Positions 1-64,000 of a DNA stretch of 64,000 nucleotides are shown piece by piece. The translations under genes were made by a program, and so were the position numbers. The notes beneath the pieces are model-generated. The model searched no databases, was not told the origin of the DNA, and worked only from the letters and a program-made list of their open reading frames with translations. Position 1 is the first letter of the stretch, and each line of letters starts with the position of its first letter. This DNA is from Erodium maritimum (taxonomy: Eukaryota; Streptophyta; Magnoliopsida; Geraniales; Geraniaceae). The stretch spans positions 34,307,825 through 34,371,824 of the forward strand of contig OY997591.1 of the NCBI GenBank assembly GCA_963921825.1. The letters run 5' to 3'.

Positions 1-526
1 ACAAGAATAAAGCCCATAAGTGATACAATAAACACGTACCCTGGATGGTCTCGCGGTACGTGTTAGGTCCTGGGGCTCTGGAGTCGGTGACTGCATAGAC
101 TCTCCCCTTCGAGGTCTGCTGCCTCTGACCCGGCGCGCTGGCCGCTGAATACCCGTGACTCTGCTGCTGTCTCGGAACCGGTGCGCTCGTAGAAGGCTGT
201 GACGATCTGGACTGCTGACCCTGACGAGGACGTCCCCTGGGCGACTGTACGGTCCGCGACTGCTGCGGTCGCTGCGCTGATGTTGCCCTCGACGGCTCAC
301 GGCACCATGCAATGGTGTGCCCAACCTGGCCGCATCGAAAACAGCTGATCTCGTTGGCTCCCGACTCCGTGCCCTGGCTGGTCCGGCTGGTCGCTGGCCG
401 CGCCGTAGGTACTCCTTCCATCGGGCACTCGCGACGGAAGTGGCCTTGCTGCCCGCAAGTAAAGCACGCCGGCGCCCTCTCTTGTGCGACTGGCCCAACT
501 GCTGCCACTGAACTCCGCTGTCTCGA

Positions 527-1561
527 TCAACTCTGATGAGGCGGTGGTCGGAAGGATCCCGCGGTCCTTTGCCTCCGCGAGTCTCGTGAGTCTGACGGCC
601 CGGTCCAACTGATCGGCCGAGGTCGGACCTCACGGCCCCTGGCTGCATCCCGGATGCCCTGCTCCACTGTAGCCGCGGTGTCCACTAGATCGCTATACTT
701 CCGTATCCTCAAGGCGAGAATCTGGTTCCGGATGCCCAGCCTCAGTCCGTCCTGGAACCGCAGGCAACGGTTCGTCTCGCTAGACACCATCTCAGGCGCG
801 AATCTGGCCAAGGCTGTGAACCTGGCCTCGTACTGCGCCACTGTCATCTCTCCCTGCTCCAGGTATAAGAACTGCCGATGTCGCTCCAGCCGAGCCGACT
901 CGGGAAAGTACTGTGCCATGAATACCTCCTGGAATACGCTGTAGTCGTATCCGACTGTGTCCTTCACCCGCCCCCACCAGTGGTAGGCGCTGTCTCTCAG
1001 CTGATGGGCCGCGAAGGACACTCTCCGACGGCCATCCTCGACACCCAAAGTGTCCAGGTCTCGTGTGACCTGCTCTATCCATCGCTCGGCTAGGTCGGGA
1101 TTTGGCTCCCCGACAAAAACAGGTATTCCGAGCTTCAGGAAATCGAGTAGCGCTCGGGAGGTAAGATCCTCTGTCTGAGCGGCCCTCATCGGAACTGCGG
1201 CTGCCTCTGGTGCTGGCGAAGCCGACTCTCGGCTGGCGATGACCGCCACCAAACTCTGAACGGTCCTGGTAAGCTCATCCAGGGCAGTCATCACTGGAGG
1301 GTCCGCGACTGGCGGAACACTGGGGGTACCTGCTGATGGCCCCGCATCACTTCTCCCGTCTTCTCCGACGGGAGTGCCCTGTGCCTCCGCGTAGTCGGCG
1401 GGCGCGACGGCTGGCACCCTCCTTGGTGCCCCTGCTGACCGCCCCCGCCGGCCTCGCGTGGGTGCCTGACCCCGTGTTCCTGGTGCTCGTCCGCGCCTTC
1501 CGCGAGCCATAAACAGTGTCCTCTGCACGGATACACGCAAACGTTCAGTTTGCGCACTCAA
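527..1561 (-). CDS. Retrotransposon Gag polyprotein (capsid region), fossil
   Basis: A 344-residue frame. The N-terminal 70 residues are low-complexity, rich in Arg, Gly and Pro. Residues about 130-300 carry the Retrotrans_gag pattern: a segment with WIEQV, then HQLRDSAYHWW, then FMAQYFPESARLERHRQFLYL, and then EARFTALARFAPEM. In this family Gag builds the virus-like particle that packages element RNA in the cytoplasm. A CCHC knuckle (C-F-T-C-G-Q-Q-G-H-F-R-R-E-C) lies just beyond the frame's end near 424-470. The frame starts about 620 bp inside the LTR edge, as expected after the leader. Assignment to Ty3/gypsy gag is firm; the lineage is inferred. Confidence 0.88.
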   Translation of the reverse strand: MSAQTERLRVSVQRTLFMARGRRGRAPGTRGQAPTRGRRGRSAGAPRRVPAVAPADYAEAQGTPVGEDGRSDAGPSAGTPSVPPVADPPVMTALDELTRTVQSLVAVIASRESASPAPEAAAVPMRAAQTEDLTSRALLDFLKLGIPVFVGEPNPDLAERWIEQVTRDLDTLGVEDGRRRVSFAAHQLRDSAYHWWGRVKDTVGYDYSVFQEVFMAQYFPESARLERHRQFLYLEQGEMTVAQYEARFTALARFAPEMVSSETNRCLRFQDGLRLGIRNQILALRIRKYSDLVDTAATVEQGIRDAARGREVRPRPISWTGPSDSRDSRRQRTAGSFRPPPHQS

Positions 1562-2169
1562 ATAAAGGCGACAAGTTCAAAAACGCCAACGCTCACACGG
1601 TCTAAGTTTACTCTATCGTGTATGTCACTAAAGCGCCACACCGCTCAAGCTAAACACACCTTATATATAGTATTAGTATACGAGACCACACCGACATATA
1701 CCACACGAGCGACGACAAACCAACCAGAGTCGAACCTTGCCCACCGGGCCAACCAAAATCAAACATACGCCCACAGGGCCAATCAAGTTCAAGACATGCC
1801 AAACGGGCCAACAACCTTAAACCCCCCCTTTTTTTTTCGCTTCATTAAAAATCCTCATTTCTTGGCATCAGGTGGTTACAACCCCGTCCAGGCGTCCCCG
1901 AACTACGTTGTGGCCACTTGATACCAACACCGTCACGCTCGACCACAGGAGCGCTCCTGAGTCGAGTCGCGACAGTTTAAAAACGTTTCACGCAACAACA
2001 CACAAACATTGTGCCAGTAGCCCCGTACTGCACAAGCACAAAACAAAACAGGACTCAAATCCTAACGGCCTACACCCGAGTTCCGACTTGCGTACCCCAC
2101 GCAGGACGGGACTCTACCGACTCGACTCTCCCACCTAATTGACGTGTAGTCCGAGGTGTGAAACCTCGC

Positions 2170-2181
2170 GCTCTGATACCA
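2170..2181 (-). other. Primer binding site, tRNA-Met type
   Basis: Read on the minus strand this is TGGTATCAGAGC, the usual plant initiator-tRNA-Met primer site. It sits 3 bp inside the LTR end (2185). The same arrangement occurs at 39893 and 50957. Confidence 0.85.
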
Positions 2182-2760
2182 AGTTGTCACGCCCCAATTT
2201 CAGCGAACCGAAACTAGGGACGCGAACGTTTAAAAAGTTACAAGACTGAAACCCGTTTTCGATAAATCGCCTAAAAAGTCAGTTTAGTTCCACAAAAGAA
2301 TAATATTTACACCTCAAAATAAAAGTCCCACACTTGGACAAAACGAGATACACGTCTCTAGACTCAAACACCCAGCAACCCGCTTCAAGCTCTTCAAGCT
2401 TCAGAAGCTCACCTAGTCCAGACTACGAACGGTACCTGTAGGAAAAGCAGCTAGGGGTGAGCGTTCGCTCACCACCACAGATAACATACTGACTACGGCA
2501 TAATTAGTAGACAAAGCCGATGACACTAACAACGACTCAAAGACACACACACGACCAGTCTTTTCCTCAACTGACTCAACACTCGGATACGTTATGTAGA
2601 CCCCACACTACGATCGACGACCTCCTCCAAGACACGACTGACCACACAATACCAAACAAGATCACAAAGGATCGCAAACCGGCTGCTCAGTAACCAACCT
2701 CTGTCTCTCGCCCTTTACCGATCATAGACGTGGTCAGGCGGTCGACCTGTCGCGCAACTT

Positions 2761-2909
2761 CTCCCGATCCCAGTCGGGAGGCTAACCCACAACCTCTCCG
2801 CTTCACCCGATCCCAGTCGGGTGGTTAACCACACCCGCGCGTCCTTCCCCCGATCCCAGTCGGGGAGCTAGCCCACAACCCCTCCGCTTCTCCCGATCCC
2901 AGTCGGGAG
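2761..2909. repeat. Array of four short hairpins in the LTR
   Basis: Four units of about 43 bp each hold an inverted repeat around the loop TCCCAG. The stems are CTCCCGA/TCGGGAG (2761-2780), CACCCGA/TCGGGTG (2804-2823), CCCCGA/TCGGGG (2848-2865) and CTCCCGA/TCGGGAG (2890-2909). The second stem pair changes T-A to A-T to C-G while pairing is kept. The mirror array lies at about 56690-56880 in the plus-strand copy. Confidence 0.85.
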
Positions 2910-4623
2910 GCTAGCTACACCACACAACCTCCACCAGTAACCAGTAACCAATCACAATCACAAACAAGTTCAAACAAGCAGTAACGACACCGGTGACAAC
3001 TCCACAGGCACTCAAGGCCGACAAGACACCAACAACCAAACACAGGTTCAACAACCCTACGGGCCCTCATGGCCACCCAAGACTCCAATGGTAAAGTACG
3101 GGTTCACAACCCCACGGGCACTCACGGCCACCCAAAACACCGAAACGACAACACGGGCTCTCATGGCCACCCAAGACTCAGCAATAAATAACACGGCTCT
3201 CAGGGCCACCCAAACTCAATTAACAATTAACGCACAACAACCTCCGGGCATGGTCATATGCCTCCAGTAACACAGTTAACGCTAAGTTTTCTGCTCCTAC
3301 GACACTACTAAGTGTCACATGCATTTCCAGTATTCGTTACATTCCCGTATCATGCATTTCTAATATTCGATAACCTAAATAACCCACGACACCCCGGTGT
3401 CACATGCAATTCTACAGTTAACTTTCCCTAGTCAGGGCCGAGATCCGGCTACTTTTCCCTACCTCGAAAGCAACTCCAGAAGCGCTCCACTAAACCCGAG
3501 ATGAATCGCAGTCACTCGCCGAGCCTCCCTTTGCCTCGGTCCGCAGCACGATCTAAAAGAACACAGATTTAACTCACTTTAAACTAGTGCGAACCGGTCG
3601 AAAATAAGTAACTCAGAGCCCAAAAATAATAACGGTTCCGCCGTTAAGTTAACGGCTACGATTTGTCCATTTTAAACTTGACAGTTGTCGTTTACACCCG
3701 AGCGGGATAAAAGTCGGGTTACGACGGATCGGGTTCGAGCACCCGCGCACCGAACCCAGGTTTGATCTAAACCCAGTTTAAACCCCTTTTTAACTTAAAA
3801 CCGTCGTTGAACTCCCTTGCTTTAATTAATTCCGTCTTTGATTTTAAAACAAAACGGTTTCCTTCCGTTCGTTTCCAAACTCGATATTTTGGTCCAGAAC
3901 CCTTATAAAGTCGATTTGATTTCGTTTCCCCCCCTTTTTGATTTGACTTAACTCGAGTCTAACTTTAATAAACGACTTTCGTTTTAAAACCCGTTAAACT
4001 TAAGCCGATATAGTTTTATCGATAATTAAATTACGTCCCAACGGTACGGATTTGATCTTTAAACTAACACTGATTTCGTTTTACAAACCGTTTGAACCCC
4101 ACCCGATCGTACTTAAATCTATTCAAAACATAAGAATAATTATATCGATAACTTATATTTTGTCGATCTTTACAAAATCAGATTTACACGGTTACAAAAA
4201 TCCGTTAAACAACCAGATCTACGTTTTTCTATTCCGTTCCCTTCCATTTCGGGAGCTCTGTTCCATCCCGACCAGATTTGAACGAACTCGAGAAAAGGGA
4301 AAGCGAAGGAGAAGAACGGTTCTGCTTGGTCCGGCCGACCACCGGCGCCGGTCGGCTGAGCATCCACGGGCCGAGAACTAACCGTGAGGAAACGGTGGCG
4401 GCGGTGGACGGCGGTGGACGGCGGTGCACGGCGGCGTCGGCGCGGGTCCGGACGGCTCGTCCCGTTCCGGATCTGACGAGCTCGCCGGCAACGGCGGGAG
4501 CTCGGGTCTGAACGGCTCGGGACGGGGAGATCGGAGGCGGCGGTGGACGGTCGGAGCTCGGGATGAGACCGGTGGCCGGAGCTGGTGACGGCGTCGGGAC
4601 GGAGGAGAAGAGGACGGGACGGT

Positions 4624-4815
4624 GTGGTCGGACGGAGGAGAGGGAGGTCGGGGTTCGGCAGGGACGGCGGCGTGGTCGGACGGAGGAGAGGGAGGTCGGG
4701 GTTCGGCAGGGACGGCGGCGTGGTCGGACGGAGGAGAGGGAGGTCGGGGTTCGGCAGGGACGGCGGCGTGGTCGGACGGAGGAGAGGGAGGTCGGGGTTC
4801 GGCAGGGACGGCGGC
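4624..4815. repeat. 48-bp tandem repeat, four copies
   Basis: Four near-perfect copies of a 48-bp GC-rich unit begin at 4624, 4672, 4720 and 4768. Because 48 is a multiple of three, several frames stay open through it, but it lies in the LTR and is not a gene. Confidence 0.9.
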
Positions 4816-5111
4816 CGGAGCGATGGCGGCCGGTGCCGGTCCGGCGAGGAAGACGAAGAGAAAGAGAGAGGTGAGATCGGGTAGAGAGAGAGAGAGGAGG
4901 GTGAATGGAGGCTGAGTGGGTTAGATTAGGGTTTCAGAGGGTGAGGATGGGTTATATACCCATCCCTGACCAGATTGGGCCTCAGCTGGGCTGGGCCTGC
5001 AGGCCTGGTCTGGTCCAGACCTGTTTTTTTTTTTTTTGCACTCGTTTCAAAACTTACCCTAAGGTTTTCGTTTGGAAAATAATACCTTAAAGAAACGAAG
5101 CGGGTTTTACA

Positions 5112-6032
5112 GTTACAAACCGGATAGGGAATCGTATTGTGAGTGGATGCTGATTGTATACTGAAATGATATTTTGCTTATTTAATTAAATGTTTTATTA
5201 AAACATTAAACATTATATAAAATTGAAATTAATTTAAAAAAAGTAACTAATAATAAAATAAATTACTTATAAATAATTTGAACACACATGAAATGGAATT
5301 GGACGTGGGAACGGGTAGTTTTGCCCGGGGTGACATTGACCCGGAGTGCGGTTGAATGGAATTGGCCTTTGTTCAATTGACCTGAACATGTGTTCAGACA
5401 TATCATTTATATCGGTTACATATATGAAATGAAAACTAAATTACAGGACTAAATTAATAAATTAGATTATCGAGTTTGGAAGTACCTGAGCTAGAACCTG
5501 GTGCCATATAGTTCTCGGACAGTTGCGTCAACAGGTCACGGAAGCTGCCTAGGTCATCGGGTGACAATCTGTAATCGTCCGACCTTCGTTGTTCGTCATC
5601 CGATGAATACGAACATTGAGTTTCCAAGACGGAAATTTTTCGATATGTAATATGGGAGAGTGAAATAGAGAGGGAGAGTGAAGTTGTACAAGTGTTGTGT
5701 GAAATGAGAATGGGGTTGGGGGTATTTATAGGGTTTTAATTAAGTGTTTTAGGAATAAAAAAAGTTACCGTTTATTTCTGACTGTTGCCAACGGTCGGAA
5801 TTTTTTTTCTTCAGATGACCACGTATCGCGCCCTGATAAACGGAGGCCACGAACCGTAACGAACGGCCCACAAACCGTGGTTTCGGACCGCGAGTCGCAG
5901 GCCGCGGACCGAACCGCAACTTTACAGTTAACGGGCCACAAAAACCGTGCGCCACAACGACACGGCTCGCGACCCGCGAACCGTAAAATTACAGTTCGAT
6001 TTGCGGTTCGCTTACCGGTACACACCACTTTG
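5112..6032 (-). mobile_element. Probable hAT-type DNA transposon 5' end, cut by the LTR element
   Basis: On the minus strand a terminus-like sequence (CAAAGTGGTGTGTACCGG, ending near 6032) is followed by about 200 bp packed with CGGTTC/GAACCG motifs, as in plant hAT subterminal repeats. A TATA box follows (5722-5730), then a reading segment to about 5486 rich in Ser, Asp and Arg (SSDDEQRRSDDYRLSP), ending at a splice-donor-like GTACTT. The other end was not found: the Tekay-type element at 1-5111 abuts it. No transposase domain is visible, so the hAT call rests on the end structure and could be another TIR transposon or a host gene 5' end. Confidence 0.38.
5722..5730 (-). promoter_or_regulatory. 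TATA box candidate
   Basis: Reads TATAAATACC on the minus strand, about 100 bp upstream of the Ser/Asp-rich reading segment and followed by a CT-rich leader typical of plant 5' UTRs. Confidence 0.5.
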
Positions 6033-7080
6033 CGTGCTCTTAATTCTATTGATTTTGTACTACCATTCATGAATAGTTGTTTTTTCTAGTTTCCGTGGTT
6101 GGATATATTTATTGGATACACACAATGAGTGTTTGACATCAATATTAGTAGGAGTATTCGATTAAAATATATTTTATTTATTTTTAAATTTAAAATCATA
6201 TAAAAATAAAGTTTAAGAATTCCACATGTTTATTATTCATGTTATTTTAATTTTTATTAAAAAGTAAAGTAATTTTAAAAATAAAAAATAATTATTCAAA
6301 TTGAAACAAAAGTTTATGAAAATGTAAAGATAATGAAATATAATATATAAATGTATTTCTGTAAATTAATAAAAAGAAATTATACTAAAGAGAGATAAAT
6401 AAAAATTAATAAAAAATAAAAATCTTAATGACATATTTTGAAATTTCAAAGCTTAATGAAAAGTATCATTTTTTTTTGAAATAATGAAAAGTATCATTGG
6501 TTTTTCATAATTTATATGTTATTGGGAACCAATGATAGATTTTTGAAAAAAAAATTATTTGTAAGGGATATTTTATGTTTTTAGATAGAAAATTATTGGA
6601 ATCGAGTAAAGTGAAAATTTTGGAAAGTTAGGGTGTCTTCTAGACGAATTTAATAGTTAGGTGAAAATCAACGATAGTTAGATTTAACTAGGTGAATTTT
6701 TTCCTATTATATAAATAGTTTTTAACACTTAGTTTAGTGATATATTTATCTTAAATATATTAAATCCCCTAAGTAAATTGTGATTAGTGTTTTATTTTTG
6801 AAAATATATTTATTTGTAAATTATTATTTTACTTATTTGTATGTTTTCATTTTTTACTGAAAGGTGCAATTTATTAATTAAAAAATCAACTACATAGATG
6901 TGCGATAGGAAAATTCATGTCCACCAAGGCAAGAACAAACATCGAAACAGATCGTTCGTAGTTCTCTTAAAAGTAGAGTCGTCACAAACGGTATTGATAC
7001 GCCACATATGTAGGAAAGGAAGATAGGGGTAAGAAATCGAAACTGGAAGTCATGCCCAAAAGCCCTAGCATGGACTATAT
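6033..7080. other. AT-rich DNA, no gene seen
   Basis: Mostly A+T with short open frames only. No protein similarity, RNA gene or clear terminal repeats were recognised. Confidence 0.6.
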
Positions 7081-7099
7081 CAATAGTAGGAGGCAAGGC

Positions 7100-8130
7100 T
7101 TGAAATAGGGACCCCTCCTGGAGCCAGTCCCTGAAGCCTGAGTACTTATCATTCCTTTTGGCGAGACTGCTTACCAGCCATCATCTAATCATCCCGGGGT
7201 TCACCAACCGAACCCCTCTTCACTCCTCTGCTACTAGTTACAGCTCTAGAACCAGCTCTAGTTCTGGCTCCAAGTCCAGGCCTAGCTATGTGCCCAGTTT
7301 GGGTAATGCCACGAGCCCTTGAACCCTTAGTTATAGTGCCCACGGATAATACCGGGCCCCACCCCGAGGTAAGGTGCTCATAGGTATACTGACCGGGGAG
7401 ACATTTTCGGTCTTCAACTAAGACCCCTAGGTACTACAGTCATTCGCGTACAAATTTGCGCCCCAATCCCTCTAAAACTCCAAGATAGAGGAATCGAACG
7501 TCGGCCCATTCATGATTTCTCGGTCCTACTCCTGGATAATGTGGTCAATTATCCCGGAAACTCCGTGAACCTCCGCAGTAAATGTCGACGCATGGAACGC
7601 TCTACTAGGTGCCAGAACCGGACCTTCATCGTTCCTCCCTAACAGCTACCACATTGATCGCATGGGACCTCAACACACATCCTGAGCGCCGCTCCAATGG
7701 TTTCTCCCATCGTTCTAGTCCGCACTAATAGAGGAAGATCATGGACGTGAACCCATAGTTGGAGCCACTCAAGAGTAGGAGACTCCCTAGCCATCGGATC
7801 CAATTCCCCAAGGAGGAGCGGATGGTTGTTAAAACATTATGGCTCGTTGCCCCTGACCCATGCACGAGCCTCCTTAGATTCGAAGTAGAACCCGATGATC
7901 TTAGGGCCAATGTCCTTGATAATTAGGCCCTCTACAGCTCCGCCTCATGCCTTGGTGATGATCTGGAGCAGCACCTCCTTCCAGGGCGATCTAAAGGATC
8001 AGAGCTTACCCATCATCGCAAATTGTTGGCGGGCAATGACCAAGGGATCCACCGGGGAGTACGGAATGAGGATCTTCAACTCCTCATCCTCTAACGAGCA
8101 AGACGAGATGTCATCCTAAAGACTAATAAG
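7100..8130 (-). mobile_element. Decayed LINE ORF1 (DUF4283-type) fragment
   Basis: Reading leftwards from 8130, the translation gives FAMMGKL, then KEVLLQI, then GPKIIGFYFESKEARAWV, FNNHPLLLGELDP and LWVHVHDLPLLVRTRTMG. This is the order and spacing of the DUF4283 domain of plant L1-type ORF1 (RNA-binding chaperone), followed by a Cys-rich stretch near 7640 (VPCDQCGSC). An in-frame stop falls in the NEP-stop-CFNNH segment and others follow, so it is dead. No endonuclease or reverse transcriptase was found. DUF4283 also occurs in some host-annotated genes, but these are mostly LINE relics. Confidence 0.68.
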
Positions 8131-8598
8131 GATGGACTCGAGGGATTCTGATGGACCGAGACGGTAGTGGTTGTAGTAGCAGCGTCAGTGATGGTATCGG
8201 TGGTAGAGGTAGGGCTAAGGAGCACCATTGTCGCAAAGACTAGGACTAGGGTTTTCTTTCGAGACACGAGAGAGTTTTTTTTATACATATTTTGTATATT
8301 TTCATTGTTAAAAAATAAACCATGACATAACAATTTTATTCTATATAAAAAAATATAGCGGTACACATGGCACCTTCTTTGAGTCTTAAATTTTTAGTCT
8401 TTAATTTGCTTGTGCATTTGCACGAGAGTTTTTTTCTGGTCGAGTCAGCATATGCATATTTACTACTTTCAATAATCCGGAGTTTCCAAGCTCCGCCTAC
8501 AGAGATAGTATCGCGAGGTTTATCTTGGCATTTATCTTAATTAGTATATATTTATTGATGTTTAGTTTTCTTGGGGCGAGAAAAGTCTAAGTGTGGGG

Positions 8599-10403
8599 TG
8601 TTGATGCAGATGCATTTTAACACATAAAAGGGCCACATTATATCGATTTATATAGGATTTTTAGTCCTGTTTCTTATCTTATATTTAGGTTTAGCATGAA
8701 TAATTGTTTTTCTCGGTGTGTTCGGTGTTTTGATGGGAAACGACGCATTTTGGGTATTTTGTGCAGGTGGATCACCAAAAGGGTCGATTTTTGTCCGCTT
8801 CAGAATATATGCATGAGTGATCTTGTTTTGTAGATCTTGAAAAGAGGAATTTTTAGGCGCAATAACGAGATCAATCGGAGCCCGAACGAAGTCGGAGCGA
8901 GCAAAATAGCGAAATAGGAGCAAAATTGAAGATTGCGCCAGGCCTGACACGTGGCGTGTCAAGCCTAGTCGCAAAAGCCCCTCTGCGCGACACGTGGCAT
9001 CGCAGCCTCCATTCGGCCCCACTCCCGCGCGCGTGGCGCGTCTGTAGCACGCCACGCGTCCCTCTCCAACCGCCAGCCGTCTCTTCCCCTGCCGTGCGAC
9101 ACGTGGCACAACGCCAGCCTTACCTCCGCCTGATGCGTGGCTGCCCCAACTGTCTCTTTCCCTGCTCGCGACACCTGTCCTCTCAGCTCCTCCACTCCTC
9201 TGCGGACACGTGTATAGGGCATCATTCATTCCCCTATGAATTGAGCAGCGCCGCACACTAGCAGGAGTTCGACCTTCTTCACCATTTTTGCACAGAGCAT
9301 AGTCGAGAACACGAACCAAAGACCATTCCTAAACAGTTTTATTTTATATTTTTATATAGAATTAAATTGAGAGTTTATTAGTTTGGATTAGTTGTGGAGA
9401 ATCAAAATATTTGGTGGAAAGAGAATCATTTGAGATTTATTTGGGTGTTGATTTTTGGGGAGAAGCTCCATTGTTGGCTACACCAGTAAATTTCCTTTGG
9501 TAGATTTTCAAGAACATCAAGGTTAGAGATTGGAGGAGACAAAGAACAAGCTTTGGACGACTAATTCGGTGATTGTATCTCTACTTTCATCTTGATTATA
9601 AGTTTAATTGTTTGCTTCTTTTCATACTCGCATTTTCTCACCATGAACACCTAAACCCCCAATTTCTAGGGTTATGGGTGGTTAGAGTAGTGATTTCCAT
9701 GTTTTGAATGCTTCGATTGTGGTGATTGATGATTTGTATTAGTGTCTATGATTTATTTGTGCGTAATGCTTTACCTCCCGTGTAGGCTTGATAATTGTTT
9801 CGAATTAGGATCTATCACTTGAAAGAGGAGGATTTTAATTAAGTCAAAAATCGATCATAGGTTGGATTTAAATCCTACCTAGAACTAGCGAGGTTTATAC
9901 AATTGCAATAGCCATAGACTTATTTTGTCGAAAGCTAGAAGTTGTCATAGAGTTTACGCTTTGGGTCTTCCTACATCGAGAGTCGAAAGAACTCGGTGGT
10001 TAGATTCCATTAGGGTCCGAATCATTCGAAAGAAGTTAGGACTAGAGTTGAGATAACTCGTTGCCTCTAAAATAAGTCGACATCGCAACAATCGAACGTG
10101 TTCAATTTTATGGAATAAACTCGATCAACCCATGCCCTTGATCTCTCTTCACTTGATTCAAGATAAGAAAACTCTCTACTAAATTCTGTATTTTATTTTT
10201 AGTTGTTATAGGTTTATTTTCAAAACTTAAAAACTCAATTTTTACCGAAACATTTTAGCTACGAACTTTAAATAGCGAGTGATTGTCTTTTGCTCTCTTG
10301 GGCTCGATATCCCGGAATTTACTTCCGGTTACTACTTGGCGACCGATGCACTTGCCTTGTCTCGTTTTTGCAATTTAAAACCCGCAGGACGAGCCAAGTT
10401 TTA
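8599..10403 (+). mobile_element. Left LTR of the Tat-like LARD
   Basis: Begins TGTTGATGCAGATGC after the purine tract and ends at the TGGCGCC primer site. It matches 14986-16796 over its full length. The GC-rich patch at 8935-9260 is open in several frames but is promoter-like, not coding. The exact right edge is uncertain by a few bases. Confidence 0.78.
8947..9213 (+). promoter_or_regulatory. ABRE/G-box cluster in LARD left LTR
   Basis: ACACGTGGC occurs at 8947-8955, 8990-8998 and 9099-9107, and ACACGTGT at 9206-9213. ACACGTGGC is the canonical ABA-response element bound by bZIP factors of the ABF/AREB type. Three of the four sites recur in the right LTR. Confidence 0.6.
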
Positions 10404-10421
10404 TGGCGCCGTTACCGAGGA
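10404..10421 (+). other. Primer binding site, tRNA-Asp type
   Basis: TGGCGCCGTTACCGAGGA resembles the TGGCGCCGTTGCCGGGGA primer site of Tat/Ogre elements and lies directly at the LTR end. Confidence 0.75.
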
Positions 10422-10513
10422 GCAATTAGGTGACCCTTGCTATATAGTTTGTGCTACGTCTGTTTCATTCTTGTATATATATTTTTTAGTTGATTCTTTG
10501 CATTGTAGCTTTT

Positions 10514-11040
10514 ATGGAGAATTGGTTCCCTTATAAAGGGTGTCGTGAAGTATGTGGAGCTAATGATCATTCTTTTTACAATTGTGAGGTTTTTTTTGCA
10601 TTCAAGGGCCTATAGTCAAAATTGGGGGGACGCTTCCACTTTTGTAGTGCCTAGTGAAGAGGATTTTTGTCTAGCTTTCCCAAACCGATTTGAGGAGAAG
10701 GAAAAGAGACATGATGAGATGGACGAGATGATGAGGAAACAAGAGGAACAAGCGTCCATGGTCCAAGAGCTTCAAGGTCAATTGAATGGTTTCATGCAAT
10801 TGATTAACGAGACAAACTTTGATGATCAAGCAGTCCACATTGAGGATGATCATTCCGAGCACTTTATGTGATACAATAGAAGAAGAAACTCGTGATTCAA
10901 CCATGAGTTTAGAGGTAAGTGCGGAATCTGAGGTATCAAGTTCTTATCCCTCTTGTAGTATGCCAATTCAATCTCCATGTAGTTTTGATGCACTGAATTC
11001 TATAGATGTAAATACTTAGTGTACAATTTCAGAAAATAGT
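10514..11040 (+). other. LARD internal 5' region, gag-like remnant
   Basis: Near 10514-10590 a Cys/His cluster (C-R-E-V-C-G-A-N-D-H-S-F-Y-N-C) resembles the zinc-knuckle-like motif kept by Tat-clade derivatives. A nearby segment at 10680-10870 is rich in Glu, Lys and Gln (EEKEKRHDEMDEMMRKQEEQ), probably coiled coil. It is a fossil with several breaks; no capsid domain was recognised. Confidence 0.4.
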
Positions 11041-11649
11041 TCACAGACTCTTGTTGAGCCAAATTGTCACGCCCCAAATTCAGTAGAACCGAACCCGGAA
11101 CACGAACGATAAAACAATAAAACCATTTTAAACCTTTTAAATAAATTGCTTAAAAACACTATTAGTTAAATCAAAATAATAATTTACAACTCAAAAGTGC
11201 GTCCAAACAAGCGGACAAAAGACAAGGCGTACGTCGCTAAACTCAAAAGGAAACCGGACTCTCGCTCCCAGCTCTTCAAGCTTCGAGAGCTCACCTAGTC
11301 CGTCCCGCGACCAGTACCTGTAGGAAAAGCAGCTAGGGGTGAGCGTTCGCTCACTACCACGGATACCAGACTGACTACGACATACTAGCAGACAATGCCA
11401 GAAACACCAACGACAAACCAAACCCCCGGGGACTACTATCCCCAACTCAAGTAACCCGACTGACACACAAACTATTACTTTCCCCAACAACTCAACACTC
11501 GGACACGTAATGTAGACCCGACACAACGATTACGACTTCCTCCAAAGACGCGAAAGATAACCACGCAACACCCAAGATCACAAAGGATCGCACACCAAAC
11601 AAGATCGCAAAGGATCGCACTCCAGCTGTTCAATGCCCACGCAACTTTT

Positions 11650-11895
11650 CCCGACACGCAGTCGGATCAGGCGGTCGACCTGTCACACTTTTCCCGACAC
11701 TCAATCGGATCAGGCGGTCAACCTGTCGCACTTTTCCTGACACTCAATCAGATCAGGCGGTCGACCTGTCGCACTTTTCCGGACACTCAATCGGATCAGG
11801 CGGTCGACCTGTCACACTTTTCCCGACACTCAATCGGATCAGGCGGTCGACCTGTCGCACTTTTCCCGACACACAATCGGATCAGGCGGTCGACC
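11650..11895. repeat. ~43-bp minisatellite in LTR, about six copies
   Basis: The unit reads roughly CTTTTCCCGACACTCAATCG plus ATCAGGCGGTCGACCTGTCG. The copies differ by a few bases. Related units occur at 28290-28550 and 39180-39300 on the opposite strand. Confidence 0.85.
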
Positions 11896-11984
11896 TATCA
11901 CACCCCATCCTCAGGCAACCACAATCACAATCACAAGCAAAGTTCAACAAACAGCAACAACACCGGTTTAACACTCCACATGCA

Positions 11985-12412
11985 CTCACGGCCACCCAAG
12001 ACACCAATAGTAAAACACGGGTTCAACAACCCCACGGGCACTCATGGCTACCCAAGACACCAACAGTAAAATACAGGCTCAACAACCCCACGGGCACTCA
12101 TGCCCACCCAAGATACACCAACAGTAAAGACACGGGCTCAACAACCCCACGGGCACTCATGGCCACCCAAGACACACCAACAGTAAAGACACGGGCTCAA
12201 CAACCCCACGAGCACTCATGGCCACCCAAGACACACCAACAGTAAAGACACGGGCTCAACAACCCCACGGGCACTCATGGCCACCCAAGACACACCAACA
12301 GTAAAGACACGGGCTCAACAACCCCACGGGCACTCATGGCCACCCAAGACACACCAATAGTAAAATACGGGTTTAACAACCCTACGGGCACCCATGGCCA
12401 CCCAAGACACAA
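11985..12412. repeat. ~57-60-bp minisatellite in LTR, about seven copies
   Basis: Each unit contains CACTCATGGCCACCCAAGAC and a CGGG(C/T)TCAACAACCCCAC segment. It is a family hallmark, recurring at 3060-3210, 18290-18750, 23160-23290, 27950-28220, 31620-32130, 38520-39000, 50260-50440 and 56340-56610 with different copy numbers. Confidence 0.88.
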
Positions 12413-12485
12413 ACTAAACAATCAACCTCCGGACATAAACAAATGCCTCCAGTAATTCTAACATTGATAAGTTCACTGCTCCTAC

Positions 12486-12609
12486 GACACTACTAAGTGT
12501 CACATGCATTTCTATTGTTCGATACGTTCCCGTATCATACGACACCACCCGGTGTCGCCTGCCTTTCTATTGTTCGATAAACTTACTTAACCCACGACAC
12601 CCAAGTGTC
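12486..12609. repeat. Array of four 4-nt-loop hairpins in LTR
   Basis: GACACT-acta-AGTGTC (12486-12501), GATACG-ttcc-CGTATC (12521-12536), GACACC-accc-GGTGTC (12541-12556) and GACAC-ccaa-GTGTC (12596-12609). All have 5- or 6-bp perfect stems and 4-nt loops. Equivalent arrays are seen at about 18815-18940, 27757-27890, 32310-32440 and 38268-38390. Confidence 0.85.
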
Positions 12610-12725
12610 ACATGCATTTCTACTGTTAACTTTCCCTAGTCAGGGCCGAGATCCGGCTACTTTTCCCTACCTCGTATGCTTTCCCAAAAGCTCACAACAG
12701 ATCTATTAGATATCCAAGGGGTACT

Positions 12726-13235
12726 ATGGAAGATGCTCTCAAGAGAGCTCTCAAGAGAGGGGTTATGTTTGAATCTTCTATTGATTTTATATTGCTAGAC
12801 ATCGAGCATGATGTCGAAATTCCATTTAATGTAGGAGATTCATTTTTAGATTCTAGCAAATCAATTCTTTATGTTCAACCTATACCGTTGATTTATAAAT
12901 TTAATGTTGAGCATAAAGTTTTTGATTCATTTGCTAGTTCTCACTCCCCGTTTGTGATCTGTTATTCTATTTCGGTAGATGCTATTGACCCTTTCGGGCA
13001 TGTGCATTTTCCAACTCATGGGATTCATATCCCTCCTAAGCTTTGCCAAGATGAGTTTGATCATAATTGTTCTGTTAAGGCAAGCTTGATGATGTTGGCC
13101 TTGAGTTTGGAGTTCCCACAAAATTCAAGGAAGAGGTTTGTTTGTTACATTGTGTTCCTTCTCCGGCCTTCACATCCACACATGAAGAAGAGGACGCAAT
13201 GGAAGTATGAGATTTTTGGGAGGCCTCCTGATTGA
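12726..13235 (+). CDS. Unrecognised 169-aa reading frame inside the LARD
   Basis: The frame runs from ATG at 12726, with a hydrophobic/acidic composition (SIDFILLDIEHDVEIPF) and no domain I recognise. It lies just right of the nested LTR fragment and just left of the GGGAGGCACCCCAAC phrase typical of Tat-type derivatives, so it is probably a remnant of the element's own coding region. Treated as fossil. Confidence 0.35.
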   Translation: MEDALKRALKRGVMFESSIDFILLDIEHDVEIPFNVGDSFLDSSKSILYVQPIPLIYKFNVEHKVFDSFASSHSPFVICYSISVDAIDPFGHVHFPTHGIHIPPKLCQDEFDHNCSVKASLMMLALSLEFPQNSRKRFVCYIVFLLRPSHPHMKKRTQWKYEIFGRPPD

Positions 13236-13399
13236 GCCTCCTACCCGTCGAGCTAACGATGTTAAACAAATGCGCTAGTTGGGAGGCACCCCAACAATGG
13301 ATGGAAAGTGGGAGCGGTTTAGTCACATGCCATGATGCCGAGCTTCTTAGAAGCTCTCACGGGCAATAAGCTTTCCATCCATCCATGCACGTTAGGACT

Positions 13400-14985
13400 C
13401 CCACGACAGCTTACAAGTAGAGTAGCGGTTCTTCAAGGGGCAGTATCTCTTCCCTTCATATTTTCAATTGTTTACCGCTATTGTATTTCTTATATGCTAT
13501 CTGGTGGGTGTTGAGCACCCGAATTGCTGTGCTGATAGACTATGCATATAGGATTTCTTGACTTGTATGTTGTCTGACTCTGAGTGTGGGGTGTTTATTG
13601 TTATCATCTATCGGGTGCATGTGTAAATATATGTTTAGAGTCGCACTGGGGACAATGTTTAGGTTTAAAGTGTGGGGTGGGATGCTTTGAATTTATATGT
13701 TTGCATTCTATGCTGCACTTCATGCATTTTTGATGGAATTTTTTTTGGGTCTTTATTTTGTGTGTAAACCTTTGATGTGCAATTTAGACCTACATGAGTA
13801 AGCCGGGAGTAGATCTTTCATGATTGGGAATTTTTTGAGGAATGTTTGGATGATTTACTGTTGGTAGCATTAATGAGTTGTTATTTGTGTTTGTGCTATA
13901 TTGCTTTTTGGGTTGTGATGCTAGATGCCTTAGATACGAAAAGGCGGCCACACCAAATGTTAGGTGTGGTTAGGTTTCAATTCTTTTTATTGTCACTAGC
14001 CTGATTTTATCTTGATTTCTGCATATAGTGAGGCTAGTTAAGGGATACTAGTCTTATTTCACTTGTTGCATGTAGAGGAGGTTGAGGCCACATGCTTGAT
14101 GTCTTGGGATCAAACTATGCGTTTTGGTAGATTAGAAATCTAGTCGAGTTCAAGTGGTTAGTCCCATTGTGCGTTTGTGGTACCAATTTTTCAAAATCAC
14201 ACACACTATGCACAAGGAATTAAGTATAGGTCCCGGAGAAAGGGGATCCAATAAAAGCTTTGTTTGGGATAAAGGTGTGAGGTGCGGCGGATCGCATGCA
14301 GAATGAACCTCATACTCGGAACCTCTCAAAGAGTAATAAAAGGTGAACCCCCCAACCTATCTTAGTGATCCAAAGTTTCTACACGTAATCGAGAAAACCA
14401 AGCAAAATTTTGATCTACCACTTGACTCATAAATGAACTAGATGAGTTTACCATTCGCATAGTCCCAAGGCAGCGTAATTGCATGACAACGTCCACTCAT
14501 AAGATTTGTGAATGATATTACGTTATGCTCTTGATTAGTCTTATGGTATGTAGAATCGAGAGAGCAAATGGCTAAATGACAATAGTTAGGCTTCAAATCT
14601 TTCTAGTTACTGCACTTCATCTTGTAAACCACTACACATACACTCTTAATTTACAACATGTCAAAATTGGTTGGTGAAAAGTAGAAAAGAATGATGAGAG
14701 GTCTTATTCCTTATGCATGCTTTTGGTCAAATTGCAGATAAAATCCAAGTGTAAGCACACACCTTCTTTGAGTCTTAAATTTTTGTTCTTTAATTTGCTT
14801 GTGCATTTGCAAGGGAATTTTTGTCTGGTCGAGTAAGCATATGCATATTTAATACTTTCAATAACCCGGAGTTTCCAAGCTCCGCCTACGGAGATAGTAT
14901 CGCGAGGTTTATCTTGGCATTTATCTTAATTAGTTTATATTTATTTGTTTATTTTTCTCGGGGCGAGAAAAGTCTAAGTGTGGGG
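13400..14985 (+). other. LARD internal 3' region, non-coding
   Basis: No long frame or domain was seen. From 14760 the sequence repeats 8371-8598 and ends in AAGTGTGGGG, the likely polypurine tract before the right LTR. Confidence 0.55.
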
Positions 14986-16796
14986 TGTTGATGCGGATGC
15001 ATTTTAACACATAAAAGGGCCACATTATATCGAGTTATATAGGCTTTTTAGTCCTGTTTCTTATCTTATATTTAGGTTTAGCATGAATAATTGTTTTTCT
15101 CGGTGTGTTCGGTGTTTTGATGGGAAACCGACGCATTTTGGGTATTTCATGCAGGTGGATCGCCAAAAGGGTCGATTTTTGTCAGCTTCGGAATATATGC
15201 ATGAGTGATCTTGTTTTGTAGATCTTGAAAACAAGATTTTTTTGGGCGCAATAACGAGATCAATCAGAGCCCAAACGAAGCCGGAGCGAGCAAAATAGCG
15301 AAATAGGAACAAAATTGGAGATTGCGCCAGGCCTGACACGTGGTGTGTCAAGCCCAGCCGCCAAAGCCCCTCTGCGCGACACGTGGCCGCGCAGCCTCCA
15401 TCCGGCCCCACTCTCGCGCGCGTGGCGCATTTGTAGCTCGCCACGCGTCCCTCTCCAGCCGCCAGCCGTCTCTTCCCCTGCCGTGCGACACGTGGCACAA
15501 CGCTAGCCTTACCTCCGCCTGACGCGTGGCCCGCCCCAACTGTCTTATTCCCTGCTCGCGACACCTGTCCTCTCAGCTCCTCCACTCCTCTATGGACACG
15601 CGTATAGGGCAGCATTCATTCCCCTATGAATTGAGCAGCGCCGCACACCAGCAGGAGTTTGACCTTCTTCACCATTTTTGCACAGAGCATAGCCGAGAAC
15701 ACGAACCAAAGACCATTCCTGCACAGTTTTATTTTATTTTTTTTATATAGAATTAAATTGAGAGTTTTTTAGTTAGGATTATTTGTGGAGAATAAAAATA
15801 TTTGGTGGAAAGAGAATCATTTGAGATATATTTGGGTGTTGATTTTTGGGGAGAAGCTCCATTGTTGGCTACACCAGTAAATTTCCTTTGGTAGATTTTC
15901 AAGATCATCAAGGTTAGAGATTGGAGGAGAGAAAGAACAAGCTTTGGACGACTAATTCGGTGATTGTATCTCTACTTTCATCTTGATTATAAGTTTAATT
16001 GTTTGCTTCTTTTCATACTCGCATTTTCTCACCATGAACACCTAAACCCCCAATTTCTAGGGTTATGGGTGATTAGAGTATTGATTTCCATGTTTTGAAT
16101 ACTTCGATTGTGGTGATTGATGATTTGTATTAGTGTCTATGATTGATTTGTGCGTAATGCTTTACCTCCCGTGTAGGCTTGATAATTGTTTCGAATTAGG
16201 ATCTATCACTTGAAAGAGGAGGATTCTAATTAAGTCAAAAATCGATCATAGGTTGGATTTAAATCCTAGCTAGAACTAGTGGGATTTATACAATTGCAAT
16301 AGCCATAGACTTGTTTTGTCGAAAGCTAGAAGTTGTCATAGAGCTTAACGCTTTGGGTCTTCCTACATCGAGAGTCGAAAGAACTCGGTGGTTAGATTCC
16401 ATTAGGGTCCGAATCGTTCGAAAGAAGTTAGGACTAGAGTCGAGACAACTCGTTGCCTCTAAAATAAGTCGACATCGCAACAATCGAACATGTTCAATTT
16501 TATGGAATGAACTCGATTAACCCATGCCCTTAATCTCTCTTCACTTGATTCAAGATAAGAAAACTCTGTACTAAATTCTGTATTTTCTTTTTAGTCGTTA
16601 TAGGTTTATTTTCAAAACTTAAAAACTCGATTTCTACCGAAACAGTTTAGCTACGAACTTTAAATAGCGAGTGATTGTCATTTGCTCTTTTGGGCTCGAT
16701 ATCCCGGAATTTACTTCCGGTTACTACTTGGCGACCGGTGCACTTGTCGTGTCCCATTTTTGCGATTTAAAACCCCCAGGTCGAGCCAAGTTTTAT
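14986..16796 (+). mobile_element. Right LTR of the Tat-like LARD
   Basis: Near-identical to 8599-10403. ABRE/G-box sites lie at 15336-15344 (ACACGTGGT), 15379-15387 and 15488-15496 (both ACACGTGGC). Confidence 0.78.
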
Positions 16797-17552
16797 GTCA
16801 TGCTCATACATAAACTCAATCAATGCATAAGGTAATCAATGTGGTGATGATGATGATGAAAAGAGTGCTCCCGTCATGGCTCAACAATCAATCATCAGGG
16901 TAAATGTGCAAGTATGAATTTCTATGGTTCAAGTAAAACCAATCATTAAACTTTCATACATCTATTTTGCATTCTCTTAAGTTTCTTCTCAACTCGATAA
17001 TATATCATATCGATAAATAATCAAAGCGAGTCAACTTACATAGGATAAGCGTTGCTTACCCTAGTAACACAAATGCCAAAATATACAAGCACAAATAAAG
17101 AATTGTGTCTAGCTACTCCTAGTTCACTTCTCGAATATTAAACACCAACAATCAAGATGGTACCAATAATCAAGTTGAACAAAATAGAACCTCGTTCTAG
17201 TAATACTCAAGCGTAGAACACAAACTCTAACAAAAGTGAATTATCTAGCTACGCATAGATCAACTTCTCTAACCCGACCATTCCGATTAAACGTGAACGT
17301 CTGGGTTAGAGTAAGATCTACATAAGTCTACTAGTAATGAACTTGGTATCACTCAAACTAGATAACTCATCAAGAAAAGTAATGATGCAATTTAATGTCT
17401 CAATAGTCTCAAAGTGCATAATAAATCATACACCGATCTTAGATAGCTACAACTAACAATTCACGGGCAATCCACACCCAAAGGAGTAAATCACTCAATG
17501 GCAATCCACACCCGAAATCATCAATTTAGCTTAATACACACATGACAAAAAT
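16797..17552. other. Unassigned intergenic DNA
   Basis: No gene or domain recognised. A short duplicated phrase, GGCAATCCACACCC, occurs near 17466 and 17500. It ends with AAAAT, the target-site copy of the next solo LTR. Confidence 0.5.
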
Positions 17553-20470
17553 TGTCAGGCCCCAAATTCGGTAGAACCGAACCCGGAACGCGAACGGTGA
17601 AACAATAAAACAATTTTCAAACCCTTTTAAGTAAACCACTCCCAGCTCTTCAAGCTTCGAGAGTTCCCCTAGTCCGTCTCGCGACCAGTACCCGTAGGAA
17701 AAGCAGCTAGGGGTGAGCGTTCGCTCACCACCACGGATACCAGACTCACTACGACATACTAGCAGAAAATGCCGGAAACACCAACAACAAACCAAACACT
17801 GGGGACTACTATCCCCAAACTCAAGTAACCCGACTGTCACACGAAAACTGTTACTTTCCCCAACCAACTAAAACCCGGACGCGTAATGTAGACCCGACAC
17901 AACGGTTAGGACCTCAACCCAAAACGGGAATAATAACCACGCAACACCCAAGATCACAAAGGATCGCACACGACAAACAAGATCACAAAGGATCGCACTC
18001 CAGCTGCTCAGTGCCGGTTGCTAACCGGCTGGGCTTGAGCCTGCCCCACGCAACTTTCCCCGAACGCAGTCGGGCCAGACGGTCGACCTGTTAGCGACAT
18101 ATACCGCAATACTTTTCCGATAGCTAGTCGGAAGGGGAGCCGCCCTTCATCGCAGAAGAATGCACAACTTTACCGGTGGTAAGTCGGAAGGCTAGCCAAC
18201 CCCCACGCGCGCGACCACAGGACCCCTTTATTGTCAGGCGGACCCCCAACCTCAGGCAATCACAATCAACACCCAAGGTTCAACAAATAGCAACAACACA
18301 GGTTTAACACCCCACCGGCACACATGGCCACCCACGACACACAAACAGTAAACACACGGGTCCAACACCCCAAGTTACACCTGACCACCCACAACACACA
18401 ACGGTAAAAACACGGGTCCAACACCCCAAAGGCACTCATAGCCACCCACGACACACCAACAGTAATACACGGGTTCAACTCCCCCACGGGCACTCATGGC
18501 CACCCAAGACACAAACAATAAAAAATACGGGTTCAACTCCCCACGGGCACTCATGGCCGTCCAAGACACAAACAATAAAAATACGGGTTCAACTCCCCAC
18601 GGGCACTCATGGCCACCCAAGACACAAATAATAAAAATACGGGTTCAACTCCCCACGGGCACTCATGGCCACCCAAGACACAAATAATAAAAATAAGGGT
18701 TCAACTCCCCACGGGCACTCATGGTCACCCAAGACACAAATAATACAATCAACCTCAGGGCACAACTAAAAGCCACTAGTATATCTATTGTTCGATATGT
18801 TCACTTATCCTACGACACTCCTAAGTGTCACATGCATTTCTATTGTTCGATACGTTCACGTATCATACGCCACCACTAAGTGTCGCGTGCATTTCTAGTG
18901 TTCGATAAACTTACTTATCCTACGACACCACTAGGTGTCACATGCATTTCTACTGTTAACTTTCCCTAGTCAAGGCCGAGATCCGGCTACTTTTCCCTAC
19001 CTCGTAACGCTTCCACAAAAGTCCACACCCAAGCTCCGGCGTGCTCGCGATCACTCGCCTAGCTTCCCCTTTCCGCGGTCGGCGGCACGATCTAATAAAA
19101 TCACAATTCAAACAATTTTTAAGTTCGCAGGTAAAAACTGAATTTAAAGAATTAGACGCCCAAACGCAACCTCGGTAATGTCGATCACTCCCAAACTTCC
19201 CAATTACTCGATATTGTCAACAACGGGCCCGGAAAGGCCCGATTCGCCCGGCTCGGCGAATCTGCCCGGGATTGGAAAACGCCCTTCCGGGGCTCCGAAA
19301 ATTCCCGTTTTCGTTTCTACGATCTGAGAATAATTCAAGGGTTCCAATTCAATCGACGGAATAAATTTCCGAATTCCGAGCAATTTAATTCGCGTTTAAA
19401 GTTTCTAAACCCGTTATTTCCAACTTTTACAATTTAATTCCAAAATTCGTTCCGGGTGTGAATTAACGACTTGGGGATTGTCCTAAACCACCCGAACACG
19501 AAAACCCGAGACCGGAGCACGTGGGCCCCACTCGGCCATCAAGACCCGTGGGTGGCTGGACCGGTTTTGGACCGGTTCACCACCATGGTGGCCGGTCCTA
19601 GCTCCGGCCAGCCACCACCCAGCTCTGGCAGCCACCACCCACAGTTGCCGGAGCTCCCCCGAGCCTCCGGTCACCGGAAACCGATCCTTTTCGCTCCAAA
19701 ACGTTCCCAACGAACCCAACACCTCGACTCATCCATATTTAACCCATTTAAACCCAAACCCTAACTTTTAAACGTACTAAAACAAGAATCGATTAGGTTC
19801 TCACCGTAGGGAATGACGACGGGAGCTTGATTCTTCGACCGTTGAGACGATCCGTCGGTTGGATCGTCGGGAAAAACCTAAACCCTAAACTTTTCTTTTC
19901 TTTTTCTCTCCTCCTTCTCTCTTCTTTCTCTCTCCTTTTCTCTCTCTACTTTTCTCCTTATTTTTGTGTTATGGCCGAACACTCCACCTCCCATCTCCTT
20001 TAGTTGTTTTAAAATAACAACTACCACCACTTGTGTGACATGTGGCAAGTGGGTCCCACCCCTTTTGGAAAATATCTTCTAGATATTTTTCTGTCAGATT
20101 CGCGAAATTCGGCCGTCTCGGGCCCCGAACGGGCCCATTTTCCAAGAAATTACGAAACTTCACGGGCTACAAGGAAACGGCTCAACTAAGACCGCTGTAA
20201 CGACGACTAAGCTTTTTGGATCCAAAACAGACCTCGAATGGACCAAAACGTTGCTCGGTTGACTTATCCAGCAAAAAGTCAACCTTTCCCAAATTGGTCA
20301 GAAAGTTGCCCTGAGTCCCCCAGAACTCACTTTGGTGGATATCGGGGTCAACTCATGTCCGATATGACCCTCGGGGTCAAATTTAGGTTCATTTAGGTGT
20401 TTGTCCAAAATTTTTAAATTTTCCTGTTTTTCGCCTATTTGACTGGCGTTGACCGGGAGTGGTTCTTACA
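17553..20470 (-). mobile_element. Solo LTR, Tekay family, TSD AAAAT
   Basis: TGTCAGGCCCC at the left to GGTTCTTACA at the right (TGTAAGAACC in element sense), flanked by AAAAT at 17548-17552 and 20471-20475. The minisatellite (18290-18750) and hairpin array (18815-18940) are present. No internal region, so it is the product of LTR-LTR recombination. Confidence 0.93.
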
Positions 20471-20498
20471 AAAATAGTAATCATCGAAAAAAAGTTCT

Positions 20499-21259
20499 AG
20501 ATCTGTGTCATTGGAGTTACGATGTACCATTGGATGTACATGTTGCCTCTTGTTCTTCTTTCATGCTTCTAGGCTTCTAGGCTTTGGGGTTAAGGATTTA
20601 TTCTGAATTGACAGAGACCCAACCCCATTTCGGCCTGAAGTGATTGAGTTTTTCTTCTTGAGCTTTAAGGTTTATTGTGTCCTTTCGTTTATGTTGAAAT
20701 TTGGTGAATCTTAGAAATATTCCCAAGTTTGAAGCTTAAAGGCTACTGATTTGTGGATTATTCAAATTAGGTGGTTGTTGGGGATTTGGATTGTGAGCTC
20801 ATATTGTTTTTGGTAGCGGTGGTTTTACTGTCCATGATTGAATTTGATGAGATCTCTAGAATTTGTCTGAATTGGGCTCCAGATCTAGGTCATTTGAGTT
20901 ACAATGTACCATTGGATGTATATGTTACCTATTCTTCTTTCTTACACCTAGGTTTCCGGGTTTTGGGGTTAAGGATTTATTCTAAATTGATAGAGACCCA
21001 GCCCTAATTTGGCCTGAAGTGATTGAGTTTTTCTTCTTGAGCTTTAAGGTTTATTGTGTCCTTCCGTTTATGTTGAAATTTGGTGGATTTTAGAAAATTT
21101 CCCAAGTTTGAAGCTTAAAGGGCTACTGATTTGTGGATTATTCAAATTAGGTGGTTGTTGGGGTTTTGGATTGTGAGCTCATATTGAGTTTGGGAGGGGT
21201 GATTTTACTCTCCATGATTGAATTTGATGAGTTCTCTAGAATTTGACTAAATTGGGTGA
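20499..21259. repeat. ~380-bp tandem duplication of non-element DNA
   Basis: The segment starting AGATCT at 20499 recurs from 20881, with shared phrases such as TTGAGCTTTAAGGTTTATTG and TTCAAATTAGGTGGTTGTTG in order. Copies differ at several sites. No coding frame was recognised; T-rich composition suggests intron or UTR. Confidence 0.85.
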
Positions 21260-22101
21260 GTTTTAATCATTATTGAGTTTAAAGAGATTTTGACTGAAAT
21301 TGAAAAAAAAGAAATGGTGTGTGTTTTAGAGATGTACGGATTAGAAAAGGAAATATGAGAATGTATGATTGAGAATTAAGATGAGAATATGAACTACTAT
21401 GGGCAGCCCAAACCTCATAGAAGCTGAAGACGAACCATAGAATTGGTTAAATTGGATGAGAAAGTAATATTTTTTGAAATAATAATATAAATTATAGTAA
21501 AATCAATTTAGATTAATGAATTTATGAAATGAATTTAAAAATTGATATTTTCAAATAAGAATATATTTTATAAAACAAAATTGATTTTAATAAACAAAAC
21601 CAATTTTTATAAAATAAAAACTGATTTTTTTAAAACAAAACTGATTTTAATAAATCAAACTGAACTTTATAAAATAAAAATGATTTTATAAAACAAAACT
21701 GATTTTTTAAATAAAAATAAAAAATTTTTTAAAATAATATAAATTTTATAAAATAAAAAGCTGATTTTATAAAATAAATAAATTTAATGAGTTTTTGAAA
21801 ACCAATGACATGTTTTTGAAAATTTGATTATTAGTAAAGAATAATATAGAGTTTTTAAGTGTCTTGTATAGAAAAATAGACGGAAAGGTGATGTTGGGTA
21901 CTAAACTGAGACAAATGAAATTCTAGGGTAGTGAGATGAAAAAAAATATTATAAGATAATAGAAATAGAATCCGAAAAATTTAAGATAGTGAGAAGGAAT
22001 TTACCCTTGATAAAATGATCATATGTGCAAAAACAATAAACATTGGGATAAAGTGGAACAAAAGAAATTATAAGGGACGGTAATAATTTTTTTTAATTGT
22101 G

Positions 22102-22143
<42 letters not shown>

Positions 22144-22236
22144 AATAGCCGCCTGCCAAAATTTCCCTGAAGATCTACGCTTCCATGTGGTCAGTTTTCA
22201 TTCGATTATAATGTTGGTGCCTTTTAGAACCGGCGT
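21260..22236. other. AT-rich DNA with degenerate repeats and a TA microsatellite
   Basis: 21570-21790 repeats a motif like AAAACAAAACTGATTTTA in degenerate form, and 22106-22141 is a (TA)n run. No gene seen. Ends in GGCGT, the target-site copy of the next solo LTR. Confidence 0.6.
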
Positions 22237-24783
22237 TGTCACGCCCCGAATTCGGCGGGACCGAACCCGAAACGCGAACGGTGAAACAATAAAATAATTT
22301 TCAAACATTTTAATAAACCGCTTAAAATCACCCCTTTCAGTTAATCAAAACAATATTTTACAACTGAAACTACGTCCAAAACAAGCGGACAAAAACAAAA
22401 GCGTACGTCGCTAAACTCCCAAAAACCCGGACTCCCGCTCCCAGCTCTTCAAGCTTCGAGAACTCTCCTAGTTCGCCTCACGACCAGTACCTGCAGGAAA
22501 AGTAGCAGGGGGTGAGCATTTCGCTCACTGCCACGGATACCAGGTTGACCACGACATACCAGCAGAAATCCCGGGAACCCGACCACAACAACCCAGGGAC
22601 TACTACCCCAAAAACACAAATTTGACTGACGGTCACGCAAAACAACTATGAAACTTCCCCAACCAACTCAAAACCCGGACACGTAATGTAGACCCGACAC
22701 AACGGTTACGACCTGAACTCAAAACGCAAATAATAACCACACAACATCTAAGATCACAAAGGATCGCACACAACAATCAAGATCACAAAGGATCGCACTC
22801 CAACTACTCAGTGCCGGTTGCTAACCGGCTGGGCTTGAGCCTGCCCCACGCAACTTTCCCCGACACGCAGTCGGGCCAGGCGGTCGACCTGTTTGCGATA
22901 TATACAATGATACTTTTCCGATAGCTAGTCGGAAGGGGAGCCGCCCTTCATCGCAGAAGAATGCACAACTTTACCGATGGTTAGTCGGAAGGCTAGCACA
23001 CCCCCACACGCGCGACCCTAGGACCCCTTTTCTGTCAAGCGGGCCCCAACCTCCATGCAATCACAATCATCACCCAAGGTTCAACAAATAGCGACAATAA
23101 TACACGACTCACTACCCCTCGGCAGGACAGTCAGCAACAATACAAGTTTAACACCCCACAGACACACATGGCCACCCATGACACACGAACAGTAACATAC
23201 GGGTTCAACACCCCTAAGACACACATGACCACCCAGGACACAAACACAGTAACATACGGGTTCAACACCCAAAAGGCACGCATGACCACCCTCATAAACA
23301 CAACAAGTTACTTAACCTACGGGCACAACCAAAAGCCACCAATATTTCTATTGTTCGATATGTTCACTTATCCTACGACACTACTAAGTGTCACATGCAT
23401 TTCTATTATTCGATACGTTCCCTACCTCTTGATGCATGTCAAAACTAATGCTCGCGCCCCGGAAATGCTCCAAATTACCCGCTTAGCCTCCTCTTTCCAC
23501 AGTCGGCGACACGGTCTACAATGATCCCAAATAACACACTTTTTAAATAAGCAGGTGAAACCCGAATTTAATGAATTTGACGCCCAAACGCAACCCCGAC
23601 AATGTCGATCACTCCCAAACTTCCCAATTACTCGACATTGTCAACAATGGGCCCGGAAAAGCTCGATTCGCCCGGCTTGGAGAATCTGCCCGGGATCGGA
23701 AAACGCCCTTCCAGGTCTCCGAAAATTCCCGTTTTCGTTTCTACGATCTTAGAACAATTCAAGGGTTCCAATGCAATCGACGGAATCAATTTCTGACTTT
23801 CGAGTGATTTAATTCGCGTTTAAAGTTTCTAAACCCGAAATTTCTAACTTTCACAATTTAATTCCATAATTCGTTCTGGGTGTGAAATATCGATTCGGGG
23901 ATCGTCCAAAACCACCCGAAAAACCCGAGGCCTGGGCAAGTGGGCCCCACACGACCACAATGGGAAAAATTTCTTTTCGCCCCAAAACGTTCCTAACGAA
24001 CCCCAAACCTCAACCATTCATCTTTAAACCAATTCTCACCAAAACCCAACCATATTTGACTCGTTTAAACTCAAACCCTAATTTTTAAACGTACCAAAAC
24101 GAGAAACAAAAGGGTTCTCACCGTACGGAATGACGATGAGAGCTCGATTCTTCAACCGTTGAGACGATCCGTCGGTCGGATCGTCGGGAAATCACCAAAA
24201 ACCCTCACTTTCTTTTCCCTTTTCTCCTTCCTCCTTCTCTCTTCTTTTTCTCTTTTTTTCTCTCCTCCTCCCTTTTTTTTGTAAATTGCCGAACACACTA
24301 ATGCCTTTCCTTTTGTTTTGTTCAAAAATAACAACTACCACCACTTGTGTGACAAGTGGCAAGTGGGTCCCACCTCTTTAAAAAATATCTTTGTAGATAT
24401 TTTTCTGTCAGATTCGCGAAATTCGGCCGTCTCGGGCCCCAACGGGCCCATTTTCCAAAAATTTACGAAACTTCGCGTTCTACAGGAAAACGGCCCAACT
24501 AAGACCGTGGTAACGACGGCTAAGCTTTTTGGATCCAAATCGGGCCTCGAATGGACCAAAATGTCGCTCGGTTGACTTTTTCGGCAGAAAGTCAACTTTT
24601 CCCAAATTGGTCAAAAAGTTTCCCCGAGTCACCCAAAACTCACTTTGGTTGATGTCGGGGTCAACTTAAGTCCGATATGACCCTCAGGGTCAATTTTAGG
24701 TTCATTTAGGTGTTTGTCCCAAAATTTTAAATTTTTCTGTTTTTCCGCCGATTGACCGGCGTTGACCGGGAGCGGTTCTTACA
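22237..24783 (-). mobile_element. Solo LTR, Tekay family, TSD GGCGT
   Basis: TGTCACGCCCC to GGTTCTTACA, flanked by exact GGCGT copies at 22232-22236 and 24784-24788. It is shorter than its relatives, with fewer minisatellite units. Hairpin TTCCGA-tagctag-TCGGAA at 22916-22934. Confidence 0.93.
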
Positions 24784-25977
24784 GGCGTGATGTAGGTATG
24801 TAAACGCCTGAAGGGATGATATGGAGGAGGGACGCTTTTCTTTGTCGGGTTGTTGATTGTTGGTGTCGACGCGATTATTAGGATGCGGTAGTAGAAGAAT
24901 CGCATGACGGGTATTGTGTTCCAGTATCTGTAATTATTTGATGTATAGGCATGGTCCTGTTGATTTGGCGTGTTTTGTTGGTTTGTATATGCACTCGTGG
25001 GTGAATTTTCTGATTCATTGATGGAATGTTCATGTCTGTGTCCAGATTTTTGGGTTCTTAGATTATTCAAGCCGGTGTTTGAAGGTTAAATTGATGCGTG
25101 TATGGTTTGTGAAGGTGATGGAATGCAGTTGACGAAGATGCGAATGGCAGGTTTGTGGTTCATCATTTTATAGTATTTGGTATTAGGTGTTGGTTGTGTT
25201 GATTTTGTTTTCTTAGTCAGATTATTCCCTACAGTCCTTATTGGATTCGATCGCTGTTATGCAATTAGCATGTATTGTTTGCATATTTTTGAGAGGGTTT
25301 GTTACTGTTGAAGTCGGCGTTATGAGGTTGAGCGATGCGTGTGGTGATTAATTCGGTCGGCTGCGATGCGGTCCCTGTCACGGAATTAGGCTTTGTGTAC
25401 GCGGCCCTTTGTAGAGATTTTTACCGTTGAAGTTGGCCTGATGAGGTTTATCGTTGGTTGGGGTGATTCATTCGATTGGCGTAAATGCGATACGTGTTAT
25501 TGAATTAGTATTTGGTTTTTGCAGCCCTCCTTTGAGATTGTTACCGTTGAAGTTGGCCTGTTGAGGTTTAGCGTTGTGTCTTGGGTAATTCGATTGGCTT
25601 TATAAATTCTTTGTTTTTATACAGGACTATGAGGAATGCATTCGAAGAAGAATCTTATTGCAGGTTTTGTGTTTCTTTGGCATTCTAATTGTATGATTAA
25701 ATTTATTCTTTTCTGGAAGATCTTTGATGTTGTAAGTTGAATTTTTATGCGTTGGAATTGTTGTTCTTGTAAATGGTTGCTTATACGGTTTGGTGTTGTG
25801 CGGCATAAAATTGGGTTGAGAATTAAGCCATGGATATCGAAGAGTGTATTTGTTTGTTGGATGTAACAAATGCATGGTAGTGTGGCGATTTGGAGCTTGT
25901 TGGTTGTGTGTATTCTAACCGTTGGATTTTGTGTCTATAAAGGGTTGAACTGTGGTGAGATTTGTATAAGAAGCATT
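24784..25977. other. Intergenic DNA with a ~120-bp degenerate tandem repeat
   Basis: Between about 25300 and 25600 the phrase (T)TACCGTTGAAGTTGGCCTG recurs three times with 110-125 bp spacing. A short segment 25636-25731 ends in WKIFDV before GTAAGT and may be an exon-1 relic of the neighbouring gene family. A reading frame with a hydrophobic N-terminus can be extended up to 25870, but a related copy at 29827 has stops there, so it is probably untranslated leader. Confidence 0.5.
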
Positions 25978-26190
25978 ATGGATATATTCAGTGCATATGA
26001 GAATGGGAGGAGAAAACATGGTTTTCAGGGTAGAGTTAGACGAATGTATGTTAATAAGCCCACTCCTCTAGGGAAGAGAATCATATCTCCGAGATTGTCT
26101 TTATGTTTTGATGGTCATTATCAGAGGATTAGTGAACCTGCTTACAGTTATTCGAAGAATAAAATGAGTGTTTGGAAGATATGCGATGCT
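25978..26190 (+). CDS. Gene A exon 1, tandem PWI-like family
   Basis: ATG at 25978 opens 71 codons ending in KNKMSVWKICDA directly before GTGAGT. The protein start is basic (RRKHGFQGRVRRM). The last 27 residues align by eye with gene D (DGHYQRIS... against DHKLQDRR..., and VWKICDA against NWLIYDA), showing that these are paralogous exons in the same splice phase. A candidate acceptor (TTTTCAG) lies at 26243-26249, and joining there would keep frame with 29143 onward. A solo LTR inserted at 26265 now separates the two exons. The function is unknown. The start was chosen because a partial duplicate (29827) shares this ATG but not the frame upstream. Confidence 0.55.
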
Positions 26191-26264
26191 GTGAGTATAT
26201 TTGTATTTATTTATGCAGGTTAAGTTTGTGTGGTTTCATAATTTTCAGTTGACCTATTTCCATG

Positions 26265-29132
26265 TGTAAGAACCACTCCCAGTCAACGCCAGTCAAATCG
26301 GCGAAAAACAGGAAAATTTAAATTTTTTAGAAAGACACTTAAATGAACCTAAATTTGACCCCGAGGGTCATACCGGACTTAAGTTGACCCCGTTATCGAC
26401 CAAAGTGAGTTCCGGGGGACTCAGGGCACCTTTCTGACCAATTTGGGAAAGGTTCACTTTTTGTTGGAAAAGTCAACCAAGCGACATTTTGGTCCATTCG
26501 AGGTCCGTTTTGGATCCAAAAAACTTAGCCGTCGTCGCAACGGTCTTAGTTGAGCCGTTTCCTTGTAGCCCGTGAAGTTTCATAATTTCTTGGAAAAAGT
26601 GCCCGTTCGGGGCCCGAAACAACCGAATTTCACGAATCTGATTGGAAAATATCTAGAAGATATTCTCCAAAAAGGTGTGGGACCCACTTGCCACATGTCA
26701 ATTATGTGGTGGTGTTAGGTGATTTTTGAAAATAGACAAAGATGAGAGGTGTAGGGGGGTTCGGCCATAGTGTGAAAAATAGGGTTTTTGGAGAGAGAAA
26801 AGAAGAGAGAAGAAAGGGAGAAAAAGAGAAGAAGGCTTGGTGTTTGTGACTTTTCCCGACGATCAAACCGGTAGATCGTCTCAACGCTCATGGAATCGAG
26901 TTCACACCGTCATTCTCTATGGTGAGCATCTAACCGATTTTCGTTTTATTAAGTTTGAAAGTTAGGGTTTGGGTTAAAACTAGTAGTTTGTGGTTGAGTT
27001 GAGGTGTGGGGTTTGTTGGAGACGTTTTGGAGCGAAGTTTGATCGTTTTCCAGTGACCGGAGGCTCGGGGGAGCTCCGGCCGCCGTGTATGGTGGCTGGC
27101 CGGACGTGTAGGATGGCTGGCTGGAGCTAGGACCGGCCACCACCATGGTGAACCGGCCCTAGCCACCCACGGCCAAGGATGGCCGGGTGGGGCCCACATG
27201 CTCGGTTTTTCGGGTTTCATGTTCGGGTGGTTTAGGACGATCCCCAAGTCGTTAATCCACACCCGGATCGAAATTTGGAATTAAATTTTAAAAGTTGTAA
27301 ATGACAGGTTTAGAAACTTTAAACGCGAATTAAATTACTCGAAAGTCGGAATTTGATTCCGTCGAGTGCATAGGAACCCTTGAGTTATTCTAAGACCGTA
27401 GAAACCCTGGAAGGATGTTTTCCAATCCCAGGCAGATTCACCGGGTCGGACGAAACGGGCCTTTCCGAGTCCATTATCGACAATGTCAAGTAATTGGGAA
27501 GTTTGGGAGTGATCGAAATTGTCGGGGTTACTTTTGGGCGTCAAGTTTATGAAAATTCAGTTTATCCCTGCAAGCTTAAAAGTGTTTTAAATTGTGTTCT
27601 TATTAGATCGTGCCACCGACAGAGGAAAGGGAAAGCTAGGCGAGTGATCGAGATCACGCCAGAGCTTGATTTTGAGCTTTTGGGGAAAGCATACGAGGTA
27701 GGGAAAAGTAGCCGGATCTCGGCCCTGACTAGGGAAAGTTAACAGTAGAAATACATGTGACACTTGGGTGTCGTGGGTTAAGTAAGTTTATCAAATGATA
27801 GAAAGGCAGGCGACACCGGGTGGTGTCGTATGATACGGGAACGTATAGAACAATAGAAATGCATGTGAGACTTAGTAGTGTCGTAGGAGCAATGAACTTA
27901 TCGATATTAGAATTACTGGAGGCATTTGATTATGCCCGGAGGTTGATTGGTTAGTTTGTGTCTTGGGTGGCCATGAGTGCCCGTGGGGTTGTTGAGCCCG
28001 TGTCTTTATTGTTGGTGTGTCTTGGGTGGCCATGAGTGCCCGTGGGGTTGTTGAACCCGTTTCTTTACTATTGTGTCTTGGGTGGCCATGAGTGCCCGTG
28101 GGGTTGTTGAACCCGTGTTTTACCGTTGGTGTCTTGGGTGGCCATGAGTGCCCGTGGGGTTGTTGAACCCGTGTTTTACCGTTGGTGTCTTGGGTGGCCT
28201 TGAGTGCCTGTGGAGTGTTAAACCGGTGTTGTTGCTGTTGTTGAAATTTGCTTGTGATTGTGATTGTGGTTACCTGGGGTTGGTGAGTGACAGGTCGACA
28301 GCCTGATCCGACTTTGTGTCGGGAAAAGTGCGACATGTCGACCACCTGATCCAACCGTCGTGTTGGGAAAAGTACGACATGTCGACCGCCTGATCCAACC
28401 GTCGTGTTGGGAAAAGTGCGGCACGTCGACAGCCTGATCCGATTGAGTGTCGGGAAAAGTGCGACAGGTCGATAGCCTGATCCAACCGTCGTGTTGGGAA
28501 AAGTGCGACAGGTCGGCCGCCTGATCCAACCGTCGTGTTGGGAAAAGGGCAAGGGTACTGAGCAGCTGGAGTGCGATCCTTTGTGATCTTGTTTGGTGTG
28601 CGATTCTTTGTGATCTTGGGTGTTGCGTGGTTATCTTTCGTGTCCTTGGAGGAAGTCGTAATCGTTGTGTCGGGTCTACATTACGTGTCCGAGTGTTGAG
28701 TCGGTTGAGGAAAGTAATAGTCGTGTGTCAGTCGGGTTACTTGAGTTTGGGGATAGTAGTCCCCGGTGTTTGGGGTTGTTGTTGTTGTTTCCGTCATGTT
28801 CTGCTAAGTATGCCGTAGTCAATCTGGTATCCGTGGTGGTGAGCGAACGCTCACCCCTAGCTGCTTTTCCTACAGGTACTGGTCGCGGGACGGACTAGGT
28901 GAGCTCTCGAAGCTTGAAGAGCTAGGAGCGGGAGTCCGGGTTTCCTTTTTGAGTCTAACGACGTACGCCTTGTATTTTGTCCGCTTGTTGGGACGTACTT
29001 TTGAGTTGTAAATTATTATTTTGATTAACTAAATGGTGGTTTTAAAGCGATTTATTTAAAAGGTTTGAAAATGTTTTATTGTCTTAAACGTTCGCGTTCC
29101 GGGTTCGGTTCTACTGAATTTGGGGCGTGACA
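26265..29132 (+). mobile_element. Solo LTR, Tekay family, inside gene A
   Basis: TGTAAGAACC to GGGGCGTGACA, with CCATG before and CTATG after (5-bp target copies, one mismatch). The minisatellites are at 27950-28220 and 28290-28550. It lies just beyond gene A's predicted splice acceptor and before the conserved exon-2 domain, so it would have to be read through or spliced around. Confidence 0.92.
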
Positions 29133-29457
29133 CTATGTATTTGTGCAACATGATATTGGTGGTAGGTTACGTTCATGGATTGTAGAGAATGTGGGAAATA
29201 TTATAGGGGCTGAAGATGAGTTATTGATAGATCGAATAATTGCTGGGTTAGATCAACACACGCAAGAACAGGAAATGTTTTTTCGTCTATATGATTTCTT
29301 TGGGGGTGATTGTAGCAGTTTTGTATTTCGATTGTATAATCTTTTAGAGCGAAATGTTGGAGCGGTTGATCGAAGTATCCATTTGTTATTCGTTAATGAT
29401 CCGCACCTGCATGCATATGGGTTATCTCCACCACCTAATGATCCTGAAAGTTGTTAG
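29133..29457 (+). CDS. Gene A exon 2, PWI-like domain
   Basis: Open from the LTR edge to TAG at 29455-29457 in frame VQHDIGGRLRSWIVENVG... The segment runs LRSWI (start of the domain), IIGAEDELLIDRIIAGLDQH (acidic turn and long helix), then MFFRLYDFFG and FVFRLYNLLER. This order of W, G-x-E-D-E, L-I-D-x-I, H and F-V-x-x-L matches the PWI fold of RBM25/SRRM1, which binds nucleic acid. Unlike B and C it lacks an acidic tail and ends in AYGLSPPPNDPESC. The domain call is by eye; paralogy with B, C and D is firmer. Expression is doubtful with the LTR in place. Confidence 0.55.
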
Positions 29458-29826
29458 TGATTATGGAGATAATTAGTGGTTGTATTGAAGTTGTAAATTA
29501 TAATAAAGTTTAATTTTGATATGTTGGTTTATTTAATACGTGGATTTGCAAATTAAGTTTAGCGGAAACATGCATGACGTGTTGTTCATGTTTTGTAGGT
29601 TCATTGAAGTTTCGTCTAGACTTTTTGAGTGTAATCATAATAGTTATGTTAAGAATGATGGCTTGGTCAGTGTTTCCCGGATTTAATAAATTTGTGGGCA
29701 ATAATAAAGCACCCGCAAAGCATGGACAAGTAACATTCATGAAAGCGGTTTACATGTAATATATATTGGACGGTTTTTGTTTGTATTTTTAAATTCCGTC
29801 TTCTAAACGTATGGCGTTTTGATATT

Positions 29827-29908
29827 GTTGGTTGTGTCTATATTTAACTGTTGAATATTGTGTCTATTAAGGTCGGCTCAGTTGTGAGGTTTGTATATGG
29901 AGCATTAT

Positions 29909-29942
<34 letters not shown>

Positions 29943-30006
29943 GATATGAAAATGGGACGAGAAAATACGGTTTCCAATTTGTTATACGATAATGATCCGC
30001 ACAGGT
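29827..30006 (+). pseudogene. Collapsed duplicate of gene A (leader/exon 1 start joined to exon 2 end)
   Basis: 29827-29975 resembles 25899-26027 (TTGGTTGTGT..., GCATTATGGATATA, GGATATGAAAATGGGA), with a (TA)n expansion at 29911-29939. From about 29976 it switches to sequence like 29380-29406 (TTTGTTATACGATAATGATC). Most of the gene is missing. It looks like a tandem copy shortened by deletion. Confidence 0.65.
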
Positions 30007-30114
30007 GAATTGGGTAGAAGCTTAGCTTGTCTGTCCTTGATGAGTCGGTTTTGATACAGATAGATTGTAATATTTTTGTTGTTTAGTTGTTTATTGTTAA
30101 AAATTAAGCGAATA

Positions 30115-30357
30115 ATGAGGAATCGTTATGAACTCGACGACCGCAAAAAGAAATTGAAGGAGCAGAGTGAGAAAGAGAAACAACAGCGACGCCTCATGAA
30201 GCACGAGGCGTTGGAGACGGATTTCATGGCTGTCAGGTTGAAGCTGAATAAGATTTTACTTCAACTTGAAATTCTGGCCAGTGATGCAGGCGAACAGTTG
30301 TCCACGAAGATGAACGAAGTCATTGTAGCTCTGGACAACGTTATTAAGATGCTGTGA
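30115..30357 (+). CDS. Hypothetical 80-aa helical protein in the gene array
   Basis: ATG at 30115 to TGA at 30357. The first 35 residues are highly charged (YELDDRKKKLKEQSEKEKQQ), then come heptad-like Leu/Ile spacings (LKLNKILLQLEILASDAGEQ) and a second amphipathic stretch ending in VIKML. It would be a soluble coiled-coil protein with no signal peptide or membrane segment. Codon use is ordinary for a plant gene and the frame is clean over a region where the other frames are closed. No relative was recognised in the window. It could also be the last exon of a neighbouring transcript. Confidence 0.5.
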   Translation: MRNRYELDDRKKKLKEQSEKEKQQRRLMKHEALETDFMAVRLKLNKILLQLEILASDAGEQLSTKMNEVIVALDNVIKML

Positions 30358-30677
30358 TATGGTAGTAAATCCTAGAATATTATGAAGACAATCTAGGCCT
30401 TTTATTCCCCCTTTATGTTTTTTTGCTATTAACCTAATGTAAAAGAAATTGTTTGTTTAAATCGTATATTGCAGTTTTTTTGTTTTCAATCGTTTAACTT
30501 CCAAGTGATCATGTCTTCAGTCGTGAAATTCAACTCTCTTCCTTATTTTTGTTTTCACAGTCGTTGTAAAAAAGTTATTTTTTGCTTCAGAACTTGAAAT
30601 CTATTAAGAAGATGTGATGAGTTTTATATTTAAAAGAAGACGTATATGCTTGTGATAACCTAAATGTGTAGAGAATT
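30358..30677. other. 3' flank of the 80-aa frame, no gene seen
   Basis: T-rich sequence compatible with a 3' UTR. Ends with GAATT, the target-site copy of the next solo LTR. Confidence 0.5.
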
Positions 30678-33600
30678 TATCACGCCCCAATTTCAGTAAA
30701 CCGAACTCAGGACGTGAACCTTTAAAACAATAAAATATTTTGAACCTTTTACATTAAACCACTTTAAAAACACCATTTGTTCAACAAAATAATATTTACA
30801 ACTTAAAATACGTCCCAACAAGTGGACAAAAGTATGGTATCCGTCGCTAGACTCAAAATAAACACAAAATCCCGCTCCTAGCTCTTCAAGCTTCAGAAGC
30901 TCACCTAGTCCAACCTGCGACCGGTACCTGTAGGAAAAGCAGCTAGGGGTGAGCGTTCGCTCACCACCACGGATAATAGACTGACTACGGCATAATTAGC
31001 AGACAATGCCGGTAACACTAACAACCAACTCAACCCCGGGGATCACTATCCCCAAACTCAAGTAACCCGACCGACACCCACACACTGATACTTTCCTCAG
31101 CCGACTCAACACTCGGACACGTAAGGTAGACCCGACACAACGATCGAAGACCTCCTCCAAAGACACGACAGACCACCACGCAACACCCAAGATCACAAAG
31201 GATCGCACTCCTGTCAGCTGCTCAGTGCCGGTTGCTAACCGGCTGGGCTCGAGCCTGCCCCCCGCGCTTTGCTGATCCCTGTCAGGCTCCAGGCGGTCGA
31301 CCTGTTGGCGATATATACAGCGCTGCTTTTCCGATAGCTGGTTGGAAGGGGAACTGCCCTCTCATCGCCTAAAAACGCTCACAACCTCCCGAGACTCGAA
31401 CTCGGTCAGGCTAGCCAAAGAACGCTCGCAACTTTCCGAGACTCGAACTCGGTCAAGCCAGCCAAAGAACGCTCGCAACTTACCGATCCCTGTCAGGTAA
31501 GCCAGCCAAATTCCACACCACTTCCCGACACGAAGTCGGGTCACTAACCTCGGGCAAACACAATCACAATCACAAGCAAGGTTCAACAAACAGCAACAAG
31601 ACCGGTTCAACACTCAACAGGCACTCATGGCCACCCAAGACACCAACGGTAAAACACGGACTCAATAACCCCACGGGCACTCACGGCCTCCCAAGACACA
31701 CCAACCATAACTCACGGGCTCAACAACCCCACGGGCACTCACGGCCTCCCAAGACACACCAACCATAACTCACGGGCTCAACAACCCCACGGGCACTCAC
31801 GGCCTCCCAAAACACACCAACCATAACTCACGGGCTCAACAACCCCACGGGCATTCATGGCCACCCAAGATACACCAACCATAACTCACATGCTCAACAA
31901 CCCCACGGGCACTCATGGCCACCCAAGGCACACCAACAGTAAAGACACGAGTTCAACAACCCCACGGGCACTCATGGCCTCCCAAGACATACCAACAGTA
32001 AAGACACGGGTTCAACAACCCCACAGGCACTCATGGCCACCCAAGACACCAACAGTAAAACATGGGCTCTCATGGCCACCCAAGACACAACAGTAAAACA
32101 CAAGCTCTTATGGCCACCCAAGACACAACATACACAATCAAACTCCGGCATAAGCAATGCCTCCAACAGTCCTAATATCAACAGTTTCACAATCAACCTC
32201 CGGGCATGGTCATATGCCTCCAGTACTCCTAATCTCGATAAGTTCACAATCAACCTCCGGGCATGGTCATATGCCTCCAGTAATTCTAACATCGATAAGT
32301 TCTCAGCTCCTACGACACTACTAGGTGTCACATGCATTTCCAATCTTCGATAACCTACCTAACCCACGACACCCCAAATGTCACATGCATTTCTAATATT
32401 CGACAACCTACTTAACCCACGACACCCAAGTGTCACATGCAATTCTACTATTAACTTTCCCTAGTCAGGGCCGAGATCCGGCTACTTTTCCCTACCTCGT
32501 ATGCTTTCTCCAAAGCGCACAAAAATAAGCTCCGGCGTGATCTCGGTCACTTGCCTAGCTTTCCCTTCCCTCTGTATGCAGCACGATCTAAAAGAACACA
32601 GTTTTAAGGCACTTTTAAACTTGCAGGAATAAACTGAAATTCGACAAACTTGACGCCCAAAAGTAACCCCGTCAATGTCGATCACTCCCAAACTCCCCAA
32701 TTACTCGACATTGTCGATATTGGACCCGGAAAGGCCCGATTCGCCCGACATGGCAAATCTGCCCGGGTTTTGAAAACGCCCTTCCGGGGCTCCGAAAATT
32801 CCCGTTTTCGTTTCTACGGTCTTAGAATAATTCAAGGGTTCCTAGGCACTCGACGGAATCGAATTCCGACTTCCGAGTCATTTAATTAGCGTTTAAAGTT
32901 TCTAAACCCGTCAATTATAACTTTCACAATTTAATTCCAAATTTCGATCCGGGTGTGGATTAACGACTTGGAGAACGTCCTAAACCACCCGAACACTAAA
33001 ACCCGATACCCGGGCATGTGGGCCCCACACGGCCATAATTGGGAAAATTCCCTTTTCGCCCCAAAACGTTCCTAACGAACTCCAAACCTCAACCATTCAT
33101 CTTTAAACCAAACTTAAACAAAACCCAACCTTAATCAACCCATTTAAACTTAAACCCTAAAATTCAAACGTTCCAAAACGAAAATCGGTTAGATGCTCAC
33201 CGTAGAGAATGACGGTGTGAACTCGATTCTTCTATCTTTGAGATGATCCAACGGTTGGATTGTCGGGAAATCACAAAACTCCAACACTTTCTCTCTTTTT
33301 CTCTCTCTTTTCTTCTATCTCTTCTTTCTCTCTCTACAAACCTCATTTTTGTCAATATGGCCGAACACACCCTTTCTTTCCCTTTTAAAATTGTTTTAAA
33401 ACAACACAACTTTACCATAATTACAAAACTAACACCAAAGTCTCATCTTTTGTTTTGCCCAATAAACCTAACACCACCAAATTGGTGACATGTGGCAAGT
33501 GGGTCCCATCCCTTTTTGGAAAATACCTTCTAGATATTTTCCAATCAGATTCACGAAATTCGGCCGTCTCGGGCCCCGAACGGGCACTTTTTCCAAGAAA

Positions 33601-33925
33601 TTACGAAACTTCACGGGCTACAAGGAAACGGCTCAACTAAGATCGCTGCGACGACGGCTAAGCTTTTTGGATCCGAAACGGTCCTCGAATGGACCAAAAC
33701 GTCGCTCGGTTGACTTTTCCAGCGAAAAGTCAACATTTCCCAAATCGGTCAGAAACTTGCCCTGAGTCCCCCGGAACTCACTTTGGTCGATATCGGGGTC
33801 AACTTAAGTCCGGTATGAAACTCGGGGTCAATTTTAGGTTCAATTAAGTGTCTGTCTTAAAAAAATTTTAAAATTTTCCTGTTTTTCGCAGGTTTGATTG
33901 GCGTTGACCGGGAGCGGTTCTTACA
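30678..33925 (-). mobile_element. Solo LTR, Tekay family, TSD GAATT
   Basis: From TATCACGCCCC to GGTTCTTACA, flanked by GAATT at 30673-30677 and 33926-33930. At about 3.25 kb it is among the longest LTRs here. Minisatellite 31620-32130; hairpin CCGAG-actcgaa-CTCGG at 31389-31405. Confidence 0.92.
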
Positions 33926-34978
33926 GAATTTGTGACATATTTAACTTCATTGCTATTCGAATGTTGTATTTCTTAGTTATCCTCCCTTCTTGACGTCATG
34001 TTTATCAGTATGGCAATAATGACTGGTATTTCTTTACCTGTATAGTCTTTCTCTTAATATTCCTCCTTAGTTGTCATTGATTATCACAATGCTTGGTAAG
34101 TGATGACATAAATTGTAAGATAGATTGATTAAATGAAAACTAAGGGCGGTTTAGAGACATCACAATGCATTTAATGCATGAAGATCTTCTTGCGTATGGG
34201 TTGTTTTGTAATGATGAAGAATGGTTTGCCAAGTTTAACCAACTGAATGCATGTTTATTGTGGACATTGTGGTTCAATAATTATATTAAGTTTGTAAGAT
34301 TTTGTAGATAGTGGTCCTTCATTGCTGGGAGGAAGTAGAGTGATTAGGGATTCCAAGAAATCTAAATGCAGCGAAGATCGAGTGTAGTAAAAGGCAACTT
34401 AAAGGTTTCGTTTTAGCTGGGTAGTGTATGGCTAAGGTTGTGCCGCTCTTTGTGGGTATATTTGTAAGAAGTTAATTTTGATATATTTGGTAATGATGGG
34501 TCTTAAATCCAATAAGATATCCGACATTATATATGGAAAAGAATTGAATACCATATTGATTAGTTACATAGTGGATGTTAATACTGTATGCATTGATTTC
34601 GTTAAACATATTTTGATTTATTTAGTTTAATTAATTACAGAACCTCTCTCAATTTAAATTATTATCTGTCATTCAGTGGTAATGCTTTGCATGATCATTA
34701 TTGTTGTTTAGCCGTGTAATTGCATGAAAAGCATAAACGACGGGTTAATAGGGTATGTAGGTTTGATTACATTGAAGACAATTTGGGGTTTAATGAGTAC
34801 CTTGGGTATTGTGCATATTTACTATTACTGAAATTGAACTATGTTTTATTTTGGGAAATAAAAATTATAAGATATTGTTTTAATTCATGTAGGAATAACT
34901 GATGGTGTCGTTTCATTAGCCATTAATTCGTTGGTAAGATTTTCAGAAGACCACTTTGACCAAACTTCTTCTTCCACA
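33926..34978. other. Intergenic DNA upstream of gene B
   Basis: AT-rich with no long frame. A short stretch near 34165-34240 reads LMHEDLLAYGLF..NDEEW, loosely like gene A's C-terminal LHAYGLSPPPNDPE, and may be a relic of another copy. TTTTCAG at about 34940 could be a 3' splice site of a 5' UTR intron for gene B. Confidence 0.4.
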
Positions 34979-35305
34979 ATGAATCTTCGTTCCGGACGCG
35001 TTGTTAGTGAGGAACTGAATCAGAGTGATGCATCAGTTGATTTAGGGGAAGGTTGATGCCAGATTGAGGAGCAGGTGAATTCCGGAGTGAATAGAAGCCG
35101 TCGAGAAGAAGCTGCTTTGGCTACAAATAAAGTGAGTGTCGTTGATTCTGGTGAAGGAACGTCTATCAATCCGGGAAGGAATGAAAGTCATATGAAGGCT
35201 CCAATCCATGTTATACCTGAATGCTATCCTACTGCAGAAGCTATCGAAAAGATGCAGGTTGATAATTCACGTGATGCTAACATCGATTGGAATGTCTATG
35301 ATAAG
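34979..35305 (+). pseudogene. Gene B exon 1, LRSGRVV family
   Basis: ATG at 34979 starts MNLRSGRVVSEEL, nearly the same as gene C (MKLRSGRVVDAD). The frame continues through a hydrophilic region to AEAIEKMQVDNSRDANIDWNVYDK and a GTAATT donor. One in-frame TGA lies at 35054-35056, so either the copy is dead or a short alternative exon boundary avoids it. The WNVYD end corresponds to WKICD in A and WLIYD in D. The N-terminal motif is short and basic, and could be a nucleic-acid contact or localisation signal; that is a guess. Confidence 0.55.
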
Positions 35306-35375
35306 GTAATTTGGAAAAAGTTTTTTTTTTTGTAAATTTTTTGCTATTAATTAATTTTCAATTGATCAATTGCAG

Positions 35376-36034
35376 TATTGGCTTCATGATAAAATGATTC
35401 CGTATTTAGAAGAAACAATATATGATATTATTGAATATGTTGAAGATAATATTGTTGGAACAATTTCGGGTTCTTTGGATGAACATAAGTCTGAAGAAGA
35501 AATGGTTGTTATTATGAAACCAATGCTAGGCCCTTTCACACGTAGGTTTGTGCATGAACTATATTTGGTTTTGCACTTTTTTATTGCACAAATAGATATG
35601 GTATGGTGCAGTGTTTTTGTAACTGAAGATGGAAGTATACTGGTTTTGGGAGAACCAATTGATATTTCTGAAGAAGTTGATGCAAATGACTTTCATAATG
35701 GAGAAAAAGATGACGATTATGACCCGATGGTGATGGAGAAGACTATGAAGTAGATGTTTCTGATGATGAAATTGAAAAAGAGGAAAAGGTAATATTGGTT
35801 GAAATGTTGAATGAAGAAGAGGATGGTAATCCTGCAGCTGAAATTGGGGAAGAAGGTGATCAAGAAGCTGATGATGAAGACGAGGCTGATTATGTGGAGA
35901 TATTTTCTGATTCGGATGGAGATGATGCAGATTTTGGTGAACAAGAGGATGAAGATGTCATGTTTTTTGATATGGCTGTTGATGGTGATTCATCGGGAGA
36001 GTCGTCCAACGGTTCATGCATTGAAGATTTCTAA
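35376..36034 (+). pseudogene. Gene B exon 2, PWI-like domain plus acidic tail
   Basis: It follows a 70-nt intron with TTGCAG acceptor and stays in phase with exon 1. The domain part reads LHDKMIPYLEETIYDIIEYV, then ISGSLDEHKSEEEMV and FVHELYLVLHFF, matching A and C position by position (helix, E-H turn, F-V-H-x-L-Y-L-V-L). A strand-like segment with VTEDGSILVLGEP follows, shared with C. The acidic tail (EEEDGNPAAE..., DDEDEADYVEIFSDSDGDD) is read in another frame from about 35725 and ends at TAA 36032-36034, so there is a frameshift near 35720-35730 or an unrecognised small intron. PWI assignment by eye. Confidence 0.58.
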
Positions 36035-36679
36035 ACAGAATTCTGTATTAGGTTCAGGTTGTCAACGTTGGTGAAGTAAGTAAGTTAAGAATTTGTGAAG
36101 GGAAAAAGAACTTAAAAGTTAATGTTGTTATGTGTTGATTTTAGTATGTCATTTAACTTTGAAACTTAACGTAGTAGATGTGATATTATTTTGATGTGTT
36201 ATGTGGTTATATTTGTTTGACTGCATAATATATTATCGAACCAACTGATGAGAAATAAGTTCATATGATTCAATTCCGAAATTAGTATGTGCATTTTTAT
36301 TTGTAGTCGGCATGATACTTTATTGAAAGCATAATATAACCCTATTTTTATTTGTAGTTGGCGTGATGCTTTATTGAAAGCATAATATAACCCTTTTTTT
36401 GTAACTTAAATGAGTTGACCTTAGTTCCATTGGTGATAAATAAAGTCGTCAAGATTATGTTGATATTGAAACTGAGGACATATAAACATATATTGTTTAG
36501 AGCAGTATTAGTTCAATTTCTACTGATATATATTGAGGCATTTGATTGAATTCAGTTATATGCTAATTTTATTTAAACAAATTGAAGAGGTTTGGGCTTG
36601 TCGTTGCTTGTTTCTGAATTCTTCATTTGTGTTCCACTTGGTTATTAAACAGTTCTAAAAGACTTATATTTGTCATCTC
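36035..36679. other. 3' flank of gene B
   Basis: AT-rich; a short direct duplication (CATAATATAACCCT with flanks) occurs at about 36330 and 36380. No gene. ATCTC at 36675-36679 is the likely target copy of the next element. Confidence 0.5.
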
Positions 36680-39600
36680 TGTAAGAACCACTCCCAGTCA
36701 ACGCTAGTCAAATCTGCGAAAAACAGGAAAATTTAAAATATTTGGAAAGACACTTAAATGAACCCAAATTTGACCCCGAGGGTCATATCGGACTTAAGTT
36801 GACCCCGGCATCGACCAAAGTGAGTTCCGGGGGACTCAGGGCAACTTTCTGACCAATTTGGGAAATGTTGACTTTTTACTGGAAAAGTCAACCGAGGTTT
36901 TGGTCCGTTCGAGGTCCGTTTTGGATCCAAAAAGCTTAGCCGTCGTCACAACGGCCTTAGTTGAGCCGTTTCCTTGTAGCCCGTGAAGTTTCGTAATTTC
37001 TTGGAAAAAGTGCCCGTTCGGAGCCCGAGACGGCCGAATTTCGCGAATCTGACTGAAAAATATCTAGAAGATATTATCCAAAAGGTGTGGGACCCACATG
37101 CCACATGTCACTAATGTGGTGGTGTTAGGTAACATTGAACAAAACAAAGGAAGACTTGTAAGTGTTAGTTTTGTAAATAAGGAAAGTTGGTGTTAGTTTT
37201 TAAAACAAATTAAAAGGAAGAAGAAGTGATACACGGCCAAGACGTTTCAAAAAGGAAAAGAAATAGGTTTCTAGAGAGAGAAAGTGAGTTAGAAGAAGGA
37301 GAGAAAAGAGAAGAAGAAGTTGAAGGTTTTGGTGATTCTCGACGATCAAACCGGTAGATCGTCTCAACGATCAAAGAATCGAACTCCCATCGACTTTCTC
37401 TACGGTGAACAACTATCCGATCTTCGTTTTGTTAAGTTCAAAAGTTAGGGTTTGGGTTAAAACTAGTAGTTTTTGGATGTGTTGAGGTGTGGGGTTCGTT
37501 GGAGACGTTTTGGAGCGAAGTTGGAACGTTTTCCGGTGACCGGAGGCTCGGGGGAGCTCCGGCCACCGTGTAGGGTGGCTGGACGGACTTGTAGGGTGGC
37601 TGTCCGGAGCTAGGACCAGCCACCACCATGGTGGACCCCAAACCGGCCCTAGCCACCCACGACCAAAGATGGCCGGGTGGGGCCCACATGCTCAAGTGTT
37701 CGGGTTTCGTGTTCGGGTGGTTTAGGACGTTCCCCAATTCGTTAATCCACACCCGGATCGAAATTTGGAATTAAATTGTGAAAGCTGCAATTGACGGGTT
37801 TAGAAACTTTAAACGCGAATTAAATTACTCGGAAGTCGGAATTGGATTCCGTCGAGTGCATAGGAACCCTTGAATTATTCTAAGACCGTAGAAACGAAAA
37901 CGGGAATTTTCGGAGCCCCGGAAGGACGTTTTCAAAACCCGGGCAGATTCGCCATGTCGGCCGAATCGGGCCTTTCCGGGTCCATTATCGACAATGTCGA
38001 GTAATTGGGAAGTTTGGGAGTGATCGACATTGTCGGGGTTACTTTTGGGCGTCAAGTTTATTAAAATTCAGTTTGTGCCTGCGAACTTAAAATGATGTTA
38101 AATTGTGTTCTTATTAGATCGTGCTGCCGACAGAGGAAAGGGAAAGCTAGGCGAGTGATCGAGATCACGCCGGAGCTTGATTGTGAGCTTTTGGAGAACG
38201 CATACGAGGTAGGGAAAAGTAGCCGGATCTCGGCCCCGACTAGGGAAAGTTAACAGTAGAAATGCATGTGACACTTGGGTGTCGTGGGTTAAGTAAGTTT
38301 ATCGAACATTAGAAAGGCAGGCGACACCGGGTGGTGTCGTATGATACGGGAACGTATCGAACCATGGAAAGGCTTGTGGAACTTAGTAGTGTCGTAGGAG
38401 TAGTGAGCTTGTTGATATTAGAACTACTGGAGGCATTTGGTTATGCCCGGAGGTTGATTGTGAGCATGTTGATATTAGAACTGCTGGAGGCATTGGTTAT
38501 GCCCGGAGGTTGATTGTGTAGTTGTGTCTTGGGTGGCCATGAGAGCCCGTACTTTACTGTTTGTGTCTTGGGTGGCCATGAGAGCCCGTACTTTACTGTT
38601 TGTGTCTTGGGTGGCCATGAGAGCCCGTACTTTACTGTTGGTGTCTTGGGTGGCCATGAGAGCCCGTATTTTACTGTTGGTGTCTTGGGAGGCCATGAGT
38701 GCCCGTGGGGTTGTTGAGCCGTGTTTTACTATCAGTGTCTCTTGGGTGGCCGTGAGTGCCCGTGGGGTTGTTGAGCCCGTGAGTTACTGTTGGTGTGTCT
38801 TGGGAGGCCATGAGTGCCCGTGGGGTTGTTGAGCCCATGAGTTACTGTTGATGTGTCTTGGGAGGCCGTGAGTGCCCGTGTGGTTGTTGAGCCCGTGTCT
38901 TTACAGTTGGTGTGTTTTGGTGGCCGTGAGTGCATGTGAGGTTATTGAGCCCGTGAGTTACTGTCGGTGTGTCTTGGGTGGCCATGAGTGCCTGTGAAGT
39001 GTTAGACCGGTATTGTTGCTGTTTGTTGAACTTTGCTTGTGATTGTGATTGTGGTTACTTGAGGTTGGGGGCCCGCTTCATAATAATGGGGGTCCTGTGA
39101 TCGCACGCGTATGCACGTTCAGACGAGGTAGGGGGCCCGCCTGTGAGGAAAGGGGTCCTGGTCGCGCGTGCGTGGGGGTGACAGGTCGACAACCTGATCC
39201 GACTTTGTGTCGGGAAAAGTGCGACAGGTCGACCGCCTGGCCTGACAGGGATCGGAAAAAGTGCGACAGGTCGACCGCCTGTCCTGACAGGGATCGGTAA
39301 AGGGCGAGGGGGTTACTGAGCAGCCAGAGTGCGATTCTTTGTGATCTTGTTTGGTGTGCGATCCTTTGTGATCTTGGGTGTTGCGTGGTGGTCTTTCGTG
39401 TCTTTGGAGGAAGTCGTAATCGTTGTGTCGGGTCTACATTACGTGTCCGAGTGTTGAGTCGGTTGAGGAAAGTAACGGTTTGTGTTTCAGTCAGGTTACT
39501 TGAGTCTGGGGACAGTAGTCCCCGGTGTTGGGTTTGTTGTTGGTGTTACCGGTATTGTCTGCTAGTATGCCGTAGTCAGTCTGTTATCTATGGTGGTGAG

Positions 39601-39889
39601 CGAACGCTCACCCCTAGCTTCTTTTCCTACAGGTACTGGTCGCAGGATGGACTAGGTGAGCTTCCGAAGCTTGAAGAGCTAGGAGCGGGAGTCCGGGTTT
39701 ACTTTTGAGTCTAGCGACGTACACTTGTATTTTGTCCGCTTGTTGGGACGTACTTTGGAGTTGTAAATCATGATTTTTTTTATAAGTAAATGGTGGTTTT
39801 AAAATGATTTATTTAAAATGTCTGAAAGTGTTTTATTGTTTTAAACGTTTGCGTTCCGGGTTTGGTTCTACTGAATTTGGGGCGTGTCA
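36680..39889 (+). mobile_element. 5' LTR of the 36680-45047 element
   Basis: TGTAAGAACC to GGGGCGTGTCA, followed by the primer site. Contains the 57-60-bp minisatellite (38520-39000), 43-bp type units (39180-39300) and the hairpin array (38268-38390). Confidence 0.9.
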
Positions 39890-40554
39890 GCTTGGTATTA
39901 GAGCTCGAGGTTTCACACCTGGGACTGTACGTCAATTAGGTGGGGAGAGTCGAGTTAGTAAAGTCCTGTCGTGCGTTGGGTACGCAAGTCGGAAACCGTG
40001 TGTAGACCCGTAGTGTTGGAGTCCTGTTTGTGTTTGTGTGTATGTGCAGTACAGTTATTAATGGCATACTGTTTGTGTGTTGCTGCGTGAAACATTTTTA
40101 AGCTGTCGCGACTCGACTCAGGGGCGCCCTTGTAGTCGAGCGTGACGGTGCTGATATCAAGTGGGTACAATGCGGTTCGGGGACGCCTGGACCGGGTTGT
40201 AACTACCTGATGTCAAGAATTGAGGTTTTTAATGAAAAGGAAAGGTTTTGGAATTGATTGGCCCTGTGGGTGTGTTTTGATTTTGGTTGGCCCGGTGGGC
40301 GTGGTTCGACTTTGGTTGGCCCGGTGGGCGTGAGTTGTTGTTGTTTGGCCTTGTCGACTTATGATTGAGGTTGGGTGAGTTCTGTTTGGTCTTTGAATTG
40401 TTGTGCGTGTGTTGATTAGATTGGTGGTCGAATGTCTGCGACGCACAAGTGTGCGGGTCATGATGAACAGGGTAGGATACGAGTGCCCTATGGTAGACGT
40501 AGCGGGTGTGATGAGTGCGAAATCGTCACAGCTACGGGGTGGGCCATGGACCGG

Positions 40555-40770
40555 CCCGGTACGAGACGTGGTCGGGGCCACTTTTTTGGCACGGAAGGTG
40601 AAACGGTCCGGGTGGCTTGCCGGCCCAGATGGACGCACGGTCCGGGTGACCCGCCGGCCCGGATGGACACACGGTCCGAGTGACTCGCCGGCCCGGAAGG
40701 TGGCACGGCCCGGGTCCTGCACCGGCCCGGAAGGCTGCATGGTCCGGCCCATTTGCCGACCTGGTTCAGT
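40555..40770. repeat. GC-rich ~33-bp degenerate repeats in element leader
   Basis: About six units built on CCGGCCCGGA(T/A)GG and ACGGTCCGGGTGAC. A diverged counterpart lies at 51620-51800 in the other element. Confidence 0.7.
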
Positions 40771-41082
40771 CAGCTTCTTTTAAAAAAAATGGTTTCGTCG
40801 TGTGGTTAGTGTTGTTGTTGCGTGACTGGGTTCACGTTTGTGCAGTTTGAGTGTTGGCTTAGTTGAGAATGTGATCCCCGTTTGAGGTTTCCCTACGTGA
40901 TCGGGTCATTGGGGTATTGAGGTTATAGTGGTTTGCTGAATTGAGAACATAATCCCCGTTTCGAGGTTTCCCGTACTTGAGAGAGTATTTGAGGTATTAA
41001 TAGCTTGAGCAGTGTGACGTTTTGGTATCAGGTTTGAGGTAGTGGTTTGCCCTGGTTAGATTGGTAAGTCGTTAGTGCTTTA

Positions 41083-41313
41083 CTAGTATGCCATAATCGA
41101 ACGGGTGTCCGTGGAGGTGAGCAGAATGCTCATCCCCTTTACTACTTTTCCCGCAGGGGACGAGTAGCGAATACTGGTTTGGTTGCGGAAAGTTATAAGT
41201 AAATGCATAAAGGATCGTGTGAGAGTAGTGCTATACCTTAGCGGTGTGACTAATGGAGTGGTTGTTCGGTCTCTGATTTGGGCGTCGTTTTTAGTGGACA
41301 TCGGGGCGTAACA
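41083..41313 (+). other. LTR-end-like relic within the internal region
   Basis: TATGCCATAATCGAACGGGT, a GTGAGC...GCTCATCCCC hairpin-like segment, CTACTTTTCCCGCAGG and a terminal GGGGCGTAACA follow the order of the family's LTR 3' end but are strongly diverged. The same relic lies at 52188-52416. Confidence 0.6.
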
Positions 41314-41849
41314 CTCGTTTGTTTCATCGAGTTGTGCTGAGATGGTGGGGCTGAGTTAAGAGCCGTCGAGTCCACCCCTGCGTCTGGACACGCCGGTTGG
41401 GGGTGGTGTGGTGTTGACTAGGGTCTGTCGTGCCTGCGGAGTTAGAGAAGCGAACCAATACAGGAGGTTCGAGAGAGGGCTCAAGAGCCCTGATGCTGGA
41501 TCGAGTCCTCACCCCGAGGATTCGGGTGTGTTCGGAGTTGGTAGGCACGACGACGGTAGAGGAGCGAGGTCTTAGAGAGACCGCAAGGTTCCGTGAGGTT
41601 CGGCAACGACTGAGCTTGTGCGTGTATCCTTGGGAAGGATACTTACGAAATGTCAGCCTTTGACGTGATCTTGAGAAAGGATTGGCCGGCGAAGTGCCGA
41701 GCCAATATCGACTGTTACTGGCGACGAGTGACGGTGTCAACAGGCAACACGAAAGGTTCGTGTATTCCGGGCAGTAGGAGCGGAGTTCTCCTGTCGGCTT
41801 GTCCGCAGTAAAGGAAGTATCGGACGTGCAGAGCCGAGAGTTACCGTGA

Positions 41850-43096
41850 GTGGCGTGCGAGTTCCCCGAGGTCTTCCCTGAGGAGTTGAGCGGGTTGCCA
41901 CCAGTTCGTGAGGTGGAGTTCGGGATTGACCTGGTGCCGGGAACGGCAGCGATATCGATGGCACCTTACAGGTTCTCGCCAGCCGAGTTGACCGAGGTGA
42001 AGAGTCATCTCGAGGAACGTCAGGAGAATGGGTTTATCCGGCCGAACACATCGCCGTGGGGAGCGCCAACACTCTTCGTGAAGAAGAAGGGCGGAGAGCT
42101 TTGGATGTGCATCGACTACCGGAAGCTGAACCGGGTTACGGTGAAGAACCGATGCCCGATGCCGAGGACTGACGACTTGTTCGACCCATTGAGAGGGTCG
42201 ACATGCTTCTCGAAGATCGAGCTGCGATCCGGATATTACCAATTGCGAGTCCGAGAGGGGGGCGTCGCAAAGACGGCATTCGGACACGCTATAGGCATTA
42301 CGAGTTCTTGGTGATGCCTTTTGGACTGACGAACGCACCTGCAGCGTTCATGGATCTGATGAACATTATATTCTGGCCGTTCTTAGATCAATTTGTGGTG
42401 GTGTTTGTGGACAATATCTTGATCATCTCGCAGAACGAGGAGGCGCATGAGGAACATCTGAGGGATGTTCTGACCCTGTTGCGCACACATCAGTTATACG
42501 CCAACCTGGAGAAGTGCGAGTTTTGGCTCGCTGAGGTGGGATTCCTCGGTCACGTTGTGTCCCGTGACGGTATTTTGGTCGATCCGGCGAAGATCGACCC
42601 AGTTTTGAAGTGGGCGCGGCCCACCTGCGTCTTCGAGATCCGCAGCTTCTTGGGGCTGGCAGGATATTATCGACGGTTAGTCCCGCACTTTGCGCGTCTA
42701 GCCGCGCCTATGACTCTTTTGACACGCAAGGGAGTCGGGTTTGTGTGGACAGAGGATTGTGAACGTGCGTTCACGGAGCTGAAGGCTCGTATGACTACCG
42801 CTCCAGTGTTGATAGTGCCAGAGCGCGGGGTCGAGTATGAGGTCTATTGTGACGCGTCCGGGGAAGGACTGGGCTGCGTGATGACGTAGTTGGGTAGAGT
42901 CGTTGCTTGTGGCTCAAGGCAGTTGAAGACACACGAGCGCAACTATCATACCCATGACTTGAAATTAGCAGCGGTAGTGTTCGCGCTGAAAGGCTGGAGG
43001 TATTATCTGTATGGCGAGCGATTTCAGGTGTTCTCGGATCATAAGAGCCTTAAGTACATCTTTTCCGAACGATACCTGAACATGCGCCAGCGGTAA
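41850..43096 (+). other. Reverse transcriptase and RNase H region (fossil)
   Basis: Recognisable blocks, in order: [62 protein letters not shown]-type [17 protein letters not shown], then [38 protein letters not shown], and an RNase H part with [14 protein letters not shown] and [14 protein letters not shown]. These are the hallmarks of a Ty3/gypsy chromovirus pol, closest in wording to Tekay/Del. It is broken. Confidence 0.9.
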
Positions 43097-43779
43097 TGGA
43101 GTGAACTACTTGAGGAGTACGACTTGAGCTACTCTACCATCCGGGTAAGGCGAATGTGGTCGCCGACACCCTGAGTAGAAAGTCGGTTATGGGCCTTGCT
43201 AACATATCAGTTCGAGAATGGGACATGATGGGGGAACTAGGCACGATCGGGCTTGACCTAGAGGAGGTCACTGGTGGCATGACCATGTGCTCATGGGTGG
43301 CCTAGCCCTCACTGCTTGGCCAGGGGATAGAGGCACAGTCGGTGGATGTCGAGAAGACGGGGATCTAGGAGAGAGTTGCCGGCGGTGTTGACGTCGAGGG
43401 CTGGGATGGTAGTGCTAATTGGGAGTTACGGTATCGTGGAGGTTTGTTCATACCGCGTAACAGCGGAGGCGACGAGCTGCGAGAGTCGCACTATTCGCGT
43501 CTGATAGTGCACGTGGGTAGCACTAAGAGGAGCGCGACATCAGGCGGCATATCTAGTGGAGCGGGATGCAAAGAGCGGTTACGGAGTTAGTATCGTGGTG
43601 CCTCACTTGTCAGAAGGTGAGAGCCGAACAACAGCGTCCCGCTGGATTATTGCAACCCTGCGGGTTGCACAGTGGAACTGGGGGCACGTCACGATGGATT
43701 TCGTGAGCGGTTAACCGAGTTCGCCTACAACAACAGCTTTCAGGCCAGTATCAGGATGGCACCGTTCGGAGCGTTGTAT

Positions 43780-44229
43780 GGTAGGCCGACCTCTCGAGTC
43801 AGCAGTCGGTGACCATGTATCCTTGGAGGTGAGTCCGAAAGGTGGGCTGGTGCGTTTCAACCGCGGCGGAGGCAGGTTAGCCCCGCGGTGTATCGAGCCT
43901 TTCGAGGTCTTGAGCGAAGTGGGAGCAGCTACATGCCGACTTGTACTGTTGCAGAAGTATATGCGGACCCCTCACACGTCATTGAGTGGGCAGAGGTTGA
44001 GGTAACGGGTGGTGTCTCGTATGAGGAGAAACCGGTTTGGGAAATGGATCTACGGGAGCAGGTCTCGCGAGGAAAGGTTATCCGCTTAGAACGGGTGCAA
44101 TGGCGGGACCACGAGGCTGAGTCGACTTGGGAACGCGAGGACAAGGTTCGCGCGAAGTACCCCGAGCTGTTCGACTCCCGAGGTACGTCTGTTTTAAATT
44201 TCGTGGACGAAATTCCTTTAAGGGGGTAG
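43780..44229 (+). other. Integrase C-terminus and chromodomain-like segment (fossil)
   Basis: Segments such as GDHVSLEVSPKGGLVRFNRG and, later, YEEKPVWEMDLREQVSRGKV, IRLERVQWRDHEAESTWERE and AKYPELF follow the integrase-tail and chromodomain order of chromoviruses. The chromodomain guides insertion in this clade. Confidence 0.8.
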
Positions 44230-44231
44230 AT

Positions 44232-45047
44232 TGTGAGAACCACTCCCCGTCAACGCTAGTCAAATCTGCGAAAAACAGGAAAATTTAAAAATTTTGGACA
44301 CACTTAAATGAACCCAAATTTGACCCTGAGGGTCATACCGGACTTAAGTTGACCCCGACATTGACCAAAGTGAGTTCCGGGGGACTCAAGGAAACTTTCT
44401 GACCAATTTGGGAAAGGTTGACTTTTTGCTGGAAAAGTCAACCGAGCGACGTTTTGGTCCGTTCGAGGTCCGTTTTGGATCCAAAAAGCTTAGTCGTCGT
44501 CACAGCGGTCTTAGTTGAGCCGTTTCCTTGTAGCCCGTGAAGTTTCGTAATTTCTTGGAAAAAGTGCCCGTTCGAGGCCCGAGACGGCCGAATTTCGCGA
44601 ATCTGACTGAAAAATATCTAGAAGATATTTTTCAAAAGGTGTGGGACCCACTTGCCACATGTCACTAATGTGGTGGTGTTAGGTAACATTGAACAAAACA
44701 AAGGAAGACTTGTTAGTGTTAGTTTTGTAAATAAGGAAAGTTGGTGTTAGTTTTTAAAACAAATTAAAAGGAAGAAGACATGATACACGGCCAAGACATT
44801 TCAAAAAGAAAAAGAAATAGGTTTTTAGAGAGAGAAAGTGAGTTAGAAGAAGGAGAGAAAAGAGAAGAAGAAGTTGAAGGTTTTGGTGATTCTCGACGAT
44901 CAAACCGGTAGATCGTCTCAACGATCAAAGAATCGAACTCCCATCGACTTTCTCTACGGTGAGCAACTATCCGATCTTCGTTTTGTTAAGTTCAAAAGTT
45001 AAGGTTCGCGTTCCGGGTTCGCGTTCTACTGAATTTGGGGTGTGACA
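44232..45047 (+). mobile_element. 3' LTR of the 36680-45047 element, short
   Basis: Opens TGTGAGAACC after the purine tract and ends GGGGTGTGACA. It matches the start and the last few dozen bases of the 5' LTR, at 816 bp against 3.2 kb. Confidence 0.85.
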
Positions 45048-45881
45048 ATTTCTCATCTTGAACATATTATTTTTTTGTAAGTTGTTGTCCTGTTTTCATA
45101 TGAAGTTGGAAAAAGTTTGTAAGTTATTTTCATATTTTATGAAGAGAAGGAAGAAGATTGAAAAAGAGAGATCAGTGTTGATAACTTTTTAATGTATTTG
45201 CTGTGGAATTTTGAAATATTACAATAAATTGAGTGGTTGGGGATAATGAAGTTAGGTATGTAATTTATGTTTCATTTATTTCCATCAAATCTAATACATG
45301 CATGGTATGATTAGTTTCGAGTTCCAATGTTTGCATGTGTATAACTTTGAGTTTGATTGATGACGCGTCACTTTAATTGTAGTTGATAGATTTTCAAATC
45401 TTTTTTGTATTGACACGAGATAATGCTAATCCATATTGTATTTCTAGTTTATGAGGATCATATTTAAAGCACAGCTGATTGTTACTGTACTTTATTACTG
45501 TCATATATTAGCAATATTGTCATTATTATTATTATTATTATTTATCATTGTTGTTGGCAAAGAGTTGTAATCCTTTTTTGTTCTTAGTGTGTTGGGAACA
45601 TAATATACTTACCCAAGTTATGCATAAACCCATGTGTTTGTTGTAGGCCCATGTGCAGTCGATCCGGGCCTATTTTCGTAGTTTAAGAAGGTGTATTGTT
45701 ATCGGTTTGGAATTTCTATTATGTAGTGCCATAAATTTGTCAAACAAATATTGTTAATAATGAAATAAATAGTTTTACACGTGTCTGATATTATAATGCA
45801 GTTTTTCAGTTGTATTGTAACTGTTCTTGGCGCCGGTTCAGTTTGTATAAATATGGAATTCGCGTGTACAACTTGAATGCA
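45048..45881. other. Intergenic DNA upstream of gene C
   Basis: AT-rich, with an (ATT)n run near 45520-45543. A frame open from 45810 runs into gene C exon 1, but the LRSGRVV start matches gene B at 45882. Confidence 0.5.
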
Positions 45882-46142
45882 ATGAAGCTGCGTTCTGGCC
45901 GCGTGGTTGATGCAGACGGGTGCGGGGATACCAATTTTTGCATCTCAATTCGACAGAAAAATGCAACTGGTGGACGAAAAGGAACAGTCAGTTATGAGGA
46001 ATTTTTTCCTGAAATGGTAAAGGCGGAAGTAAAAACACCAGTTGAGAAAGGACATGATCCACTTCCGGCTACAGAAGTTATTGAGCGCTTTCTTTCCAAG
46101 TTTTCGCGCAATCGAGGAATTGATTGGAATATTTAAGATACT
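45882..46142 (+). pseudogene. Gene C exon 1, LRSGRVV family
   Basis: ATG at 45882 starts MKLRSGRVVDADGCGD, then a hydrophilic region with SYEEFFPEMVKAEVK, then TEVIERFLSKFSRNRGIDWNI and a GTAAGT donor at 46143. The end matches gene B (NIDWNVYD), but the Tyr codon is replaced by TAA at 46134-46136, so the copy is inactive or ends here. Relatives: A, B and D. The intron that follows holds a MULE. Confidence 0.6.
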
Positions 46143-46191
46143 GTAAGTTCGTGTATAGACCCTGAAAGTTAAATTATGTTATTTTATTCTA

Positions 46192-47335
46192 GGGTAAATT
46201 ACGTTTGACTACCCCGAACTATAAGCGTTTAACGGTTGACTACCCCAATGTTTATTCGTAACAATCACCTACCCCGAACTAACCATTTGTAACGACGTTG
46301 GTACCTCCCATCCATTTTTCCATCTTTTCACTGTTCATTTTTTTCTAAAATCCCAAAAATACCCTTACTATTTAAAACTCTAAAACAATTAATTTATAAT
46401 TAATTTCTTTTTTCATGTTTTTGTTAATACTCTTTATTTTCTAATATTTTAGAAATTGAAAAAAAAATCCCCATCCATGTTCTTCAACCTGTTGAGCTCC
46501 GGCGACCTACAAGCCACCCCTGGCAATTCAACGATTCGCAAACAGAGTTACTCTCCGGCAACGATTTGCTCGACTAACAGTTTTCATTTTGGAAAATCAA
46601 CGATTTGTTTCCCCAAAATCAGAATCTGAATCGATATAACAAATCAACGCTTTGTTTCCCAAAATCTACCAGAATCAGAATCGATCCAAGGAGGTGATAA
46701 GTAGATTGAACTATAGAGCTAAGAAGGGGATCGAAGAACAATCCACCGTCTCATTTTTGCCAATGGAAAATCAAATTTGTGCCTGAACCTTCAGATCTGT
46801 CGCTGGAGAAGGAGAAGTCGAGGCCGAAGCCATGGAGCTCGCGAACTCAGCCGGACTCCACACCACAAAGCTCCAGGACACGACAGTTTTGGTTGCGGGG
46901 TTGTCCACCATGGCTACCGTTTGAGCTCCACCGCCGTCGGTACTGGTACAGTCCACCATGTAACCGAGAGAATCTAAACGTGAAGAGAAAATCTAATGAT
47001 TTTTGATTTTATTTTTATTTTTGTGTGTATGCAAATTATATATTTGATATAAAAAAGATTTTCTGATTTAAAATAAATAAAAAATGAAAAGAAGAAATAA
47101 AAAACAGATTTGATTTTAAATATATATATATATATATAATTTCAAATTAAAAAAAAACTGATTATATATATATATATATGTATATAAAATTTCAAATTAA
47201 AAAAAAAAACTGATTTTCTGATTTAAAATAAATGAAAAGATGAAAAGAAGAAATAAAAAACAGATTTTCAAATTATATATATAATTTTCAAAATTTTCTA
47301 ATTTAAAATAAAAAGAAGAAATAAAAAACATATTT

Positions 47336-47387
<52 letters not shown>

Positions 47388-47874
47388 AATTTCATATTAA
47401 AAAAAACTGATTTTTAAAAATAAAACAGAAATTTTAAAATATTTTTTTATCAATTTATAAATATTTCAGTTTTTAAAATATTATATTAAAGAGCATTAAT
47501 AAAAGTTTACAATTTTTTTATATTTTTCTTAAACATATTTCAGTTTCTTAAACATTTAAAATTAAAATCAGAACATAAAAAATTGAAATATATTTTTTGA
47601 AACATTAATTTTAAATTTTTGAAAATTAATAGTTCATTTATTTCTAATTTAATAATAATAAACAAACTGTAGGGTTTATATGGTATAAAGGTGTAAATCT
47701 TGATAGCAGTGGAGGGTATTTTCGTCTTTTTACAAAATAATTAACAAACATGGATGGAAAGGGGGTGATGGCGTTACTAAACGTTAGTTCGGGGTAGGTG
47801 ATTGTTACGAGTAAACATTGGGGTAGTCAACCGTTAAACGCGTATAGTTCGGGGTAGTCAAACGTAATTTACCC
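46192..47874. mobile_element. Non-autonomous Mutator-like element (MULE), possible Pack-MULE
   Basis: Ninety-two-bp terminal inverted repeats (46192-46283 and 47783-47874) open with GGGTAAATTACGTTTGACTA and differ at about two sites. The flanks carry an exact 9-bp duplication, TTTATTCTA (46183-46191 and 47875-47883), the mark of Mutator-type insertion. No transposase is present. The left interior (46480-46990) is GC-richer and gene-like, with an open 62-codon frame on the minus strand (46771-46959), and may be a captured host fragment. The right interior is AT-rich with TA runs. It sits in the intron of gene C. Confidence 0.9.
46480..46990. other. Possible captured gene fragment inside the MULE
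   Basis: Higher GC than the rest of the element, with phrases like GAGCTCCGGCGACC and a minus-strand frame (VDNPATKTVVSWSFVVWSP) of 62 codons. No protein family was recognised, so capture is a suspicion only. Confidence 0.3.
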
Positions 47875-47883
47875 TTTATTCTA

Positions 47884-48309
47884 ATTCATAATCGTATTAC
47901 ACAACATCAAATCCGAAGCATAATTCATCCTTATGTCCAACAACAGTTGGAAGGCATTGTGCGGGATGCTGATAATGTAATAGTTGACATGGTTTTAACT
48001 TTATTGGATCATCATACAACTGAGCAACAGATGGTTGAAGTGCTATGTAAAATGTTGGATCCGTGTACGGAAAGGTTTGTGCATTATCTGTATTTGGTTT
48101 TGCTGTATTTCAGTGCAAAATACGATATGCCTGGGTGCTCTTTTGCTATCAATGAATGTGGAGGCTTTTATGTTCTTGGAGAACCAGCTGATGTGGATAA
48201 TGATGAAGAGAGTTCAAGTTCTCATTCTGATATTTCTTCTGGTTATCTTGTTGATTTGGATGATGATGAAGACGCCGATGATGAAGAAGAGTCTTGTGAT
48301 TTTGAATAG
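47884..48309 (+). pseudogene. Gene C exon 2, PWI-like domain plus acidic tail
   Basis: The frame (…THQ-type TQHQIRSIIHPYVQQQLEGI…) gives IVRDADNVIVDMVLTLLDHH, then TTEQQMVEVLCKMLD and ERFVHYLYLVLLYFSAKYD. This is the clearest PWI-like pattern in the window: D-x-x-V-I-V-D-M, L-D-H-H, M-L-D, R-F-V-x-x-L-Y. A segment with GGFYVLGEP follows, shared with B, and then an acidic tail (SDISSGYLVDLDDDEDADDE). It stops at 48307-48309; further tail-like codons (SDADVSTDTSDEWAV) occur in another frame up to about 48390, where a Tekay element is inserted. The splice acceptor is not clear. Probably a dead copy. Confidence 0.6.
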
Positions 48310-48387
48310 GATGACGAAAAGAATTATTATGCATAACATACTCAGATGCTGACGTGTCAACCGATACTTCTGATGAATGGGCGGTTT

Positions 48388-50953
48388 TGTAAAACCCGCT
48401 TATTTAAAAAGGGATATTCTTTTGTAATTAGAATCGTCGGGGTAGGTTTGTACAATAAGTGGTCTTTGTAAAAAAAAAAGGAAGTTGGGATCGTTCAGAC
48501 CTGACCTGACTCGCAGGCCCGGCCAGGCCCGACTCCCCCCCCCCTCGCTTGGGCCTGAGGCCCGTTTGCTCGCCACCGGCCCAAAAGGGAAACCAGCCCG
48601 CGTATATAAGAAGGGTGAATTAGGGTTTCGAACCCTAATTCACTTCAGACACGCCCTCTCTCCCTCTAACCTCTCGACTCCGCCTCCCTCTTCTCGAGCC
48701 GACCCTCTCTTCTTCTCTCTCTCCCCTCGCTGGCGACGCCCCCATCCCCGATCTACAGTTCTCTCTTCTCCGTTCACCGCAGCCCTCTTCTCTCCCGAGT
48801 TCCCGCCTCCGGTGCTAGGGTTCTCACAGATATCGCCGCCGCCGCCCCGAGCCTCTCTCTCCGCCTAACCCACGACCGCCACCGTCTTCTCTCCCCGACT
48901 CCGTTCCACCAAATCCGGTCGCCGGCCATCCAAAACTCGGGCTCCCTCTTAGATCTCAAACCCGATCCCCATCTCCCTCACCTTCCTTTGTCTCTCCACT
49001 GCGCGTAGCCCGAGCCCCACCGTCGCCATCCACTCGGCGGTTCTGTGACGGAAACCAGACTCACCGTCCAGATCCGTTACGGGAGCTCCGTCGTGCTGCG
49101 CCGCACTCACCGCCGCATCCCCACCGTCACCCTTTCCCCACGGTGAGAATATCACCCATGGGGTTTGGTCGACGGCGATGACTTCGCCGGTGGCTGGATT
49201 ATTTTCCCGTTTTTCCTTTCCCTTTTACTTTTATGTCCCGAGCTTCTCGAATCTGTACAGTTTTGGAAACAAAAGTTTTGATCTGGTTAGTGACGAAACG
49301 ATCTCTGTTTTGGATCTGGATTGAGGGAAAGCAAATTTTCCATTAAACCTAAAAGTAAAGAATTTGATTAACTAATGAATCGGGTTTTTGAATTAAAAGG
49401 AAATTAAAGTCAGTTTTGAGTTCTTAAGAAAAAATGATAAAACTGGATCTGGTTTAATTAAAAAGGTTTTAAAACGAAAATCTGTTGTTAAAATTAAACT
49501 TGAGTTAAGTTAAATCGAAAAGGGGGAAAACGAAATCAGATCGGATTTAGAAAGGATTGGACCTTAATCTTGAGTTTGGAAAAGAACAGAAAGGAATCGT
49601 TTTGTTTTAAAATAAAATCGGAATTAAATAAAGCAAAGGAGTTTCGAAGACGGTTTTGAGTTAAAAATGGTTTTAACTGGGTGTTGGATCAAATCTGAGT
49701 TCGGTGCGCGGGTGCTCGAACCCGATTCGTCGTAATCCCACCTTTAGCTCGCTCGAGTCTAAAAGACAACTTTTGAACTTAATCGAATCCATCGTAACCT
49801 TTAAAAAAAAATGGTGAAACCGGTTTTAATTGTAACTTTCTGTGTAAAGTATAGTGCAGCTTCGATCGAAGAGAAAACCGGAGTTACACCCAGACGCGGA
49901 CTTCGCCTTGGAAGACGGCGTTGGCCCGGTCGTCAGGAGCTAGGAGACGCTGCTGTGGTTTCGTCGTGAGGTAGGGAAAAGTAGCCGGATCTCGGCCCTG
50001 ACTAGGGAAAGTTAACAGTAGAATTGCATGTGACACCGGGGTGTCGTGGGTTAAGTAGGTTTATCGAATATTAGAAAAGCATGTTACGGGGACTTAGCAA
50101 TTATTGGAAGGGCATGTGACACTTAGTAGTGTCGTAGGAGCAGAGAACTTAGCGTTATTAGGAGTACTGGAGGCATATGACCATGCCCGGAGGTTGATTG
50201 TGAAACTGGTAATATTAGAACTGTTGGAGGCATTGGTTATGCCGGAGGTTGTTGTGTATTACTATCGTGTCTTGGGTGGCCATGAGAGCCCGTGTTATTA
50301 TTGTTGAGTCTTGGGTGGCCTTGAGAGCCCGTGTTATTATTGTTGAGTCTTGGGTGGCCTTGAGAGCCCGTGCTATTATTGTTGAGTCTTGGGTGGCCAT
50401 GAGAGCCCGTGTTATTATTTGTGTTTGGGTGGCCATGAGATCCTTTGTGATCTTGTTTAGTGTGCGATCCTTTGTGATCTTGGTATTGCGTGGTTGTCAG
50501 TCGTGTCTTTGGAGGAGGTCGTCAATTGTTGTGTGGGGTCTACATCACGTGTCCGAGTGTATGAGTCGGTTGAGAAAAGTGTTGGTCGTGTGTGTACCAT
50601 TTGAGTCGTTGTTGGTGTCACCAGATTTATCTGCTAAGTATGCCGTAGTCAGTCTGTTATCTGTGGTGGTGAGCGAATGCTCACCCCTAGCTGCTTTTCC
50701 TACAGGTACCGTTCGCATGCTGGACTAGGTGACCTTCTGAAGCTTGAAGAGCTTGAAGCGGGTTTCTGGGTGTTTTGAGTCTAGTGACGTGTACCTCGTT
50801 TTGTCCAATTGTTGGGACTTACTTTGAGATGTAAATATTATTTTGTTGAACTAAACTGGTATTTTAAGGTGTTTTAATGGAAAAGGTTTCAAAGTGTTCT
50901 TTATTTTAAACGTTCGCGTCCCGAGTTCAGTTTGCTGAAATTGGGGCGTGACA
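48388..50953 (+). mobile_element. 5' LTR of the 48388-57443 element
   Basis: TGTAAAACCCGC to GGGGCGTGACA. Its first 1.6 kb is unrelated to the TGTAAGAACC subfamily, but from about 49972 (GTAGGGAAAAGTAGCCGG) it joins the common family LTR. The reading frame at 48485-48868 is LTR sequence, not a gene. Confidence 0.92.
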
Positions 50954-52187
50954 GCTTGGTATCAGAGCTCGAGGTTTCATACCTCGGACTGTACGTCATT
51001 TAGGTGGGGAGAGTCGAGTTAGTGAAGTCCCGTCGCGCGTTGGGTACGCAGGTCGGAAACCGTGTGTAGACCCGTGGTGTTTTAAGTCCTGTTTGTGTTT
51101 GTGCGTGTGTGCAGTGTTTGATTGCTAGTGTGCGGATTGTTTGTTGTTGCGTGAAAGGTTTTTAAACTGTCGCGACTCGACTCAGGGGCGCCCCTGTGGT
51201 CGAGCGTGATGGTGTTGACGTCGAGTGGGTACAATGTAGTTCGGGGACGCCTGGACCGGGTTGTAACCACCTGATGTTAAGAAATGGGGTTTTGTAATGA
51301 AAAGGAGAAAGTTTTTTTTAAATTGATTGGCCCGGTGGGCGTGTGTGTGTGGGTTGATTGGTCCGGTGGGTGCGCTTTGATTTTTGGTTGGCCCGGTGGG
51401 CGGGTTTTCGGTTTTGTTTGGCCGCGTTGGCTTGTGGTTGACTTTGGGTGAGTTGTGTTTTGGTCTTGATTTGTTTTAAGTGTGTCGTTGGTTTGGTGGT
51501 CAAATGTCTGCGATGCACAAGCGTGCGGGTCGCTAGGAGAAGGATAGGATGCGAGTGTCCAAGGACCGACGTGACGGTGTGTTGGGTGCGAAATCATCAC
51601 CGCTACGGGACGGGTCTTGGACCGGCCCGATAGAAAACGTGGCTGGAGCCTCTGTTTTGGCCCGGTAGGTGGCACGGTCCATTTGGCGTGCCGACCCGGT
51701 AGGTGGCACATACCATTTGGCGTGTCGGCCCGGTAGGTGGCACGACACGACTTGGGTGCCGGCCCGGAAGGTGGTACGGCCCGGGTCAGTTGCCGGCCTG
51801 GTCCAGTAAGCCGGTTTCAATTGTTTTGTGGTTGTTTCGTTGTACGGTTAGGTTTGTCGTTGCGCGGCTTAATGTGCGTTTGTGCGGTTTATTTAAGGGT
51901 TCGCTTATGTATTATTATAATTGAAATATTAATAGTGTGAGCAATGGTGTGTTCTCATTTGAGAGCGTGATTCCCCGTCTTGGGGTTTCCCTACGTGATC
52001 GGGTATTTGGGTGATTGAGGTTGTGAACAATAGTGATTACTGAATTGAGGAAGTGTTTCCCGTGTCGAGGTTTATCTTACGTAAGCGAGTACTTGAGGTG
52101 TTGATGGCGTGAGCAGTGTGACGTTTGGCATCAGGTTTTGAGGTAGTGGTTTCCCTGGTTAGTTCGGTAAGTCTTTAGTGCGTTACT

Positions 52188-52416
52188 AGTATGCCATAAT
52201 CGAACGGGTGTCCGTGGAGGTGAGCATAACGCTCATCCCCTTTACTACTTTTCCCGCAAGGGACGAGTAGCGAACACTGGTTTGGTTGCGGAAAGTTATA
52301 AGTAAATGCATAGAGGACCGTGTGAGGGTTGCACTGGACCTTACCGGGGTGACTAAGGGAGTGGATGTTCGGTCTCCGTTTTGTGCGTCAATTTTAATGG
52401 GTAACGGGGCGTCACA
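52188..52416 (+). other. LTR-end-like relic within the internal region
   Basis: Counterpart of 41083-41313, ending GGGGCGTCACA. Shared position in both elements means it predates their separation. Confidence 0.6.
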
Positions 52417-52929
52417 CTCTTCTGCTTCGTCGAGTTGTGTTGAGTTAGAGCCGTTGAGTCCACCCCTGCGTCGGGACACGCCGGTTGGTGGTAGTGTGGT
52501 GTTGACAAAGGTCTGTCGTGCCTGCGAAGTTAGAAAAGCGAGCTGATACAGGAGGTTCGAGAGAGGGCTCAAGAGCCCTGATACTGGATTGAGTCCTCAC
52601 CCCGAGGATCGGGTATGTTCGGAGTTGGTAGGCACGACGACGACAGTGGAGCGAGGTCTTAGAGAGACTGCGAGGATCTGTGAGGACCGACATCGATTGA
52701 ACTTGTGCTTGTATCCGTGGGAAGAATACTTACTAAATGTCAACCTTTAACGTAATCTTGGAAATAGATTGGCTGGCGAAGTACCGAGCCAATATCGACT
52801 GTCACAGACGACTAGTGACGGTGTCAACGGGCAACACGAGAGGTTCATGTATTCTGGACAGTGGGAGCGGAGTTCTCCTGTCGGCTTGTCCGTAGTAAAG
52901 GAAGTATCGGTCGTGCAGAGCCGAGAGTT

Positions 52930-53510
52930 ACCGCGAGAGGCGTGCGAGTTCCCTGAGGTCCTCCCTAAGGAATTGAGCGGGTTGCCACCAGTTCGTGAGG
53001 TGGAGTTCAGGATTGACCTGGTGCCGGGAACGGCAGCGTTATCGATGGCGCCTTACAGGTTCGCACAAGCCGATTTGACCAAGCTGAAGAGTCAGCCCGA
53101 GGAATTTCTGGAGAAGGGGTTTATTCGTCCGAGCACATCGATGTGGGAAGCGCCAGCACTCTTCGTGAAGAAGAAGAGTGGAGAGCTTCGGATGTGCATG
53201 GACTACCGGAAACTGAACCGGGTTACGGTGGATGACCGATACCCGATGCCGAAAATTGACGACTTGTTCGACCAGTTGAGAGGGTCGACGCTTTTTTCTC
53301 GAAGATCGACCTACGATCCCGATACTACCAGTTGCGAGTCCGAGAGGGGGACGTCGCAAGGACTGTATTCCGGACATGCTATGAGCATTACGAGTTCGGG
53401 GTGATGACTCTGAACTGCCGAACGCACCTGCAGCGTTCATGGATCTGATGAACAGTATGTTCCGACCGTTCTTAAATCAGTCTGGGGTGATGTTTGTGGA
53501 CGACAAAGAT
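52930..53510 (+). other. Reverse transcriptase region (fossil)
   Basis: Blocks [40 protein letters not shown] and [19 protein letters not shown] match the 41850-43096 element and the Tekay/Del pattern. It is broken. Confidence 0.88.
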
Positions 53511-54469
53511 CCGGGAGAGAGTTGCCGACAGTGCTGACGTCGAGGGCTGGGATCGTTGTGCTAAGTGGGAGTTACGGTATCGCGGAGGTCTTGTACATAC
53601 CGCGTGACGACGGAGGCGACGAGCTGCGAGAGTCGCATCATTCGCGTCTAACAGTGCACGTGAATGGCACTAAGAGGAGCGCGACATCAGGTAGCATGTC
53701 TAGTGGAGCGGGATGCGGAGAGCGGTTGTGGGATTAGTATCACGGTGTCTCACTCGTCGGCAGGTGAGAGCCGAACATCAGCGTCCCGCTGGTTTACTGC
53801 AACCACTGCGGGTTGCACAGTGGAAATGGGGGCACGTCACGACGGGTTTCGTGAACGGTTAGCCGAGTTCGCCTACAACAACAGCTTTCAGGCCAGTATC
53901 ATGATGGCACCGTTCGAAGCATTGTATGGTAGGCCGGGTCGATCGCCCGTGTGCTGGGTAGAAATGAGGAATAAGAGTTTACTGGGTCTAGAACTGGACC
54001 GGGAGACAGTTGAGTCGGTCGTGCCGAAGCATGAGCGGTTGAAGACCGCGCAGAGTCAACAGGAGCTGTGCTGACAGACGGCACCGACCTCTCGAGTCAG
54101 CAGTTGGTGGTCATGTATCTCTAGAGATGAGTCTGAAGGGTGGACTGATGCGTTTCAACCGCGGTGGAGGCGGGTTAGCCCCGCGGTGTATCGGGCCTTT
54201 CGAGGTCTTGAGTACATCATTGGGTGGGAAGATGTCAAGGTAACGGGTGATGTTTTGCATGAGGAGAAACCGGTTTGGGAAATGGATCCACGGGAGCAGG
54301 TCCTGCGTGGAAGGGTTATCCGCTTAGAACGGGTGCAGTGGCGGCACCACGAGACTGAGTCGACTCGGAAACGCAAGGACGAGGTTCACGCGGAGTACCC
54401 CGATCTGTTCGACTCCTGAGGTGCGTTGTTCTAAATTTCGCGGACGAAATTCTTTTAAGGGGGGTAGAC

Positions 54470-57443
54470 TGTAAAACCCGCTTATTTAAAAAGGGATATT
54501 CTTTTGTAATTAGAATCGTCGGGGTAGGTTTGTGCAATAAGTGGTCTTTGTAAAAAAAAAGGAAGTTGGGATCATTCAGACCTGACCTGACTCGCAGGCC
54601 CGGCCAGGCCCGACTCCCCCCCTCGCTTGGGCCTGAGGCCCGTTTGCTCGCCACCGGCCCAAAAGGGAAACCAGCCCGCGTATATAAGAAGGGTGAATTA
54701 GGGTTTCGAACCCTAATTCACTTCAGACACGCCCTCTCTCCCTCTAACCTCTCGACTCCGCCTCCCTCTTCTCGAGCTGACCCTCTCTTCTTCTCTCTCT
54801 CTCCTCGCCGGCGACGCCCCCATCCCCGATCTACAGCTCTCTCTTCTCCGTTCACCGCATCCCTCTTCTCTCCCGAGTTCCCGCTTCCGGTGCTAGGGTT
54901 CTCACAGATATCGCCGCCGCCGCCCCGAGCCTCTCTCTCCGTCTAACCCACGACCACCACCATCTTCTCTCCCCGACTCCGTTCCACCAAATCCGGTCCC
55001 CGGCCATCCAAAACCCGGGCTCCCTCTCAGATCTTAAACCCGAGCCCCCTCTCCCTCACCTTCCTTCGTCTCTCCACTGCGCGTAGCCCGAGCCCCACCG
55101 TCGCCATCCACTTGCCGGTTCTGTGACGGAAACCAGACTCACCGTCCAGATCCGTTACGGGAGCTCCGCCGTGCTCCGCCGCACTCACCGCCGCATCCCC
55201 ACCGTCACCCTTTCCCCACAGTGAGAATCTCACCCACGGGGTTTGGTCGCCGGCGATGACTTCGCCGGTGGCCGGATAATTTTCCCGTTTTTCCTTTCCC
55301 TTTTACTTTTCTGTCCCGAGCTTCTCGAATCTGTACAGTTTTGGAAACAAAAGTTTTGATCTGGTTAGTGACGAAACGATCTCTGTTTTGGATCTGGATT
55401 GAGGGGAAGCAAATTTTCCATTAAACCTAAAAGTAAAGAATTTGATTAACTAATGAATCGGGTTTTTGGATTAAAAGGAAATTAAAGTCAATTTTGAGTT
55501 CTTAAGAAAAAAATGATAAAACTGGATCTGGTTTAATTAAAAAGGTTTTAAAACGAAAATCTGTTGTTAAAATTAAACTTGAGTTAAGTTAAATCGAAAA
55601 GGGGGAAAACGAAATCAGATCGGATTTAGAAAGGATTGGACCTTAATCTTGAGTTTGGAAAAGAACAGAAAGGAATCGTTTTGTTTTAAAATAAAATCGG
55701 AATTAAATAAAGCAAAGGAGTTTCGAAGACGGTTTTGAGTTAAAAATGGTTTTAACTGGGTGTTGGATCAAATCTGAGTTCGGTGCGCGGGTGCTCGAAC
55801 CCGATTCGTCGTAATCCCACCTTTAGCTCGCTCGAGTCTAAAACACAACTTTTGAACTTAATCGAATCCATCGTAACCTTTAAAAAAAAATGGTGAAACC
55901 GGTTTTAATTGTAACTTTCTGTGTAAAGTATAGTGCAGCTTCGATCGAAGAGAAAACCGGAGTTACACCCAGACGCGGACTTCACCTTGGAAGACGGCGT
56001 TGGCCCGGTCGTCAGGAGCTAGGAGACGCTGCTGTGGTTTCGTCGTGAGGTAGGGAAAAGTAGCCGGATCTCGGCCCTGACTAGGGAAAGTTAACAGTAG
56101 AATTGCATGTGACACCGGGGTGTCGTGGGTTAAGTAGGTTTATCGAATATTAGAAAAGCATGTTACGGGAACTTATCAATTATTGGAAGGGCATGTGACA
56201 CTTAGTAGTGTCGTAGGAGCAGAGAACTTAGCGTTATTAGGAGTACTGGAGGCATATGACCATGCCCGGAGGTTGATTGTGAAACTGGTAATATTAGAAC
56301 TGTTGGAGGCATTGGTTATGCCGGAGGTTGTTGTGTATTACTATCGTGTCTTGGGTGGCCATGAGAGCCCGTGTTATTATTGTTGAGTCTTGGGTGGCCA
56401 TGAGAGCCCGTGTTATTATTTGTGTTTTGGGTGGCCATGAGAGCCTGTACTTTACTGTTGGGGCTTTGGGTGGCCATGAATGCCCGTAGGGTTTTTGAAC
56501 CCGTGTCTTTGCTGTTGGAGTCGTGGGTGGCCGTGAGTGCCCGTGGGGTTGTTGAGTCCGTGTCTTACTGTTGGTGTCTTGGGTGGCCATGAGTGCCTGT
56601 GGAGTGTTGATCTTGTGTTGTTGCCGTTTGTTGAACCTTGCTTGTGATTGTGATTGGTTACTTGATACTGGTGGAGGTTGTGTGGTGTAGCTAGCCTCCC
56701 GACTGGGATCGGGAGAAGCGGAGAGGTTGTGGGCTAGCTCCCCGACTGGGATCGGGGGAAGGACGAGTGGGTGTGGCTAACCACCCGACTGGGATCGGGT
56801 GAAGTGGAGAGGCTGTGGGTTAGCCTCCCGACTGGGATCGGGAGAAGTTGCGCGACAGGTCGACCGCCTGGCCCGACTGGGATCGGAAAGGGCGAGGGAC
56901 AAAGATGGTTACTGAGCAGCTGGTATGCGATCCTTTGTGATCTTGTTTGGTGTGCGATCCTTTGTGATCTTGGTATTGCGTGGTTGTCAGTCGTGTCTTT
57001 GGAGGAGGTCGTCAATTGTTGTGTGGGGTCTACATCACGTGTCCGAGTGTATGAGTCGGTTGAGAAAAGTGTTGGTCGTGTGTGTGTCATTTGAGTCGTT
57101 GTTGGTGTCACCAGATTTATCTGCTAAGTATGCCGTAGTCAGTCTGTTATCTGTGGTGGTGAGCGAACGCTCACCCCTAGCTGCTTTTCCTACAGGTACC
57201 GTTCGCAGGCTGGACTAGGTGAGCTTCTGAAGCTTGAAGAGCTTGAACCGGGTTTCTTGGTGTTTTGAGTCTAGTGACGTGTACCTCGTTTTGTCCAATT
57301 GTTGGGACTTATTTTGAGATGTAAATATTATTTTTTTGAACTAAACTGGTATTTTAAGGTGTTTTAATGGAAAATGTTTCAAAGTGTTCTTTATTTTAAA
57401 CGTTCGCGTCCCGAGTTCAGTTCGCTGAAATTGGGGCGTGACA
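54470..57443 (+). mobile_element. 3' LTR of the 48388-57443 element
   Basis: Follows the purine tract (AAGGGGGGTAGAC). Compared with the 5' LTR it keeps a longer minisatellite and the four-hairpin array (about 56690-56880), the mirror of 2761-2909. Confidence 0.92.
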
Positions 57444-57840
57444 GGTTTAATGTAAATTTGAATTAAAAATTGGAATATTTAATGTTGTGGTAATATACGT
57501 GTCGTTTTAAATTGTTATGCACCTACGGTGGTTATTTATGCAAGAACGTGTATTTTTAACGGTTAAGTATATAATATAAATTAATCGCACTTTCAAGCAT
57601 GGGATTGTAAGATTTATAAGTAACTGATTAGTACAGATATCAAACTTTTGGTAGATAATTTAAATTATACACATTGAAGTTGAGTTTTGAATTTAAAATA
57701 TATTATGTACAGTTATTGTCGGTGCAATTGAGTGATGGTATAAACATATTTAGTTCCAGTAACCGTACAAAACTACCCAATGGTTTCGGAAATATATGAT
57801 ATATGGTTGATTAAATCCCTATATATATAATTTAGTGGCA
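57444..57840. other. Flank of gene D
   Basis: AT-rich host DNA that resumes gene C's downstream sequence after the element. No gene before 57841. Confidence 0.5.
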
Positions 57841-57972
57841 ATGTATATGGAGAGAAAAGAATTTGAAGTTGTTAGTGTTTACTGGATGGACTCCGACCAT
57901 AAATTGCAGGATCGTCGACCTATATACAGACATGCAGAAAATAGGTTGATTAATTGGTTGATTTATGATGCG
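57841..57972 (+). pseudogene. Gene D exon 1
   Basis: ATG at 57841 gives 44 codons: MYMERKEFEVVSVYWMDSDH, then KLQDRRPIYRHAENRLINWLIYDA, followed by GTAAGA. The end matches exon 1 of A, B and C (W-x-I/V-Y/C-D before the donor). The LRSGRVV start of B and C is absent. No in-frame acceptor was found that joins cleanly to 58036 onward, so the copy may already be out of frame. Confidence 0.5.
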
Positions 57973-58035
57973 GTAAGATTGTTATCACGTTAAATTGTTG
58001 TCTTTTTCTATAGTTTGCATGTTATTAATTGAGGC

Positions 58036-58129
58036 ATGCATATTAATGTACATCATGCATTGGGAGATAAGCTTCGAGAATGGATTAAGGAGGAAGTCAC
58101 CAATATAGTATTTCGCCAGGGGTATGATC
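58036..58129 (+). pseudogene. Gene D exon 2, cut by a copia element
   Basis: Reads VHHALGDKLREWIKEEVTNI, the counterpart of gene A's VQHDIGGRLRSWIVENVGNI and so the first helix of the PWI-like domain. It then stops at a Ty1/copia LTR beginning at 58130. The rest of the exon may lie beyond the window, after the element. Confidence 0.6.
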
Positions 58130-59817
58130 TGTTAGTCTTAGTGCCCGTAGTTCAATCCTAAATGTCCAAATGTATATATCATCGTTAGCAATAAAATTAA
58201 AGCGGCTTTATATTACTTATGTGTTGGAGTAATATATCGATGTGTGCTCTGATCTATGCCCACCATGCGAATAGAACCTTAGATCGAGATAGATCACACT
58301 CGATGGGTCCCTAGTCAACAAAGCTTCACTAGAAGCGACTAGTATGAAAGATGGCTCTTTATGGCTTACGTTCTGTTAGTCATTGGAATGGGATTCCGGA
58401 GTCTGATCATAGATATCATGTGAGACATGATATTGGACGACCCGCCCTGAATATGTGCCATAGATTAAGTCATGAATATATTCAGTGTTGTAGCTTGTCA
58501 TGTATCCTTAGACCAAGGAGTCTTTGTGATCGCTATGTAGTCAACAACTAAGTTTGACCTGAGCCTAACGCTGTCCGTAACAGGGCTTCCATAACGGCCA
58601 GGATTGGCTTGGGGACGGGCTACATGAGTGACACGAAAGACGGCTAAGGGATTTATCCCTCATACTAAGGTATGGGAAAGATATCGGTTCTCGGCCACTT
58701 GATCGAGAGTGACTGGAAGAATAGCATGGCCATGCACATGATACTGGGTATCATATCTTCAGTCATCTCACATATCAAGGAACGGTGATTGAGAATAATA
58801 AGGATGACGGCTCTATGCCTTATCTCAATCAGGATATCGGAGATAAAAGGATAATGACAGGGACGACGGAAAGGTTAGAATCGACAGGGTCGATTCGTTA
58901 TGTAGTGTCAGGCAATACTAAAGTCTCGTTAGTTGCCACTTAAATAGGATCAAGTAAAATGGGATTTTACGTTGATCTATTGACATGCATAAACCTAAGG
59001 GTCACACCGGAGGATGAAACTCATTGACACATTTATGGAGAATGGCCAAAAGGGAGTTGTCTCGGGACATGACCAAAACTGGGTTTTGGGTCATGTGCCC
59101 GTAAGTGAATAGGACTTCACAGATCGAGACAAGGCTTGGAGTCTTGGGATTGATCGCGTCGGATAATGTTGGACATTTCCGGTATGGAAGGCATGGAGGC
59201 GATGAGCGAATCACGGGACCTCGTTAGAAATGGCCACGGGCCATGTTCCAAGAGGCCCATGAAAGGCCCATGCAACCAAGGCCCATGGAACTAATTAATC
59301 AAGTCTTGATTAATTATTACTAAGTAAGCAAGACAAGGATTAAGGTGTTGGTGATTCACCACCTAACCCAATCTTGTCTTGCCATACTTTGTCCTATTTA
59401 CACCTTACTTGACACCATACTTGTCCCATGCCTTTAGTTGGACAAGTATGGGTTTTGTTATGTTTAAGTCATCTTTTTTCAACATAACAAACACAAGACA
59501 AGAATAGGAAACACATTTTCTCTCCCTCTTCCATGGCCATTTCGGGTTTGGCTAGTTTCCACCTCCATGTTTGTGTTCTTGAGTCCTCAAAGAGAAGAAC
59601 TACGTGGCTTTGATTCCCATGTGGATACGTAGGCGTCTTGGAGACTCAAGCCAATCATTCGTTAACCGGTGTTCTTGTTTTGGTAAGAACTAGTGCTGAA
59701 TTTTTCTCTTGTGAATCCATTCTTTGTTAGTTGTTTCATGGTTTTAATCGTCTCTTGGTTTTCATTGATTTTCCGCTGCGAGTTGGTTCATCTCCAACCC
59801 TACCTCGAGACCCAACA
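58130..59817 (+). mobile_element. 5' LTR of the copia element
   Basis: TGTTAGTCTT to GACCCAACA, immediately followed by GTGGTATCAGAGCC. About 1.69 kb, unrelated to the Tekay LTRs. Confidence 0.85.
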
Positions 59818-59818
59818 G

Positions 59819-59831
59819 TGGTATCAGAGCC
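59819..59831 (+). other. Primer binding site, tRNA-Met type
   Basis: TGGTATCAGAGCC one base inside the LTR end. Confidence 0.88.
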
Positions 59832-61373
59832 GTGCTACCTTCGGGATTCACAAGACGGTGTTCAAAGTTTCGGTTTTGCTTGAAAGTTTCGTTTTTGGCA
59901 TGTTGTTTTGCTAAATTGTTTGATAACATGTTTTAAATTATTGTTTATGGATTTAATGCATGTAAAATGAATTTTTGAAAATTATTTCAAATCTGGAAAT
60001 TTTGAAAAAAATTTGATTTTTCGGGTCTCGGGAGCGGGACTCTCGGGGAGCCGAAACCGGGACCGAACGGGGCTCCGTTGGACGGAGCTAGGCCAAGCAT
60101 GACCATTGGATGGTTGATATGCCAAGGCTAAACCGTTTTGTTAGTTATGACGAGTTTGGAACCGTCATGATGAACTCGAAGATCAAATGTTCAAAAGTTT
60201 CATTTTTGAACGGTTTCGATAAACCGAGCATCAAAAATTTTCGAAACTTGGCTATTAATTAAAACCGGAAAATCACATGATGTTTGATAACATGCTTGTT
60301 TGATAACACGATGTGTGATGTGATGTTGGCATGGTGTACATAATAGCCCCGAGCTCAATTTAATTATTTATCGCTTTTCACGGCCTGCGAGCCGTTAGAG
60401 TTAACGTGTAATTATTCTTTCAAGGTGTGGTCGTCGAACCACTTGTTTGTAATATTTATTTATTCCCGACCTGCGAGTCGTGTATTAAATTGTAATATTT
60501 TACTCAAGACGAAGAAAGGGCGAAAAGGTCATTTGGTGGCTTTTCGGGTGTTGGCATCGGCTTGGAGTCGGTGGAGCTCAAGAAGCTAGTGGGAGTTAGT
60601 TTAGGGGGCTATTATGTGCACATTTATCGCTTTATGCTTGGTTTAGTTTATGCATGATTAATTCTATGTGTTTTAGAATTGCATGCTTAACTTTATTTAT
60701 CGAGCATATCACCTCACATGCAAAGATAAAATTGGAATTTTAATCCTTGTGTGTGAACCCTTAGAACCGTCATTGCATTGGATGTAGTTGACGGGTTCAA
60801 AGGAAGAATTACATTGGATGTAATTTGAGGCATCATTGCATTTGGAATGTAGTTGATGTGCTCATCGCATCTAGGATGTGCCAAAGTTTTGAACACAACT
60901 GGACAAGTAAAAGCGGGTCATGTCCGATACCTCCCAATCATCAACACCTTACTACCTCCCCGTCCTATGGTTGTCGTGCGCATTAGCGGAGCATCCATGG
61001 GGAAGCGGGGTAGTATGTTTGGACGACATATGTGGGTGTCGTGCGCATTAGCGGAGCACCTACATAGTGACGAGCCATAGTTGAAAATTGGTGGACCCGA
61101 CTACGATTCTCGGCCTGAGGTTGAGCTAGGGTAACAGATAGGGTAAGTCGTGTACATAAGTACATACCCTAGCCAAGAGTCACATTGGATGTGATTGGAT
61201 GGAGTCCTACCTACATAGCTCGATTAAGTGGTGAGCATTAGTTCAGCTTAATCGAGTGAATCAAGGATCTTGGTTTCAGATTCTAAAGGTTTAGAATTGA
61301 TTGTTGGTGTTTAAGCTTAATCTTCATAAAATTTATTCAGTTTACTGATTGAATTTTATCTGTTGTAGATCAA
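59832..61373 (+). other. Copia untranslated leader
   Basis: No long frame. CATTGGATGTAGTTGA-type phrases repeat between 60770 and 60860, and GTCGTGCGCATTAGCGGAGC repeats at about 60973 and 61038. Confidence 0.6.
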
Positions 61374-61900
61374 ATGGCAAATTCAGCGAACATTGATAGT
61401 TTGTCATTAAAAACCATTCTTGACAGGGTCAAGCTAAATGGGACAAACTATTTGGACTGGTACAGAATTTTGAGGATAGTCCTCAAGTCTGAACGCAAAG
61501 AATATGTCCTTGACAAGGCTGTCTCTAAGACCATATCAGAGTTACATGAAGTGTCATCAGCTGCTGAGAAGAATATCTCAGGGATCTGGGATCCAAGGAT
61601 ATTCTGATGGTCAACAAGGGAATTGGAAGTGGCAAGGGCTGGGCCCATGCGCACTTGGCAGGAAAGATGAGACACCTGAGAATGTCTGCTTCTACTGCCA
61701 ACAGCCTGGTCATTGGAACCGGGATTACAGGAAGTTCACGGCTGATCTGAAGAAGGGCAGTGGGACTGCGCCTTCATCAAATAGCCTGGATGATCTGAAG
61801 AAGGGCAGTAGGACTGCGCCTTCATCAGGAAACCTGGATGATCTAAGGAAGGGCGGTGGGATCGTGCCTTCATTCGGTATTAACTCTATAGAGCTACATC
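61374..61900 (+). other. Copia Gag region (fossil)
   Basis: Starts MANSANIDSLSLKTILDRVK, then LNGTNYLDWYRILRIVLKSE and KEYVLDKAV, the copia gag opening. A zinc-knuckle-like C-F-Y-C-Q-Q-P-G-H-W lies near 61690. Downstream, three copies of a DDLKKGSG.APSS unit (about 60 bp) occur at 61744-61870. Confidence 0.8.
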
Positions 61901-62299
61901 TCTCTACTTCCAAAGATTCATGGGTATTAGATACCATGACTGAATCTCACACATGCACTAATATATGGTGGTTGAAAGTAAGAGAGATTTGGAAAGCACG
62001 AAATGGACCTCAGAGTTGTGGCAACTGCTGTAGGATCCATGAGTCTTGCTTTGCCAAGAGGCCTTGTCTTAGTATTGTATAATGTATATTGCATACCTAC
62101 TTTTAGTAGGAATATTATATCTGTATCCGTGTTTGACAAGGAAGGATATAATGTTAATATTGGAAATGGAGTTTTCAATGTTCTATGCAATGATATGTTT
62201 TATACCAGTACTGACATGGTTGGAGGATTGTACATATTAGATATGGGTAACAATGCCTCAAGTTCTATATATTCCGTTAATACCAAGAGGTCTAAATCC

Positions 62300-62800
62300 A
62301 ACGATTTAAACCTAACTCTGTTATGGTACTGTCATTTGGGTCGCATAAACAAGAAGCGCCTATCAGCACTTTAGAAGTGCGGGCTTTCAGGTTCATTCGA
62401 ATTCCATTCGATCGATAGGTGCAAGGTTTGTTTGATGGGCAAAATGACTAAAGTGCCCTTTATCGATCGCGATGAAAGGGCGGGTGAATTATTGGGGCTG
62501 ATACACTCGAATATGTGTAGACCAATAAGTTCACTTGCCAGGAGGGGTTTTAGCTACTTTATCACATTTACTGATGATTACAGTAAATATGGTTATGTCT
62601 ATTCGGTGAGACATAAGTCTGAAGCTTTTGATAAATTCAAAGAGTTTAAGACTATAGTAGAAAACCAGCTCGACAAAGGTATTAAGGCACTTCGATTGGA
62701 TCGAGGTGGAAAATACTTGACCACAGAGTTATTAGATCATCTAAAAGAGAATGGGATCCTTTTGGAATGGACTCCTCCTAGGTCACTGTAGTTGAAAGGT
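62300..62800 (+). other. Copia GAG-pre-integrase and integrase core region (fossil)
   Basis: LWYCHLGRINKKRLSAL, then C-x-x-C with GKMTKVPF, then LGLIHSNMCRPISSLARRGF, YFITFTDDYSKYGYVY and ALRLDRGGKYLTTELLDHLK. These are the zinc-binding and catalytic-core landmarks of copia integrase. Confidence 0.85.
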
Positions 62801-63399
62801 GTAGCCAAACGGAGAAATCGGACATTGTTAGACAATGGTCTGTTCCATGATTAGTTGGACTGATCTCCCAATCTCTTTTAGGGGTTTTGCTCTAGAGACG
62901 ACCGCATTCATAGTGAATCGGGCTTCGACGAATGGTGTGGAAGGGACACCATTTTAAAAATGGTACGGGATGATGCCCGCTTTGTCCTTCCTAAAGATTT
63001 GTGGTTGCGAGGCTTATGTGAAACATTTGGTTTCGACTAAGCTCGAACCAAGATCTGAGATATGCACATTCGTGTGGTATCCCAAAGCAACAAGGGGATA
63101 CTATTTCTACAATCCCAGTGAGAACATGGTGTTCGTCGCTTGGGGTGGGGTCTTTATGGAAAAGAAGTTTTGTTTCCAAAGACGTCATTGGGAGGACTGT
63201 GCATCTCGAAGAAATTCAGGATGGTACAGATCTGTCTAAACCAATTGACAACCCAGTAGAAAGGAGCCAGAGATTGTCGTAGAGTAAGAACCAATTCCTG
63301 TTACAATTCCGGAAGGTCCAAGGCGATTTGAAAGGATCAATCTTCCACCTCCAAGATATGGTATCCGGAGGTGACAATGAAGTCATGGTGGATCACGAT

Positions 63400-64000
63400 G
63401 ATCCAGCCACCTTTCAAGAAGTCGTGGATGGGCCCGACTCCGAGTTATGGCTGGGAGCCATGAGGGAGGAAATGCAATCCATGTCAGACAACCGAGTCTG
63501 GGAACCGGTTGATCCCATCAATGGTGTGAGGACCATAGGATGCAAATGGATCTTCAAGGTGAAGATGGTCATGGACGGCAACCCTCTGACCTACAAAGCT
63601 CAACTGGTGGCGAAAGGTTATAGGCAGATCCAATGGATTGACTATGAGGAAACCTTCTCCTTAGTGGCTATGGTCAAAATCGATCCAAATTCTTCTTGAT
63701 ATAACTGCGTATCATAATTACGAGATATGGCAAGTGGATGTCAAAACCGCTTTCCTAAATGGAAATTTGACTGAGTACGTTTGTATGTCTCGGCCCAAAG
63801 GTTTTGACGATCCGAAGAATAAGGGAAAGATTTATAAGTTGTTGAAATCCATTTATGGATTAAAACGAACTTCTCGGAGTTGGATCCTTCGTTTTGATGA
63901 AGCTGTAATTGGATTTGGCTTAATCAAGAACGAGGATGAATCTTGCGTTTATAAGAAGGCTAGTGGGAGCAAGATTACCTTTCTGGTTCTCATTGAAAAC
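63400..64000 (+). other. Copia reverse transcriptase region (fossil)
   Basis: LWLGAMREEMQSMSDNRVWE, then GCKWIFKVKM, AQLVAKGYRQ, and beyond 63700 WQVDVKTAFLNGNL, then KLLKSIYGLKRTSRSW. These are copia RT blocks up to the window edge. Confidence 0.87.

What the first reader, a model, noticed from the sequence alone, without database searches (positions are those of the whole stretch)
25978..58129. Tandem array of at least four diverged copies of an undescribed two-exon gene
A (25978-29457), B (34979-36034), C (45882-48309) and D (57841-58129) lie on one strand at roughly 9-12 kb spacing. Each exon 1 ends in a W-x-I/V-Y/C-D motif right before the splice donor (VWKICDA, DWNVYDK, DWNI*DT, NWLIYDA). 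Each exon 2 opens with an HD/HH-type segment leading into the same helical domain. The proteins differ strongly outside these points, as in a fast-evolving local family. This is the best candidate for an undescribed system here.
Basis: partly seen in the sequence, partly recalled or inferred. Interest (0 to 1): 0.8.

Follow-up and report, generated by a model that had tools for sequence, protein, structure and literature searches.

The report
Decayed cluster of splicing-factor-derived mini-genes
The window holds a broken, transposon-bloated copy of a cluster of small two-exon genes that look derived from the end of the splicing factor RBM25, a family with roughly a hundred places in this genome.

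Summary
A, B, C and D are diverged two-exon relatives. Exon 2 encodes a PWI domain (PF01480), and the W-x-x-Y-D | H junction matches the phase-0 intron before the PWI exon of this genome's own RBM25. So the domain is known; the expanded family seems undescribed. Four merged searches give 125 uncurated places, including 2 RBM25 and 4 halves of two SRRM1-type genes. The window array is one copy of an older cluster (composite order E-A-F-G-B-C-D). Copies group by type, not by place; the window's B-C-D DNA is 93-96% identical, spacers included, to blocks elsewhere on C4 and on C7. The 9-12 kb spacing comes from inserted elements. All four window copies carry lesions. In pairs I chose, deeper same-type pairs show constraint (pooled dN/dS 0.20), young window-type pairs little (0.69). 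Likely these are stand-alone PWI proteins that bind partners in splicing complexes; that function is inferred. Literature searches listed no such plant family, but lists were capped.

The parts
25714..25866 (+). E: remnant of a further member just before A (end of exon 1 and start of exon 2; the rest of exon 2 deleted)
   Evidence: profile hit at 25798-25866, 8.6 bits; aligned to L017 at 91.9% over 25714-25849, then L017 sequence is skipped
25978..26190 (+). A exon 1, ends VWKICDA before donor GTGAGT
26265..29132 (.). 2,868-base TG...CA element in the intron of A, imperfect 5-base target repeat (CCATG/CTATG); absent from the C7 copy L038
29149..29457 (+). A exon 2, PWI domain; the acceptor before it reads CAA where L038 has CAG
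   Evidence: PF01480 36.1 bits
34979..35305 (+). B exon 1 (LRSG start; in-frame TGA at 35054-35056), ends DWNVYDK before GTAATT
35376..36034 (+). B exon 2: PWI domain, frameshift near 35726, then an acidic tail
   Evidence: PF01480 22.1 bits
36680..45198 (.). inserted LTR-type sequence between B and C; its end pieces 36680-37452 and 44232-45006 are 95.5% identical; target repeat not determined
   Evidence: block homology to L039/L042 stops at 36655 and resumes at 45199
45882..46142 (+). C exon 1 (LRSG start), with TAA at 46134-46136 in the motif where L039 and L042 read TAT
46192..47874 (.). 1,683-base inverted-repeat element in the intron of C, 9-base target repeat TTTATTCTA (Mutator-like label is recalled); empty site in L039 and L042
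47905..48309 (+). C exon 2: PWI domain and acidic tail; acceptor CAA (CAG in L042)
   Evidence: PF01480 33.5 bits
48388..57443 (.). 9,056-base LTR retrotransposon between C and D, target repeat GGTTT; LTRs 97.2-97.5% identical
57841..57972 (+). D exon 1, ends NWLIYDA before GTAAGA
58051..58129 (+). D exon 2, first 26 codons; acceptor reads CAT (CAA in L039 and L042); the rest lies outside the window at C4:34374415 on (L043)
58130..64000 (.). LTR retrotransposon cutting D exon 2, target repeat TGATC (58125-58129); runs past the window to about position 66590; 614 bases of LTR compared, 99.8% identical

Best explanation
This is a decayed copy of a multi-gene cluster of stand-alone PWI-domain genes that arose from the last exons of an RBM25-like splicing-factor gene and kept its phase-0 intron between the W-x-x-Y-D exon and the PWI exon. 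Early duplications gave distinct types (E, A, F, G, B, C, D and dispersed ones). The cluster was later copied as a block to several places, and the window's copy has been spread out by inserted elements and broken. Shown here: anatomy, homology, shared types and DNA between clusters, lesions, constraint in deeper pairs. Inferred: intact members are expressed as small proteins whose PWI helical bundle binds protein partners, probably in the splicing complexes where RBM25 acts, as competitors or adaptors rather than as RNA binders.
For: PWI over the Pfam cut-off in A, B and C and matched in 15 of 15 members scanned; a 15-row profile without RBM25 finds human RBM25 PWI first among solved structures, E 2.7e-11. 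The gene taken as RBM25 here (L009) has RBM25 as best solved relative, E 4.4e-21, and shows the same W-x-x-YD motif, donor and CAG acceptor. Types recur together at several clusters and cluster by type in the tree. Window B-C-D DNA is 93-96% identical to L039 and L042. Deep pairs: pooled dN/dS 0.20, p 2e-20. Protein-binding step: no RRM hit in the four window exon-1 frames, family PWI net charge median -6 of 57 rows, tails of B and C -43 and -20; Nab2 shows a PWI-like fold that binds protein and not RNA (passages of PMC2728203).
Against: No expression data. RBM25's own PWI domains here are acidic too (-3 and -12), so acidity does not separate the readings. Exon 1 of A is basic (14 K/R, 5 D/E of 71). 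B is barely over and the D orthologue is under the Pfam cut-off. Several same-type pairs have dN/dS 0.4-0.9. Outer ends of the blocks were not read. By a strict screen 14 of 60 rows look like whole two-exon genes, one of them RBM25-type and one the broken window B.
Confidence: 0.8

Rival explanations
1. Gene fragments captured and multiplied by transposons (Pack-type element or Helitron), without function.
For: Many places (125 merged), many broken copies, elements inserted beside and inside the blocks.
Against: Introns and spacers are kept; homology ends differ between pairs; D DNA lies at only 7 places and its 3' flank follows at several of them; deep pairs are constrained.
Confidence: 0.1
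2. Intact members act as small nucleic-acid-binding splicing regulators, as RBM25's PWI is said to do, with a basic exon 1 taking the part of the basic flank.
For: RRM and PWI of plant RBM25 are described as able to bind DNA or RNA (passages of PMC5344909); SRm160 PWI binding needs residues upstream of the domain (passage); exon 1 of A has 14 K/R and 5 D/E.
Against: Acidic tails in B and C; no RRM hit in the window exon-1 frames. Nothing tested binding.
Confidence: 0.3
3. The whole family is a relic: an old amplification now decaying, in which the constraint seen in deep pairs is only past selection.
For: All four window copies carry lesions; young block pairs show dN/dS 0.69, not different from neutral in this test, p 0.20.
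Against: Uninterrupted two-exon copies exist, such as B in L044 and G in L040 and L037; G between L040 and L037 has dN/dS 0.16.
Confidence: 0.25

Closest known systems
RBM25 (splicing factor; human PWI structure 3v53)
   Same: PWI domain type and the W-x-x-Y-D exon with a phase-0 intron before the PWI exon, as in this genome's L009 and L010
   Different: RBM25 proteins are 747-958 residues with an N-terminal RRM and C-terminal PWI (passage of PMC5344909); the small genes show no RRM in the window exon-1 frames and some have long acidic tails after the PWI
SRRM1/SRm160 (1mp1)
   Same: PWI domain; second-best solved relative of the family profile, E 6.6e-9
   Different: the SRRM1-type genes here (best solved relative SRm160, E 2e-12) split the PWI domain by an intron (profile 1-33 and 34/35-71); the family's PWI exon is not split
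Prp3 PWI (1x4q)
   Same: PWI domain; family profile E 3.5e-6
   Different: weaker sequence match; no shared gene structure was tested
Nab2 N-terminal domain (yeast)
   Same: working model only: a PWI-like bundle that binds protein and not RNA (passages of PMC2728203)
   Different: no sequence relation was found or claimed here

Membership tests
PWI domain family (PF01480) | score over Pfam's gathering cut-off of 22 bits | tested here: met
   A 36.1, C 33.5, B 22.1 bits. Not met for the D orthologue: 18.6 bits in L039
RBM25 | closest PWI type and shared intron before the PWI exon | tested here: met
RBM25 | N-terminal RRM | tested here: not met
   no RRM hit in the four window exon-1 frames; exons further upstream were not excluded. 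Hence derived from RBM25, not RBM25
SRRM1/SRm160 | PWI split by an intron as in this genome's SRRM1-type genes | tested here: not met
transposon ORF family | match to a transposase, integrase or reverse transcriptase model | tested here: not met
   Pfam scans of the window exons gave PWI and weak chance hits; 15 of 15 family members PWI only
transposon-carried gene | common terminal repeats at block ends | tested here: inconclusive
   homology ends differ between pairs, but outer ends of whole blocks were not read
PWI as nucleic-acid binder | binding to RNA or DNA | not testable with these tools
   only charge was counted

The most novel reading that the evidence does not exclude
A plant lineage has turned the RBM25 PWI module into a multi-component set of small proteins, each type kept by selection and carried as an ordered cluster, that tunes or competes with splicing complexes, possibly in a conflict (against transposons or viruses, or between gametes) that would explain the repeated copying and decay.
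Probability: 0.12. Interest if true: 0.75.

Novelty: new variant of a known kind. Interest (0 to 1): 0.45.

Why it matters
PWI is known to me as a domain of a few core splicing proteins per genome (recalled; the passages I saw of an Arabidopsis splicing-gene survey name one PWI gene, SRm160-like). Here it appears as a family of about a hundred places with distinct types, several under past or present constraint. If intact members are expressed, they allow a direct test of whether free PWI modules regulate splicing in trans. The clusters are also a case of a multi-type gene array copied as a block and caught at different stages of decay.

Tried and rejected
An AlphaFold model from the three window PWI exons had mean pLDDT 45, so no fold search was made. 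Conservation in other plants could not be tested: I had no plant collection to search. Young local tandem duplication was rejected by the tree. Transposon capture is disfavoured, not excluded (see rivals). Lost acceptors often read CAA for CAG; decay by methylation-linked change is my guess, untested.

Counts and choices: the pools are 5 deep and 6 young pairs that I picked from those; they share sequences, so the p-values are rough; one search pairs range from 0.08 to 3.41. The deep pool includes one pair with window A. The tree kept hits with profile start at most 12 and end at least 66, merged when one contained the other, 59 rows; D rows fell out because an insertion splits their hit. One search merged rows with the same first 28 residues, so window A (CAA) is hidden behind L038 (CAG) in its 44 of 59. 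The 125 places come from the 85 over-cut-off places and the lists, merged when closer than 330 bases, not curated; the 8 places under the cut-off were left out unless another search held them. Search lists are lower bounds. The charge count of window A ran 15 bases past the donor; one search counts exon 1 correctly.
Full report
What is there. The window lies in a 763-Mb genome of 40 contigs, nine of them of 62-159 Mb, probably a plant (inference). Exon-2 proteins of A, B and C score 36.1, 22.1 and 33.5 bits against the Pfam PWI model, cut-off 22. D is too short in the window; its uninterrupted orthologue in L039 scores 18.6 bits, under the cut-off, but aligns with A at z 31.5. Among A, B and C the alignments beat all of 500 shuffles; the 26-residue window piece of D does so with A and with its orthologue, but not with B (15/500) or C (67/500).

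Where the motif comes from. L009 reads NWAVYDK, GTAAGT, then an exon after CAG that opens HELHERMRPWI; its best solved relative is human RBM25, E 4.4e-21. L010 is a second gene of that type. A profile of 15 family members without RBM25 finds human RBM25 PWI first among solved structures, E 2.7e-11, then SRm160 6.6e-9 and Prp3 3.5e-6. Two other genes, whose first half-domain matches SRm160 best (E 2e-12 for L016; the other by 78% DNA identity), split the PWI domain by an intron, which the family does not. An RBM25-like source is the inference.

Size of the family. The Pfam model finds 93 places at E<=1, 85 of them over the cut-off. Searches with A, C and B exon 2 give 87, 58 and 49 places at E<=0.01. 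Merged as told under Tried and rejected they make 125 places: 55 single and 18 groups of two or more, two of the groups being the SRRM1-type genes. The list is uncurated. In the 20 stretches and elsewhere the usual design repeats: an exon ending in the W-x-x-[YF]-D-type motif, a phase-0 intron, and an unsplit PWI exon, though exon 1 was not found for each (42 of 60 rows).

A cluster copied as a block. Types recur together: window C4:34.34-34.39 Mb, C4:33.73, C4:44.55-44.64, C7:47.38-47.42, C3:34.74-34.82, C1:89.63-89.67 and C5:11.16, with partial sets at C3:50.62, C1:115.09, C6:40.96, C9:16.93 and C1:152.15. In a tree of 59 PWI rows A (7 rows), B (4), C (5), E (4), F (4) and G (3) are each a clade with support 100/97 or better, mixing clusters. 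The order E-A-F-G-B-C-D is a composite: E, A, F, G lie within 2.6 kb in L040 and in the same order in L070; B, C, D lie within about 4 kb in L039 and L042; I saw no single place with all seven. The window's B-C-D DNA is 93-96% identical to L039 and L042, spacers included, 79-94% to C1:89.65 and C3:34.76, and 73-74% for B at C4:44.59 and C5:11.16. D DNA lies at 7 places, the window included, and D's 3' flank is found near several of them. I read this as segmental duplication; how it happened is not known.

Why the array looks evenly spaced. A's intron holds a 2,868-base TG...CA element absent from the C7 copy (96% identical on both sides). About 8.5 kb of LTR-type sequence separates B and C. 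C's intron holds a 1,683-base inverted-repeat element with a 9-base target repeat, absent in L039 and L042. A 9,056-base LTR retrotransposon with target repeat GGTTT and LTRs 97.2-97.5% identical separates C and D. D's exon 2 is cut at 58129 by another LTR retrotransposon with target repeat TGATC, whose compared LTR stretch (614 bases) is 99.8% identical; D continues outside the window in L043.

State of the genes. A: acceptor CAA where the C7 copy has CAG; frames otherwise open. B: TGA in exon 1, and a frameshift before the acidic tail. C: TAA in exon 1 (TAT in L039 and L042) and acceptor CAA (also in L039; CAG in L042). D: acceptor CAT (CAA in L039 and L042), exon 2 interrupted, a stop in the far half. 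Elsewhere decay is common but not general: 44 of 59 merged exon-2 rows keep an AG acceptor, and 14 of 60 rows pass a strict two-exon screen, among them one RBM25-type row and the broken window B; the screen misses genes with further upstream exons. L044 holds an uninterrupted B with LRSG start, PWI and acidic tail; L040 and L037 hold uninterrupted G genes. L040 is not whole either: its A exon 1 is shortened and its F acceptor reads CAA.

Selection. Pooled over five deeper pairs that I chose, dN/dS is 0.20 (p 2e-20); over L040 against L041 alone (E, A, F) 0.31 (p 3e-6). Over six young window-type pairs it is 0.69 (p 0.20), and for the window against C4:33.7 alone 0.90 (p 0.70). So the types were held by selection, and the young blocks show little or none. 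Against this, several same-type pairs lie between 0.4 and 0.9, as mixed age or decay would give.

How it probably works. Inferred only. Plant RBM25's RRM and PWI are described as able to bind DNA or RNA (passages of PMC5344909). In SRm160 binding needs residues upstream of the domain, and Nab2 shows a PWI-like fold without the basic patch that binds protein and not RNA (passages of PMC2728203). Family PWI domains are mostly acidic (median -6 of 57 rows) and the tails of B and C carry -43 and -20; but the two RBM25-type domains here are -3 and -12, and exon 1 of A is basic. I favour protein binding in splicing complexes, as adaptor or competitor; RNA binding is the nearest rival.

Novelty. Searches with PWI plus expansion, tandem or segmental duplication terms (25 of 3,751, 20 of 4,356 and 12 of 1,916 papers listed) and PWI name searches (24 of 24 and 11 of 11 listed) showed no report of such a plant family. 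I saw listings only, besides passages of five papers; the one listed paper with both PWI and gene family expansion is on chordates and names PWI in an enrichment table. Most subscription papers and all plant annotation databases were out of reach. The domain is known; the expanded stand-alone family in recurrent clusters looks like a new variant.

Noticed in passing
window 11644-12411, 18301-18957, 27957-28547, 31620-32452, 38403-38996, 50269-50440, 56346-56610: Arrays of 39-59-base tandem repeats sit inside one recurring repeat family whose pieces also flank the PWI blocks; minisatellites inside long LTR-type sequence.
   Followed up: partly
window 29785-30388: Downstream of A, 29785-29976 resembles the A exon-1 region of L014/L022 (75%), and 30128-30388 resembles L040 4367-4671 (81-84%): remnants of further cluster sequence.
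   Followed up: no
L044 1885-2016 (-); C4:34394128, C4:33765158, C7:47416011, C9:16958221 (-): PWI copies on the opposite strand near the clusters, perhaps a further conserved member H downstream of D.
   Followed up: no
L039 5334-5708, L042 4481-4855: D-type PWI exons carry an in-frame insertion of about 25 residues after the first helix region, which splits the profile hit.
   Followed up: no
acceptor sites of A, C, D, F and others: Lost acceptors often read CAA for CAG in different types and places, which would fit methylation-linked decay.
   Followed up: no
window 41850-42889, 52751-53404, 61480-63699: Open frames that look by eye like Ty3- and Copia-type polyproteins; not searched.
   Followed up: no
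L010 upstream exon: The second RBM25-type gene has an upstream exon with a repeated stretch (same about 110 residues read two to three times).
   Followed up: no
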